A stretch of 47,903 bases of DNA from Chloroflexota bacterium (GTDB lineage: Bacteria > Chloroflexota > UBA11872): contig JAPPNP010000013.1 in the NCBI GenBank assembly GCA_028873795.1, forward strand, positions 1 to 47,903. The letters run 5' to 3'. The notes under the pieces were generated by a model. The model was given only the letters and a program-made list of their open reading frames with translations. It ran no database searches and had not been told where the DNA came from. Made by a program: the position numbers and the translations under genes. Positions 1 through 47,903 of the stretch are shown here, in pieces (position 1 is the first letter of the stretch; each line of letters begins with the position of its first letter).

Positions 1-43
1 ATGTGTTCACCATGTCCCCGAACATGTGTTCATGATGTCCCCG
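1..43. repeat. Imperfect 20-bp direct repeat at the left edge
   Basis: Two 20-bp units (1-20 and 24-43) match at 18 of 20 positions with a 23-bp period; both begin ATGTGTTCA and end ATGTCCCCG. No gene is attached within the window. It could be the edge of a mobile element or an intergenic repeat that continues to the left; neither can be shown here. Confidence 0.55.
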
Positions 44-104
44 GTCCGCACAGGGAGAGGGTCGGGGTGAGGGGCCCGCCCCCTCCGTCATGCCCACATG
101 AATT

Positions 105-130
105 GTCATTCCGAGCGGAGCGAGGAATCT
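105..130. repeat. Dispersed-type repeat with ATTCC/GGAAT arms
   Basis: ATTCC (108-112) is matched by GGAAT (124-128) around a GAGCG-containing loop. A related fragment, AGCGAGGAATC, occurs near 6178-6188. I infer an intergenic repeat family. No gene is supported between 1 and 252. Confidence 0.4.
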
Positions 131-190
131 AAGGGGCAGGCGAACGAGCACAACGCCTGTCACCTCCTCATGGCCGCATCCCCATCCGTC

Positions 191-234
191 ATTCCGGCGG
201 AGAGCCTGCCCCGTACTCGATACGGGGCCGGAAT
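191..234. repeat. Nested palindromic repeat upstream of the alcohol dehydrogenase
   Basis: An outer stem, ATTCCGGC (191-198) with GCCGGAAT (227-234), encloses an inner stem, GCCCCGTA (208-215) with TACGGGGC (221-228); the arms share two bases at 227-228. The inner palindrome recurs in reverse orientation at 18980-19000. The outer arms recur at 6806-6825. The element ends 18 nt before the ATG of the next gene, so it may also fold in that gene's leader. Confidence 0.7.
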
Positions 235-252
235 CCAGTCCGGCCGGTCAAC

Positions 253-1344
253 ATGACCGTCAGCCGCGGCGTCGTCCTCGTCGCCCCGCACCGCATCGAG
301 CCGCGCGACTTCCCGCTCCCCGAAATCGGCCCCGACGACGGCCTGCTGCGCGTCGAGCTCGCCGGCATCTGCGGCAGCGACATCCACCACTGGGACGGCC
401 ACTCGGCCGTTATCCGCAACGCCCCCGCCCTGCTGGGTCACGAAATCGTCGGACGCATCGAGCGCGTGGGCGCGGACGCCGCCGAACGCTGGCAGGCAGC
501 CGTCGGCGACCGCGTCATCGTTGAGGCCAGCTTCGGTTGCGATCGCTGCGAGTGGTGTCGACGCGGCTCCTATCAGATGTGCGCCGACGAGCAGGGCTAC
601 GGCGGGCGTCTCTCCGCCGCCGACCCTCCCCACCTCTGGGGCGCCTACGGCCAGTTCCTCTACCTGCCGCCGCGCGCCCGCGTGCACCGTGTGTCCGAAC
701 GGATCACGCCGGAGGTCGGCGTTGTGATCGGCGCGGTGCTCGCCAACGGCATCCGCTGGGTGCAAACGCTGGGCAACGCCGGCATCGGCGACACGGTCGT
801 CGTCTTCGGTCCCGGGCCGCAGGGCCTGGCCTGCACGATCGCCGCGCACGCCGCCGGCGCAAGCCGAATCATCGTCGTCGGCCTGGCCCGTGACCGTGCG
901 CGCCTCGACCTCGCCCAAGAGCTTGGCGCCACCGAAACGTTGATCGCCTCGGATGCAACCGTCGCCGAGATCGAGGCGCTCACGGCCGGCCGGATGGCCG
1001 ACGTCGCAATCGACGTGACGGCCAGTCCCGGAGCGGCCGGCCACGCAGCCTCGGTCGTGCGCCCGCTCGGCACCTTCGTCATGGCCGGGTCCAAGGGCGG
1101 CGCGCCCGTCGAGCTGCCCTGGGACCAGCTAGTAGCCCGGGAGGTCCGCGTCCTGGGCGTCAACAGCCACGAGACCCAGGCCGTCCGCGCGGCCGTCCAA
1201 CTCGCCGAAACCGGACGCTACCCGCTCGACCGCATGCTCACCCACCGCCTGCCCCTGGCCCAAGCCGCCACGGGCATCGAGCTCGTCCGCTCAGCCACCC
1301 CCGCCGACGGCGTGATCAAAGTCGCCCTCGATCCGTGGGCCTAG
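253..1344 (+). CDS. Zinc-dependent alcohol/polyol dehydrogenase (MDR family)
   Basis: This 363-residue protein is a medium-chain dehydrogenase/reductase, probably oxidising a secondary alcohol or sugar alcohol with NAD(P) in the cytoplasm. The catalytic zinc site is visible as Cys40 (GICGSD) and His63-Glu64 (LGHE). The structural zinc lobe has Cys96, Cys99, Cys102 and Cys110. The Rossmann motif GPGPQG lies at 186-191. Length and order fit the threonine/sorbitol/galactitol-1-phosphate dehydrogenase group; the substrate cannot be read from sequence. ATG is the only reasonable start, but no clear Shine-Dalgarno is present. The gene converges with the PLP decarboxylase, leaving 16 nt between stops. 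Confidence 0.93.
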   Translation: MTVSRGVVLVAPHRIEPRDFPLPEIGPDDGLLRVELAGICGSDIHHWDGHSAVIRNAPALLGHEIVGRIERVGADAAERWQAAVGDRVIVEASFGCDRCEWCRRGSYQMCADEQGYGGRLSAADPPHLWGAYGQFLYLPPRARVHRVSERITPEVGVVIGAVLANGIRWVQTLGNAGIGDTVVVFGPGPQGLACTIAAHAAGASRIIVVGLARDRARLDLAQELGATETLIASDATVAEIEALTAGRMADVAIDVTASPGAAGHAASVVRPLGTFVMAGSKGGAPVELPWDQLVAREVRVLGVNSHETQAVRAAVQLAETGRYPLDRMLTHRLPLAQAATGIELVRSATPADGVIKVALDPWA

Positions 1345-1360
1345 GCCGGGCCCGACCTTG

Positions 1361-2581
1361 CTACCTCGCAGTCCGGACCGACGCTTCCAGCGCCTTCACG
1401 AATCCATGCGCGTGGTCGGCGTCGCGGTAGGGGTGGAGCGAGAGGCGGATGCGGGCTTGGCCGTTCATGTGGCCGAAGGTGCTGCCCCAGCCGCGCCGTG
1501 ACAGGTCGTTGAACACCTGTTCCATGTCCACCGTATCCGAGGTGAAGTTGATCACGCTGATTAACGGCTTCACCATCAGCCGCAGCTCGTCGATGGCCTC
1601 GATGCCCTCGACGACGATGCGCACCGACTCCAGCAGCCGTGCGGTGGCGGCCCGGTAACCGGCGCGTCCCAGGTGCCGCATCACCGCCCAGGCCGTCGCG
1701 GCGTGGTCGCCCGGCTTGGTGGCGGTGAGTGTGTGGATGAAGGTCCAATCCAGCGGCACCGCCTCCAGCATGCTCGCGTCGCGGATCAGGAAAAACCCCG
1801 TCGCCACCGGCAGTTGGCCCAACTTGTGCCCGTCGGTCATGAACGAGCTGACACCCGGCACGCTGAGATCGAAGTCGCACAGGTCGTGGCCCAGCTCGCG
1901 CATGAACGGCAGGATGAACCCGCCGAACGCTCCGTCGACGTGCAGGTAGAGATCGTGCTCGACCGCCAGCTTGGCGAACTCGGGGATCGGGTCCAGCTGA
2001 CCGAAATTCCCCTCGGGCGCCGAGCAGATCAATCCCACGGTGTTGGGCGTGATGGCGCGCCTGACCGCGTCCACGTCGGGCGCCATCTGCTCGTCGACCG
2101 GCGTCTCAATCAGGTTGATGCCGAGCAACTCGGCGCCCAGCCGGAAGCTGTAGTGCGCCGACGTGGGCATCACGATCTCCGGCTCCTGCTTGCCGCCCAG
2201 GTTGCGCGCCAGCCGCATGGCCGACATGTTGGACTCGGTGCCGCCGCTGGTGATGAAGCCCGTGGCCTCGGGCCGGCCGAGCAGGCTGGCCATCATGCGA
2301 ATGGCTTCCTTCTCGAACGCGTAGGCGCCGGGGTTCATCTGGCGCGCCCACTCCACGAAGTAGGTGCCCCGCGTCAGCGTCGCCACGCGCTCCGCGATGG
2401 GGTGCGGCGGCCCGACGTACGTGATGCCGAAGTTGCGCTCGACCGAGAACGGGTCCTCCGCGATCCGCGCGTGCACGTCGCTCAAGACTTCGGATTCGTC
2501 CGCGCCCGCCTCCGGAAAGTCCATCGGCGGCGGCATGGGCAGCGGGTCGTGAGGCGTGTGTCGCTCGAACTCCTGGGCCAC
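1361..2581 (-). CDS. PLP-dependent amino-acid decarboxylase, group II (MfnA/GAD-like)
   Basis: 406 residues of the glutamate/tyrosine/aspartate decarboxylase fold. Visible features are the phosphate-binding SGGTESN (112-118), the ring-stacking His143, the pyridine-binding Asp216 in HVDGAFGG, and the Schiff-base Lys253 in DGHK. It should decarboxylate an L-amino acid (or act as a carbon-sulfur or aldehyde-forming variant), releasing an amine in the cytoplasm; the substrate is not readable. It starts with GTG at 2581, preceded by GGAAGGAG, and lies 4 nt after the stop of the LamG/DMFase-like gene, so the two are translationally linked. This suggests a shared amine or amide pathway. Confidence 0.9.
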   Translation of the reverse strand: MAQEFERHTPHDPLPMPPPMDFPEAGADESEVLSDVHARIAEDPFSVERNFGITYVGPPHPIAERVATLTRGTYFVEWARQMNPGAYAFEKEAIRMMASLLGRPEATGFITSGGTESNMSAMRLARNLGGKQEPEIVMPTSAHYSFRLGAELLGINLIETPVDEQMAPDVDAVRRAITPNTVGLICSAPEGNFGQLDPIPEFAKLAVEHDLYLHVDGAFGGFILPFMRELGHDLCDFDLSVPGVSSFMTDGHKLGQLPVATGFFLIRDASMLEAVPLDWTFIHTLTATKPGDHAATAWAVMRHLGRAGYRAATARLLESVRIVVEGIEAIDELRLMVKPLISVINFTSDTVDMEQVFNDLSRRGWGSTFGHMNGQARIRLSLHPYRDADHAHGFVKALEASVRTAR

Positions 2582-2585
2582 GGGC

Positions 2586-4991
2586 CTACTCCTTCCGACG
2601 AGACTCGCCGGCCATCGCGAAGACGCCCGGATTGGCCGAGGGATCGGCCAGGGGCTCCGGCGACGCGAACCGTCGCACGACGTTCTCCGTCACGCGTGAA
2701 ACCGTGTTGTCGTAGTCGTTGTAGGACAGGCACGAGCGCCAGGCGATGGAGCCCACTGAGAACACGCCGCCGCCGTTCGGCGTCTCGAAATAGGTCATGT
2801 CGGCGCGAATGAACGGGTGGTATTCGCCGGGGGTCGTGGGATCCCCTACCGACACGCCGTCGATGCCGCGCGTGTACCAGAGCGCTTCGTCGGCCAGCCC
2901 AACGTACTTGTCGGAGTGCCCGATCGAGGTGGCCAGCAGCAGCGTGTGCGGCGGCGTGCCGAGGCTGAAGTCCAGCCGGTCCATCTCGTAGCCCGCGGCG
3001 CCGTGGTTGACCACCAGCGACGGAATGTCGCCGATGGGCTCGTCGTCGCCGATGCCCTCGAAGATGAAGGCCGCGCGCGGATCGTGGCTGTCCAGCTGCC
3101 GGATGTAGGGCGATCCTTTGTCGAACCCCGCCGAGCCGCAGCCGATACCCACCAGGGCCTGGGGCGGACGACCGCGGTTGCGCCACGCCCCGCCCAGTTC
3201 TCCGGTGGTGGCCAGCACCCGCTCCGCCGGCGGGTGCTCGAAGGGCCAGCTCGTACCCCAGCGCCGCACCTCCACCACGTGCGGACGATTCGGGTCGACG
3301 GCGGCGACGCCGAAGAAGCCGTTGCCGCCCAGGTACATCAAACGGCCGCCGTCGTTCAGATAGGTCTCCAGGCCCTCGATCATGGGCGAGGTCCAGTACT
3401 CCGGATGCGAGGCGGAGATGATGACGCGGTGCCGCTTGAGCAAGTCGGCGCCCTGGGCATGGACGTCGTGGTCGGTGATGACGTCGTACTCCAGGCCCCG
3501 CGCCTCCAGCCAGTCGATCACGTAGGGGTCTGCCGGGAACCGCGACGGCGCCGACCAGACGCGGTAGCGGTAGGTCGGTCGCATATTCAGGATTGGCCGG
3601 CGCCAGGAGCACAGCGCCGCGCCCGTGCCGTCGGAGTGGAAGTCGTACAGGCCCGGCATGGGATTCGCGCGCAAGAAGTCGTGCGCGGCCGGGTTCAGGC
3701 TGGGATCGGCATTGGGAACGCGCTCCGGGCTCCAGAAGCCGCCGTCGACGTCGCGGAAGTTGGCGTAGGTGACGTAGGACACGGTCGACATCAATACGCC
3801 GATCGGGGCCGTCTCGGCATCGTCGGCGGGCCGCACGAAGAAGGTGATGTAGTCCTCGTCGTCGCCCGAGCGCACCCACGCGGCATAGACGCCGCTGCGC
3901 AGGTCATCCGGCACCGTCAACTCGAAGTCGACTTCCCAAAGAGCGTCCTCGAGGTCGTCGTCGTGGAAGTGGATGGCGCCGTATTCGTCTTGGGCCATCC
4001 GATAGTTCGTCTCGCGCCCGGTGTAGTTGTGGCCGGTGACGCCGCGGGTGGGCATCTGCACCGCGCGTCCATGGAGGCCGTGCGGACCGAGGTCGGTCAC
4101 GTGGTCGGTACCGATATCCTTACTGAAATCCCAGGCGGCCACGAGCCCTTCAATCGACAGCGAGTCTCCGCCGCGCGCCAGGGTCTCGACTTCGTCGCTT
4201 GAGAGCGCCCGGTCATAGATCCGCGGCGCGTCGATCTTGCCGTTGAAGTGGGAGTGCGTGAGCACCTTGCCGCCTTCGCGGGACTCGACCGCGGCGGCCA
4301 TCACCAGGGGCGCGCCCGCCGAAGGTCGGGAGCCTGGCGCTGTGGTAACCGCGACGCCGCGTCCGCGCTCGACCGGCCAAGGGTGCTTCGGGAGCTGATA
4401 GACCACCAGCCGCTGCGAGTCTGCGTCGTAGGTCATCGCCGCTAACGTCCACTGATGCTCGACTAATGGCGTGGCGGGGCCGGCGACCGTCATGCCTCCC
4501 GCGCCGTCTCCGATTTGCCCGACGAGGTGGCCGCCGATGCCGATGAACAGGCCGTATCCGGCGCTTTCCGTAGCTTCGAGACCGTGAGTGACGATGGCTT
4601 GCTGAGTGCTCCCCGGCGCCTCCACCTGAAACGTCTGGGCTTCCGGACCGGCGGCACGCACCAGCTCGACGATGGCCTGCGCCTCTGCCGTCACCGGCAT
4701 CGTGGGCATGATCCAGGCCGTGACCGTGAAACTGTCGAGCTGGCCAAGCGCGTCGGCGTAGGGAATCTGCACGCTCGAGCCGGTGCGGATTTGCTGCTCG
4801 CGGCCGGCGTAGTCGCCGCTGAGGGCAGATTCAACCATCGGCGCCTTGAACCCAGGCCCGCGGGGGTTGTTGTCGCAGTGCACCACCCGAACCAGGTCGG
4901 CGCGGTAGGTCGGATGCGCGCTGCTCACCATGAAGCACACCGTGTCGCCGGGGGCGACGTGCAGGGGATCGCAATAACCGACGATCTTCAT
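2586..4991 (-). CDS. LamG plus N,N-dimethylformamidase large-subunit-like protein
   Basis: 801 residues. After an N-terminal beta-rich segment comes a concanavalin-A/LamG-like domain (about 85-290, with the typical FTVTAWIMP strand). A long region (about 310-790) follows that resembles the C-terminal domain of the N,N-dimethylformamidase beta subunit. It includes stretches such as YDVITDHDVH, VIISASHPEYWTSPM and GGRLMYLGGNGFFG, which look like a glutamine-amidotransferase-like fold. The known enzyme hydrolyses dimethylformamide to dimethylamine and formate and needs a small subunit; none is seen here. The start is ATG with AAAGGA upstream. It sits between a Gfo/Idh-like gene and a decarboxylase on the same strand. 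The family is inferred from recall; the substrate is unknown. No signal peptide is seen. Confidence 0.78.
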   Translation of the reverse strand: MKIVGYCDPLHVAPGDTVCFMVSSAHPTYRADLVRVVHCDNNPRGPGFKAPMVESALSGDYAGREQQIRTGSSVQIPYADALGQLDSFTVTAWIMPTMPVTAEAQAIVELVRAAGPEAQTFQVEAPGSTQQAIVTHGLEATESAGYGLFIGIGGHLVGQIGDGAGGMTVAGPATPLVEHQWTLAAMTYDADSQRLVVYQLPKHPWPVERGRGVAVTTAPGSRPSAGAPLVMAAAVESREGGKVLTHSHFNGKIDAPRIYDRALSSDEVETLARGGDSLSIEGLVAAWDFSKDIGTDHVTDLGPHGLHGRAVQMPTRGVTGHNYTGRETNYRMAQDEYGAIHFHDDDLEDALWEVDFELTVPDDLRSGVYAAWVRSGDDEDYITFFVRPADDAETAPIGVLMSTVSYVTYANFRDVDGGFWSPERVPNADPSLNPAAHDFLRANPMPGLYDFHSDGTGAALCSWRRPILNMRPTYRYRVWSAPSRFPADPYVIDWLEARGLEYDVITDHDVHAQGADLLKRHRVIISASHPEYWTSPMIEGLETYLNDGGRLMYLGGNGFFGVAAVDPNRPHVVEVRRWGTSWPFEHPPAERVLATTGELGGAWRNRGRPPQALVGIGCGSAGFDKGSPYIRQLDSHDPRAAFIFEGIGDDEPIGDIPSLVVNHGAAGYEMDRLDFSLGTPPHTLLLATSIGHSDKYVGLADEALWYTRGIDGVSVGDPTTPGEYHPFIRADMTYFETPNGGGVFSVGSIAWRSCLSYNDYDNTVSRVTENVVRRFASPEPLADPSANPGVFAMAGESRRKE

Positions 4992-5100
4992 GGCCTACCG
5001 GTCCTTTGCCGCAAGGTGCACCAAGTCATCCGCCGAGCGTGACGCCAAGCATGCCGCAGAACATCCGAACGCGCGTTTTCGACGCTGGAATGCGGCTGGC

Positions 5101-6114
5101 CTATGCCACCGTCTCCGGTCGGCCGTGCGCGGCCGAAGCATACGCCGCGTGCACCGCGCGCAGCGCCGCCAAGCCGTCGGCGGCCGAGAGTGGCGGCTCG
5201 ACTTCGCCCAGGCAGGCGCGAAGCGTCAAGGCCACCCAGCTCGTGTAGGGCGCGCCGCGATCCTCGTAGAGCGTGCGCCGCACCTTCGCGTCGTCGCCGC
5301 GGCCCGAGCACCACATCAACTTCGGCGACGCGGCGGCGTCGGTTTGCAGCCAGCCTCGCGAGCCGTAGATGGTCAAGCCTTGGTGGCCCTTCTCCTCCAT
5401 GACGTAGCCCGAGAACAGCGACACCAGCGCGCCGCCGGACAAGCGCATATTGACCAGGGCCAGGTCCTCGACGTCGATCGGCGCCCCGCCCACGACGCCC
5501 GTCAGCGCCTGCACCTGCTCGATGTCACGTCCGGTGACGTAGCGAATCAGGTCCACGAAGTGAATCCCCAGCCAGACCAGATGGCCGCCGCCGCCCCGGG
5601 CGCGCTCGAACGTCCAGTCGGGCTCGGTGAGCTCCTGGATGCGGGTCTGGTCCGCCACCTGCACCGCCCGCACGGCATACAGCTCCCCGATCCCGTCCTC
5701 GGCGATGATGCGCCGGGCGTCGCTCATGTCAGGGCGCATGCGGTTGGCCAGCGCCAACATCAGCGGCACGCCCTTCTCGTCGGCTAGGCGCGCCAACGGC
5801 GCGAAGTCCTCGGGATCCACGCAGGCCGGCTTCTCCGCCATGATCGGAATGCCGGCATCGAGCAGCGCCTCGATCGCGGGCGGCGAGTTGGACGCCACCA
5901 GGGACACGATCGCCATGTCCGGGCGAACCGTCGCGAGCAGGCCCTCCACGGACGTATGCCGGCCCACGAGCTTCGAGCCGATGACGCCCAGCAGGCCGTC
6001 GTCGCCGTCGTCGACCACGTGGGCCGCCTCGATGCGCGCCACGTCCCGGATGGCCTCGGCATAGGGCATTCGATGCTTGGCTTCGGACTCGGTGATGAAT
6101 GCAACGGTGGCCAA
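5101..6114 (-). CDS. Gfo/Idh/MocA-like oxidoreductase with degenerate motifs
   Basis: 337 residues with the family EKP motif (Glu94-Lys95-Pro96) and the GGG..GIHFVDL helix (174-189, His185). Family members oxidise or reduce sugars and cyclitols with NAD(P). Two departures stand out. The N-terminus (ATVAFITESEAKHR) lacks the GxGxxG nucleotide loop, and the usual Asp before GIH is replaced by Trp181. It may use a different cofactor mode or be catalytically altered. The start is TTG at 6114, preceded by GAAGGGA at good spacing; the first in-frame ATG would delete part of strand 1. It is the first gene of the operon to 1361, behind a palindromic promoter region (6153-6179). Confidence 0.85.
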   Translation of the reverse strand: MATVAFITESEAKHRMPYAEAIRDVARIEAAHVVDDGDDGLLGVIGSKLVGRHTSVEGLLATVRPDMAIVSLVASNSPPAIEALLDAGIPIMAEKPACVDPEDFAPLARLADEKGVPLMLALANRMRPDMSDARRIIAEDGIGELYAVRAVQVADQTRIQELTEPDWTFERARGGGGHLVWLGIHFVDLIRYVTGRDIEQVQALTGVVGGAPIDVEDLALVNMRLSGGALVSLFSGYVMEEKGHQGLTIYGSRGWLQTDAAASPKLMWCSGRGDDAKVRRTLYEDRGAPYTSWVALTLRACLGEVEPPLSAADGLAALRAVHAAYASAAHGRPETVA

Positions 6115-6152
6115 GGCGATGTCCCTTCAATGAGCGGTCCCGGCGTGCAGGG

Positions 6153-6179
6153 TAGACAGTCTATGCCCGCGAGGCATAG
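6153..6179 (-). promoter_or_regulatory. Overlapping palindromes with a -10-like TAGACT
   Basis: TAGAC-A-GTCTA (6153-6163) is a perfect palindrome that contains TAGACT on the minus strand (6158-6163), 44 nt before the TTG start at 6114. Beside it, CTATGCC (6161-6167) pairs with GGCATAG (6173-6179). No -35 consensus is seen. I infer a promoter with an operator for a dimeric regulator controlling the operon 6114-1361. Confidence 0.5.
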
Positions 6180-6246
6180 CGAGGAATCGACGTCGCTCGG
6201 CCCGGCCGTGGGGAGGGCGCGCGAGGTGCAAAAGAAACGAGAAAGC

Positions 6247-6507
6247 TCAGATCGGGCGGTAGGCGCCGCCGCGCCGAGCGACGCGGACGACAAGGACAAC
6301 CAACTCGTCTTCGAGCAGCTCGTACACGATGCGGTAGTCGCCGACAAGCAGACGGCGCAGGCCACGCAGCCCGCCCTTCAGGACGCTGCCTGCCAATGGC
6401 TGCTTGCCAAGGCCGTCGATGGCATGGACCAGGCGCGTCCTCGCCGGTTGGGGGATTCGGGCGAGCTCTCGCGACGCGCTGCGCTTAATCCGAACCGAGT
6501 AATTCAC
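6247..6507 (-). CDS. RelE/ParE-type toxin
   Basis: 86 residues with the RelE/ParE pattern: an N-terminal strand and helices, then LKGGLRGLRRLLVGDYRIVYEL (44-65), with basic residues Arg51, Arg52, Arg59 and the C-terminal VARRGGAY (77-83). RelE members cleave mRNA at the ribosome; ParE members poison gyrase; which applies cannot be told. GTG at 6505-6507 is chosen because GAGGT lies 5 nt upstream and homologues begin here; the longer open frame is a shadow. It overlaps the antitoxin 3' end by 23 nt, so the pair is translationally coupled. Confidence 0.88.
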   Translation of the reverse strand: MNYSVRIKRSASRELARIPQPARTRLVHAIDGLGKQPLAGSVLKGGLRGLRRLLVGDYRIVYELLEDELVVLVVRVARRGGAYRPI

Positions 6508-6706
6508 GCCTGACCTCGTCCCAGTCCAGCACGGGGTCCGCGGGATCCCGCAGCCGGTCCAGCGCGACGGACAGGTCGTCGAAGTTCTCCAGATATTGCT
6601 CCAGCGCCTGACGAACCACGGCGGCCCGGCTGCGCTTGAGCATCGCCGCCGCCGCGTCCAGCGATTCCGCCAGTTCGTCCGGCACACGCGCGGTGATTTG
6701 AGTCAT
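6485..6706 (-). CDS. Ribbon-helix-helix antitoxin
   Basis: 73 residues. An N-terminal strand (ITARVP, 4-9) and two helices (about 12-41) make a ribbon-helix-helix DNA-binding domain. The acidic tail (LDWDEVRRELLG) would wrap the toxin. It neutralises the product of the overlapping downstream gene and should repress its own operon. The ATG has GGAAGGTG 7 nt upstream. The 19-bp palindrome at 6877-6895 is a candidate operator. Confidence 0.87.
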   Translation of the reverse strand: MTQITARVPDELAESLDAAAAMLKRSRAAVVRQALEQYLENFDDLSVALDRLRDPADPVLDWDEVRRELLGSD

Positions 6707-6738
6707 GGCACACCTTCCCGAGACTCTTGCAGAGTCCG

Positions 6739-6763
6739 GTAGGGGCGGGTCTCAGACCCGCCC
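6739..6763. repeat. GTAGGGGC-type stem-loop repeat
   Basis: GTAGGGGC (6739-6746) leads into a stem GGGCGGGT (6743-6750) / ACCCGCCC (6756-6763) with a 5-nt loop. It belongs with the copies at 13844-13866 and 13908-13932. It lies downstream of the BNR gene and upstream of the antitoxin, where it could terminate the former's transcript or fold in the latter's leader. Confidence 0.65.
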
Positions 6764-6801
6764 GACGCCGGGAATTCGGCCCGCCTCCAGATTCGACCGG
6801 A

Positions 6802-6830
6802 CTGGATTCCGGCCTCCGCCGGAATGACGG
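6802..6830. repeat. ATTCCGGC/GCCGGAAT stem-loop repeat
   Basis: A perfect 8-bp stem (6806-6813 with 6818-6825) has a 4-nt loop and is flanked by CTGG and GACGG. The same arms occur around 191-234. A sister version with arms ATTCCCGC/GCGGGAAT is at 19131-19150. It is an intergenic dispersed repeat. Confidence 0.65.
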
Positions 6831-6876
6831 AGGAGTTACCCAAGGGTCTCTTTGGGATCATGACGTTTGATCATAG

Positions 6877-6895
6877 TCAATGTCAATGACATTGA
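6877..6895 (-). promoter_or_regulatory. 19-bp palindrome, candidate toxin-antitoxin operator/promoter
   Basis: TCAATGTCA (6877-6885) and TGACATTGA (6887-6895) form a perfect inverted repeat around one base in an unusually AT-rich block. On the minus strand the palindrome contains TTGACA, and -10-like CATGAT follows at 18 nt spacing; TATGAT also lies nearby. It is 171 nt upstream of the antitoxin ATG on the same strand. I infer the autoregulated promoter of the pair; the long leader would contain two stem-loops. Confidence 0.5.
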
Positions 6896-6928
6896 TTGAG
6901 ATCAGAAAGCGCCAGCAGCCCTCCCGGT

Positions 6929-8221
6929 CTACGCCTCGGGCACGGTCAGCGGCGCGAGCATTTCGTCGGTGATGTAGCGCCCGAGCCCGAACAGCTTGCG
7001 GTCGGAGTACCAAAGGATGCGCTCGCCCTCGCGCTCCGTGAGGCTGGAATACATCGACAGCCACGGTCGGTAGTGCGGCGCCACGCCCACGCCATCGGTG
7101 TCGAAGAGTTGGAGCGGCTCGCTGAACCACAAGGGCTGATGCGCGTTGGGGCGGAACTCCCCGACGGCGAGGAACTGCGGCCGCCGGCTGTCGCTGTTGA
7201 GCGGCCCGAAGCCGTTGTAGCCCCAGCCGTCGTGATTCTGCAGGAGCTGGATGTAGCGCCCGTCGTGCAGCCGGTAGAGCGGCGTGGGCGAGACCGGGTT
7301 CTCCATCGGCGCGCCGCCGTCGCGGAACCGCAACATCTCGCTCGGCCGCCACGAGTGGCCGTCGTCGGCAGACACCGTGTACCAGATCTGCCCGTTGGGC
7401 GTGCGCATGCTGGCGAACAGGCGTCCGTCGGGCAGCAGCACCAGGCCCGGCTCCTGGCAAAAGGAGTAGCCGGCGGTGTACTCGGTGTCGAACATGACCG
7501 GTGACGAAACCAGGTCGTCGCTGTCGGGAAGCCACGTCAGCTCCAGGTCGCGCGGGTCCGGCTCGTCGTCGATGTTCTCGAAGCGCAGGAACTCCACGTG
7601 GCAGTCACCGACGCCCCGCGGCGCTTTGGCGGAGGCCGGCGTGCGGCGCCGGACGCGCTCGGAGGTCCAACGGGTGATGCCCACGATATGTTTGTTGTTG
7701 CGATCGCGAATCGGCTTCTGCCACACGATGCACGAGGCGCCGGCCTTGGGATCCGGCAGGTCGAACCGGGTGTGCCGGAAGGGGATTTGCACGTTGCCGT
7801 CCACCCACGTGCGCCCGTCGTCGTCCGAAACCTTGCACTCCAGGAACGCGTTGGTATAGCTGTCGCCCAGGCCCGTGCTGCGGTTGTAGAAGCAATAGAT
7901 GCGCCCGTTTTCGCTCATCACCGGGAACCCGAACGACGCGACCTGGCCGGGGTAGCGGCCCGGACCCGCCAGCACGTCGGGGCCGGTCCACGTGCGGCCG
8001 CCGTCCTCGCTGCGACGGACCATGATCGACTCGTCGGCGGCGTGCTCCTCCGTGCAGTAGGTCCAGATGGCCAGCAGCGCGCCCTCGCGCGTGAGGCTGA
8101 CCAGCACGTGGTCCACCGACTCCTGCCACTCCGGCGGCGCGGGCGGCAGGAAGAACACCAGATCGGGGTTGGTGCGCCGCCAATCGTCCGAATAGGTCTG
8201 GTGCTGGGTCTCGTCAATCAT
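6929..8221 (-). CDS. BNR/Asp-box sialidase-like beta-propeller protein
   Basis: 430 residues of the sialidase superfamily. Three Asp-boxes are visible: SEDGGRTW (71-78), SDDDGRTW (132-139) and SADDGHSW (284-291). Such six-bladed propellers act as exo-glycosidases or lyases, but I cannot assign the sialidase arginine triad, so the substrate is open. No signal peptide is seen, suggesting a cytoplasmic enzyme. The start ATG at 8221 is chosen over an upstream GTG because AAAGGAGG precedes it; -10-like TATGAT is at 8296-8301. It is a clear paralogue of 14959-16296 (shared IWY.VS.DDG.SW and EMLRF..GG..P). Confidence 0.85.
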   Translation of the reverse strand: MIDETQHQTYSDDWRRTNPDLVFFLPPAPPEWQESVDHVLVSLTREGALLAIWTYCTEEHAADESIMVRRSEDGGRTWTGPDVLAGPGRYPGQVASFGFPVMSENGRIYCFYNRSTGLGDSYTNAFLECKVSDDDGRTWVDGNVQIPFRHTRFDLPDPKAGASCIVWQKPIRDRNNKHIVGITRWTSERVRRRTPASAKAPRGVGDCHVEFLRFENIDDEPDPRDLELTWLPDSDDLVSSPVMFDTEYTAGYSFCQEPGLVLLPDGRLFASMRTPNGQIWYTVSADDGHSWRPSEMLRFRDGGAPMENPVSPTPLYRLHDGRYIQLLQNHDGWGYNGFGPLNSDSRRPQFLAVGEFRPNAHQPLWFSEPLQLFDTDGVGVAPHYRPWLSMYSSLTEREGERILWYSDRKLFGLGRYITDEMLAPLTVPEA

Positions 8222-8295
8222 CACCGCGCGCCTCCTTTGTCCGGGCGCCGTCCCCAACGTCTGAGGTCGAGTCCCGGTCCAGCGGCGAGTGCGGG

Positions 8296-8301
8296 ATCAT
8301 A
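8296..8301 (-). promoter_or_regulatory. -10-like TATGAT for the BNR gene
   Basis: TATGAT on the minus strand (5 of 6 to consensus) is 75 nt upstream of the ATG at 8221, in the gap before the membrane-protein gene. No -35 match is seen. Promoter inference only. Confidence 0.35.
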
Positions 8302-8332
8302 GCCCACGCCCGCGGCGGCGGCCGCTCCGTCG

Positions 8333-9058
8333 CTAGACCGCGCGGAGCTCCTGCGCCGCGCGGCGCTCGCGCGCCTGTCGTACCTGCAAGTCCTTGCGCG
8401 CGATCCGTGCCTGCGTCGCCACCTCGGCCTGCCGTCGTTCCCGCCAAACTTCCGCGAGCCCGCCGTAGAACAACAGGTAGGTGATCCCATGGAGCAGCAC
8501 GAACCACTGCTGGACCGAGAGGAAGCGGCGGAATCCGGTGAAATTGAGCACCACGAGGGCCGACATCCCGGTCGGTATGCCGTAGGCCATCCGCACCAGG
8601 CCGCTCATGATGATGAACAGCAGCGGCATCTGCGCGCCCTCGATGCGCCGCAGCGGAATGGCGACGGCCGCGTGCAGCAGGCCGCTCAGAAAGGCCCAGG
8701 TCCCAGCGAGCCCGACGTAGGCGGCCGCAGGGACGACGGTGTCGGACCACACCACCAGCCACAACACGAAGCCGGCGATTCCCGCGACAGCTCCCAGCGC
8801 GGCGTCAGTCAGGATCAAACCGCGCGCCGGCCGGAACTCGCGCACGCCCAGCGCCACGGCCAGCGCCAGCGCGCCGTCCGCGAGCGCAAAGACGCCGAAG
8901 ACGATGGCCGGCGGCGCCTTCAGGTCCTCGGGCCACAGCAGTCCGATCTGCGTGTTGGCGTAGAGCAGTGGCACCACGGCGCGCACCAGGAGCAGCCACC
9001 ACCGGGATCGTGGAACCGCGACCGCCCGCACGACGGTGGCCGAAGCTTCAGCCATCAT
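8333..9058 (-). CDS. Multi-pass membrane protein, HdeD/DUF308-like
   Basis: 241 residues with about six to seven hydrophobic helices and a charged C-terminal tail (about 40 residues, rich in Arg, Glu and Gln). The FGVFALADGALAL segment and the following R.FRPAR pattern resemble HdeD/DUF308 membrane proteins. The same segment occurs in the C-terminal half of the protein at 12028-13266, so the two are paralogues. Function unknown. The start is uncertain: ATG at 9058 (tandem with 9055) is preferred; a GTG at 9073 is in frame; none has a clear Shine-Dalgarno. It is divergent from the PhyH gene. Confidence 0.72.
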   Translation of the reverse strand: MMAEASATVVRAVAVPRSRWWLLLVRAVVPLLYANTQIGLLWPEDLKAPPAIVFGVFALADGALALAVALGVREFRPARGLILTDAALGAVAGIAGFVLWLVVWSDTVVPAAAYVGLAGTWAFLSGLLHAAVAIPLRRIEGAQMPLLFIIMSGLVRMAYGIPTGMSALVVLNFTGFRRFLSVQQWFVLLHGITYLLFYGGLAEVWRERRQAEVATQARIARKDLQVRQARERRAAQELRAV

Positions 9059-9085
9059 TTGGGACGCCGGCACGTCGATGGGCGG

Positions 9086-9091
9086 TAGACT
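9086..9091 (+). promoter_or_regulatory. -10-like TAGACT for the PhyH gene
   Basis: TAGACT is 27 nt before the ATG at 9118 and is identical to the elements at 6158-6163 and 39985-39990. No -35 consensus is seen. Promoter inference. Confidence 0.4.
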
Positions 9092-9117
9092 CTGGGGTCG
9101 CGGCCAGAGGTGTGCGC

Positions 9118-9894
9118 ATGGAAACGCTGACGCAGGAACAAGTCGACGCCTTCAACGAGCTCGGCTACCTGAGGCTGGAAAGAGTCTTCGACGCCGAAAC
9201 CGTTGCCCGCCAATCGGAAGAGTTGGAGCGGCTCATGCAAGAGTGGGCCACCAAGGGTCCGGGGTGGAAGGGGCCATGGCGGCAAGCATATATGACCGCC
9301 GAGGAAGACCAACGTGCGAGATTAGACATTCTTGGCGGTCTTCCCGGCTATTCCGCGGAGTTCTTCCGCGCCGTCACCGATGACAAGCTGGTGGGCGCAG
9401 TGGCGGATCTTCTCGGCACCGGCGTCGAATACCACCACACCATGCTGCACGCGAAGGGCCCCGAGATGGGCACGCCGTTCCCGATGCACCAGGACTATCC
9501 GTTCTACGCGCATGAGGGGCCCGGTTACATCGACGCGCTGCTGCACATCGACGACGCCACCGAGGCCAACGGCTGCCTGAAGTTTCTCCCCGGAAGCCAC
9601 AAGCTCGGTCCGCTGGAGCACATCGGGCGCGTTGACTCCAAGGACACGCGACCGCACCTGCCGGTAGACGAATACCGCTTGGCGGACGCCGTGCCCGTGC
9701 CGGCCAACGCCGGCGACGTGGTTTTCATGAGCTACCTGACCATCCACGGCTCGGATCCGAACCGCACCGATGGGTGGCGGCGCCTCGTCCGCACCGGCTA
9801 CCGCGATCCGCAGAACGTGCAAACCGGCGGACACAACTCCGGCGCCAACGGCATTGTTCTGCGCGGCCAGAAGCGCAACCTGGCGTTCGCGTAG
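9118..9894 (+). CDS. Phytanoyl-CoA dioxygenase (PhyH) family oxygenase
   Basis: 258 residues of the Fe(II)/2-oxoglutarate dioxygenase fold. The iron triad is His124-x-Asp126 (MHQDYPFY) and His210 (LTIHGSDPN), with Arg221/222 placed to bind 2-oxoglutarate. The protein hydroxylates an unknown small organic substrate in the cytoplasm. ATG at 9118 is chosen because AGAGGT lies 6 nt upstream and the family N-terminus (LTQEQVDAFNELGYLRL) begins here; 50 codons of upstream open frame are rejected. Two other PhyH proteins are at 33799 and 34723. Confidence 0.92.
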   Translation: METLTQEQVDAFNELGYLRLERVFDAETVARQSEELERLMQEWATKGPGWKGPWRQAYMTAEEDQRARLDILGGLPGYSAEFFRAVTDDKLVGAVADLLGTGVEYHHTMLHAKGPEMGTPFPMHQDYPFYAHEGPGYIDALLHIDDATEANGCLKFLPGSHKLGPLEHIGRVDSKDTRPHLPVDEYRLADAVPVPANAGDVVFMSYLTIHGSDPNRTDGWRRLVRTGYRDPQNVQTGGHNSGANGIVLRGQKRNLAFA

Positions 9895-9909
9895 CGGTCA
9901 AGACTGGAT

Positions 9910-9931
9910 CCCGGGCTGCGTGCAGCCCGGG
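9910..9931. terminator. 10-bp hairpin between convergent genes
   Basis: CCCGGGCTGC (9910-9919) pairs perfectly with GCAGCCCGGG (9922-9931). It lies 15 nt after the PhyH stop and before the convergent PD-(D/E)XK stop. There is no T-run, so it may be a bidirectional terminator, a mRNA end stabiliser or a repeat element. Confidence 0.5.
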
Positions 9932-9945
9932 CCACCGGCCACGAA

Positions 9946-11010
9946 TTAGGGCGTTTCAGGTGGCTGAAACCCAGGGTTGATCTTCTGTCCAATTCTCTCC
10001 AGCTGAGCGACCACGCCGTCCAGCACGGCGTCATACTCGACACCCACCGGCAGGTGAATCTCAACGTAGGCCACGTCGCTGGGCAATCCGAGCGCTCGGC
10101 GCGCTGCGTCAAAGTCAACGGTTAGTTTTCGGCCGGCCCTCCCAGGGCCCTTGCCGAGCTGAAGCCAGAGCGGCGTATCGCCGAATTGGGCCCAGCGCTT
10201 GAAGTTGACGCCAAACCAAACATGGGCGCCGCAAAGCAGGAAAAAGTGTCCGTAGAAGTGCTTCCCCGCCGAGCCGCCTCCGTCATCCGTTATCCAACCA
10301 GCTTCACGCCCCCGGGCAGTCGCGTCGTCCACCAGGCGCGGCAAGCCAAGCAGGCGGCGCGGAATCTTAGGGCCGAGCTCTTCGGATTGAATCGGCAGGA
10401 ATGCTTCGTCGTCCATCCGGTTCGCGAGCCCCAGCAGCTGGCGAATGTCCAATGCCGTCGCCGAATCGCCGGCCGCGCTCGCCCGAACGGCCATAGCGCC
10501 AAGCAATGCCGCCCAGCTGGTGAGCATCAATCGGCATTCACCACCGTCGATGACGGCACTCTTGAGATCCGACGCCTCAGACACCTCAACTTCCGCCGCC
10601 TCGGCCCGCCGCCGCACTTCGTCCCAGAGCGTCTCGAGCCTGGCCGCCGGGGCGACAAACAGGAGTGCGGAGGGGCCGGTCGCATCGCTCTTAATCAAGC
10701 GCTTGAGGTACGCGTTCGGCTGGCCGGGCTGGAGTCCAGCCCAGAACTTCACTTCGATGAGCAGACGCTCCCTGCCGTGCTCATCAAAGCCGGCGAGGTC
10801 CGGGCGGCCTCCCTTCTCGTCGCTGACCTCGGTCTCTACCCGTGCGATAGCGCCGATTTGAGAACCGCCGGAGCGGAGCACATCCCGCAGGGCACCTCTG
10901 CACGCCGCCGACCGGGACAAGATGTACCCGAGGGCTTCGATCGCCGTGTTCTCGGTGCTGTGTGTGACCCGTGGAACCAGGTATGCGAGCAACGTCGAAT
11001 CGACGGCCAT
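9946..11010 (-). CDS. PD-(D/E)XK nuclease-like protein
   Basis: 354 residues. The N-terminal domain has the restriction-endonuclease-like signature: Glu20 in STENTAIEAL, Asp71 in GRPDLAGF, then Glu86-Val-Lys88 in LLIEVKFW. These would bind metal and cut DNA. The rest (about 180-354) is unassigned. Stand-alone proteins of this type are often annotated hypothetical; some belong to defence or restriction systems, but no methylase or partner is adjacent. ATG with AGGAGG 9 nt upstream. It follows the aldolase gene by 32 nt on the same strand. Confidence 0.72.
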   Translation of the reverse strand: MAVDSTLLAYLVPRVTHSTENTAIEALGYILSRSAACRGALRDVLRSGGSQIGAIARVETEVSDEKGGRPDLAGFDEHGRERLLIEVKFWAGLQPGQPNAYLKRLIKSDATGPSALLFVAPAARLETLWDEVRRRAEAAEVEVSEASDLKSAVIDGGECRLMLTSWAALLGAMAVRASAAGDSATALDIRQLLGLANRMDDEAFLPIQSEELGPKIPRRLLGLPRLVDDATARGREAGWITDDGGGSAGKHFYGHFFLLCGAHVWFGVNFKRWAQFGDTPLWLQLGKGPGRAGRKLTVDFDAARRALGLPSDVAYVEIHLPVGVEYDAVLDGVVAQLERIGQKINPGFQPPETP

Positions 11011-11042
11011 AACTTCCGCCCTCCTACAAGCTCAGCGGCCCA

Positions 11043-11954
11043 TTACTCGACCGTCGCGCTGCCGAACACCTCGATCAGCTTGTCCCGCACCTTGTCGACG
11101 ACGTCGGGCTCCGGGTGCGGATAGGCGTGCCCCAGCAAGTTGTTCGGGTAGAGGCCCTGCAGGTGGATTGCCGCCTTGAGCGACGCCAGCCAGTTCTGGC
11201 TCGAGGCCCACTTGAGCCACGGGTCCTCGTACTTGAAGACGAACTCCCACGCCTCGTCCGTGCGGCCGGACGCCAGGTGGTCGTAGAACTCGTTGGCCAG
11301 GCGCGGCCGAATTGGCGCGATCGGGCATAGGTAGGCCGCTGAGCCCAGCGGGTATCCGAACATGAAGTTGCGCATCTGGCCGCCGCTGATGACGCCAAAG
11401 TCTTCATTCGAGGTGCCGCGTATCAGCTCGTAGTAGTCGTAGAACGGATGCCCGTCGTTTTTGATGCCGATCATGTTGGGCCGCGCGGCCAGCTCGATGG
11501 CCGCGTCCAGCGGGAAGTTGGGTCCCGACAGCAGCAGCATCGGCACGTCCGCGGCGTCCTGCACCAGGTCGAAGTAGCGCACCACGACCTCGCGGCTCAG
11601 CGTGAGCCAGCTGCTGAACTGCAGCTTGACGGCGTCGGCGCCCACGCGGTCGGCGTGGACCAGGAACTCGCGCGTCACGGAGGGCTTCCACAGCCCGGAC
11701 GAGGCGATGAATACCGACCGTCCCTGGTTGGCCTCGGCCACCACGGCGGTAAGGCGCCAGATCTCGTCGTCGCTCAGGCTGGCGAACTCACTGCTGCCGG
11801 CGGTGAGCATGAGGATCGGCGTGCCCTCGGCGGCAAGCCAATCCACGTAGCGCGCAATCGACGGATAGTCGGGAGTGCCGTCGAAGTTGAAGCACAAGTT
11901 GATTGGAACGACCGGGCCCTTCATCCGCGCGACCACGTCTTGTCCGCGACTCAT
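11043..11954 (-). CDS. Dihydrodipicolinate synthase/N-acetylneuraminate lyase family aldolase
   Basis: 303 residues of the DapA/NanA class I aldolase TIM barrel. The Schiff-base lysine is Lys165 (IGIKNDG), and TAGSSE (51-56) corresponds to the carboxylate-binding loop. The usual catalytic tyrosine of the YNxP motif appears replaced (PMLLLSGPNFP, 138-148; Leu142 aligns with it by eye). It probably adds or splits pyruvate from a sugar acid, possibly with altered chemistry. It starts at ATG 11954; a second ATG at residue 11 is possible. Not a lysine biosynthesis gene by context. Confidence 0.83.
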   Translation of the reverse strand: MSRGQDVVARMKGPVVPINLCFNFDGTPDYPSIARYVDWLAAEGTPILMLTAGSSEFASLSDDEIWRLTAVVAEANQGRSVFIASSGLWKPSVTREFLVHADRVGADAVKLQFSSWLTLSREVVVRYFDLVQDAADVPMLLLSGPNFPLDAAIELAARPNMIGIKNDGHPFYDYYELIRGTSNEDFGVISGGQMRNFMFGYPLGSAAYLCPIAPIRPRLANEFYDHLASGRTDEAWEFVFKYEDPWLKWASSQNWLASLKAAIHLQGLYPNNLLGHAYPHPEPDVVDKVRDKLIEVFGSATVE

Positions 11955-12027
11955 GCCTGCCCCCGAATACCTTCACGCGACATCCGGCGCGCAGTGTGAC
12001 ACCGGCATGCGGCCCGGACCAATGACC

Positions 12028-13266
12028 CTAGGTACGCGCCGAGCGCCCCGCCGCTTCGAACTCGGATCGCGGCCACTCGCGCAACACATTGCCGAGGAGC
12101 ACGTAGAGCATCGCCGTCAGCACCACCACCGCCATCAGAATCACGCTCTGCGCGTAGGCCAGTCGCACGACCTCGGACGCGGCGGCGGCCTCGACGCCGT
12201 AGACGAGCCGTGTCACCGCGACAAAAATCGTGTAGAGGATGATCAGGTGCGCCGAATCGCCGTGGCGCATGGCGAACGCCACCAAGAACTGCGCTCCGGC
12301 CGTGAGCACCGCCCACACGCCAACCAGCCCATAGAACAACTCGATTGGCATTGGGCGGCCCAAGCCGAACGAGATGCCGGCGGCGAGGAGCCCGATCACA
12401 ATCGATACCGCGGCTTCGATTCGCAGCAGCCGTCGGGCCGGCGCGAAGGCGCGGCTGGAGTCTGCCAATACCAACAGCAGCGCACCGTCAGCCAGGGCAA
12501 ACATGCCGAACATGAATGCGGCGTCGGTTCGCTCCGCGGGCTCGATCCACAGTTGAGTGAGCACGGCCCCGCCGTAGGCGAGGATCAACACCGCGCGTCC
12601 ATAGACCGTGCGCCACGCCCGCGCGCGTTCGGGGAGGCGGCGCCGGGCGCTCGGCGGGGGGCTCACTCGTTGCGACGACCCGTCGTTCCCGCGAGGCGTG
12701 AGAAATTTGTGCCAGAACTCAGGCAGCCCATCCACCATCCGGGGAAACACGCGCCCGGCCCATGGCTCGACCAGGCGCCGCAGCGCGGTCGCGCCGATGA
12801 CCGCCGCGACCATCGCGAACACAACGACGAATGCGGCGCTGGCGACGGCCCACAACGTGCCGGCCAGCATGGCCAGTCCGAAGCCCTGCGGACGAACCTC
12901 CGCCGGTATGAGCAGCGCCCGCTCCCCGATTTGCCAGTCCACCCCCAAGCCGACGAAGGCGTCCAGCCACGCCACGAGCCCGGTGACGAAGCCAATCGTC
13001 ACCGCCAGACCGGCGGCCCAGGAAATGCCGGCGCGAAGTCGGAAGAGCAGCCCCCAGATCCAGCCGGCCAGCAGCAACCCAAAGACGACGGTCTGAAGGC
13101 CGATACCGAGGGCAAACGTGTCGCCCGCGAGCACGGCCGGCAGCAGGCCGACTTGGTGAATCCAAGCGGCGGCGATCACGAGCCCGGCAATTGCGCCGAT
13201 TCGGAATCCCGGCCAGCCCCTCAGGCGGTCGGTGAGGTCGTAGTTCTCGGCTAGGTCGTAGCCCAT
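12028..13266 (-). CDS. Large multi-pass membrane protein with HdeD/DUF308-like C-terminal half
   Basis: 412 residues. The N-terminal half (about 15-185) has about five hydrophobic helices, followed by a basic cytoplasmic loop (about 190-225). The C-terminal half (about 225-400) has six, including FGMFALADGALLLVLADSS and PARRLLRIEA. The latter matches the shorter membrane protein at 8333-9058 segment by segment. Function unknown; no transporter motif is seen. ATG start, weak ribosome site. It is 73 nt upstream of the aldolase gene on the same strand. Confidence 0.75.
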   Translation of the reverse strand: MGYDLAENYDLTDRLRGWPGFRIGAIAGLVIAAAWIHQVGLLPAVLAGDTFALGIGLQTVVFGLLLAGWIWGLLFRLRAGISWAAGLAVTIGFVTGLVAWLDAFVGLGVDWQIGERALLIPAEVRPQGFGLAMLAGTLWAVASAAFVVVFAMVAAVIGATALRRLVEPWAGRVFPRMVDGLPEFWHKFLTPRGNDGSSQRVSPPPSARRRLPERARAWRTVYGRAVLILAYGGAVLTQLWIEPAERTDAAFMFGMFALADGALLLVLADSSRAFAPARRLLRIEAAVSIVIGLLAAGISFGLGRPMPIELFYGLVGVWAVLTAGAQFLVAFAMRHGDSAHLIILYTIFVAVTRLVYGVEAAAASEVVRLAYAQSVILMAVVVLTAMLYVLLGNVLREWPRSEFEAAGRSART

Positions 13267-13367
13267 CGCCGGCGCTCGTTACGTCTCTCAATCCTTAACG
13301 TGCTCAAGTCTCGCAATCCGGACGCCCCTACATGCAAGAATGCCGCCCCGGTTTCTTGAGATCGCCA

Positions 13368-13835
13368 ATGCCTCCCAGCGCCCCCACCGTCGGCCACGTC
13401 GGCCTAGTGGTCCGGAACTTGGACCGTATGCGCGATTTCTACGCGCGCGTGGTTGGGCTGCGAGAGACCCGGACCGCGATGATCGAGGGTGAGCACATCG
13501 ACGAACTGACCGGGCTATCCAGCGTCAAGCTCGAAGCCGTGTTCCTGGGCACGGTGGAGCGTCCCGAAGCCTTGGAGCTCCTCAAGTACCACCATCACCC
13601 CGACGCAAGCCCCGCCCGTGGACCATCGGGCGCCGGACCCAATCACGTGCAGTTCGTGGTTGACGAGTTGGACCCGATCGTCGACGCGCTGCGTGCCGAG
13701 GGGCTCGACGTGTGGGGCGGCCCGGTGGACTGGCCTCGCCTCTGGCGCCGCGTGCTCTACGCCAAGGACCCAGACGGCAACGTGGTGGAGTTCAACGAGC
13801 GGCTGCCCGACGTGCGACACCCCGGCGACAGTTAG
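13368..13835 (+). CDS. VOC (glyoxalase/dioxygenase) family protein
   Basis: 155 residues with two beta-alpha-beta-beta-beta modules. Probable metal ligands are His10 (GHVGLVV), Glu70, His93 (NHVQFVV) and Glu141 (DPDGNVVEFNE). The family includes glyoxalase I, ring-cleaving dioxygenases and epimerases; the precise reaction is not readable. ATG at 13368 is preferred over 13332 because GHVGLVV starts 8 residues later, as in relatives. It is convergent with the isomerase operon across a stem-loop pair. Confidence 0.85.
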   Translation: MPPSAPTVGHVGLVVRNLDRMRDFYARVVGLRETRTAMIEGEHIDELTGLSSVKLEAVFLGTVERPEALELLKYHHHPDASPARGPSGAGPNHVQFVVDELDPIVDALRAEGLDVWGGPVDWPRLWRRVLYAKDPDGNVVEFNERLPDVRHPGDS

Positions 13836-13843
13836 GCGAATGA

Positions 13844-13866
13844 GGGCAGCCACAAGGGCTGCCCCT
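13844..13866. terminator. GTAGGGGC-type stem-loop, reverse orientation
   Basis: GGGCAGCC (13844-13851), loop ACAAG, GGCTGCCC (13857-13864), then CTAC. Read on the minus strand it is the GTAGGGGC element. It sits 9 nt after the VOC stop between convergent genes, a natural place for a bidirectional terminator. Confidence 0.55.
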
Positions 13867-13907
13867 ACGACCCCGATTCCCGGCCGCCCGCACAACCCCA
13901 ATCCGGT

Positions 13908-13932
13908 GTAGGGGCGCCCCTGGTGGGCGCCC
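13908..13932. terminator. GTAGGGGC-type stem-loop, forward orientation
   Basis: GTAGGGGC leads into GGGCGCCC (13912-13919), loop CTGGT and GGGCGCCC (13925-13932). With the copy at 13844 it makes a head-to-head pair in the convergent gap. A terminator or repeat role is inferred. Confidence 0.55.
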
Positions 13933-13967
13933 GTCCGCGGTATTCGGGTTATCCGGGTATGCCGCAC

Positions 13968-14951
13968 CTACCGCGCCCGGCGCAGCGCCTCCCACAACAT
14001 CTCCTGCGTCGCGAGGATGTCCTGGTCGCCCATCGCCTCGCGGAACGACGCGTCGTCGAGGGCGTCCAGCACGCGCAGCATGAAGTGGATGTTGTGGACC
14101 TGTTGCGCGGCGTTCAGCGCCGAGTCGACCTGCCACCAGAAGCAGTCGATGCCCAGGAATCCTTGGTAGTCGGCCTCGCGCAGCCAGTAGAGCAGCTCGA
14201 GGCACTCCCAGAAGTGGTGGCTCGCGAAGATCGTGCCGATGTCGATCGGCAGCTGCGTGTCGTTCAGGTGCAGATGGTGCAGCCGACCCACGCGCGCGGC
14301 GTCCCAGGCGGCCTGGCCCAGGTTCTCGTGGCTGAGCAGCGTGTGCGCCACTTCGAGTTGGGCGCCGAGGTTCGGCCGCCCGACCTCTTTGGCCAGGTCC
14401 AGCGTGGCGGCCATCGAGCCGATGTTGGACCAGCCTTTCGGCGTGTGGATGCGGTACTCCAGCGCCACCAGCAGGTCGCCGGCCGCGTCGCAGATCTCCC
14501 GCAGCGCCTCTACGGTGAATCGGCGCGCGCGACGAAAGTCCTGCTGGAACGGATAGTCCGGTCCATCGAGGGCGGTGAACAGGTAGACGCCCCGCGCATC
14601 GAGCGCCCGCGCCACCTCGATCGAGTACAGCGCCATTTCGATCGCCTCGCGTCGGTCGGCGGCTTCCGGCGATGTCCACAGCGCCTTGGGGAACCCGCGC
14701 GCGACCGTTTCGCCGTGCGACACCATGGCGCAGACCAACCCGCGCTCGTCGAGCCGCCGCTTCACGTGCGCGGCGTTCTCGAGCGTGACGGTCGTGCGGC
14801 TGAAACACTCCACACCCTCGACGTCCGGCACGCCGTCCATGTGCCGGAAGGCCGCGTCGATCTCCGCGTTCGACGGCCCGTCGACGTGCTGCGTCGAAAA
14901 GTGGCGGTAGAGGCCATCGGAGAACCGCAGCCGCCACGCGCGGTTGCTCAC
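13968..14951 (-). CDS. Xylose isomerase-like TIM-barrel protein
   Basis: 327 residues of the AP-endonuclease-2/xylose-isomerase-like barrel. Candidate metal ligands are Glu165 (ALEYRIHT), Glu200 (AQLEVAHT), His228-x-x-Asp231 (HLHLND) and Asp269 (GIDCF). It would isomerise or epimerise a sugar or sugar acid in the cytoplasm. It resembles L-rhamnose/sugar isomerases in layout but the substrate is open. GTG start at 14951, 7 nt after the preceding BNR stop, so it is the third gene of an operon with an HpaI aldolase and a sialidase-like protein. Confidence 0.83.
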   Translation of the reverse strand: MSNRAWRLRFSDGLYRHFSTQHVDGPSNAEIDAAFRHMDGVPDVEGVECFSRTTVTLENAAHVKRRLDERGLVCAMVSHGETVARGFPKALWTSPEAADRREAIEMALYSIEVARALDARGVYLFTALDGPDYPFQQDFRRARRFTVEALREICDAAGDLLVALEYRIHTPKGWSNIGSMAATLDLAKEVGRPNLGAQLEVAHTLLSHENLGQAAWDAARVGRLHHLHLNDTQLPIDIGTIFASHHFWECLELLYWLREADYQGFLGIDCFWWQVDSALNAAQQVHNIHFMLRVLDALDDASFREAMGDQDILATQEMLWEALRRAR

Positions 14952-14958
14952 TGCGGAC

Positions 14959-16296
14959 TCACCGCGGGAGCCAGGTGTCGTCGAGCATCACGTCCGTCAG
15001 CCGCCGTCCGAGCAAGTACTGCATGCGGTCGCCGTACCAGAGGACGACTTCATCGGCAAAGTCGGTCAGGCTGCCATAGGCGGCAATGCCACCGGGACTC
15101 CCGCGAGTCACCGAGGTTGCCCAGTCGTTGTCGACGATGAGGTGCGGCCGTCCGAAAACCAGCGGCTGGCCGCCGGGATTGTCGATCTCGCGCCCGACGC
15201 TGACGAAAATCGGGCGGCGCGACTCGCCACTGCCCGGACCGGTGCCGCCGTTGGCGGTGCCGTCGTTGTTGTGGAAGAAGAGCAGGTAGCGGCCGTCGCG
15301 CAACTTGTAGAGGGGGCAGGGCGCCGACGGGTGGGGGATCGGCGGGCCGCCGGGCTGGAAGCGGAGCATTTCGGCCTCGGACCAGGATTGCCCGTCGTCG
15401 CTCGACACCGAATACCAGATGTAGCCGGTCATGGTCCGCAACACGCAGACGATGCGACTGTCGCTCAGGGGCTGAATGCTCGGCTCCATCGCCGTGCTCA
15501 TGCGCGGATCGCGCGGCTGAGGCACTCGAATGCCGTGGTCGGCATCCGGCCACGTCGTCACTTCCAGGTCCGCCGGATCGTCCACCGTCATCACGTTGTC
15601 GAAGCGCAGGAACCACGCCTCGTGGTGCCGCTGGTTGAAACCGATCTCGGGCGTCACCGTCTCGAATTGCCCCTGGAAGGCGTTGCCCGCCCAGCGCGTG
15701 ATCGGGCACAGCACGCTGCCGCGCCGGGTGACGATGGGCGCCTGCCAGCCCGAGGTGACCCAGCTGCTCAGCAGGGCCGGATCGGGATCGTCGATGGCCC
15801 CGCGGCCGATCGGCGTGTCGTGCCGCTCGCCCCACGTGTGGCCGTCGTCGTCCGACACGCGCCAGGCCAGCACGCCGGTCATGCCGCGGTCGAAGTCCAC
15901 CGGCCCGGTGTTGCGGTGATAGAAGATCCACACGCGGCCTGAGTGGGGCACGACAACCGGTACCGACCACACGGCCGTCTGCTCCGTGCCTTCCGGTGGC
16001 GCGTCGAGCACCGTCGGCCGGCTCCAGGTGCGGCCCCGGTCCTCACTGCGCGCCACGACCACGCGAGCGTTGGGGCCGTGAAAGCTGTTGGCGTCCGCCT
16101 GCGTCCAGGTGCCCAGCAGCGCTCCGGTCGTCGTGGCCGTGACCACGAAGTGCACGTTGCCCGCGTCCCAAGGCCCGTTCTCGGATGCCTCCCGGTGCGC
16201 CGGCGTGTCGCCGTCTTGCGGGATGTAGACCACGAAGTCCGGGTCGCTCGCGTGGGCGTCGGCCCAACGTTCGGCGGCGGTGGATGAGGGAGCCAT
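14959..16296 (-). CDS. BNR/Asp-box sialidase-like beta-propeller protein (paralogue)
   Basis: 445 residues. Asp-boxes are SEDRGRTW, SDDDGHTW and SSDDGQSW. Long matches to the protein at 6929-8221 (LRF.N, GYIWYSVSSDDG, EMLRFQPGG, SRRPIFVSVG) make them paralogues. No signal peptide. ATG at 16296 is chosen because GAAAGGA precedes it; the 150 in-frame codons upstream overlap the aldolase gene in another frame and are rejected. Lying 16 nt after the HpaI-type gene, it presumably cleaves a glycan unit whose product the aldolase or isomerase handles. Sialidase activity is not shown. Confidence 0.85.
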   Translation of the reverse strand: MAPSSTAAERWADAHASDPDFVVYIPQDGDTPAHREASENGPWDAGNVHFVVTATTTGALLGTWTQADANSFHGPNARVVVARSEDRGRTWSRPTVLDAPPEGTEQTAVWSVPVVVPHSGRVWIFYHRNTGPVDFDRGMTGVLAWRVSDDDGHTWGERHDTPIGRGAIDDPDPALLSSWVTSGWQAPIVTRRGSVLCPITRWAGNAFQGQFETVTPEIGFNQRHHEAWFLRFDNVMTVDDPADLEVTTWPDADHGIRVPQPRDPRMSTAMEPSIQPLSDSRIVCVLRTMTGYIWYSVSSDDGQSWSEAEMLRFQPGGPPIPHPSAPCPLYKLRDGRYLLFFHNNDGTANGGTGPGSGESRRPIFVSVGREIDNPGGQPLVFGRPHLIVDNDWATSVTRGSPGGIAAYGSLTDFADEVVLWYGDRMQYLLGRRLTDVMLDDTWLPR

Positions 16297-16312
16297 GGGT
16301 CGTCCTTTCAAC

Positions 16313-17068
16313 TCAGGCGCGGACCGCCTGCAGTTCCTGCGACGCGACCTGGGCCAGCAGGCGCAGATCGCTGGAGAGATCGATGAACGTGAACCCTTGG
16401 GCGATGAATTGCCGCGCGTGCGCGGCCGTCGGGGCGGGCGTCCCCGCGGGCTTGCCGTTTGCCTGCGCGCCGGCGAGGATCCGGGCCATCGCTTCCAGGT
16501 GCTCCGGCACGCGATAGACGTCGGTGCGCGTGTAGCCCATATCGACGACGAGATCGTTGGGCCCGATGAACGCGACGTCCATGCCGTCCACGGCCATGAT
16601 CTCGGCGATGTTGTCGACGCCTTCGCGGTCCTCGATTTGCGGACACACCAGCAGGTTGTCGTTGATGTGTGACACGTAGTTGCTGGAGATCGCGGCGCGG
16701 GAGTTGCCACCCGACCGATGGCCGCGCGGCGCATAACGCACCGCATCGGCGATCGCTTCCGCCTGCTGCACCGTGCTCACGTGCGGCACGATCAGACCCA
16801 TGACTCCGATATCCAGGATGCGGCCGAGGCCCTCCGGTTCGTGCGACCAGGCGCGAGCCATCGGCACCGCGCCCCGCGCCTCGATGGCCCGCACGGCGTG
16901 CGTGATTTCGGCCAGGTCCCACGGGGTGTGCTCGGCGTCGATGGCCAGCCATTCATAGCCGGCCTCCGCCAGCACCTCCGCCGCCAACGGCGACGCCAGG
17001 TTGAGCCACGAGCCGATCGACACCTCGCCCCGCGCGAGCTTGTCTTTGACTGGATTGGGGAATATCAC
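16313..17068 (-). CDS. HpcH/HpaI-type class II aldolase
   Basis: 251 residues. The family residues fall at expected places: Asp44 and His47 (IDAEHTP), Arg72 (ARAW), Glu146 (PQIED) and Asp172 (PNDLV). These proteins use a divalent metal to cleave 2-keto-hydroxy acids to pyruvate or glyoxylate plus an aldehyde. GTG at 17068 is chosen since homologues begin at NPVKDKL..GE and the -10-like TATGCT (17101-17106) would exclude the upstream 44 codons. First gene of the operon down to 13968 and divergent from the glycosidase-like gene. Confidence 0.9.
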   Translation of the reverse strand: MIFPNPVKDKLARGEVSIGSWLNLASPLAAEVLAEAGYEWLAIDAEHTPWDLAEITHAVRAIEARGAVPMARAWSHEPEGLGRILDIGVMGLIVPHVSTVQQAEAIADAVRYAPRGHRSGGNSRAAISSNYVSHINDNLLVCPQIEDREGVDNIAEIMAVDGMDVAFIGPNDLVVDMGYTRTDVYRVPEHLEAMARILAGAQANGKPAGTPAPTAAHARQFIAQGFTFIDLSSDLRLLAQVASQELQAVRA

Positions 17069-17100
17069 CGCGTTCGCTTTGGCGGGGCCGTGCCGACCGG

Positions 17101-17108
17101 AGCATACT
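17101..17108. promoter_or_regulatory. Overlapping divergent -10-like elements
   Basis: TATGCT on the minus strand (17101-17106) is 33 nt before the HpaI GTG. On the plus strand CATACT (17103-17108) is 67 nt before the glycosidase-like ATG. The two nearly coincide, so the divergent operons probably share one control region. Confidence 0.4.
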
Positions 17109-17174
17109 GCGGCACCGTGGCGGCCGCCTCTCGCGGCCGAAGGCCCCGCGCGTTTGCCGCAAAGGTGGTTCCGA

Positions 17175-18950
17175 ATGTCCGCATCAGGCATCGCACACAT
17201 CGGCGATCTCGGTCTCTCCCAGTCGCCGATCTATCTCACCGATCTCGACCGCTGCCAACCGGCCGAGGCGTTGTCCGGCGAGCCGAAAACGGGCCGCTGG
17301 CGCGCATTCGCCTATTCCACGGCCGACTTGAGCGGCACGCTGCTCTACGCCGGCGACAACACGGCGGCGCCCGAGGTGACGCTTCCGCTTGGCGTGAGCG
17401 GCTGGCACGCGATCTCCATCGGCCAGATGGTGCACGACCACGAGCTTTACGAGTGGAGTGGCAACCTGCTGGCGAAGCTCAGCGGCGAGCGCGGCTTCAC
17501 CAACTTGCATCTCCCGCCGCGCATCAATCCGCAGCCCGGCGGCGGCGTGCTGCTGGCGGAGACCTTCTTCAAGATCGCCGACCTCACCGGTCAGGACATC
17601 CAGTTCAAGCAGATCGCCGTGTCGGCTGATGTCAACCAGCCGGATGGCATCTGCGATTGCGAGCCGGCCCGACCGGCCTACGTCAAGCTCGTGCCCCTCA
17701 CCGACGGCGAAGTGGCAGCGCTCCAAGCCGACCGCGCGCGAACCGACACCAAGCGCCTCTACGCCCACGACGACAACCACGGCTGGATGGGCCATATCCG
17801 CGCGCACACGCCGGAGGATGTTCAGGGTCACCTCGAGCCCTACCGCAACACCGATTTCCAGAGGATCTACCTGGAAACCGGCGGCGGCGACCTTCTGAAC
17901 TACTTCACCAAGATCGCCCGCGATCACACACTCGACGCTCACGAGGACTTCTCACACGTCGGCTACCGGAAGCAATCAGAGGCCTGGCGCATCTTTCGGG
18001 ACCAGGGCGTCGATCCCTACGACGTCGCGATCGAGCACGCCCACGACATGGGCATGGAGATTCACGCCTCGTGGCGCGTGACGGGCTTCCACTACCCGCC
18101 GCCCAACGACCACTTCAACTCCGGCGCCGGAGTCTTCGAGGAGCATCCCGAGTGGCGCAGCGTGGACCGTGAGGGTCGAATTACGCCGCGGCTCTCCTAC
18201 GCCTATCCGGGCTTCCGTGCCTTTGCCATCTCCCTGCTGCGCGAGATGGCGGAGAAGCCGGTCGACGGCGTGTGCCTGCTTTACAACCGCCGACCGCCGT
18301 TCACGGAATACGAGCCGCATATCGTCGAGGCGTTCAAGGAGGCGTCGGGCCAGGACCCGCGCGAGCTGGACGAGCACGACCCGGACTGGCTGCGGTTTAG
18401 GGCGCGCGTGATGACCGACTTCATGCGCGAGCTGCGCGCCGAGCTGGCGGAGGTCGCCGCGGCCACCGGACGCGACAAGCCCATCAACGTCTCCGCGATC
18501 GTGATGAAGGACGAAGCCGAGAACCTGCACCGCGCCCTGGACCTGCAAGCCTGGGTGGCCGAGGGGCTGATCGACACGATCATTCCCTACACGTCGGCGC
18601 CGGAGCTCAACAGCCGGGTGCCCGCGTGGGACGAGCCCGAGCGGCAACTCGAGTTCTTCTTGGATCTGGTGCGCGACACGCCCGTCACCCTGGCCGCCAG
18701 CGTGCTGCCGCGGTCCATGACGCCGGAGGAATACCAGCACGCCGCCGCGCGCATCTATCGCACGGGCGTCGAGCGGCTGTTCTTCTGGGACTGCACCACG
18801 GCACACGATTCCTTTAAGGGCCTGCGCTCGCTGGGGCATCGCGAGAACATTGAAGCCTGGCATAAATCGGGCCGACCGGACCTCTCGGCGCCGCAGCACA
18901 CGCTGACGACGCTGGGTGACTGGGACTTCTCCTACGACACGCCCGGCTAG
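17175..18950 (+). CDS. Glycoside-hydrolase-like TIM-barrel protein
   Basis: 591 residues. A beta-rich N-terminal domain (about 1-195) is followed by a probable TIM barrel (about 200-570) with features such as RIYLETGGGDLLNYFT, GMEIHASWRVTGFHYP, DGVCLLYNRRPPF and IDTIIPYTSAPE. These resemble GHL10/DUF-type glycoside hydrolases; catalytic acids cannot be assigned. ATG at 17175 is chosen on the strength of AAAGGTGG 6 nt upstream. No signal peptide. Divergent from the HpaI-BNR-isomerase operon, suggesting joint degradation of one glycan. Confidence 0.68.
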   Translation: MSASGIAHIGDLGLSQSPIYLTDLDRCQPAEALSGEPKTGRWRAFAYSTADLSGTLLYAGDNTAAPEVTLPLGVSGWHAISIGQMVHDHELYEWSGNLLAKLSGERGFTNLHLPPRINPQPGGGVLLAETFFKIADLTGQDIQFKQIAVSADVNQPDGICDCEPARPAYVKLVPLTDGEVAALQADRARTDTKRLYAHDDNHGWMGHIRAHTPEDVQGHLEPYRNTDFQRIYLETGGGDLLNYFTKIARDHTLDAHEDFSHVGYRKQSEAWRIFRDQGVDPYDVAIEHAHDMGMEIHASWRVTGFHYPPPNDHFNSGAGVFEEHPEWRSVDREGRITPRLSYAYPGFRAFAISLLREMAEKPVDGVCLLYNRRPPFTEYEPHIVEAFKEASGQDPRELDEHDPDWLRFRARVMTDFMRELRAELAEVAAATGRDKPINVSAIVMKDEAENLHRALDLQAWVAEGLIDTIIPYTSAPELNSRVPAWDEPERQLEFFLDLVRDTPVTLAASVLPRSMTPEEYQHAAARIYRTGVERLFFWDCTTAHDSFKGLRSLGHRENIEAWHKSGRPDLSAPQHTLTTLGDWDFSYDTPG

Positions 18951-18979
18951 ACACCGTTGCGTCGGCGCGGTGGCTTCCC

Positions 18980-19000
18980 GCCCCGTATCGAGTACGGGGC
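18980..19000. repeat. 21-bp palindrome, second copy
   Basis: GCCCCGTA and TACGGGGC flank a 5-nt loop. The whole is the exact reverse complement of 208-228, 18.8 kb away. Confidence 0.75.
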
Positions 19001-19174
19001 AGGATCTTCGCGGAATTGACGCAGTGGCCTTCCGTCCGTCATTCCTGCGGAGGGAGGCCGTTGCAAGATTCGGCCGTGCTTAGGGATGACCGGGGGCGTG
19101 CGGTCCGCGCCCAGGTTCAATGAAGGGTGGATTCCCGCCTTCGCGGGAATGACGAAGGGCTGCTCGTAGGTCTC

Positions 19175-19333
19175 CGGAGGCGGGAACCTACCGCCCCGCC
19201 ACCTCCGCGCCAGCGGAAATGACGGAGTGGCGCACGGATCGACACAGTGGCCTTCCTTCCGTCGTTCCCGCGGAGGCGGGAACCTACCGCTCCGCCACTT
19301 CCGCGCCAGCGGATACGACGGAGTGGCGCACGG
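19175..19333. repeat. Duplicated 63-bp unit with 96-bp period
   Basis: Copies at 19175-19237 and 19271-19333 differ at four positions. The separating 33 bp include CAGTGGCCTTCC, also found at 19022. This looks like duplication inside a repeat cluster, not a CRISPR. Confidence 0.8.
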
Positions 19334-19352
19334 GAAGGACGGCGGGCGTGCG

Positions 19353-21287
19353 CTAGTCGATCGACTCCCGCGGACCTCTCCGCCAGACGTCGCCGTCCAG
19401 CGTGCCGGCGAACACCGCCTCGGCGCCCGAGGCTTCGATGGTCGCGGTGACGCAGGTCACGTTCGTCGGTGCGTCGCGGCCACCGGTGGGGCTCCAGGTG
19501 TGCCCCTTGTCTCGCGAGTGGAACAGCCCCAGTCCCGTGCCGGCGTAGAACCGGCCCGTGCGTCCAAAGTTCGGCGAGACCACCAGGCTGGTGACCGCGG
19601 CCAACCGATCCACGCTCACCCGGCCCTCGACCCAGGAGGCCATGCGTGGGCCGTTGGGCGTAAACACGTCGCGTCCTGCCACCACGCCCACGAACGCTCG
19701 GGCATCGCGGTAGTTGGGTGGCACGGCGATTGGGGCCAATTGCCCGCGCGCGCCCTTCTCGAACACGCGCACCCAAGTCACCCCGGCGTCGCGCGTGTGA
19801 TACAGGCGAATGCGGCCGTCCGCGATGGAGGTGACGAAGATCGTCCCGTCGTCCGCCACCCGCGGCGAAAAGGCAATCGCCACCAGGCGTCCGTTGCCGA
19901 ACCGTTCGGCGACCTGGCGCCACGTGGACCCGCCGTCGTCCGATAGGTGCAGGTCACCCGCCCCGCCGCCGATGGCCAGTCTTCCCCCGGCCCCAATCGT
20001 CAGGCTCGCCGGGGAAAGCGTTTCGGGCAGACCGGCCAAGTCGTCCCAGTGCCGGCCGCCGTCGGTGCTCTCCAGCACCTGTGGCCCGGCGATGGCCAGC
20101 GTTCGCTGGTCATCTGGCGACATGGCCAGCGACGCGATTGTCGGCTCGTCGGGCGCGGCGGCCGGCGGTGACCAGGTGCGGCCCGCGTCGTGCGAGTACA
20201 GCAACCCCTCGTCGGCGGTGCCGGCGATGAGGGTGCCGTCGTCCGCGAAAGACGGCGACGCGGCCAACGTGAGCAGCGGCCGGCTGGCAAGGCCATCATC
20301 GCTGCGCTGCCAGGACTGACCTCTATCGTCGGATCGCCAGACGCCGCCCTCGTAGAGACCGGCCAGCAGCGTCCAGTCGGCGCCGGATTCCGCCAAGGTC
20401 AGGGTGAGAATCGCGCGGCCGTCGATGTTGCCGACCTGCTCCCAGGTCTCGCCGCGGTCGCTCGTCCGCAGCAAGCCACGCTCGGCGGTGGCAATGAACA
20501 CCGTGCCGTCTTCGCCGTAGTTGGGAGAGATCACCAGCGCGTTCACGGTCGTGGAGGCGCCGACCTCCGGCACTTGCTGCCAGGTGAGCCCGTTGGTCGT
20601 GGTGCGATAGAGGCCGGCGCCCTCGGTGGCGGCATAGGCCGTGTACGCATCGGGATGCGCCACGAACTCAAGCGCCTGAATGGGAAAGCCCTTGGCGCAA
20701 TCGTCGGCCAGGCGCCAGGCGCTCGCGCCTCGGGCACGCATGTACAGCCCGCTCTCGGTCCCGGCCAGCACGCGCTCCTGGTGCGGCGGCCCCGGCGACA
20801 CGGCAACGGCGAGCACCTGCTGATCGTCCAGGCCGTCGTTTTGGGCATTCCACGTTCGCCCCAGGTTGGCGGATACGTATACCCCGCCGCTCTCCGTACC
20901 CACCAGCGCCAGCCGATCGCTGGCATATTGCGGCGAGAACGCGGCGGACGTGACGCTGGCCGTGGCGCCCCAGAAGAACGTGTCGCGCCAGGTCGCCCCG
21001 CCGTCGACGGAAACAAATGCCGAAGCGTCGACGGTGCCAACCAATAGCGTGTGGTCCGTGGCGAACGCCGGCGAAACCGCCGCCGACTGCACGTAGGGCG
21101 CACCCAGGCCGCCGGCCGCGCGCTGCCACGTTTGGCCGGCGTCCGGCGACAGAAATAGCCCGCTGAGCGTTCCCGCCAGCACGGCGGACGATCCCGAGCC
21201 GTACGGCGCGGCCGCCAGGCACGTGACCGTGCCGCCGCTGCCTTCGCGGAGCCGTGACCATACAGGGCGTCGTCGAGGTGCTGCCAT
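19353..21287 (-). CDS. Eleven-Asp-box beta-propeller protein (VPS10/YCF48-like)
   Basis: 644 residues built almost entirely of propeller blades. Eleven Asp-boxes can be counted, from SPDAGQTW near the N-terminus through SVDGGATW, SDDRGQSW and SDDGGSTW to SRDKGHTW near the C-terminus. This is the pattern of exo-xyloglucanase-like, sortilin-like or photosystem-stability-like WD/BNR proteins, suggesting two stacked seven-bladed propellers. No signal peptide or catalytic domain is seen, so binding or glycosidase roles are equally possible. ATG start with a weak ribosome site, 59 nt after the GH42-like stop; probably co-transcribed with it. Confidence 0.82.
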   Translation of the reverse strand: MAAPRRRPVWSRLREGSGGTVTCLAAAPYGSGSSAVLAGTLSGLFLSPDAGQTWQRAAGGLGAPYVQSAAVSPAFATDHTLLVGTVDASAFVSVDGGATWRDTFFWGATASVTSAAFSPQYASDRLALVGTESGGVYVSANLGRTWNAQNDGLDDQQVLAVAVSPGPPHQERVLAGTESGLYMRARGASAWRLADDCAKGFPIQALEFVAHPDAYTAYAATEGAGLYRTTTNGLTWQQVPEVGASTTVNALVISPNYGEDGTVFIATAERGLLRTSDRGETWEQVGNIDGRAILTLTLAESGADWTLLAGLYEGGVWRSDDRGQSWQRSDDGLASRPLLTLAASPSFADDGTLIAGTADEGLLYSHDAGRTWSPPAAAPDEPTIASLAMSPDDQRTLAIAGPQVLESTDGGRHWDDLAGLPETLSPASLTIGAGGRLAIGGGAGDLHLSDDGGSTWRQVAERFGNGRLVAIAFSPRVADDGTIFVTSIADGRIRLYHTRDAGVTWVRVFEKGARGQLAPIAVPPNYRDARAFVGVVAGRDVFTPNGPRMASWVEGRVSVDRLAAVTSLVVSPNFGRTGRFYAGTGLGLFHSRDKGHTWSPTGGRDAPTNVTCVTATIEASGAEAVFAGTLDGDVWRRGPRESID

Positions 21288-21346
21288 GGAAGTGACGCCC
21301 TAGCTGGTCGCCCGTCCGGATGTGTCCGGGGCGTTCGGAGGTCGGG

Positions 21347-23452
21347 TCACGCGGAATCCGGCAGGTGGATCACGGCGCGCCCCCACGGTTCGATTTCGAC
21401 CTCGATGCCGCCGTCGATCACTGGCAGGTCCGTCTGGGTGAGCAAATCGTGTGCCGTCGCGGCAGGCTCGCGCGGACGCAGCCGGGAGCGCGCCACGCTG
21501 CGTTCGACATTGAATACGAATAGGAGACGCCCACCGAGTCGCGAGCGCCGCACGACCGGCACTACCCGATCGCCTGAAATCTCCACCGGCGCGGTCACGC
21601 CCGCGTCCCGCGCCAGGCCCAGCACCACCTCCGGCACCCCAACGTCGCCAAAGCCGGCCGACGTCGTGAGACCGAGCCACGTAAAGCGAGCGTCCTCCGT
21701 CTGCACCGCGACCGTGTCGCCGTCCAGCGTGGCCACGGCCTTGGACGCGCCCAGCGGCTCGAGGATGGCGTAGCCGCACTCGGAGGTGATCGAAAGGTCG
21801 CCGTAAGCCGTCGACAGTTGATTGCGACGCTCGCGGATATCGAATTCGGAGACTCCAGAGAAGTCGGCCACGCGCACGCCGAACCGCTCGGCGAATCCCT
21901 CCGGGGGCGCGTAGCTCGATTGGCCGTCGGCAGAGTACATCCCGAAACTGCCCTCGGCGACGAAACGCGTCTCGGGCGAGTTCTCGAGCGTCTCCTCGAT
22001 CCGGCCTTGCAGCTCCGCCGTCATCAGCGCCGCGTTGGGCATGATCACGAGCTTGTAGCCGGACCAGTCCATGTTGGGCGAGAGCACGTCGGCGGGGATG
22101 CCGTTGGCCCACAAGGTGCGGTAGACGCCGCGCACGTCGGCCACAAAGCGGTCGCCCTCCTCGTTGTAGTTGAACAGCTCCTGGGACTCTGGGTGATAGA
22201 TCACCGCCACGTCGGCCGGCGGGCAGTCCAGCGGCAGGTGCTCGCGCAGGCCCTGGATCTGCGAGACCGCTTCCTCGGCCGACGTGAGCCTTGGCGTGTC
22301 GCGCCCGTCGAGAGCCGTCAGGCAGTATCCGGGCGACTCGAAGCTCAGATACTCGGGTCGGTACTGCCAGAACATCGCCCCGGCGGCGCCGTGGGCCAGA
22401 GTCATCCAGAGCAGCGTCGTCGTCTCTTGCGGGTCCGACTGCTTGTTCCAGACCACCCCTCCCGGCGACATGCCGGCATAGATCTCCTCGTTCCACCAGC
22501 GACCGTTCTTGCCGACGCTGCGCGACCAGTCGAACGCAAAGGCCCGCTCGGCGATCTTGTACGGATCATCCGACGTGAGCAGGTTGTTGGACGGCATGGA
22601 CATGCCCCAACTGTCGGCGTAGGGGGCGCAAATCTCGTCCCAGGGCCGCGGAAACCACGCGCCGTGCGCTCGTTTCTCGTGGTGAGGGTCGATGGCGTTC
22701 GCCGTGTCCACCATCCACTTCAGGTGGTCGGCCAGGTTCTCGTAGTGGAACCGGCGATAGACCAGCATTTCGACGACGTTGTTGTGCGAGCGCGGCGGCT
22801 CCACGTCTTCCCAACGCCGATAGCGGCGCAGGAAGCGCTCGTTCAGCTCGTCGAGCGTGTACCGCTCGCGCAGCCAGGCCTTGTATTTCGCCAGCGTGTA
22901 GTCGCAGTAGCACGGATAGCCGCCGCCCTGCGGGCTCCAGGCCGCCGAGTAGTTGACGCCATCCCAGAGCCCCCAGATGAGCAAGCTCGGCCTGTCCTTA
23001 TATCTATTGATGACGTGCCGCAGCAGGCCGCCGCCGTACTCGCGCCAGGCCGGGTGGTCGTAACAGTGGATCACGCCGCCCTGCGGATAGGCCCCGCTCG
23101 CATGCGACGACACGGTTTGCCCCAGGTAGTTCACCACGCGCATGTCGGGGTGCTCGCGGGTCAGCCACTCCGGGCACGCGCCGTGGGTGCCCAGCATGAT
23201 GTCGAGCCACACGTAGAGCCCGTGTTTCTCCCCGAGGTCGAACATGAGGTCGAAGTCGTCCAGCTCGTAGCGCCCCGGCCGGGGCTCCATGTGGTTCCAG
23301 TAGGAGTGGCTGCGCACGATGCGCATACCCGCCGCCCGGATTCGGGCATAGTCGCCGTCCCAGACGTCGAGCTTCGGAATCGGCCCGCGGTAGTGCTCCG
23401 TGCCGACGGGAAACGGGTGGTCGGGAATGCTGACGAAGGCTGGCTCAGACAT
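21347..23452 (-). CDS. GH42 beta-galactosidase-like protein lacking the usual Asn-Glu
   Basis: 701 residues. A TIM barrel (about 10-380) is followed by a glutamine-amidotransferase-like trimerisation domain (about 390-600) and a C-terminal beta domain, as in GH42. The nucleophile region WWNEEIYAG (319-327, Glu322/323) and FWQYRPE (361-367) are present. Where GH42 has an Asn-Glu acid/base, this protein reads WGLWDG (160-165) followed by PCYC. So catalysis may be altered or use another residue. No signal peptide. ATG at 23452 is preferred over the 39-codon upstream extension, as the paralogue starts here and -10-like TAGCAT lies 39 nt upstream. Confidence 0.82.
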   Translation of the reverse strand: MSEPAFVSIPDHPFPVGTEHYRGPIPKLDVWDGDYARIRAAGMRIVRSHSYWNHMEPRPGRYELDDFDLMFDLGEKHGLYVWLDIMLGTHGACPEWLTREHPDMRVVNYLGQTVSSHASGAYPQGGVIHCYDHPAWREYGGGLLRHVINRYKDRPSLLIWGLWDGVNYSAAWSPQGGGYPCYCDYTLAKYKAWLRERYTLDELNERFLRRYRRWEDVEPPRSHNNVVEMLVYRRFHYENLADHLKWMVDTANAIDPHHEKRAHGAWFPRPWDEICAPYADSWGMSMPSNNLLTSDDPYKIAERAFAFDWSRSVGKNGRWWNEEIYAGMSPGGVVWNKQSDPQETTTLLWMTLAHGAAGAMFWQYRPEYLSFESPGYCLTALDGRDTPRLTSAEEAVSQIQGLREHLPLDCPPADVAVIYHPESQELFNYNEEGDRFVADVRGVYRTLWANGIPADVLSPNMDWSGYKLVIMPNAALMTAELQGRIEETLENSPETRFVAEGSFGMYSADGQSSYAPPEGFAERFGVRVADFSGVSEFDIRERRNQLSTAYGDLSITSECGYAILEPLGASKAVATLDGDTVAVQTEDARFTWLGLTTSAGFGDVGVPEVVLGLARDAGVTAPVEISGDRVVPVVRRSRLGGRLLFVFNVERSVARSRLRPREPAATAHDLLTQTDLPVIDGGIEVEIEPWGRAVIHLPDSA

Positions 23453-23490
23453 GCGGCAAGCCACGATGCGGGAAAAGGCGATACCGCGGC

Positions 23491-23496
23491 ATGCTA
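23491..23496 (-). promoter_or_regulatory. -10-like TAGCAT for the GH42-like gene
   Basis: TAGCAT on the minus strand is 39 nt before the ATG at 23452 and follows the TAnnnT pattern seen elsewhere in the window. No -35 match. Confidence 0.35.
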
Positions 23497-23591
23497 CTCG
23501 TCCAAGCGCGGCGGCGCGAGTGCCAAGTTGCATGGTGGTCGCAAGGCCCTGGCTTGGGACATGCGGCAACCTGTTGCGGCATTCCCACCCG

Positions 23592-23621
23592 TTGACATGC
23601 GAATTCGCGAAGGGGTATCGT
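23592..23621 (+). promoter_or_regulatory. Sigma-70-type promoter for the ABC transporter operon
   Basis: A perfect -35 TTGACA (23592-23597), an 18-nt spacer and -10 TATCGT (23616-23621). Predicted transcription starts near 23628, leaving a leader of about 330 nt before the ATG at 23960. This is the best promoter match in the window. Confidence 0.6.
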
Positions 23622-23959
23622 CGGCACCCGAACCGCCGTTAGACCGGTTGGGCCACTGCGTAGCAGCACACGCTGTGCACGCGAGGGAGGCTTGTCCAGC
23701 AGGTGGATTTCGACGGGAGTGCGCTCGTGCACACGGGCGCGCGAGTGGGGGGCAGACAGCGCCGGATGCATATGGCAGAATCCGGCGTGACGTTCGCGAC
23801 GCCATCCATTCAGACTGTGGCTAGTTCGCGTTTCTCGAGATTCGGCGCGCGTGGGAGCAGAGGACATGCGTGCGTCAGTCGTTCGTTGGCGCCACGCTGA
23901 GCGCCGAATCGGCGACCGGAGTGTCGCCAAGGGACCGTAGAGATCAGAAGGGGGAGAGG

Positions 23960-26077
23960 ATGACGAAGGACCTGTTGCTTAGTCGACGGCGAATGCTCGC
24001 CGTCACCGCGGGCGCCGCCGCCGTAGGCGTGCTGGCTGCTTGTGGCGAAGCTGAAGAAGAAGTAGCGGAGGCAACTCCGGCACCGGCGACCCCGGCTCCG
24101 GCGACTCCGGCACCGGCGACGCCGGCGGCCACGGCGGCTCCGGCCGCGACGGCCGCTCCGACCGCCGCCATGACCGAAGCCGCCATGGAAATGCCCGACC
24201 ACGAGCGCAACACGGGCATGACCTATGACCTCGGCAAGGAGTACAACGAAGCGCCGGCGCTGGCCGAAATGGTGGCCGCGGGCGAGCTTCCGCCGGTTGA
24301 AGAGCGCCTACCCGACGAGCCGCTGGTCTGGCAGCCGTGGGAAGCGATCGGCAACTACGGTGGCCGCACCAACTGGGCCAGCGTGGCGATCTCGGTGGAC
24401 ATTGGCAACGCCAACCGCACCGACGCCGTGGCTTACAACATGGAGGGCACCGCGCTCGTCAACGACGCCGTCAAGAGCCACCACGTGAGCTCCGACGGCA
24501 CCACCGTCGTCTACGAGTTGCGGAAGGGCCACAAGTGGTCGGACGGGGCGCCGTTCACGTCCGCCAACTTCCAGTGGCACTACGACAACTACATGGTGAA
24601 TGAAGAGCTGTCGCCGTCCGGCCCGGGCCCGAAGATCAACGGCAAGCCGCCGAATGTCGAGACGCCCGACGAGCTGACGGTTGAGATCTCCTACCCGGAC
24701 CCCGTGCCGATCCTGCTGGACCGGCTCGGCCGTGGTGGTAGCGAGCGCGGGTTCTACCTCTCCTCGCACTACATGGAGCAGTACCACGCGGACTTCAACG
24801 CGGACGCCCCGAAGATGGCGACCGACGAGGGGTTCGACGACTGGACGCAGCTCTTCAAAGCCAAGATGCGCTGGGGCGCGCACCAGACCTGGTTTACCGA
24901 GCATGCGGTGAACCGTCCGGTGCTGGCGCCGTGGACGCTGACGGCCCACTCGGCGGACCGAGCCTCGCTCGACCGCAACCCGTACTACCACATCGTCGAC
25001 ACCGAGGGGAACCAGCTTCCCTACGTGGACGGTCTGAACTACGAGCTGCTGTCGGACAAAGAGGTCTACCAGATCCGCATCACGGCGGGTTCGTTGGACT
25101 TCGGGCAGTTTGAGCTCGACTTCAACAACATGCCGCTGTACCGCGACAACGAGGGCTCGGGTAACTACCGGACGCTAATCAGCAAGGCGCTCCGAAGCTC
25201 GGCCTTGGCGCTCCAGCCCAACTGGACGTACAAGGACGCGGCGGTTGCCGAGATCTTCCAGGAGCTCGACTTCCGTATCGCGCTGTCAGTGGCCATCGAC
25301 CGCGACGCCATCAACGACGCGGTGTTCTTCGGTCTGGCGACCCCGTTCCAGGGGACCATCCTCCCGAGCTACACGTTCTACGAGGACCACTGGGGCACGA
25401 TCCACACCGAGTTCGACCCGGCCAAGGCCAACGAGCTGTTGGACGGCATCGGGTTGGACCAGAAGGACGCCGAGGGCTGGCGCCTGCGACCGGACGGCGA
25501 GCGCCTGACGCTGATCTTCGAGATCGGCGACCAGGAAGGCCCGAAGGACTCGATCGCCGAGTTGGTGGCCGAGAACTGGCGTGACGTCGGTCTCGACACC
25601 CAGTGGAACCAGATGGAGCGCCCGCTGTACGAGGAGCGCTTGGACCAGCTCACCGAGATCATGATCGGTACCGAGCACACGGAAGCCGCCGGGTACTTCA
25701 CCCGCTGGGTCCCGTGGGTCTGGGGCTACAAGGGCAAGCGAGCCGTCTGGGCCGGCGGTTGGACCCGCTGGTTCGCTACCGACGGCGCCGAGGGCGACGA
25801 GCCGCCGGCGGAGATCAAGGCCAACGCCGAGTTGAAGTTCGCCTGGCAGCTGGCTGCGCCCGGCACCGCCGAGTACGACGACCTTGGTCGGCAGTACTTC
25901 GGGTGGCAGGCGGAGCAGTTGACGGTGATCGGCACCGTGGGGCTTGCCCCGCAGCCGGTGATCATCAACAACCGGGTGAAGAACTTCCCGGACGACGAGG
26001 AGAACCTGTGGTTCGGCGCTGGGGCCAACTTCACGAAGCCCTACCGCGCGTTCCAGTGGTTCATCCCGGACGCATAG
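23960..26077 (+). CDS. Family-5 extracellular solute-binding lipoprotein
   Basis: 705 residues. The signal peptide has SRRRML (8-13), a twin-arginine-like motif, and a lipobox LAAC with Cys28, so it is a lipid-anchored binding protein exported folded. A low-complexity linker of ATPAP repeats (about 37-75) tethers the family-5 peptide/nickel-binding fold that follows. At 705 residues it is longer than most relatives (about 550). It captures oligopeptides or, as in some family-5 proteins of Thermotoga, oligosaccharides, and delivers them to the permeases downstream. The start ATG at 23960 follows a purine-rich GGGGGAGAGG; the upstream extension is rejected. Confidence 0.92.
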   Translation: MTKDLLLSRRRMLAVTAGAAAVGVLAACGEAEEEVAEATPAPATPAPATPAPATPAATAAPAATAAPTAAMTEAAMEMPDHERNTGMTYDLGKEYNEAPALAEMVAAGELPPVEERLPDEPLVWQPWEAIGNYGGRTNWASVAISVDIGNANRTDAVAYNMEGTALVNDAVKSHHVSSDGTTVVYELRKGHKWSDGAPFTSANFQWHYDNYMVNEELSPSGPGPKINGKPPNVETPDELTVEISYPDPVPILLDRLGRGGSERGFYLSSHYMEQYHADFNADAPKMATDEGFDDWTQLFKAKMRWGAHQTWFTEHAVNRPVLAPWTLTAHSADRASLDRNPYYHIVDTEGNQLPYVDGLNYELLSDKEVYQIRITAGSLDFGQFELDFNNMPLYRDNEGSGNYRTLISKALRSSALALQPNWTYKDAAVAEIFQELDFRIALSVAIDRDAINDAVFFGLATPFQGTILPSYTFYEDHWGTIHTEFDPAKANELLDGIGLDQKDAEGWRLRPDGERLTLIFEIGDQEGPKDSIAELVAENWRDVGLDTQWNQMERPLYEERLDQLTEIMIGTEHTEAAGYFTRWVPWVWGYKGKRAVWAGGWTRWFATDGAEGDEPPAEIKANAELKFAWQLAAPGTAEYDDLGRQYFGWQAEQLTVIGTVGLAPQPVIINNRVKNFPDDEENLWFGAGANFTKPYRAFQWFIPDA

Positions 26078-26093
26078 TCGCGACCTAAGGTCG

Positions 26094-26129
26094 CCGGGAG
26101 CCGCCGGTCATCCGGTCGGCGGCTCCCGG
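26094..26129 (+). terminator. Strong hairpin between binding protein and permease genes
   Basis: A perfect 13-bp stem (26094-26106 with 26117-26129) has a 10-nt loop and no T-run. Such hairpins after a binding-protein gene commonly stabilise its mRNA or partly terminate, giving more binding protein than permease. It begins 17 nt after the stop. Confidence 0.65.
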
Positions 26130-26235
26130 TGGCAACGGTCGTCGAATGTGCGCTACGGTAGCGAGCACCGCGACCAGACAGGACGGATGACGATACCGGC
26201 GAGTTGAGGTTGGGCGTCAGAGAGGGACGCAACGC

Positions 26236-27246
26236 ATGAGGGCATATCTGGTTCGACGCTTCCTGTTCATGGTCGTCGGCTGGTGGCTGCTGAGCGTGGT
26301 GGTCTTCATCGTCATCCAGCTTCCGCCGGGCGACTTCCTCACCAACTACATCGCGGGCCAGGAGCAGGCCGGGACGTTCCTCGAGCGTGAGGAAATCGAG
26401 TCTCTCAAGCTCTACTACGGCCTCGACCGCACGCCCATCGAGCAGTATTTCTACTGGGCAGGGCGTTTCGTGGTCGGCGACCTGGGTCGCTCATTCGGCA
26501 GCTGGCGCTCCGCCGAGCAGCCGGTCACCAAGATCCTCGCCGAGGTTCTGCCCTTCACGGTCATTCTGTCCACATTGGCGCTGATATTCACCTTTGCGGT
26601 GGCCATCCCGATCGGCATCTATTCCGCCACGCATCAGTATCGGCCTGGCGATTACTTCTTCACCGCCGTGGGCTTCATCGGCTTAGCGGTTCCAAACTTC
26701 ATGCTGGCATTGCTCTTGATGTACATGCTGTTCAAGTATTTCGACATCACGGCTGGCGGCCTGTTTTCGCCCGAGTATGCGCTGGCTGATTGGTCTGTCG
26801 AGAAAGTCATCGACATGCTCCAGCACCTCGTCGTGCCTGTGGTAGTGCTCGGCACTGCCGGCACCGCCAGTACCATGCGGGTGATGCGGGGCGTGCTGCT
26901 CGACGAGCTCGGCAAGCAGTACGTGATCACCGCCCGGGCGCGCGGCGTATCCGAGCGCAAGTTGCTCTTCAAGTACCCGGTGCGCCTGGCGCTCAACCCC
27001 ATCGTGAGCAGCACGGCCTACATTCTGCCGGGCATCTTCGGCGGCAATGCCATCGTCGCCATCGTCCTCAGTCTGCCGATGACTGGACCCGTCTTGTTGA
27101 CGGCCCTCAGGGCCCAGGACATGTTCCTCGCCGGGAGTATCGTCATGGTCGAAGGCGCGCTCGTAATCTTCGGAACGTTCCTTTCCGACATCCTATTGGC
27201 GCTGGTGGATCCGCGGATTCGCCAAGAGCGTGCCGTGGCGGCCTAG
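26236..27246 (+). CDS. ABC transporter permease, DppB/OppB type
   Basis: 336 residues, six predicted membrane helices starting with RRFLFMVVGWWLLSVVVFIVIQLPPGDFL. The EAA-type coupling loop (ITARARGVSERKLLFKYPVRLALNP, split here by position at about 235-260) contacts the ATPase. It forms the inner-membrane channel with the next gene's product. It sits 158 nt after the binding-protein stop. Family and orientation are secure; substrate is not. Confidence 0.93.
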   Translation: MRAYLVRRFLFMVVGWWLLSVVVFIVIQLPPGDFLTNYIAGQEQAGTFLEREEIESLKLYYGLDRTPIEQYFYWAGRFVVGDLGRSFGSWRSAEQPVTKILAEVLPFTVILSTLALIFTFAVAIPIGIYSATHQYRPGDYFFTAVGFIGLAVPNFMLALLLMYMLFKYFDITAGGLFSPEYALADWSVEKVIDMLQHLVVPVVVLGTAGTASTMRVMRGVLLDELGKQYVITARARGVSERKLLFKYPVRLALNPIVSSTAYILPGIFGGNAIVAIVLSLPMTGPVLLTALRAQDMFLAGSIVMVEGALVIFGTFLSDILLALVDPRIRQERAVAA

Positions 27247-27249
27247 CTT

Positions 27250-28389
27250 ATGGCTACAACTTCACTCGAACCCACCACCGGATCCGGCGTCTCAGTCCGT
27301 GAGTTCACCGAGGAAGAGCAGTATTACGTCGCCTCGCAGTGGCAGCTCATGTGGCGGAAGTTCCGCCGTCACCGCTTGGGCTACGCCAGCGGCGTGCTGC
27401 TGCTCCTTGGCTACTTCTTTGCCATCACCTACGACTTCTGGATCCCCTACGACTTCACGGACCGGCACGACAAGCTTTCCTCGCCGCCGACCCGCATTCA
27501 CGTGATCGACGCCAACGGGACGTGGCAAATGCCGTTCGTGCTCGGCACTCAGTCCGTCGTCGATCCGCAGTCGTTCAAGCGGACGTTTGTGGAGGACCCT
27601 GAGCTCGTCCATCCCATCGGCCTCTTCACACAAGGCGCCCCCTACAAGTTCTGGGGACTCTTCGACTGGGACCGCCACTTCTTCGGTGTCGAGGGAACGA
27701 CGATCCACTTGTTCGGCACCGATGACTTGGGGCGTGACGTTTTTTCGCGCACGCTATCCGCGGCCCGCATCAGCCTTTCGATCGGGCTGGTGGGCGTCAT
27801 TCTCAGCTTCGTCCTTGGCGTCATCATCGGGGGAATCTCGGGCTACTTCGGCGGCACGGTTGACCTGCTGATCCAGCGGTTCATCGAATTCGTAATTTCG
27901 GTCCCCACCATTCCGCTCTGGATGTCGCTGAGCGCCGCGGTGCCCATCACCTGGTCGCCGCTGCAGACCTACTTCGCCATCACTATCGTGCTCTCGGTGG
28001 TCGGTTGGGCCGGCTTGGCCCGCGTCGTGCGCGGGAAGATCCTCGAGCTGCGCGAGAACGACTATGTGATGGCAGCCCGAGTAGCCGGCGCCGGCAACAT
28101 GCGCGTGCTATTCGACCACCTGGTGCCCGGCTTCATGAGCTACCTGATCGTGCACCTCACGTTGCAGGTGCCGAGCATGATTCTGGCTGAAACGACACTG
28201 AGCTTCCTGCGGCTGGGCATCCGCGCTCCCGCCGTGAGTTGGGGCACGCTCATGCAGGACGCGCAAAACGTAAGCGTGATCGCGGTCTTCCCCTGGCTGA
28301 TGATTCCGGGGCTCTTCGTAATCATCGCGGTGTTCCTCTTCAACTTCCTGGGCGACGGCCTGCGGGACGCCGCAGACCCGTACCGATAG
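27250..28389 (+). CDS. ABC transporter permease, DppC/OppC type, extended
   Basis: 379 residues. A cytoplasmic N-terminus and first helix (about 48-66) are followed by an outward-facing stretch of roughly 90 residues before GTDDLGRDVFSR, where typical DppC proteins have about 35. The coupling loop is AARVAGAGNMRVLFDHLVP. The extra segment may help dock the unusually large binding protein. It starts 3 nt after the DppB-type stop, so translation is coupled. Confidence 0.92.
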   Translation: MATTSLEPTTGSGVSVREFTEEEQYYVASQWQLMWRKFRRHRLGYASGVLLLLGYFFAITYDFWIPYDFTDRHDKLSSPPTRIHVIDANGTWQMPFVLGTQSVVDPQSFKRTFVEDPELVHPIGLFTQGAPYKFWGLFDWDRHFFGVEGTTIHLFGTDDLGRDVFSRTLSAARISLSIGLVGVILSFVLGVIIGGISGYFGGTVDLLIQRFIEFVISVPTIPLWMSLSAAVPITWSPLQTYFAITIVLSVVGWAGLARVVRGKILELRENDYVMAARVAGAGNMRVLFDHLVPGFMSYLIVHLTLQVPSMILAETTLSFLRLGIRAPAVSWGTLMQDAQNVSVIAVFPWLMIPGLFVIIAVFLFNFLGDGLRDAADPYR

Positions 28390-28396
28390 GCGAGCC

Positions 28397-29434
28397 ATGA
28401 CAGAAGAACAAGCACCCGTCGCCGCGCCCGAATCTGGGGCGCTCACGGACGAAGACGTCATCCTCGAGTTGAACGACGTCCGAACGTACTTCGAGCTGGA
28501 TGAAGGAACGCTGAAGGCCGTTGACGGCGTCTCGTTTGCCGTTCGGCGCAACGAAACGCTCGGAATCGTCGGCGAGTCCGGTTGCGGCAAGAGCGTCACC
28601 GGCCAGTCGATTCTCCGCATCGTGCCCAAGCCCGGCGATACGCAAGGCAACATCTGGTTGCGGCGCAACGGCGAAACGGTCGACCTTGCGTCGCTCCACC
28701 CGTCCGGCCGCGAAATTCGCGACGTCCGCGGGCGCGACATCGCCATGATCTTCCAGGAGCCGATGACGGCGTTCTCGCCGGTGCACAGTGTCGGCAACCA
28801 GATCATGGAAGCCATCCTGGTGCACGAGGACGTTTCGAAGCAAGCTGCCCGCGAGCGTGCCATCGAGGTCCTGAGCCAGGTGGGCATTCCGGAAGCCGAG
28901 CGCCGCGTCGACGCCCTGCCGCACGAGCTCTCCGGCGGAATGCGGCAGCGAGCCATGATCGCCATGGCGCTGGTGCTACGCCCCAAACTCCTCATTGCCG
29001 ACGAGCCCACGACTGCACTGGACGTGACAATCCAGGCCCAGATTCTGCGTCTAATGCAGGACCTGCAGAAGGAAATGGGCATGTCGATCATGTTCATCAC
29101 CCACAACCTGGGCGTGATTGCGAACATGGCCGACCAGATGATCGTGATGTACCTCGGGCGCGTCGTCGAGCAGGGCTCGGTCGAGACCATCTTCGGCGAG
29201 CCGCAACACCCGTACACCCAGGCCCTCATGGAATCGATCCCGCGGATCGGATTGACGCGTGGAGAGCGCCTCAGCTCGATTGCCGGCACCGTGCCGGTGC
29301 CGCTGAATCCGCCCGAGGAATGTGGCTTTTCCTCCCGCTGTCCCAAGTTCATCCCCGGCCGCTGCGACGCCAAGGTGCCGGACATGATCGAATCGTCGCC
29401 TGGCCACCACGTACGGTGTGTGCTCTATGAGTAG
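28397..29434 (+). CDS. ABC transporter ATPase, DppD/OppD type
   Basis: 345 residues: Walker [10 protein letters not shown]-loop QEPMTAFSP, signature LSGGMRQR, Walker B LLIADEP. The C-terminal oligopeptide-transporter region carries four cysteines (CGFSSRC, GRC, VRC), the site of the iron-sulfur cluster known in some DppD proteins. It powers import with the DppF-type partner. 7 nt after the DppC-type gene. Confidence 0.94.
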
Positions 29435-30503
29435 CGAGCAAGAGATGCAGAGCGACTCAACCCAGCCCATGTCGACTGAGACATCCAACGGGCAAGCCGC
29501 CAACACCATTCTCGAGATCGAGGGGCTCAAGAAGTACTTCCCTATCGAGAAGGGCCTGCTGCGGCGGGTTGTTGGCTACGTGCGGGCCGTTGACGACGTC
29601 AGTCTTTCGATTTCAGAGGGGAAGACGCTCGGTCTCGTCGGCGAATCTGGATGCGGCAAGACCACACTCGGCCGTTGCGTGGTGCGCGCCATCGAGCCCA
29701 CCGACGGCAGCGTTCGCATGCATGTCGACAACGAAGACACTGAATTGACAGAGCTCGGCTCGCGCGAGTTGCGCGAATACCGGCGCAACCTGCAGATGGT
29801 CTTCCAGGACCCCTACTCCAGCCTCGATCCCCGAAAGACGGTGCTGGACATCGTGGGTGAGCCCCTGCGGATTCACAATGTGGCGCGCGGCCGTGAGCTC
29901 GAGACTCGCGTGAGCGAGTTGCTCGAAGTCGTGGGTCTGGATATTCGCTACCTCAAGCGCTACCCACACGCGTTCAGCGGCGGGCAGCGTCAGCGCATCG
30001 GCATTGCTCGCGCCTTGGCCTTGAATCCCAAGGTCATCATCTGCGACGAAGCCGTCTCGGCGCTCGACGTCTCGGTCCAAGCGCAGATCATCAACCTGTT
30101 GGAAGAGTTGCAGGAAGAGTTCGGCATTGCCTATCTGTTCATCGCGCACGACCTGAGCGTCGTCGAGCACATCTCCGACGAGGTGGCGGTGATGTACGTG
30201 GGCAAGGTCGTCGAGCACGCCTCGACGGAAGAGCTCTTCAGCAACCCGAAGCACCCCTACACCGAGGCCCTCATGTCGGCGGTGCCGCTCCCGGACCCCA
30301 AGCGGAAGCTCCAGGAGATCACGCTGGAGGGCGAAGTGGCCGACCCGGCGGACCCGCCGAGCGGCTGCTATTTCCACCCGCGCTGCCGCTACGCTCAGGA
30401 CCGCTGCCGCGAGGAGACCCCCGAGTTGCGCGTGGTTGGCAGCGGGCACGAATCGGCCTGTCACTTTGCCGAGGAGCTTGATCTTCGCGGCGTAACCGCT
30501 TGA
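29427..30503 (+). CDS. ABC transporter ATPase, DppF/OppF type
   Basis: 358 residues: Walker [11 protein letters not shown]-loop QDPYSSLDP, signature FSGGQRQR, Walker [15 protein letters not shown]-terminal cysteine set is present ([14 protein letters not shown]). ATG at 29427 overlaps the DppD-type stop by 8 nt; a GTG at 29418 is an alternative. The N-terminal 25 residues are Ser/Thr/Gln-rich and probably flexible. It completes the five-gene importer. Confidence 0.93.
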
Positions 30504-30507
30504 GTCC

Positions 30508-30548
30508 AGCTGCCCGGGTGCCCGGCCCGCAGGGTCGGCGGGGCAGCT
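30508..30548 (+). terminator. Hairpin after the transporter operon
   Basis: AGCTGCCC (30508-30515) pairs with GGGCAGCT (30541-30548), with a GC-rich interior that can fold further. It starts 4 nt after the DppF-type stop and has no T-run. Terminator or processing site, inferred. Confidence 0.45.
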
Positions 30549-30571
30549 TAGACGGGCGACAGGCCTAGCCG

Positions 30572-31015
30572 GTGTCACTCCTTCAGTTGGTCGTCCCACT
30601 GGGGTTGCTCATTGCCCTCGTGTGCACGGGCGTGGTGCTCTGGGCCAAATGGATGGTGCAGCGCGCCGCGAACCAGATCGAGGAGCGGCACCGCGCCGCC
30701 GAGCTCATCGTGAACGAGGGCGAGGTCCCGCTCCCATGGATCGAGAATTATCGAAAGCGCGCGGCCAAGCTGACTCGCTCGGGCGCCACGGATTCCGACA
30801 TTCAGGCCGCAGCCGATCTCGCTGAGTCATACGTTGGGCGCGAGCTCGACCGCCTGGTGCGCTATATCGAGACCACACGCCTGGTCGCCGACGAGTTCAC
30901 ACGCGAATCGCTCATTGAGGGCATCAACGAGCGCCGGCGCGAGTGGGAATCCGACGGCTGGAGAGAGTTTGCGCACGCCGCGCGCCGGCCGCTAAACGAC
31001 CACTCCGCGCCCTGA
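30572..31015 (+). CDS. Small single-pass membrane protein, unknown
   Basis: 147 residues with one N-terminal membrane helix (about 7-27) and a long, charged, helical cytoplasmic part (coiled-coil-like, about 35-130). I do not recognise the family. GTG start at 30572, no clear ribosome site, so the start is uncertain. It lies between the importer and catabolic genes on the same strand. Confidence 0.55.
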   Translation: MSLLQLVVPLGLLIALVCTGVVLWAKWMVQRAANQIEERHRAAELIVNEGEVPLPWIENYRKRAAKLTRSGATDSDIQAAADLAESYVGRELDRLVRYIETTRLVADEFTRESLIEGINERRREWESDGWREFAHAARRPLNDHSAP

Positions 31016-31127
31016 TGCGACTCGCGCCTGCCGACACTTCCAGAACGACCATAGATCGCGCACACTCTCGTATCGCGACGTCGGCCATCCGCCGGGCACG
31101 CTGCCCAGACACATGGAGCCTTTGCGC

Positions 31128-31976
31128 ATGAAGATCGCCTACGGAACCTACGCCATGCCGAAGCACACGCTCGAGGACGCCATCCCGATCCTGGCGAACA
31201 TCGGCTACGACGGCGTCGAAATCTGCGCCGGTCCGCGCCACGTCGGTTCGCTGCCGGACGCCATGACGCCCAGCCGACGCGCGGCCATTCGGACGTTGCT
31301 CGCCGATCACGACATGGGCGTGCCGGCCACGTTCGCCACGGCCCTTCACGTGCATGAGACCGACGACGCCAAACACGCCGCGAACTTCGAATTCGCGCGC
31401 GAACTCAACGCCGTCGGGCGAGACTTCGTTCCCGACCGCGAGCCGTGCCTGGCATTTGGCATCGGCGGCCGGGACTACGAATGGCTCAAGATCCGCGACT
31501 CGCTGGCCGAGACCGGTAGGAAGTACGGGGAGCTGGCAGAGCGCGAGGGCTTCCACCTCGCGATCGAGGCCCACTCCGGCGCCGCCGTCGACCGGACGAG
31601 CCGCGCGCTCTGGCTGATCGACCAGATTGGCCACGACCGCGTCAAGCTGCACTTCGACATGGTGCACTTCTTTCTCGCCGGTGAGACGGCCGAAGAGGCC
31701 GTGCCGGCGCTGGTGCCGATCACCGGGCATACCCACGTCACGGACGCGCGAGTCCACGACGACGGCAGCCTCGACCTGCTGCTGCTCGGGCAAGGCGAGC
31801 TGGACACCACCGGCTATGTGCGGGCCATGCACGGGGCCGGGTGGGACGACTTCATCACCCTGGAGGTGAGTGGCATGGTCTGGAACAAGCCGGCCTACCT
31901 CCCCGTGGCCGCCGCCGAATTCGCCTATGCCACCCTGGACGGCGCATTCCGCGAAGCCGGCGTGCCTCGCGGCTAG
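31128..31976 (+). CDS. Sugar phosphate isomerase/epimerase family protein
   Basis: 282 residues, xylose-isomerase-like barrel. The metal ligands fall in the classical order: Glu147 (AIEAHS), Asp177 (LHFDMVH), His203 (HTHV) and Glu246 (TLEVSG). It interconverts a keto and aldo sugar or epimerises a sugar acid. ATG at 31128 is preferred over 31113 because GGAG sits 9 nt before it. A Gfo/Idh/MocA gene follows after 9 nt, the usual pairing for cyclitol or sugar catabolism. Confidence 0.9.
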   Translation: MKIAYGTYAMPKHTLEDAIPILANIGYDGVEICAGPRHVGSLPDAMTPSRRAAIRTLLADHDMGVPATFATALHVHETDDAKHAANFEFARELNAVGRDFVPDREPCLAFGIGGRDYEWLKIRDSLAETGRKYGELAEREGFHLAIEAHSGAAVDRTSRALWLIDQIGHDRVKLHFDMVHFFLAGETAEEAVPALVPITGHTHVTDARVHDDGSLDLLLLGQGELDTTGYVRAMHGAGWDDFITLEVSGMVWNKPAYLPVAAAEFAYATLDGAFREAGVPRG

Positions 31977-31985
31977 GAGCAGGAC

Positions 31986-33077
31986 ATGACGCCATCCGAC
32001 GAACTCGCAATCGGCATCATTGGCGCCGGCAGCATCGGCACACGCCACTACTCGAATCTGGAATACATTCCCGGAAATCGCGTCGTCGCCGTGTGCGACG
32101 CGGACGACGCCCAGGCCACCAAGCTGGCGAGCCGCGCCGGCGCCAGCACCTATCCGTCGGTCGACGCCATGTTCGACGCGGAGACCGGCCTGGACGCCGT
32201 GCTCATCTGCGTGCCGCCCGGCATTCGGCGCCAGGTGTTCGAGCGCGCGGCGGAGCGAAACGTCGCCGTATTCTGTGAGAAACCGCCGGCGGACTCTCTC
32301 GAGCACGCCCAGGCCGTGGCCCACATCGTGCGCGACAGCGGCATCATCTGCATGGCCGGGTTCAACATGCGCTACCTGCCGCCCGTCCAGCGCATGCGCG
32401 AGCTGATGGCCGGACGCACGGTCAACCTTGCGCTGTGCACCTACCTCAGCGCCCCGGCGCTCACGGGCGGGTTCCGACCGTGGTTCTTCATCAAAGCCCG
32501 ATCTGGCGGGCCCTTGCTGGACCAAGCCATCCACTACGTCGATCTCATGCGCTATATCGTCGGTGAGATCACCAGTGTCCACGCCTTCGGCAGCAACATG
32601 GCGCGCCCCAAGGGTCCTGGCTTTACGATTGAGGACTCCGCCGTATGCACGATCCAGTTCGAATCCGGCGCGGTGGGCTACCAGGTGCACTCATGGGCGG
32701 CGCCCTGGGGGTACACCAAGTTCGAGCTCAACGGTCCGGATTTCCACCTGGAGCTGGAGCCCGCGGGCAATGAACCGGGCGTGTTCGGCACCATCGGCGA
32801 TCCGAAGGGTGAAGGAACCGTCGTGAACGACGCGTTTCCTCGCGCCGCAAGCTTGGGCCGCGACGGCTCGCGCAAACCCGGCGCGCCGCTCGACGCGCCG
32901 CCCGATTTCATGCACTACCAGGAGATGGTCACGTTCCTGAATGCCGTGCGCACGGGCGATACCTCGGGCATCCTGAGCACGTATGCCGACGGCATGCGCA
33001 CCCTGGCGGTGGTGCTGGCCATGAACCGCTCAATCGATTCCGGCCAAGTCGAGCCCGTGGTGGTGCCCGAGGTCTAG
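31986..33077 (+). CDS. Gfo/Idh/MocA family oxidoreductase
   Basis: 363 residues with all family features: IGIIGAGSIGTRH dinucleotide loop, EKP motif (CEKPPA) and LLDQAIHYVD with the Asp/His pair. It should oxidise a sugar or inositol-like substrate with NAD(P). AGGAG lies 7 nt before the ATG. In an operon with the isomerase. It contrasts with the degenerate relative at 5101-6114. Confidence 0.92.
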   Translation: MTPSDELAIGIIGAGSIGTRHYSNLEYIPGNRVVAVCDADDAQATKLASRAGASTYPSVDAMFDAETGLDAVLICVPPGIRRQVFERAAERNVAVFCEKPPADSLEHAQAVAHIVRDSGIICMAGFNMRYLPPVQRMRELMAGRTVNLALCTYLSAPALTGGFRPWFFIKARSGGPLLDQAIHYVDLMRYIVGEITSVHAFGSNMARPKGPGFTIEDSAVCTIQFESGAVGYQVHSWAAPWGYTKFELNGPDFHLELEPAGNEPGVFGTIGDPKGEGTVVNDAFPRAASLGRDGSRKPGAPLDAPPDFMHYQEMVTFLNAVRTGDTSGILSTYADGMRTLAVVLAMNRSIDSGQVEPVVVPEV

Positions 33078-33105
33078 CGCCCCGGCGTCGCGAGTGTCAG
33101 CGAAT

Positions 33106-33136
33106 CGCGCGGCAGTCGGCCGTGACCCGCCGCGCG
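33106..33136. terminator. Hairpin between convergent genes
   Basis: CGCGCGGC (33106-33113) pairs with GCCGCGCG (33129-33136) across 15 nt in the 59-nt gap between the oxidoreductase and GyrI-like stops. Bidirectional terminator inferred; no T-run. Confidence 0.4.
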
Positions 33137-33616
33137 TCACTCAATCGGCCAAATGATCTCGGTCTGATACTCCGACGCGTCGGTTACGTCGAAGGGATCG
33201 TTGAGATAAATCTCGATGGGACCGCCCGCCGGCGTGAGACCGCGGTCTCGGATCCAATCCACCATCGTGTTGTGCGCGTCCATCAGATTCTCGTACGGCC
33301 CCGTGTGGACCATGCGGGCCACCCGACCGGCGGGAAGCTGGCTGGCCACAACCAAGTCGCCGCCTTCGATCGCCCACTCCACGGGGAACCCCGTCTCGGC
33401 GCGCTTGACCTCGTCCGTCATCGCCAGATACCGGGTAAAGGGTGGGCCCACGGGGCTCATCTGAGCACGCGTCAGGTACTCCTGCACCGCGTCCAGGGCA
33501 TGGCCCATCAGCTCGCCGACATCGCGCCCGCCAAAATTGAAGCGCACCACGAGCGTGGGCTGCGCGGAGACGTGCTGCAGCGTGATGTCGCTGGTGGTCG
33601 AGCCGTCTGAATTCAT
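33137..33616 (-). CDS. GyrI-like/effector-binding domain protein
   Basis: 159 residues of the SHS2/GyrI-like small-molecule-binding fold found in AraC- and MerR-type regulators: paired strand-helix repeats with VARMVHTGPYENLMDAH and GPIEIYLNDP. There is no DNA-binding domain, so it is a stand-alone binder of unknown ligand. ATG at 33616 is preferred; the 61 upstream codons overlap the divergent gene's promoter region. Confidence 0.85.
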   Translation of the reverse strand: MNSDGSTTSDITLQHVSAQPTLVVRFNFGGRDVGELMGHALDAVQEYLTRAQMSPVGPPFTRYLAMTDEVKRAETGFPVEWAIEGGDLVVASQLPAGRVARMVHTGPYENLMDAHNTMVDWIRDRGLTPAGGPIEIYLNDPFDVTDASEYQTEIIWPIE

Positions 33617-33746
33617 GCAGTGATCTGGGGGTGACGACGGAGCGCCTCGGATGATCGCACAGAATGCGTCGCGCGCCAGCGATCCCGCGAGCCGACGGCT
33701 CGTGCTCTGGGATGCAGGCCCAATCGAGACCGTGAGCGAATCCGGC

Positions 33747-33752
33747 AATACT
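33747..33752 (+). promoter_or_regulatory. -10-like AATACT for the PhyH gene
   Basis: AATACT lies 47 nt before the ATG at 33799, in a CAATACTCGG context like the CTATACTCGG seen on the minus strand near 44022. No -35 consensus. Confidence 0.3.
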
Positions 33753-33798
33753 CGGATACGCTGAGGGCGACGGGTCCGTGAACCTCGGAGATTCCCCA

Positions 33799-34704
33799 AT
33801 GACGCCAGAGCAAATCCTCTCCTACCCGCCGCGCGTGCTCACCCAGGCTCAGCGCGAGTCGTACTTCGAAAAGGGGTATGTCCTCGTCGAGAACGTCGTG
33901 CCCGACGAGTGGATCGAGCGGCTGCGCGACGTCACCAACGAGTTTGTCGAGCGCAGCCGTGAAATCACGGAATCCGACGCCGTGTGGGACCTGGAGCCCG
34001 ACCACACCGCCGAGAATCCGAGACTGCGCCGCCTCACCAGCCCCGTCGAGCAGCACCCTGCCTATTGGGAGTTCGCGTCGGACTCCATCGTGGCCGACGT
34101 CGCGGCCGACATCGTGGGGCCGGACGTCAAGTTCCACCACTCCAAGCTGAACTTCAAGTGGGCCGAAGGCGGCGAAGAGGTCAAGTGGCACCAGGACATT
34201 CAGTTCTGGCCGCACACGAACTACTCGCCGGCGACCATCGGCACCCTGCTCTACGACTGCGGTCCCGATCAAGGCCCGCTCGGCGGGCTTCCGGGGAGCC
34301 AAAACGGCCCGCTGTTCGACCTTTACAACGAGGACGGGTCGTGGAACGGCGCGCTGTCCGACGCCGACGCGGCCTCCCTGAATCTCGAGAACGTCGAATA
34401 CATGACCGGACCGGCGGGTTCACTCACGATTCACAACTGCCGCACCGTCCACGGATCGCCGCCAAACCAATCGGACACCGGGCGGCCCCTGTTGCTCTAT
34501 GCCTATTCATCCGCCGATGCCTTCACCTACACCTACAATCCGATTATGTCGAGTTACTACGGCACGATCGTGCGCGGCAAGCCCGCCCTCTATGCCCACC
34601 ACGATCCGCGGCCGTGCCAGATTCCGCCGGACTGGTCGGGGGGCTACCAGTCCCTCTTCGCGACGCAGCAAGGTGAGGACGAGGCCGTAGCTCCCGGCAT
34701 GTAG
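33799..34704 (+). CDS. Phytanoyl-CoA dioxygenase (PhyH) family oxygenase
   Basis: 301 residues. Iron triad His131-x-Asp133 (KWHQDIQFWPH) and His218 (TVHGSPPN), 2-oxoglutarate Arg229. It is larger than the 9118 protein and closer in layout to PhyH/EctD-like hydroxylases; the substrate is unknown. ATG at 33799 has CGGAG upstream; a GTG at 33778 is in frame. Convergent with another PhyH gene, 18 nt between stops. Confidence 0.9.
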   Translation: MTPEQILSYPPRVLTQAQRESYFEKGYVLVENVVPDEWIERLRDVTNEFVERSREITESDAVWDLEPDHTAENPRLRRLTSPVEQHPAYWEFASDSIVADVAADIVGPDVKFHHSKLNFKWAEGGEEVKWHQDIQFWPHTNYSPATIGTLLYDCGPDQGPLGGLPGSQNGPLFDLYNEDGSWNGALSDADAASLNLENVEYMTGPAGSLTIHNCRTVHGSPPNQSDTGRPLLLYAYSSADAFTYTYNPIMSSYYGTIVRGKPALYAHHDPRPCQIPPDWSGGYQSLFATQQGEDEAVAPGM

Positions 34705-34722
34705 GCCAGCACCGACGCTGAA

Positions 34723-35925
34723 TCACGTGACGGGATCAGGCAGCTTGGCAGCCGCGCCCCAGCTGGCAATGAACTCGTCGACGCCAAATCCTGCCGGCAT
34801 GTCGTTGTAGCTGTAGCCCGCCGGACCGTCTTGAAAGCCGGGCACGAAGTGGTCGGCCGGTGCGCGCAGCGCGGCGTCGAGCGCGGCAAACCGGCGCCCG
34901 AGCGTTTCGATTTCGCCGGCGGTGAAGGCGTCGGCGATGTCCTTGCGGCGGTCGTAGCCGGCACTTCGAGTCTCGGCGAGGCTCGGGAGCCGCAAGACGA
35001 GCTTGGACAGCAGCACCAGGGCCACCATTCGTCCCTCGACGCCGGGATGAAGGATCGCAAGCTCACGCACGAATCCGTCGGCGTCCCGCCGCATGGCGGC
35101 GCGCAGCACCGCCTCGATCACCCGCCGCTCGTCGGCATGCAACTCGACGAACCGCTCGAATTGGCGGCGCGTGGCCGCGGATAGCCGGCTGGTGAAGCCA
35201 AGGTCCCAGTTGAACGCATGGGCGTGCGGATAGATGGCGGCGCCGAACGCTCGATAGCCCAGATGCACCGTGCGGCGCAGCCTGGCGCTGTAGTCGCTGC
35301 CCCAGTGCAGCATCGTGTTCAGATAGACCACGGCGTCTCCCGCGTTCAGCTCCACCGGAATGCCGCCGGGCAGAGGCGCCGAGGCGTCGTGCGCAAGCGC
35401 CCGGTTCTCCTCATCGGTGTTCACGCGCCAGTGGCTTCCGGGAACCACCCACAGCACCGCGTCGTCATGCAGCGGAATATTCCACTGCACGTACGCCGGG
35501 CCATTGACTCGCGCGTCGTGCTGCAACCCCGCCAGCGGCGCCAGCGACGCCGGCCGGATATCCCGGTGCCATCGATCCGGCCCGTGGTCCTCCGTGGGGT
35601 TGCACATCAGCGACATCAGCGTCGGCGCGGCGTGAGGCGCCCGCATCAGCCGGCGGCTCATGCCCAGGGTGCCGTCGTCGAGGCAGAACTCGACCGCTTC
35701 CGCCGTTGAAGCATCAACGACGGTCTGGATCAGGACGCGCGGCTGACGAGCAAAGTAGCTATCTGGCCAGCGTCCGGCGGCATCGCGCTCACGCCGCCAC
35801 CGGTCAAACTGTCGCCGGACCAGCACTTCAAAGCTCGCCCGCAGCCCGTCGAGCCGCTCGGTCGAAATGGTCCGCGGGATGATCACGTAGCCCTGGTCCA
35901 ACAGTTGGGCCCGCAAGTCAGGCAT
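34723..35925 (-). CDS. PhyH-family oxygenase with long C-terminal extension
   Basis: 400 residues. Iron triad His120-x-Asp122 (DRWHRDIRP) and His207 (TMLHWGSD), followed by RRTVHLGYR. Beyond about residue 230 there is a 170-residue mostly helical extension of unknown role. It starts 11 nt after the SRAP stop and so belongs to the sulfatase-SRAP-PhyH operon. A role in modifying a sulfated or methylated substrate is speculative. Confidence 0.86.
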   Translation of the reverse strand: MPDLRAQLLDQGYVIIPRTISTERLDGLRASFEVLVRRQFDRWRRERDAAGRWPDSYFARQPRVLIQTVVDASTAEAVEFCLDDGTLGMSRRLMRAPHAAPTLMSLMCNPTEDHGPDRWHRDIRPASLAPLAGLQHDARVNGPAYVQWNIPLHDDAVLWVVPGSHWRVNTDEENRALAHDASAPLPGGIPVELNAGDAVVYLNTMLHWGSDYSARLRRTVHLGYRAFGAAIYPHAHAFNWDLGFTSRLSAATRRQFERFVELHADERRVIEAVLRAAMRRDADGFVRELAILHPGVEGRMVALVLLSKLVLRLPSLAETRSAGYDRRKDIADAFTAGEIETLGRRFAALDAALRAPADHFVPGFQDGPAGYSYNDMPAGFGVDEFIASWGAAAKLPDPVT

Positions 35926-35936
35926 GCCCTAAACCC

Positions 35937-36644
35937 CTAGAAGAGCGAACGCTGCGTATCCGCGTCCGGCGCTGGCTGCGACTCCGGCGCGGCAACCGGT
36001 TCGATCAATTCAGGTCCATTGTTCGCGACGGCGTTCACCGCCCGACTGACCGGATAGCTGCAGAGCACGTCTTCAGCCGCCGGTCGCAACAAGGCGGCCT
36101 GCCAGCCCGGGTCATCGTCATCGGCCGAGAGCCACGCATCCCAGTCGCCCGGCTCCAGGATCGCCGGCATGCGATGGTGGATGGCCGACATCCAGGCGCT
36201 CGGGCCCGTGGTGATGATCGTGAACGAACGACCGAACTCACCGTGCCGCTCCCAGAGCCCGGCCAGCGCCAGCGGCCGGCCGTCGGCCCGCCGAATGTAG
36301 AGGGGCTGCCGCCGCTCTCGCGGACCCGTCCATTCGTAGAAGCCGTCAGCCGGCACCAGGCAGCGGCGCGCACGAAACGCGGCGCGAAAGGCCGGCTTGT
36401 CGGCCACCGTCTCGGCACGCGCGTTGATGGTGCGCGCGCCGAACCGCGCCTCCTTGGCCCACGCGGGTATGAGCCCCCATCGCATGGACTCGAAGCGCCG
36501 CGGGCCGTCCACCACCACCAGCGACTGCTGGGTGGGCGCCACATTGAAGCTCGGCAGCGGCACGTCGGTTGCAACGAGCGGCGCACTCTTGAAGAAGTCC
36601 GCCAGGACCTGCGGGTCCGAATGACGGCTATACCGTGCACACAA
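35937..36644 (-). CDS. SOS-response-associated peptidase (SRAP/YedK/HMCES family)
   Basis: 235 residues. After Met removal Cys2 (MCARYS) becomes the N-terminal nucleophile that crosslinks abasic sites in single-stranded DNA. Asn34 (FNVAPTQ), Glu104 (DGFYEW) and the His of HHRMP complete the site. The start must be TTG at 36642-36644, because only there is Cys residue 2; GGAGG lies 11 nt upstream. It is a DNA-protection protein, oddly placed between a sulfatase and an oxygenase on the same strand. Confidence 0.94.
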   Translation of the reverse strand: MCARYSRHSDPQVLADFFKSAPLVATDVPLPSFNVAPTQQSLVVVDGPRRFESMRWGLIPAWAKEARFGARTINARAETVADKPAFRAAFRARRCLVPADGFYEWTGPRERRQPLYIRRADGRPLALAGLWERHGEFGRSFTIITTGPSAWMSAIHHRMPAILEPGDWDAWLSADDDDPGWQAALLRPAAEDVLCSYPVSRAVNAVANNGPELIEPVAAPESQPAPDADTQRSLF

Positions 36645-36694
36645 GGGCAGTGGCGCCTCCAGTCGAGGCCAGCGTCATTGCCATGGTGACACGC

Positions 36695-37972
36695 CTAGCG
36701 CGTAAGGCCGCGCATCGCCCGGCGATAGAAGGGCGACGCCACCGGTCCGTCCAGCAGCGGATCGCCGGTCTCATGCATCCAGCTCGCCAGCCTGGCTTCC
36801 AGCTCGGCCTCCACGCTCCCGTACTCCGGGCGTCCCGCGAGATTCGTCCATTCGTGGGGATCCGACCGTAGGTCGTACAGCTCGACCGGTGCATGCACCG
36901 ACGGCTCCAATCGTCCGGCCAGGTCGCGATAGGCCCCGCCGCCGGCGATGTCCGTTGGAATCTCCACGCCCAATCCGGCCTCGAAATTCCGGATGTACTT
37001 CCAATCGGCGGTTCGGACGCCGCGCATGGGGTCGTAGTAGCTGTGATAGGTCTTTTCGACAAACAGCTCGGCGTGCCCCTTTGACTCGCCGGCGGCCAGC
37101 GGCAGCAGCGACCGGCCATGCAGACCCGACGGGGGCTCGGCGCCCGTCAGGTCGATCAGGGTTGGCACGACGTCCATGATGCTGGCCAGGCCGGTGGGAG
37201 CGACACCGTCGCTAAGCGCGGTGCCCGGTAGGCGGGCGATCAGGAAAATCTCGATGCCGGGGTCGTAGAGCGTGCACTTGGCTCGGGGAAACGCAATGCC
37301 GTGGTCGCTCACGAAGAGCACCAGGGTCCGATCGAGCAGACCGCGATTCTCGAGCACTCCGACAAGCTGACCGACGTGCACATCGGCCCGATGGACACAG
37401 CCCTGAAAGTCCGCCAGGTCGGCGCGTGTATCGGGGGCGTCCACCAAGTACCCGGGCACGGTGATCCCCCTGGCGTCGAACCGCACGCCGCCGAAGCCGT
37501 GGTCGCCCACCCGGTGGGTTTCCGTGAGCCCAATCTGCGCCACAAACGGTCGCCCGGGGTCGGCATCGATGAATGCGCCAACCCCCGCGACGATCGATGC
37601 CATGTCACGGCCCTCGTCGTAGACGTCGTTGCCCACGCGCAGCGGATCGCGCGCCGCGTGTTCAACGCCCCAGTGACCGCTGCGGTAGCCCGCCGTGCGC
37701 AAGATCTGCGGAATGGTGCGCTCATTCGGGTGCAGATCCCAACGGTGCTCGCCGTGCGTGAGCCCCATCGTCCCGTTGGCATGGGGGTACCGGCCGGTTG
37801 TCAGGCTCGCGCGGCTTGGTGAGCACTGCGGCGCGGTGGTGTAGGCGTTGAATCGCGCCCCTTCGCCAGCGAGGCGGCTCAGGTTCGGCGTGGCCACGCT
37901 GCCAACGCCGTACGGCTCGATGAACCGGCCCGTGTCGTGCGTCGTGATGATCAGGACGTTCGGCAGCGCCAT
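36695..37972 (-). CDS. Sulfatase (formylglycine-dependent, type I)
   Basis: 425 residues. Cys50 in CSPSR (50-54) is the residue converted to formylglycine, followed by TTGRYPHANG. SDHGIAFPRAK and the N-terminal HDTG provide metal ligands. It hydrolyses sulfate esters, probably of a carbohydrate or steroid. No signal peptide is seen, so cytoplasmic action on imported material is likely. No maturase gene is in the window. ATG at 37972 is preferred; TTG three codons upstream is possible. First gene of its operon. Confidence 0.92.
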   Translation of the reverse strand: MALPNVLIITTHDTGRFIEPYGVGSVATPNLSRLAGEGARFNAYTTAPQCSPSRASLTTGRYPHANGTMGLTHGEHRWDLHPNERTIPQILRTAGYRSGHWGVEHAARDPLRVGNDVYDEGRDMASIVAGVGAFIDADPGRPFVAQIGLTETHRVGDHGFGGVRFDARGITVPGYLVDAPDTRADLADFQGCVHRADVHVGQLVGVLENRGLLDRTLVLFVSDHGIAFPRAKCTLYDPGIEIFLIARLPGTALSDGVAPTGLASIMDVVPTLIDLTGAEPPSGLHGRSLLPLAAGESKGHAELFVEKTYHSYYDPMRGVRTADWKYIRNFEAGLGVEIPTDIAGGGAYRDLAGRLEPSVHAPVELYDLRSDPHEWTNLAGRPEYGSVEAELEARLASWMHETGDPLLDGPVASPFYRRAMRGLTR

Positions 37973-38105
37973 GAACCCCAATGTAGGAGGCAGCGCACGT
38001 GGATGTATATCGCGCGCGTCAGGACTGCGCCGGCAGACGGCGCTTCGAGACCCAAAGCTTCGCGTTGCGAGGCGCGGTTCGGACGATCAGCTCTGGGACC
38101 GGTGC

Positions 38106-38111
38106 CATAAT
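38106..38111 (+). promoter_or_regulatory. -10-like CATAAT for the GYD gene
   Basis: CATAAT (5 of 6 to consensus) is 38 nt before the ATG at 38149. No clear -35. Confidence 0.35.
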
Positions 38112-38148
38112 CGCCCCATCGGAAACGCACCACTCGGAGACGCGATCG

Positions 38149-38451
38149 ATGCAGACATTCATTGGCCTGATCAGCCTGCAGGCCGACGCCGGGTCGGCCG
38201 CGGGCGCCTACCGCGACGCGCTCGGCGAAGGCGCGCCGGAAACGCGCAAGGTGATCGAAGACCACGGCGGCAAGCTGGTGGAGATCTATCTGACCATGGG
38301 CCAATACGACAGCGTGGCCGTCATGCAGTTCCCCGACGCGGTCACCTGCGCGCAGGCGATTCTGGCGCTGCGCGAACAATTCGGTCTGGGAACCCAAACC
38401 CTGCAAGCGTTCCCCGAAAGCCAATGGCCCGAGGTGGCGAAGGGAATCTAA
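38149..38451 (+). CDS. GYD domain protein
   Basis: 100 residues. The small ferredoxin-like GYD domain is identified by MGQYDSVAVMQFPD (position about 60-73) and the preceding GGKLVEIYLT. The family has no established reaction; members are stand-alone dimers. ATG at 38149 has CGGAG 8-9 nt upstream and fits the usual length; the 50 upstream codons are rejected. Confidence 0.85.
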   Translation: MQTFIGLISLQADAGSAAGAYRDALGEGAPETRKVIEDHGGKLVEIYLTMGQYDSVAVMQFPDAVTCAQAILALREQFGLGTQTLQAFPESQWPEVAKGI

Positions 38452-38520
38452 CGCCGCCGTCGCTCGCACCTGCGCCCGCTTCGGACGACCACGCACCCAG
38501 GTCCAGGGGCTCTCACGCAG

Positions 38521-38934
38521 CTAGCCGATAACCTCGAATGCCCGGTGCCCGTGGCCCCGTTGAATGCGATAGGTGTGAAAGTCGTTGCGGTCGATGGTAA
38601 AGACTGTTGACAGTTCAAGCCGTTCCGCCATCGTCACGAGGGACGCGTCGGCCAAGTCCATTGGGGCGTCGGCGTATTTGGCCATCAGCCCGAAGGCCCG
38701 TGACAAGAGTTGGTCATCAAGAAACAGCACGCGCAATCCCTCATCGGCAACAAAATCCATCAAGCGTTGGGCGCCCAAGCTTGCCGGCTGCAGGAGGTGA
38801 AGGGCCTCGGTCAGTACCGGAACAGTCGTCGCAATTGGCTGCTCAATGCCCCGGAGGGTGTCCACGCACTGGCGATGGTCGGCATCGGCCGGATCGAATA
38901 ACGCCACCAAGGGACCTGTGTCGACCAGGATCAC
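38521..38934 (-). CDS. vapC: PIN-domain ribonuclease toxin (VapC family)
   Basis: 137 residues. Acidic active-site residues fall in the PIN order: Asp5 (VDTGPL), Glu43 (LTEALH), Asp93/96 (DLADA) and Asp115 (IDRNDF). VapC toxins cut tRNA or rRNA. GTG start at 38934 overlaps the antitoxin stop in GTGA, giving tight coupling. Confidence 0.9.
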   Translation of the reverse strand: MILVDTGPLVALFDPADADHRQCVDTLRGIEQPIATTVPVLTEALHLLQPASLGAQRLMDFVADEGLRVLFLDDQLLSRAFGLMAKYADAPMDLADASLVTMAERLELSTVFTIDRNDFHTYRIQRGHGHRAFEVIG

Positions 38935-39197
38935 CGCCGGTGCTTCGCGGCAACCACCGCGACAACCGCGGCCTTCGCATCTCGGGCCGCGGCTACCGCG
39001 TATCCGCCGGGTCCGAGATTGAGTCGCCGATACACCTCGTAGGGAGTCTCCGCGGCATCGTCGAGCGATGCAGCCGCATAGGCGTGCAGTCCGCGCTTGA
39101 GCACTTCCGAGATCGTCAGACCAGTTCGCTGGCGCACGGCAGCTAGCGTTCGCTCAGCTTCGTCGTCGAGCCGCACCGTTCTGACCCCCATTGGCAT
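38931..39197 (-). CDS. vapB: VapB-type ribbon-helix-helix antitoxin
   Basis: 88 residues. RTVRLDDEAERTL and the ISEVLKRGL helix (29-37) form a ribbon-helix-helix domain; the C-terminal half is Ala/Val-rich. It blocks the downstream PIN toxin and represses the operon. ATG at 39197 or 39191. The -10-like TACAAT at 39222-39227 and an AT-rich, partly palindromic block (39213-39228) upstream are candidate control sites. Confidence 0.85.
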   Translation of the reverse strand: MPMGVRTVRLDDEAERTLAAVRQRTGLTISEVLKRGLHAYAAASLDDAAETPYEVYRRLNLGPGGYAVAAARDAKAAVVAVVAAKHRR

Positions 39198-39212
39198 CCC
39201 CCGGAATCTCGT

Positions 39213-39228
39213 GTATTACATATTGTAC
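39213..39228 (-). promoter_or_regulatory. AT-rich promoter/operator of the vapBC pair
   Basis: The minus strand has TACAAT (39222-39227), 25 nt before the antitoxin ATG, within an imperfect palindrome bounded by GTA and TAC. AT-rich against a GC-rich background. Autorepressor site inferred. Confidence 0.45.
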
Positions 39229-39296
39229 GACATGCGGCCCGACCCAACTTAGGCAGACTCGCCGGCTGGGAAACTTCGCGATCCGCGGCAAGTCAG

Positions 39297-39851
39297 TTAC
39301 TCCTTCGCCTCCATCCGCGCCAGGATGTCGCGAATCTCGGTGAGGAGTTCGGTGGCGTTGCCGGCGGGCGCTGGGGCGTCTTCGTCGGGCTCGGCGCCCA
39401 GCACCCGTTGTCGCTGCATCAGGATGGCGTTGCGAAACTCCGCCGCGTCCACCACGCCGATCAGGTCGCCTTCGCTGCTGGCGTTCGGTCCCGCTTGACC
39501 CGCGGTCTCTACCCGCAAGCCGCGCACCTTGAAGTGACGCATGATTGGCCCATCGTGCAGGCGCAGATCGGTGACCCGGTTGAGGGGGATGGTCGACTCC
39601 CGGCGGTTGAAGACGCCCTTCCGGATCTCGATGGCCTGGGACGTCAGCCGGGCGGACAGGCGCCGGTAGTACTCCGGGGCGTACCAGAGGCTGAAGATGA
39701 GCCAAAACGGGATCAGCGGGATCCCGACGACGGTGATGGCCAAGTAGAGTGAGACCAGCACCCGGTAGTAGGCGACGAACCCGCGGTCGAATTCGGCGTC
39801 GCGGAGCGTTCTTCCAGTCGCCCCAGATTGGTCCAACGGGTCTCCTGCCAT
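39297..39851 (-). CDS. Bacterial PH-domain (bPH2, YdbT-like) membrane protein
   Basis: 184 residues. Two membrane helices (about 25-57) are followed by a bPH2 domain (about 60-150) with the typical LTSQAIEIRKGVFNRRESTIPLNRVTDLRL pattern, then an acidic helical tail. Function unknown. ATG with GAAAGGA upstream. Divergent from the RidA-like gene. Confidence 0.85.
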   Translation of the reverse strand: MAGDPLDQSGATGRTLRDAEFDRGFVAYYRVLVSLYLAITVVGIPLIPFWLIFSLWYAPEYYRRLSARLTSQAIEIRKGVFNRRESTIPLNRVTDLRLHDGPIMRHFKVRGLRVETAGQAGPNASSEGDLIGVVDAAEFRNAILMQRQRVLGAEPDEDAPAPAGNATELLTEIRDILARMEAKE

Positions 39852-39984
39852 AGCTCGATCCTTTCTCGAATCGGTTTCGCGAGCCCCTGATTACCCGAGA
39901 ATCGCATTCGCCTTGGGGCGATCAGTGGACGGTGGCTGCGCGCCACTGTATCCGGGCAATTCGGACCCGACCATTCGGCGCCGC

Positions 39985-39990
39985 TAGACT
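39985..39990 (+). promoter_or_regulatory. -10-like TAGACT for the RidA-like gene
   Basis: TAGACT, 34 nt before the ATG at 40024, identical to the elements at 9086 and 6158. No -35 consensus. Confidence 0.4.
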
Positions 39991-40023
39991 CCGTGGAGCC
40001 ACAGACGCACCGGAGCCCTCGCC

Positions 40024-40482
40024 ATGTCGCCGGAGGACCGCCTCGCCGCTTTGGGAATCGACCTGCCAGACCTGCCGCCTCCGCTCCCGGACGCGCCCTA
40101 CATTCCGGCCGTGGTGACGGGTGACCTCGTGTGGGTGTCGGGCCACTCCCCCGGCGGCGCCTGGCGTCCGGGCCAGGTCGGCACGGACTACACGGTCGCC
40201 GAGGCCAAGCAGGCCGCGCGGGCGGCCGGGATTGGGCTGCTGGCCGCCGCGCGCTCTGTGGTCGGCTCACTCGATCGTATCGATCGCGTCGTGCGCATGC
40301 TGGGTCACGTGAACGCCGCGCCGGGGATGGACCAGGCCGGCGAGGTCGTCAACGGCTGCTCGGAGCTGATGCTCGAGGTGTTCGGGCCCGAGGGCCGCGG
40401 GGTCCGCTCCGCAGTGGGCGTGGGCACCATGCCGCGCAACGTCCCGCTGTCCGTCGAGGCGGTGTTTCAACTCAAGGCTTAA
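40024..40482 (+). CDS. RidA/YjgF-family protein
   Basis: 152 residues of the YjgF/UK114 fold, longer subgroup (about 150 residues). Arg128 in VRSAVGVGTMPRNVP corresponds to the arginine that holds imine or enamine substrates. It may deaminate reactive enamines from PLP enzymes; no direct evidence links it to a neighbour. GGAG 7 nt before the ATG. Confidence 0.88.
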   Translation: MSPEDRLAALGIDLPDLPPPLPDAPYIPAVVTGDLVWVSGHSPGGAWRPGQVGTDYTVAEAKQAARAAGIGLLAAARSVVGSLDRIDRVVRMLGHVNAAPGMDQAGEVVNGCSELMLEVFGPEGRGVRSAVGVGTMPRNVPLSVEAVFQLKA

Positions 40483-40712
40483 CCTTAACGCTGCGGCAAA
40501 CACTTCGTCGCGCGGTCGAATCCGGTCGACTTCACACTGCCGTCGGCTCAGACGCTTGAAATTTATGTCAACCCGTCGACCGCATTGCGGGGCATGTGAC
40601 CACCGAACCGTCCGCCCCTTGACGGCCCACGCCGGCCGCACCACCATGCTCCCCGAACGCCTCCACGCATCGCTCGCCCAGTGGCGACCGCGCCGCGCAG
40701 CAAGGGGTTGAC

Positions 40713-42812
40713 GTGTCCAACAACGATGGCCGCTTCGGCATCCCCGGCGTTCCGTTCCCGGTGGGCGTGGAGTACTACCGCGCGCCGGTTCCCAAGCCGG
40801 AGCTGTGGGACGAGGACTTCGCGCGCATTCGTGCCGGCGGCATGCGCGTCATTCGCACCTTTAACTATTGGAACCACCTGGAGCCGCGCCCCGGTCTCTA
40901 CGAGACCGACGATATCGACCTGCTCTTCGATCTGGCCCACAAGCACGACTTGCGCGTCTGGCTCGACCTTCCCTTGGCCACGCACGGCGCGTGCCCCGAG
41001 TGGCTCACGCGCGAGCATCCCGACATGCGCGTGGTCAGCTACCGCGGCCACGTATCGCTGACGGGCGCCAGCCCCGCCTATCCCCAGGGCAGCCAGATCC
41101 ACTGCTACGACCATCCCGCCTGGCGCGAGTACGGTGAGAACCTGCTGCGCTACATGATCGGCCGTTACAAGGATCACCCGGCCCTGCTGGTGTGGGGCCT
41201 TTGGGACGGCATCGCGCTGTCGGCTGCCTGGAGCAAGACCTCCGACGGCTTGCCCTGCTATTGCCCCAGCACGCTCGCGCGCTACGACGCTTGGTTGCGC
41301 GAGCGCTTCACGCTCGACGAGCTCAACGCTCGCGTGCACCGCCGCTATCGCCGCTGGGAAGACGTGCAGCCCCCGCGATCGAATCAAAACGTCGTCGAGA
41401 TGCTGCTGTACAAGCAGTTCCATTACGAGAACCTGGCCGGCCACTTGCAGTGGGTCATGGACGTCGCCAACGACGTGGACCCCGTGCACGAAAAGCGCTC
41501 GCACGGCGCCTGGTATCCGCGCCCGCAGGACACCGTCTGCGCGCCGGTCGCCGACAGTTGGGGCATGTCCATGTCGTCCAACAACCTGCTCACGTCCGAG
41601 GACCCCTACAAGCTGTCGGAGCGGGCCTTCGGCTACGACTGGTCCCGCAGCATCGGCAAGAACAATCGCTGGTGGAACGAGGAGATCTACTCGGGCATGT
41701 CACGCGGCGGCGTCACGTGGCGCAAGCAGTCGGCGCCCGAGGAGCCAACCATGCTGCTCTGGATGTGCCTGGCCTCGGGCGGCGCCGGCGCCATGTATTG
41801 GCAGTATCGGCCCGAGTACTTCAGCTTCGAGTCGCCGGGCTACAACCTCATCGCGCTTGACGGCGAGCCCACCGCCCGCTGGCGAGCGACCAGCGAGGCG
41901 CTGTGCCAAATGGCCGGCATGGAAGAGCACCTGCCGCTCAGGTGCGACACCGCGGACGTGGCCGTCGTCTACCACGGCGAGTCCCAGGAGCTTTTCAGCT
42001 ACAACGACGAAGACGACCGCTACCTTGATGACGTGCGCGGCGTGCACCGCACGCTCTGGGCCAACGGCATTCCGGTCGACATCGTGTCACCGGGCATGGA
42101 CTGGTCGCCGTACCGCCTGATCTATCTGACCAACGCCGCGATGATGACCGACGAGCTGCGCCGGCGCATCGAGCAGACCCTCAGCGACAACCCCGATGTG
42201 CAGCTTGTGGCGGACGGAAGCTTTGGGCTGTATTCGGCCGACGGCCAATCGTCCTATGGCCCCCCGGAAGGCTTTTCGGAACGCTTTGGGGTACGCGTGG
42301 CGGATTTCAACGCCATCACCGAGGGTGACATCGACGCCGGACGGAACGTGCTCCAAGCGGGCGACGGAACCATTCCGATCAGCACCCCGTGCGGCTACGC
42401 CGTCCTCGAGCCCAAGAACGGGGCAACGGCCATCGCCTCGCTCGATGGTGAGACCGTGGCCGTCCGCAGTCCCGACGGCCGGTTCACCTGGTGGGGACTG
42501 TCGCTGTCGGCCGGATTCGGCAACGCCGGACATCCCGACCTGGTGCTCCCGCCCGTGCGGACGGCCGGCATCGAGGCCCCGCTGGCAATCGATGGATCGG
42601 GCGTGGTGCCGGTGGTCCGCGGATCGGCCAACGGCGGCGACGTGGCCTTTCTGTTCAACCTCGAGCGCTCCGACGCCAACGTCACCGTCCGTCCGCATCG
42701 CCCCGTGGGTTCGGCGCGCAATCTGCTCGCCAAGGCCGACCTACCCCTACGCGACGGCGGATTCGAAATCTCGATCCCGGCTTGGAAGCACGCGGTGGTG
42801 CACCTGGCCTAG
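40713..42812 (+). CDS. GH42 beta-galactosidase-like protein lacking the usual Asn-Glu (paralogue)
   Basis: 699 residues and collinear with 21347-23452 over its length (CYDHPAWREYG, SWGMSM.SNNLLTS.DPYK, WWNEEIY.GMS.GGV.W, SADGQSSY.PPEGF). It has the same substitution: WGLWDG (161-166) at the acid/base position, with the nucleophile-region WWNEEIYSG retained. No signal peptide. GTG start at 40713 with AAGGGG upstream. The nearby genes are a RidA-like protein and a convergent BNR protein, again pairing this family with a propeller. Confidence 0.83.
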   Translation: MSNNDGRFGIPGVPFPVGVEYYRAPVPKPELWDEDFARIRAGGMRVIRTFNYWNHLEPRPGLYETDDIDLLFDLAHKHDLRVWLDLPLATHGACPEWLTREHPDMRVVSYRGHVSLTGASPAYPQGSQIHCYDHPAWREYGENLLRYMIGRYKDHPALLVWGLWDGIALSAAWSKTSDGLPCYCPSTLARYDAWLRERFTLDELNARVHRRYRRWEDVQPPRSNQNVVEMLLYKQFHYENLAGHLQWVMDVANDVDPVHEKRSHGAWYPRPQDTVCAPVADSWGMSMSSNNLLTSEDPYKLSERAFGYDWSRSIGKNNRWWNEEIYSGMSRGGVTWRKQSAPEEPTMLLWMCLASGGAGAMYWQYRPEYFSFESPGYNLIALDGEPTARWRATSEALCQMAGMEEHLPLRCDTADVAVVYHGESQELFSYNDEDDRYLDDVRGVHRTLWANGIPVDIVSPGMDWSPYRLIYLTNAAMMTDELRRRIEQTLSDNPDVQLVADGSFGLYSADGQSSYGPPEGFSERFGVRVADFNAITEGDIDAGRNVLQAGDGTIPISTPCGYAVLEPKNGATAIASLDGETVAVRSPDGRFTWWGLSLSAGFGNAGHPDLVLPPVRTAGIEAPLAIDGSGVVPVVRGSANGGDVAFLFNLERSDANVTVRPHRPVGSARNLLAKADLPLRDGGFEISIPAWKHAVVHLA

Positions 42813-42890
42813 CCGTCGACCTCGCGGCTCGTCATGAGTGGGACAGCGAGGAACGGACGCGGCGGCCGCCAAGCCCCCGGCGACTCCGAC

Positions 42891-43991
42891 CTACGTCGCG
42901 CGAAGGCGGAACCAGCGAATGTTGCGGATGTCGTCTTCCTGGCACCAGAAGACGGCGAACACGTCGCCGTTCGGCAACGAGAGCATCTGCGGAAAGCCGA
43001 ATTGCAGGTCCACCAGCTCGTCCGCGCCGGCGCCCTCGCCGGCCATCCCCGACGGCGCGCCCTGCCAAACGGCGACCTCTTCCAGATTGACCCACATTTC
43101 GCCGTCGATGCGGACACGCTGGGCCCACAGCCCGCGGCGGTCGTCGCGCCGATAGAGCGCCAGCACGGTCCCATCGGCCAGGACGTGCAACTTGGTCGTC
43201 TGCCCTCGCAAGCCCGTGGCCCGTGGCTCCGAGAACTTCCAGCCATCGGCCGAGATTACGTACGGCGTCGGTTCGCTGTGGCCCGAGGCCTCGTCGTACG
43301 CCCAGGCAACCTGCAAGAGCCGCGCGTCCGGAAGCTCCACGACCGACTGTTCCCACGAGAATACGTGGCGGTCGTATTGGTCTAGAACGTCTATATATGT
43401 TGGCCACGACGCGCCGCGGTCGAACGAGACCAGCGCAATGGCCTTCATGCCATTCGGCGCCTCGCCGTCCCAGCCCTTCCAGGTGGCGGTCGGCCACAGC
43501 CAGCGACCGTCCCGCAGCACGATCACCGCGTGGCAGATTTCGAACGACGGCCCTTCCAGCGGCGGCTCGATGGTCTCTGGGCCGCTCCACGAATGCCCGC
43601 CGTCGGCGCTGCGCAACACGATCAGGTCGACCGGCACGAAACCCAACGTGTCGCGGTTCACCAGGCTGTCGTCGTCGGGCCGGCGGTGGGCCCGAGCGCC
43701 GGTCGCGATCAACTCGTTCGGCCCCACGCGGGCGATGCGTGCGAAGCTCGTCACCCGGCCTGATACGGAGTCCTGGAACATCCGCGCCGGCTCGGACCAC
43801 GTGCGTCCCTCGTCGGACGAGCGCGCGATATAGGTGGCGTAGTCCAGGCTCTCGGCATGGTCCGCGATGTCGAAGGCGGCCAGCAGCTCCCCGGACTCGA
43901 GCAGGACAATCGTGGGGTGCCACGTGTGCAACGGCGGCGACTGGGATTCCGGGCTGCGATAGACGAGACCGGTTTCGATGACTTCGATCAC
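42891..43991 (-). CDS. BNR/Asp-box sialidase-like protein
   Basis: 366 residues with Asp-boxes SSDEGRTW and SADGGHSW and a weaker SFDRGASW; closing blade LQFGFPQMLSLPNGDVFAVFW. More distant from the other BNR proteins of the window. No signal peptide. GTG at 43991 is chosen because AGGAGG lies 6 nt upstream and -10-like TATACT is 29 nt upstream; the 36 additional codons run through the shared promoter. Confidence 0.82.
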   Translation of the reverse strand: MIEVIETGLVYRSPESQSPPLHTWHPTIVLLESGELLAAFDIADHAESLDYATYIARSSDEGRTWSEPARMFQDSVSGRVTSFARIARVGPNELIATGARAHRRPDDDSLVNRDTLGFVPVDLIVLRSADGGHSWSGPETIEPPLEGPSFEICHAVIVLRDGRWLWPTATWKGWDGEAPNGMKAIALVSFDRGASWPTYIDVLDQYDRHVFSWEQSVVELPDARLLQVAWAYDEASGHSEPTPYVISADGWKFSEPRATGLRGQTTKLHVLADGTVLALYRRDDRRGLWAQRVRIDGEMWVNLEEVAVWQGAPSGMAGEGAGADELVDLQFGFPQMLSLPNGDVFAVFWCQEDDIRNIRWFRLRAT

Positions 43992-44019
43992 GCGCGGCCT
44001 CCTGGAGTCGCCCGCACCG

Positions 44020-44059
44020 AGTATAGGCGGCAGTGGCGAAGCCCAGTCGCCTCTACAAT
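44020..44059. promoter_or_regulatory. Divergent -10-like pair (TATACT and TACAAT)
   Basis: TATACT on the minus strand (44020-44025) serves the BNR gene, 29 nt from its GTG. TACAAT on the plus strand (44054-44059) serves hyuA, 34 nt from its TTG. Each is 5 of 6 to consensus; neither has a clear -35. Confidence 0.5.
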
Positions 44060-44092
44060 CGCACCTCACCAGATCGCACGGCGGACTGCGGA

Positions 44093-46162
44093 TTGACACG
44101 CGTCGGCATCGACATCGGCGGCACCTTCACAGACCTCTTTGCCGTCTCTGATAGCGGGCGCACCTGGTCCGCCAAGGTCTTGACCACCCCGACTAACCCG
44201 GCTGACGGACTGCTGGAGGTGCTCGACCGGTGGCAGGCCGAATCGGGCGAGCGCGAGGTCCGCGAGATCGTCCACGCCACCACCGTCGCCACCAATGCCG
44301 TGCTCGAAGGCAAGACCGCGAGGCTGGGACTGGTCACGACTTCCGGATTTCGCGACGTGCTGGAAATCGGGCGACACCAGCGGCGCGATCTCTACAACCT
44401 GTTTCTCGAGAAACCGCCGGTCCTGGTGCCGCGAGAGCGGCGGCTGGAGGTGCGCGAGCGCATCGGCGCCGACGGCTCCGTCATCCAACCGCTCAACGTT
44501 TCCGACGTGGTGCGGGCGTCCCATGCGCTCGCGGGCTTGGGGGCGGAGGCCGTGGTCGTGGCGTTTCTGCATAGCTACGCGCATCCGCAGCATGAGCAAG
44601 GGGCCGCCGAAGTCATCACGCGCGAGACCGGCCTGCCCGTGGTCGCGAGCCACGCGGTGTGCCGCGAGTATCGAGAGTACGAGCGATTCAGCACCGCGGC
44701 GGTGCACGCGGCGGTGCTGCCGCGCGTCGCGACCTACGTGAGCGAGATTGGGTCCAAGCTCACGGCGCGCGGCGTGACGGCCCCACTGTCGGTGATGCAG
44801 TCGAGCGGGGGCATGGCGCCGGCCACCACCGTCGCTCGCGAGCCGGCCTCGATCGTCGAATCAGGACCGGCGGCGGGAGTCATCGCCGCCGCGGAGGTTG
44901 GACGACGGCTCGGCGTGTCCAACGTCATCTCGTTCGACATGGGCGGCACCAGCACCAAGGCAACCTTGATCCGCGACGGCCACGTCACCATCAACAACGA
45001 CTACGAGATCGGCGGCGGCGTGCACGGCGGTTTCGGCACCGGCTACCCGCTCCGCACCCCTGTGATCGATCTGGTCGAGATCGGCACCGGCGGCGGGTCC
45101 ATCGCCGGCGTCGATGCCGCCGGATCACTCCATGTAGGACCGGAAAGCGCGGGCGCCGAGCCGGGCCCGGCATGCTACGGCCGCGGCGGCGACCGCCCCA
45201 CAATCACCGATGCCAATGCGGTGCTCGGCCGTCTCAGGCCCGATCGGTTCGCCGGCGGCCATATCCGGCTCGATGTCGATGCGGCGCGGCGGGCGGTCGC
45301 CCAACACGTGGCCGCCCCGCTGGGGATGGGCATCGAGCGCGCGGCGGAGGGCATCCTGGCGCTGGCGGGCGCGCAGATGGGGCGGGCGTTGGAGCTTGTG
45401 TCCGTCGCCCGTGGGCACGATCCGCGCCAGTTCGTGATGGTGGCGTTTGGCGGCGCGGGGCCCATGCACGCAGCCGACCTGGCGCGCGAGCTCGGCTGCC
45501 GCCAAGTGGTGATTCCGCCCGAGGCCGGCGTGCAATCGGCTCGCGGGCTGCTCGTGGCGGAGGCTCGCCGCGACTTCTCGTCCGCCATGCTGAGCGCCGA
45601 AGACGATCTGAATCTTGCCGAGGCCGGCCGGCGCTACGCCGACATGCGAGACCAGGGCGCGCGTGACCTACGCGAGGCCGGATTCAGCGACAGCGCCATC
45701 AGCGCGCGCCTCGGTGTCGATGTCCGCTACAGCGGCCAGGCCTATGAGGTCGCCGTGTGGCTGGATGAACCGGCGGCGTTCGACGATGCGCTGCGGCAAA
45801 CGGTGAATCGGGAGTTTCATCGAGAGCACGCGCGATTGCACGGCCATCGCGACGACGCGGCCGCGATCGAGTGGGTCACCCTGCGGGCCAGCGTCACCGC
45901 CGGGACCACCCGGCCGCGCCCGACCGAGCTGGCGCCGCCGGAGGAGCCGCTGATCGATCGCCGGCTGGCCGTCCAGCCGATGATCTGGGCCGGCGAGAGC
46001 CTCGATGCGCCGGTGTTCGCCCGCGAGCGACTGGGGCGGGACGACCGCGTGGACGGTCCGGCCCTCGTCATCCAGGACCAGACGACGCTGGTGGTGCCGC
46101 CCGCCACGCTGGCTCACGTGCAGTCGACGGGTGACATCGTGCTCGAGGTCTCGGCCGGATGA
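44093..46162 (+). CDS. hyuA: Hydantoinase/oxoprolinase family protein, subunit A
   Basis: 689 residues of the ATP-dependent N-methylhydantoinase/5-oxoprolinase A family: GIDIGGTFTDLF at the N-terminus, HATTVATNAVLEG, SSGGMAP, DMGGTSTKATL, GTGGGSIA and FGGAGPMHA. With HyuB it opens cyclic amides (hydantoins, 5-oxoproline) or carboxylates ketones (acetone carboxylase relatives). TTG at 44093 is chosen because GxDxGGTFTD follows immediately and TACAAT at 44054 puts the transcript start beyond the upstream GTG (44033). Overlaps hyuB by ATGA. Confidence 0.9.
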   Translation: MTRVGIDIGGTFTDLFAVSDSGRTWSAKVLTTPTNPADGLLEVLDRWQAESGEREVREIVHATTVATNAVLEGKTARLGLVTTSGFRDVLEIGRHQRRDLYNLFLEKPPVLVPRERRLEVRERIGADGSVIQPLNVSDVVRASHALAGLGAEAVVVAFLHSYAHPQHEQGAAEVITRETGLPVVASHAVCREYREYERFSTAAVHAAVLPRVATYVSEIGSKLTARGVTAPLSVMQSSGGMAPATTVAREPASIVESGPAAGVIAAAEVGRRLGVSNVISFDMGGTSTKATLIRDGHVTINNDYEIGGGVHGGFGTGYPLRTPVIDLVEIGTGGGSIAGVDAAGSLHVGPESAGAEPGPACYGRGGDRPTITDANAVLGRLRPDRFAGGHIRLDVDAARRAVAQHVAAPLGMGIERAAEGILALAGAQMGRALELVSVARGHDPRQFVMVAFGGAGPMHAADLARELGCRQVVIPPEAGVQSARGLLVAEARRDFSSAMLSAEDDLNLAEAGRRYADMRDQGARDLREAGFSDSAISARLGVDVRYSGQAYEVAVWLDEPAAFDDALRQTVNREFHREHARLHGHRDDAAAIEWVTLRASVTAGTTRPRPTELAPPEEPLIDRRLAVQPMIWAGESLDAPVFARERLGRDDRVDGPALVIQDQTTLVVPPATLAHVQSTGDIVLEVSAG

Positions 46163-47790
46163 GCGCAACCGTCGATCCGATCACCCTCGCGCTGATCCGC
46201 AACCGGCTGGTGGCCGGCGCGGAGCAGATGGCCGTCACGCTCTGGAAGAGCTCGTTCTCAACCGTGATCCGCGAGGTGCTCGACTACTCAACCGCCATCT
46301 TCGACGCCCAGGGCCGGATGGTGGCCCAGTCGTCGCAGATCCCCTTCCAGATGATGACCATGTCGGCGCCGATGGGATATCTCATCCGCACCGGTTACGA
46401 GTGGGCGCCGGGCGACGTGGTGCTCGTGAACGATCCCTATGCCTGCGAGGCCCAGCACCTGCCCGACTACACGGTGTTTCGGCCCGCGTTCAGCGGCGGC
46501 GAGCTCATCGGATTTGCCGGCGCGATCGGGCACATGCTGGACACGGGCGGCGGCGCCGCGGGCGGCTATTTGGCCTCGGCCACCGAGATCTTCCACGAGG
46601 GTCTGCGGATACCGCCAAGCAAGATTATCCGCGCGGGCGAAATCAACCACGAGCTGCTGCAGCTCATCGAGCTCAACGTGCGTGAGCCCGAGAAGCTGCG
46701 CGGCGACCTCACCGCCATGTGGGCGTGCACCTCGCTCGGCGAGGCGACCCTGCGGGCGCTCGCCGACGAATACGGTCCCGATACGGCCCGGGACGCCATG
46801 GCCGCGATCCTGGACGGCACCGAACGCCAGGTGCGGCGACGCCTGACCTTGATCCCCGAAGGCACCTACCGCGGCGTCGATCACGTCGACGACGACGGCA
46901 TCACGGACGACCCGCTGCGCATCGAGATCGCCGTCACCCGTCGCGGCGATGCGCTCGAGGTGGACTTTGCCGGCACCTCGCCGCAGCCCGCGGGACCCGT
47001 GAACGCCACCATGGAGATGACGCGAAGCAGCGTCATGTACGTCGCCATGGCGACCATCGGCAAGGACATTCCCAAGAATGACGGCTGGCGGCGCGCCATC
47101 GACGTCCGGGCGCCCGAGCGGTCCCTGGTGAACGCCGGCCCGCCGGCCCCGGTGGCCAGCCGCGTCACCACCTGCCACCGCATCGTGGACGCCATGATGC
47201 AGGCGCTGGTGCAGGCAATTCCGGACCGCGTGACCGCCGGCTATTACGGCGCGAGCAACATCTGCAACATCGGCGGCTTCGATCCCGACACCGGCGCGCC
47301 GTGGGTGCACTTCGAGATCGAGGTGGGCGGCTGGGGCGCTCGGCCGACGTCAGATGGATTGGATGCCTATAGCGCCCACGTGCACAACCTGGCGACCACA
47401 CCGATCGAGGTCGTCGAGTCGAATCCGCGCCTGCGCGTCGAGCGTTACTCACTGCTTCCGGGCACGGGCGGCGCGGGCAAGTTCCGCGGCGGACTGGGCC
47501 TGCGTCGCGACATTCGCGTGCTCGTCGAAGGCGCGCGCCTGAACTTGCTGGGCGACCACTACAAGTTCGCGCCCCTCGGCATGTTGGGCGGCGAGCCCGG
47601 CGTGTCGGGACGCTACGTGCTCAACCCCGACACCGAACGCGAGCGCCGGCTGCCGAACAAGGTCTCGAACATGCCCATCGCCGCCGGCGAGGTGATCTCC
47701 ATGCAGACCTCGGGCGGCGGCGGCTACGGCGACCCGAGCGAGCGCGATCCGGCCCTCATCGAGCGCGACCGCCGCCAGGGCAAGACTTAG
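46159..47790 (+). CDS. hyuB: Hydantoinase/oxoprolinase family protein, subunit B
   Basis: 543 residues, HyuB family: NDPYACEAQHLPDYTVFRP, GHMLDTGG, a MYVAMATIGKDIPKN stretch and the Gly-rich C-terminus TSGGGGYGDP. It is the partner of HyuA. ATG overlaps the hyuA stop (ATGA at 46159-46162). Substrate unknown; a lactam or hydantoin fits the amide theme at 2586-4991. Confidence 0.93.
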   Translation: MSATVDPITLALIRNRLVAGAEQMAVTLWKSSFSTVIREVLDYSTAIFDAQGRMVAQSSQIPFQMMTMSAPMGYLIRTGYEWAPGDVVLVNDPYACEAQHLPDYTVFRPAFSGGELIGFAGAIGHMLDTGGGAAGGYLASATEIFHEGLRIPPSKIIRAGEINHELLQLIELNVREPEKLRGDLTAMWACTSLGEATLRALADEYGPDTARDAMAAILDGTERQVRRRLTLIPEGTYRGVDHVDDDGITDDPLRIEIAVTRRGDALEVDFAGTSPQPAGPVNATMEMTRSSVMYVAMATIGKDIPKNDGWRRAIDVRAPERSLVNAGPPAPVASRVTTCHRIVDAMMQALVQAIPDRVTAGYYGASNICNIGGFDPDTGAPWVHFEIEVGGWGARPTSDGLDAYSAHVHNLATTPIEVVESNPRLRVERYSLLPGTGGAGKFRGGLGLRRDIRVLVEGARLNLLGDHYKFAPLGMLGGEPGVSGRYVLNPDTERERRLPNKVSNMPIAAGEVISMQTSGGGGYGDPSERDPALIERDRRQGKT

Positions 47791-47875
47791 GAATCTCTAC
47801 CCACCCTTAGACGGCTTCGGATCGCAGTGACTTGTCATTTCGGGCCTTCCTCCTGTCATTTGTATGTTGGCAGCG

Positions 47876-47903
47876 GCCTCACCACGTGGCCGGGTGGTGA
47901 GGC
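47876..47903 (+). terminator. 10-bp hairpin at the right edge
   Basis: GCCTCACCAC (47876-47885) and GTGGTGAGGC (47894-47903) pair perfectly with an 8-nt loop, 85 nt after the hyuB stop. A T-run, if any, would lie outside the window. The rest of 47791-47875 holds nothing recognised. Confidence 0.5.

Follow-up and report, generated by a model that had tools for sequence, protein, structure and literature searches.

Genes of the locus and their neighbours

The window, a stretch of 47,903 nucleotides, contains two genes encoding GH42-like proteins, here called WDG proteins. P0002 (21347..23452, minus strand) encodes 701 amino acids; P0001 (40713..42812, plus strand) starts with GTG and encodes 699 amino acids. 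Both reading frames are intact, and the products are 65% identical over a gap-free alignment of 689 amino acids. Both score above the Pfam cut-offs for the GH42 domain (126.3 bits for P0002 and 116.9 bits for P0001, cut-off 21) and for the GH42 trimerisation domain (42.6 and 35.9 bits, cut-off 25.8). At an E-value of 0.01 the two proteins matched the Pfam families GH42, GH42M and GH35 and nothing else. The genome contains five copies of this type, all with the motif WDG, and five copies per genome are also found in the genus.

A Sortilin/BNR-type propeller gene (19353..21287, minus strand; NCBIfam F510_1955, 182.4 bits against 175) lies 59 bases downstream of P0002 on the same strand. A BNR_2 propeller gene (42891..44099, minus strand; Pfam) is convergent with P0001 at a distance of 78 bases. 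The first-pass annotation, which had placed a BNR/Asp-box gene next to each paralogue, was correct in this, but the two genes are of different kinds. Divergent from P0002 is a group of oligopeptide-type ABC uptake genes (23870..30503, plus strand), encoding a binding protein, two permeases and two ATPases; judged from gene placement only, it is a possible uptake route. A sulfatase-family gene (36695-37981) lies between P0002 and P0001.

In the relatives the association with BNR genes holds in part: a BNR gene recurs within 5.1 kb in 22 of 51 rows and is absent from the examined flanks in the other 29, a count that describes placement and not unbiased enrichment, since the profile itself derives from proteins encoded beside WDG genes. 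The sole background for this count is the 34 BNR_2 matches in the genome of the window. Stop-to-stop frames were used for counting because gene calling had lost some overlapping genes, including the one at 42891. A Pfam scan of 30 representative neighbour proteins yielded BNR_2, DHDPS-type and HpcH/HpaI aldolases, a CoA transferase, an M20 peptidase, DNA repair proteins, a hydantoinase and others, and no common substrate marker among them. Several loci share DHDPS-type and HpcH/HpaI-type neighbours, counted here as a raw recurrence.

Catalytic positions

The motif WGLWDG occupies residues 160-165 of P0002 (22958..22975, minus strand) and 161-166 of P0001 (41193..41210, plus strand). The motif WWNEEIY occupies residues 319-325 of P0002 (22478..22498, minus strand) and 320-326 of P0001 (41670..41690, plus strand). 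In a profile alignment with the PDB chains 8ibr, 8ibs and 8ibt, G165 of P0002 aligns with the acid/base Glu160, so that D164-G165 stand at the site of the Asn and the acid/base Glu, and E323 aligns with the nucleophile Glu318. These catalytic positions are anchored by the PDB titles, 8ibs being an E160A/E318A mutant and 8ibt an E318S mutant. The Glu that follows Asn at strand 4 in GH42 is thus lacking from the WDG proteins, and the nucleophile Glu at strand 7 is present as E323.

The site was aligned across the relatives and the PDB chains, and the alignments rule out that the Asn-Glu motif was misplaced or lies in another segment. All 59 WDG relatives with letters at the site have D-G, all 53 outgroup proteins with letters there have Glu, and no intermediates were found; a chance origin of the motif is excluded by these counts. 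Every one of the 62 WDG rows with a residue at this position retains E323, as does each of the 63 rows of alignment A5. E322, the first Glu of NEE, was considered as the nucleophile and rejected: the PDB nucleophile corresponds to E323, a residue that the outgroup also keeps without exception. The initial description of both proteins as GH42-like, with WWNEEIY kept and WGLWDG at the Asn-Glu site, is thereby borne out by the Pfam scores and the alignment with the PDB chains.

One further position differs. Arg121 of Bbrebetagal-III is given in PMC12887932 as the conserved -1-subsite Arg of GH42. The corresponding column 127, which lies in a gapped region of the alignment, has Arg in none of the 59 WDG proteins (Q, M, V, A or C instead) and in 33 of the 53 outgroup proteins.

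Distribution and conservation of the branch

The titles of the records that hold the D-G relatives name seven bacterial groups; many of these records are presumably of marine and sponge origin, as read from the isolate names. The candidates scored were the two best per genome in one search and up to five per genome in another. They were divided into WDG and outgroup by profile score at 400 bits, and one fragment (L031; 377.7 bits, 208 amino acids) that reads WGLWDG was reassigned to WDG for the final counts. This gave 64 WDG and 56 outgroup rows, of which 5 and 3, respectively, have no letters at the site and were dropped from the counts. The 59 members form 29 clusters at 90% identity and so are not 59 independent cases.

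In a quick tree, constructed without bootstrap and carrying a warning of long branches meeting, the WDG proteins form one side of a single branch with a stem of 1.98. This well-separated branch, together with the uniform D-G, agrees with the earlier suggestion of a subfamily. The motif is invariant down to 36% pairwise identity. The dN/dS ratio is 0.077-0.151 in the seven tested pairs, and 0.077-0.099 for the window genes against their orthologues. The first-pass annotation is upheld in two respects: the change is common to both proteins while the remaining sequence is conserved, and for the window genes these purifying values, with the intact frames, exclude decay.

Structural model and clade-specific residues

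The model of P0002, built from 63 sequences, has a pLDDT of 93.1 and the GH42 fold, with the barrel, the trimerisation domain and the C-terminal beta domain; with only 7 sequences the pLDDT was a poor 64.0. Comparison with the GH42 structure 5e9a gives a Z of 38.7 and an rmsd of 2.7 A over 644 aligned residues, and GH35 and GH164 structures have similar scores. WGLWDG ends the strand 157-164, and E323 is within the strand 319-325. Zinc binding by cysteines is known from GH42 enzymes.

The WDG proteins share with the GH42 beta-galactosidases (8ibr/8ibs/8ibt, 5e9a, 1kwg) the Pfam GH42 and trimerisation domains, the fold over nearly the full length and the Glu of strand 7. They differ from them in the absence of the acid/base Glu, in Asp for the preceding Asn, in the loss of Arg121, and in several residues of their own. 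A Thr-His-Gly segment with an invariant H90 is inserted after strand 3, within the motif THGACPEW (residues 89-96 of P0002, 23165..23188, minus strand; residues 90-97 of P0001, 40980..41003, plus strand). By comparison with the outgroup, D84, H90, D164, E259, R261 and E322 are invariant in the branch and specific to it. Five of these, H90, D84, D164, E259 and E322, are titratable and absent or rare outside the branch, which leaves room for an acid/base that has moved. Since further changes have been fixed only in this branch, the active site appears to have been rebuilt and not to have decayed. Most likely, to judge from the sequences, the WDG proteins are a distinct and functional GH42-like branch with a rebuilt active site, and the proposal of another chemistry or substrate for this subfamily is plausible.

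Possible mechanisms

In PMC8861115, mutation of the acid/base in the related enzyme IaSGT left <0.4% activity, so that a bare loss of this residue should severely impair the normal reaction. The best reading is that the WDG proteins are active cytosolic retaining-type glycosidases in which the acid/base role has moved (to H90 with D164 or D84) or is unneeded. To its more specific form, a GH42-like glycosidase or transglycosidase with a rebuilt site, acting on small imported glycosides and having H90 in place of the Glu, we assign a probability of about 0.4. From the end of strand 7, E323 would attack the anomeric carbon as the GH42 nucleophile does. With the Glu at the end of strand 4 gone (G165), the acid/base role would be taken by H90 on the inserted segment, paired with D164 or D84. 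A His-Asp acid/base is known from NagZ. D164, replacing the Asn beside the acid/base, could favour binding, in the -1 subsite, of a sugar with a 2-amino group or another positive charge, and the substrates, small imported glycosides, would be handled in the cytosol. We infer that the proteins are catalytic, that H90 acts as the donor, that they work in the cytosol and that their substrates are of this class; H90 may merely bind the substrate.

The hint at an amino sugar comes by analogy, because the same replacement of Asn by Asp marks the GH35 exo-beta-glucosaminidases GlmA (6jow, 5gsm), whose Asp at the place of D164 (invariant, 59/59) is held responsible for amino-group specificity (PMC8861115). 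The folds are similar (Z 34.7 and 34.5 against the P0002 model for 6jow and 5gsm). However, GlmA keeps the acid/base Glu, unlike the WDG proteins with G165 in 59/59, and with the GlmA family model NF041127 the two proteins score just 20.7 and 21 bits, far short of its cut-off of 1500. No consistent amino-sugar genes were observed in the neighbourhood, one PIG-L deacetylase being present among the 30 neighbour proteins. The fullest scenario, with a single loss of the strand-4 Glu, transfer of its role to H90 (with D84 or D164) on the small inserted loop, and cytosolic 2-amino-sugar glycosides as substrates, is unlikely to hold in every part.

GH164 provides a structural comparison. The beta-mannosidase Bs164 has a GH42-like three-domain build (Z 32.8 against the P0002 model) and, unlike the WDG proteins, both catalytic Glu (PMC7105311).

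Another possibility, rather improbable in our judgement, is that the proteins do not cut sugars at all and are sugar-binding or scaffold proteins with a retained pocket, E323 and the other fixed residues binding the ligand. The acid/base is indeed missing throughout, and the propeller proteins that adjoin some members might be assisted by WDG proteins. On the other hand, the nucleophile, kept in every row with letters there, is not needed for binding alone.

Unlikely as well is a mechanism with no enzymic acid/base, in which E323 would act on glycosyl sulfates, esters or phosphates, or on thio- or N-glycosides, by displacing their good leaving group, and water or an acceptor would be activated by an external or substrate-borne base. 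The precedent is GH1 myrosinase, where, according to PMC8585081, one Glu is kept, the other is Gln, and ascorbate substitutes for it as the base; myrosinase is of another family, and has Gln where the WDG proteins have Gly. Retention of the nucleophile with loss of the acid/base agrees with this, as does the sulfatase-family gene between the two window genes. However, the joint fixation of H90, D84, E259, R261 and E322 with the loss would remain unexplained, and a particular activated substrate is marked by none of the 30 neighbour proteins scanned.

It is distinctly less probable that D164 serves as the catalytic acid, a role that has been proposed for D474 in the GH153 hydrolase PgaB. According to PMC5933820, D474 is the counterpart, by alignment, of the Asp in the Asp-Glu pair of GH20, the second residue is absent, D474N is inactive, and the structural neighbours include GH42 and GH35. 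D164, invariant and located at the end of strand 4, and followed by G165, fits this pattern by sequence. However, PgaB is periplasmic and has a groove for a long polymer, and the WDG proteins matched no PgaB-type Pfam family. The comparison also presupposes that the Asp-Glu pair of GH20 corresponds to the Asn-Glu pair of GH42. Moreover, the Asp at the same place in GlmA serves amine recognition and Glu remains the acid (PMC8861115).

Decay, with the motif as an inherited lesion, can be dismissed for the window genes: broken copies exist elsewhere (L082, from Spirochaetia, lacks the segment from THGACP to RWWNEE and hence the site; one copy in G462 is split between frames), but the low dN/dS, the intact frames, the invariance of the motif at large distances and the contrast of D-G in 59/59 with Glu in 53/53 refute it.

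Implications

A profile match is often taken as an assigned function. The WDG branch matches a beta-galactosidase profile and yet lacks the usual acid/base Glu, and since half of the catalytic pair is lost in 59/59, annotation as beta-galactosidase is unsafe. Word matching in open-access literature, which is not proof of absence, named no GH42-like proteins without the acid/base among the matches listed. If active, the WDG proteins would be a natural experiment, a retaining glycosidase without the usual acid/base. To our knowledge such enzymes have few precedents, namely myrosinase and possibly GH153. The five copies per genome in the genus suggest that the activity of these proteins matters to the bacteria. 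The branch is well conserved and occurs in several groups of uncultured bacteria.

Catalytic site of the GH42-like paralogues

Two real open reading frames in the window, P0002 (21347-23452, minus strand) and P0001 (40713-42812, plus strand), encode proteins that align without gaps at 65% identity. Pfam assigns GH42 and trimerisation domains to both, with scores far above the cut-offs. The structure of P0002 predicted from a 63-sequence alignment (mean pLDDT 93.1, pTM 0.93) matches the GH42 structure 5e9a over nearly its full length (Z 38.7, rmsd 2.7 Å, 644 residues), and also GH42 structures 1kwg (Z 35.2) and 8ibr (Z 33.4). Since GH35 enzymes GlmA and IaSGT and a GH164 structure score Z 32.8-34.9, the fold by itself does not pick out GH42. 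No hydrophobic leader is visible by eye at either N-terminus, where the barrel begins directly, and both proteins are thus taken as cytosolic.

The catalytic positions were placed by aligning a 28-member profile to PDB chains 8ibr, 8ibs and 8ibt. The segment W160-G-L-W-D-G165 (P0002 numbering) falls on the strand ending in Asn-Glu160 of these chains, and W319-W-N-E-E323 on that ending in Glu318; strands 4 and 7 of the P0002 model span residues 157-164 and 319-325. PMC12887932 identifies the acid/base as Glu160 and the nucleophile as Glu318. The entry titles describe 8ibs as E160A/E318A and 8ibt as E318S. Thus E323 is the kept nucleophile, Gly165 stands at the acid/base place and Asp164 replaces the preceding Asn. 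This alignment with characterised GH42 enzymes bears out the first-pass annotation, according to which both paralogues lack the Asn-Glu pair and keep the nucleophile region. The proteins are GH42 by profile, fold and nucleophile, but not by acid/base, and are classed as a GH42-like branch, here called WDG. GH42-like proteins outside this branch, split off by profile score at 400 bits, serve as the outgroup.

The picture drawn from the alignment is that of a rebuilt pocket. Like D164 and G165, residues D84, H90, E259, R261 and E322 do not vary within the WDG branch and are seen seldom or never elsewhere. D84 is located where strand 3 ends. H90, present in 58/58 WDG rows, lies within a T-H-G insertion; the outgroup is gapped there in 55/57. 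Neither E259 and R261 on strand 5 nor E322, which precedes the nucleophile, occurs in any of 54 outgroup rows. The sole outgroup case of D84, H90 and D164 is locus L031, itself a WDG fragment. GH42 enzymes conserve Arg121 in the -1 subsite (PMC12887932); at this position (column 127) Arg is seen in 0/59 WDG rows versus 33/53 outgroup rows. Cys130, Cys181 and Cys183 are each retained in 53 of 59 WDG rows; in the six remaining rows of each column the letter is N, P and N, respectively. The Latescibacteria and Lentisphaeria rows inspected have HNF in place of HCY.

Distribution and selection

All five GH42-like genes of the source genome carry WG[LI]WDG. Five matches were found in each of five genomes of the same genus (two of those in genome G004 are pieces), and matches occur in 9 of 13 genomes of the sister genus, as a single one in eight and as two pieces in the ninth. 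A species-genome collection was scanned for DSWGMSM and RWW[NH]EEI, two patterns that do not overlap the WDG motif, giving 47 loci out of 100 stretches. The record titles name Chloroflexi, Dehalococcoidia or SAR202 for 31 loci, Poribacteria for five, Gemmatimonad for five, Latescibacteria for two, Lentisphaeria for two (one MAG), Planctomycetaceae for one and Spirochaetia for one, several of these titles sharing a phylum in the collection's own grouping. The Spirochaetia locus (L082, about 10000-11222) is a broken relative in which the segment between the THGACP region and RWWNEE, and hence the WDG site, is gone. On a Lentisphaeria MAG contig (L076), the gene for a WDG protein (4893-7028) is followed after about 6.6 kb by one for a GH42-like protein whose site is the normal W-N-E (13593-15782).

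Profile searches in 400 genomes of the source phylum, 64 of the phylum of the Latescibacteria locus and 199 of that of the Planctomycete yielded the outgroup proteins and further WDG members. In one GH42-like outgroup match (L175, G601:C1:1756617-1758197) the search counted an internal TGA, although translation of this place gave an open frame of 695 residues. After pooling, all 59 unique WDG rows that are not gapped at the site have D-G there (they form 29 clusters at 90% identity), and all 53 such outgroup rows (50 clusters) have the acid/base Glu, preceded by N in 50, Q in two and E in one. No intermediate between the two types of site was observed among these 59 and 53 rows. The lowest pairwise identity between full-length WDG members is 36%.

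A quick maximum-likelihood tree places the 53 WDG rows together on the same side of a single branch (SH-aLRT 100); its stem length is 1.98 changes per column, and the program cautioned that long branches meet in this tree. The main inference of the first pass, a conserved subfamily, holds. Comparison of P0002 with three orthologues gives dN/dS ratios of 0.077-0.086, and that of P0001 with two orthologues gives 0.098 and 0.099; the ratios of two further pairs are 0.151 and 0.096. Such low values rule out decay as the cause of the shared change in the tested genes.

Gene neighbourhood

P0002 and a BNR/Sortilin-type gene (19353-21287) lie on the same strand, 59 bases apart, and an oligopeptide-type ABC uptake operon is divergent from P0002. 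The gene convergent with P0001 is of the BNR_2 type (42891-44099), and the BNR-type neighbours noted earlier thus hold for both paralogues. Of 51 WDG rows, 18 have such a BNR_2 gene within 3 kb, in 17 cases 17-95 bases away; a limit of 5.1 kb raises the number to 22, many of which are orthologues. For 29/51 none was found in the available flanks. The lineages involved are Chloroflexi (two arrangements), Latescibacteria and one Planctomycete (786 bases). The source genome (3.18 Mb) contains 34 BNR_2 matches; contigs C41 and C78 have seven apiece. The BNR_2 profile reaches solved sialidases. We take the link to be moderate and lineage-limited, and not evidence for sialic acid.

Hydantoinase/oxoprolinase-type genes lie near P0001 (44033-47790), and members of the same gene cluster occur near WDG genes at loci L039, L044, L055, L067 and L071. 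The window also encodes a dimethylformamidase-beta-like and laminin-G-type protein (2586-4991), a GHL10 glycosyl-hydrolase-like gene (17001-18950) and, between the paralogues (33778-37981), two phytanoyl-CoA-dioxygenase-type genes and one sulfatase-family gene.

Candidate mechanisms

The retained E323 argues for a covalent, retaining route. The first-choice candidate proton donor is H90, since it is invariant and sits on an insertion, in the loop leading into strand 4, that is nearly exclusive to the WDG branch. The acid/base of GH3 NagZ is a His with an Asp partner. The second candidate is D164. According to PMC5933820, the probable catalytic acid of GH153 PgaB is an Asp that corresponds in alignment to the first member of the Asp-Glu pair of GH20; the enzyme has no counterpart of the Glu of that pair and acts on partly deacetylated PNAG. 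In both precedents, PgaB being one, an Asp at the D164 place is tied to amino sugars, which is a hint rather than proof. A third option is that a WDG enzyme would need no acid, for which myrosinase is the precedent (PMC8585081).

The WDG branch itself is wider than the two paralogues of the window.
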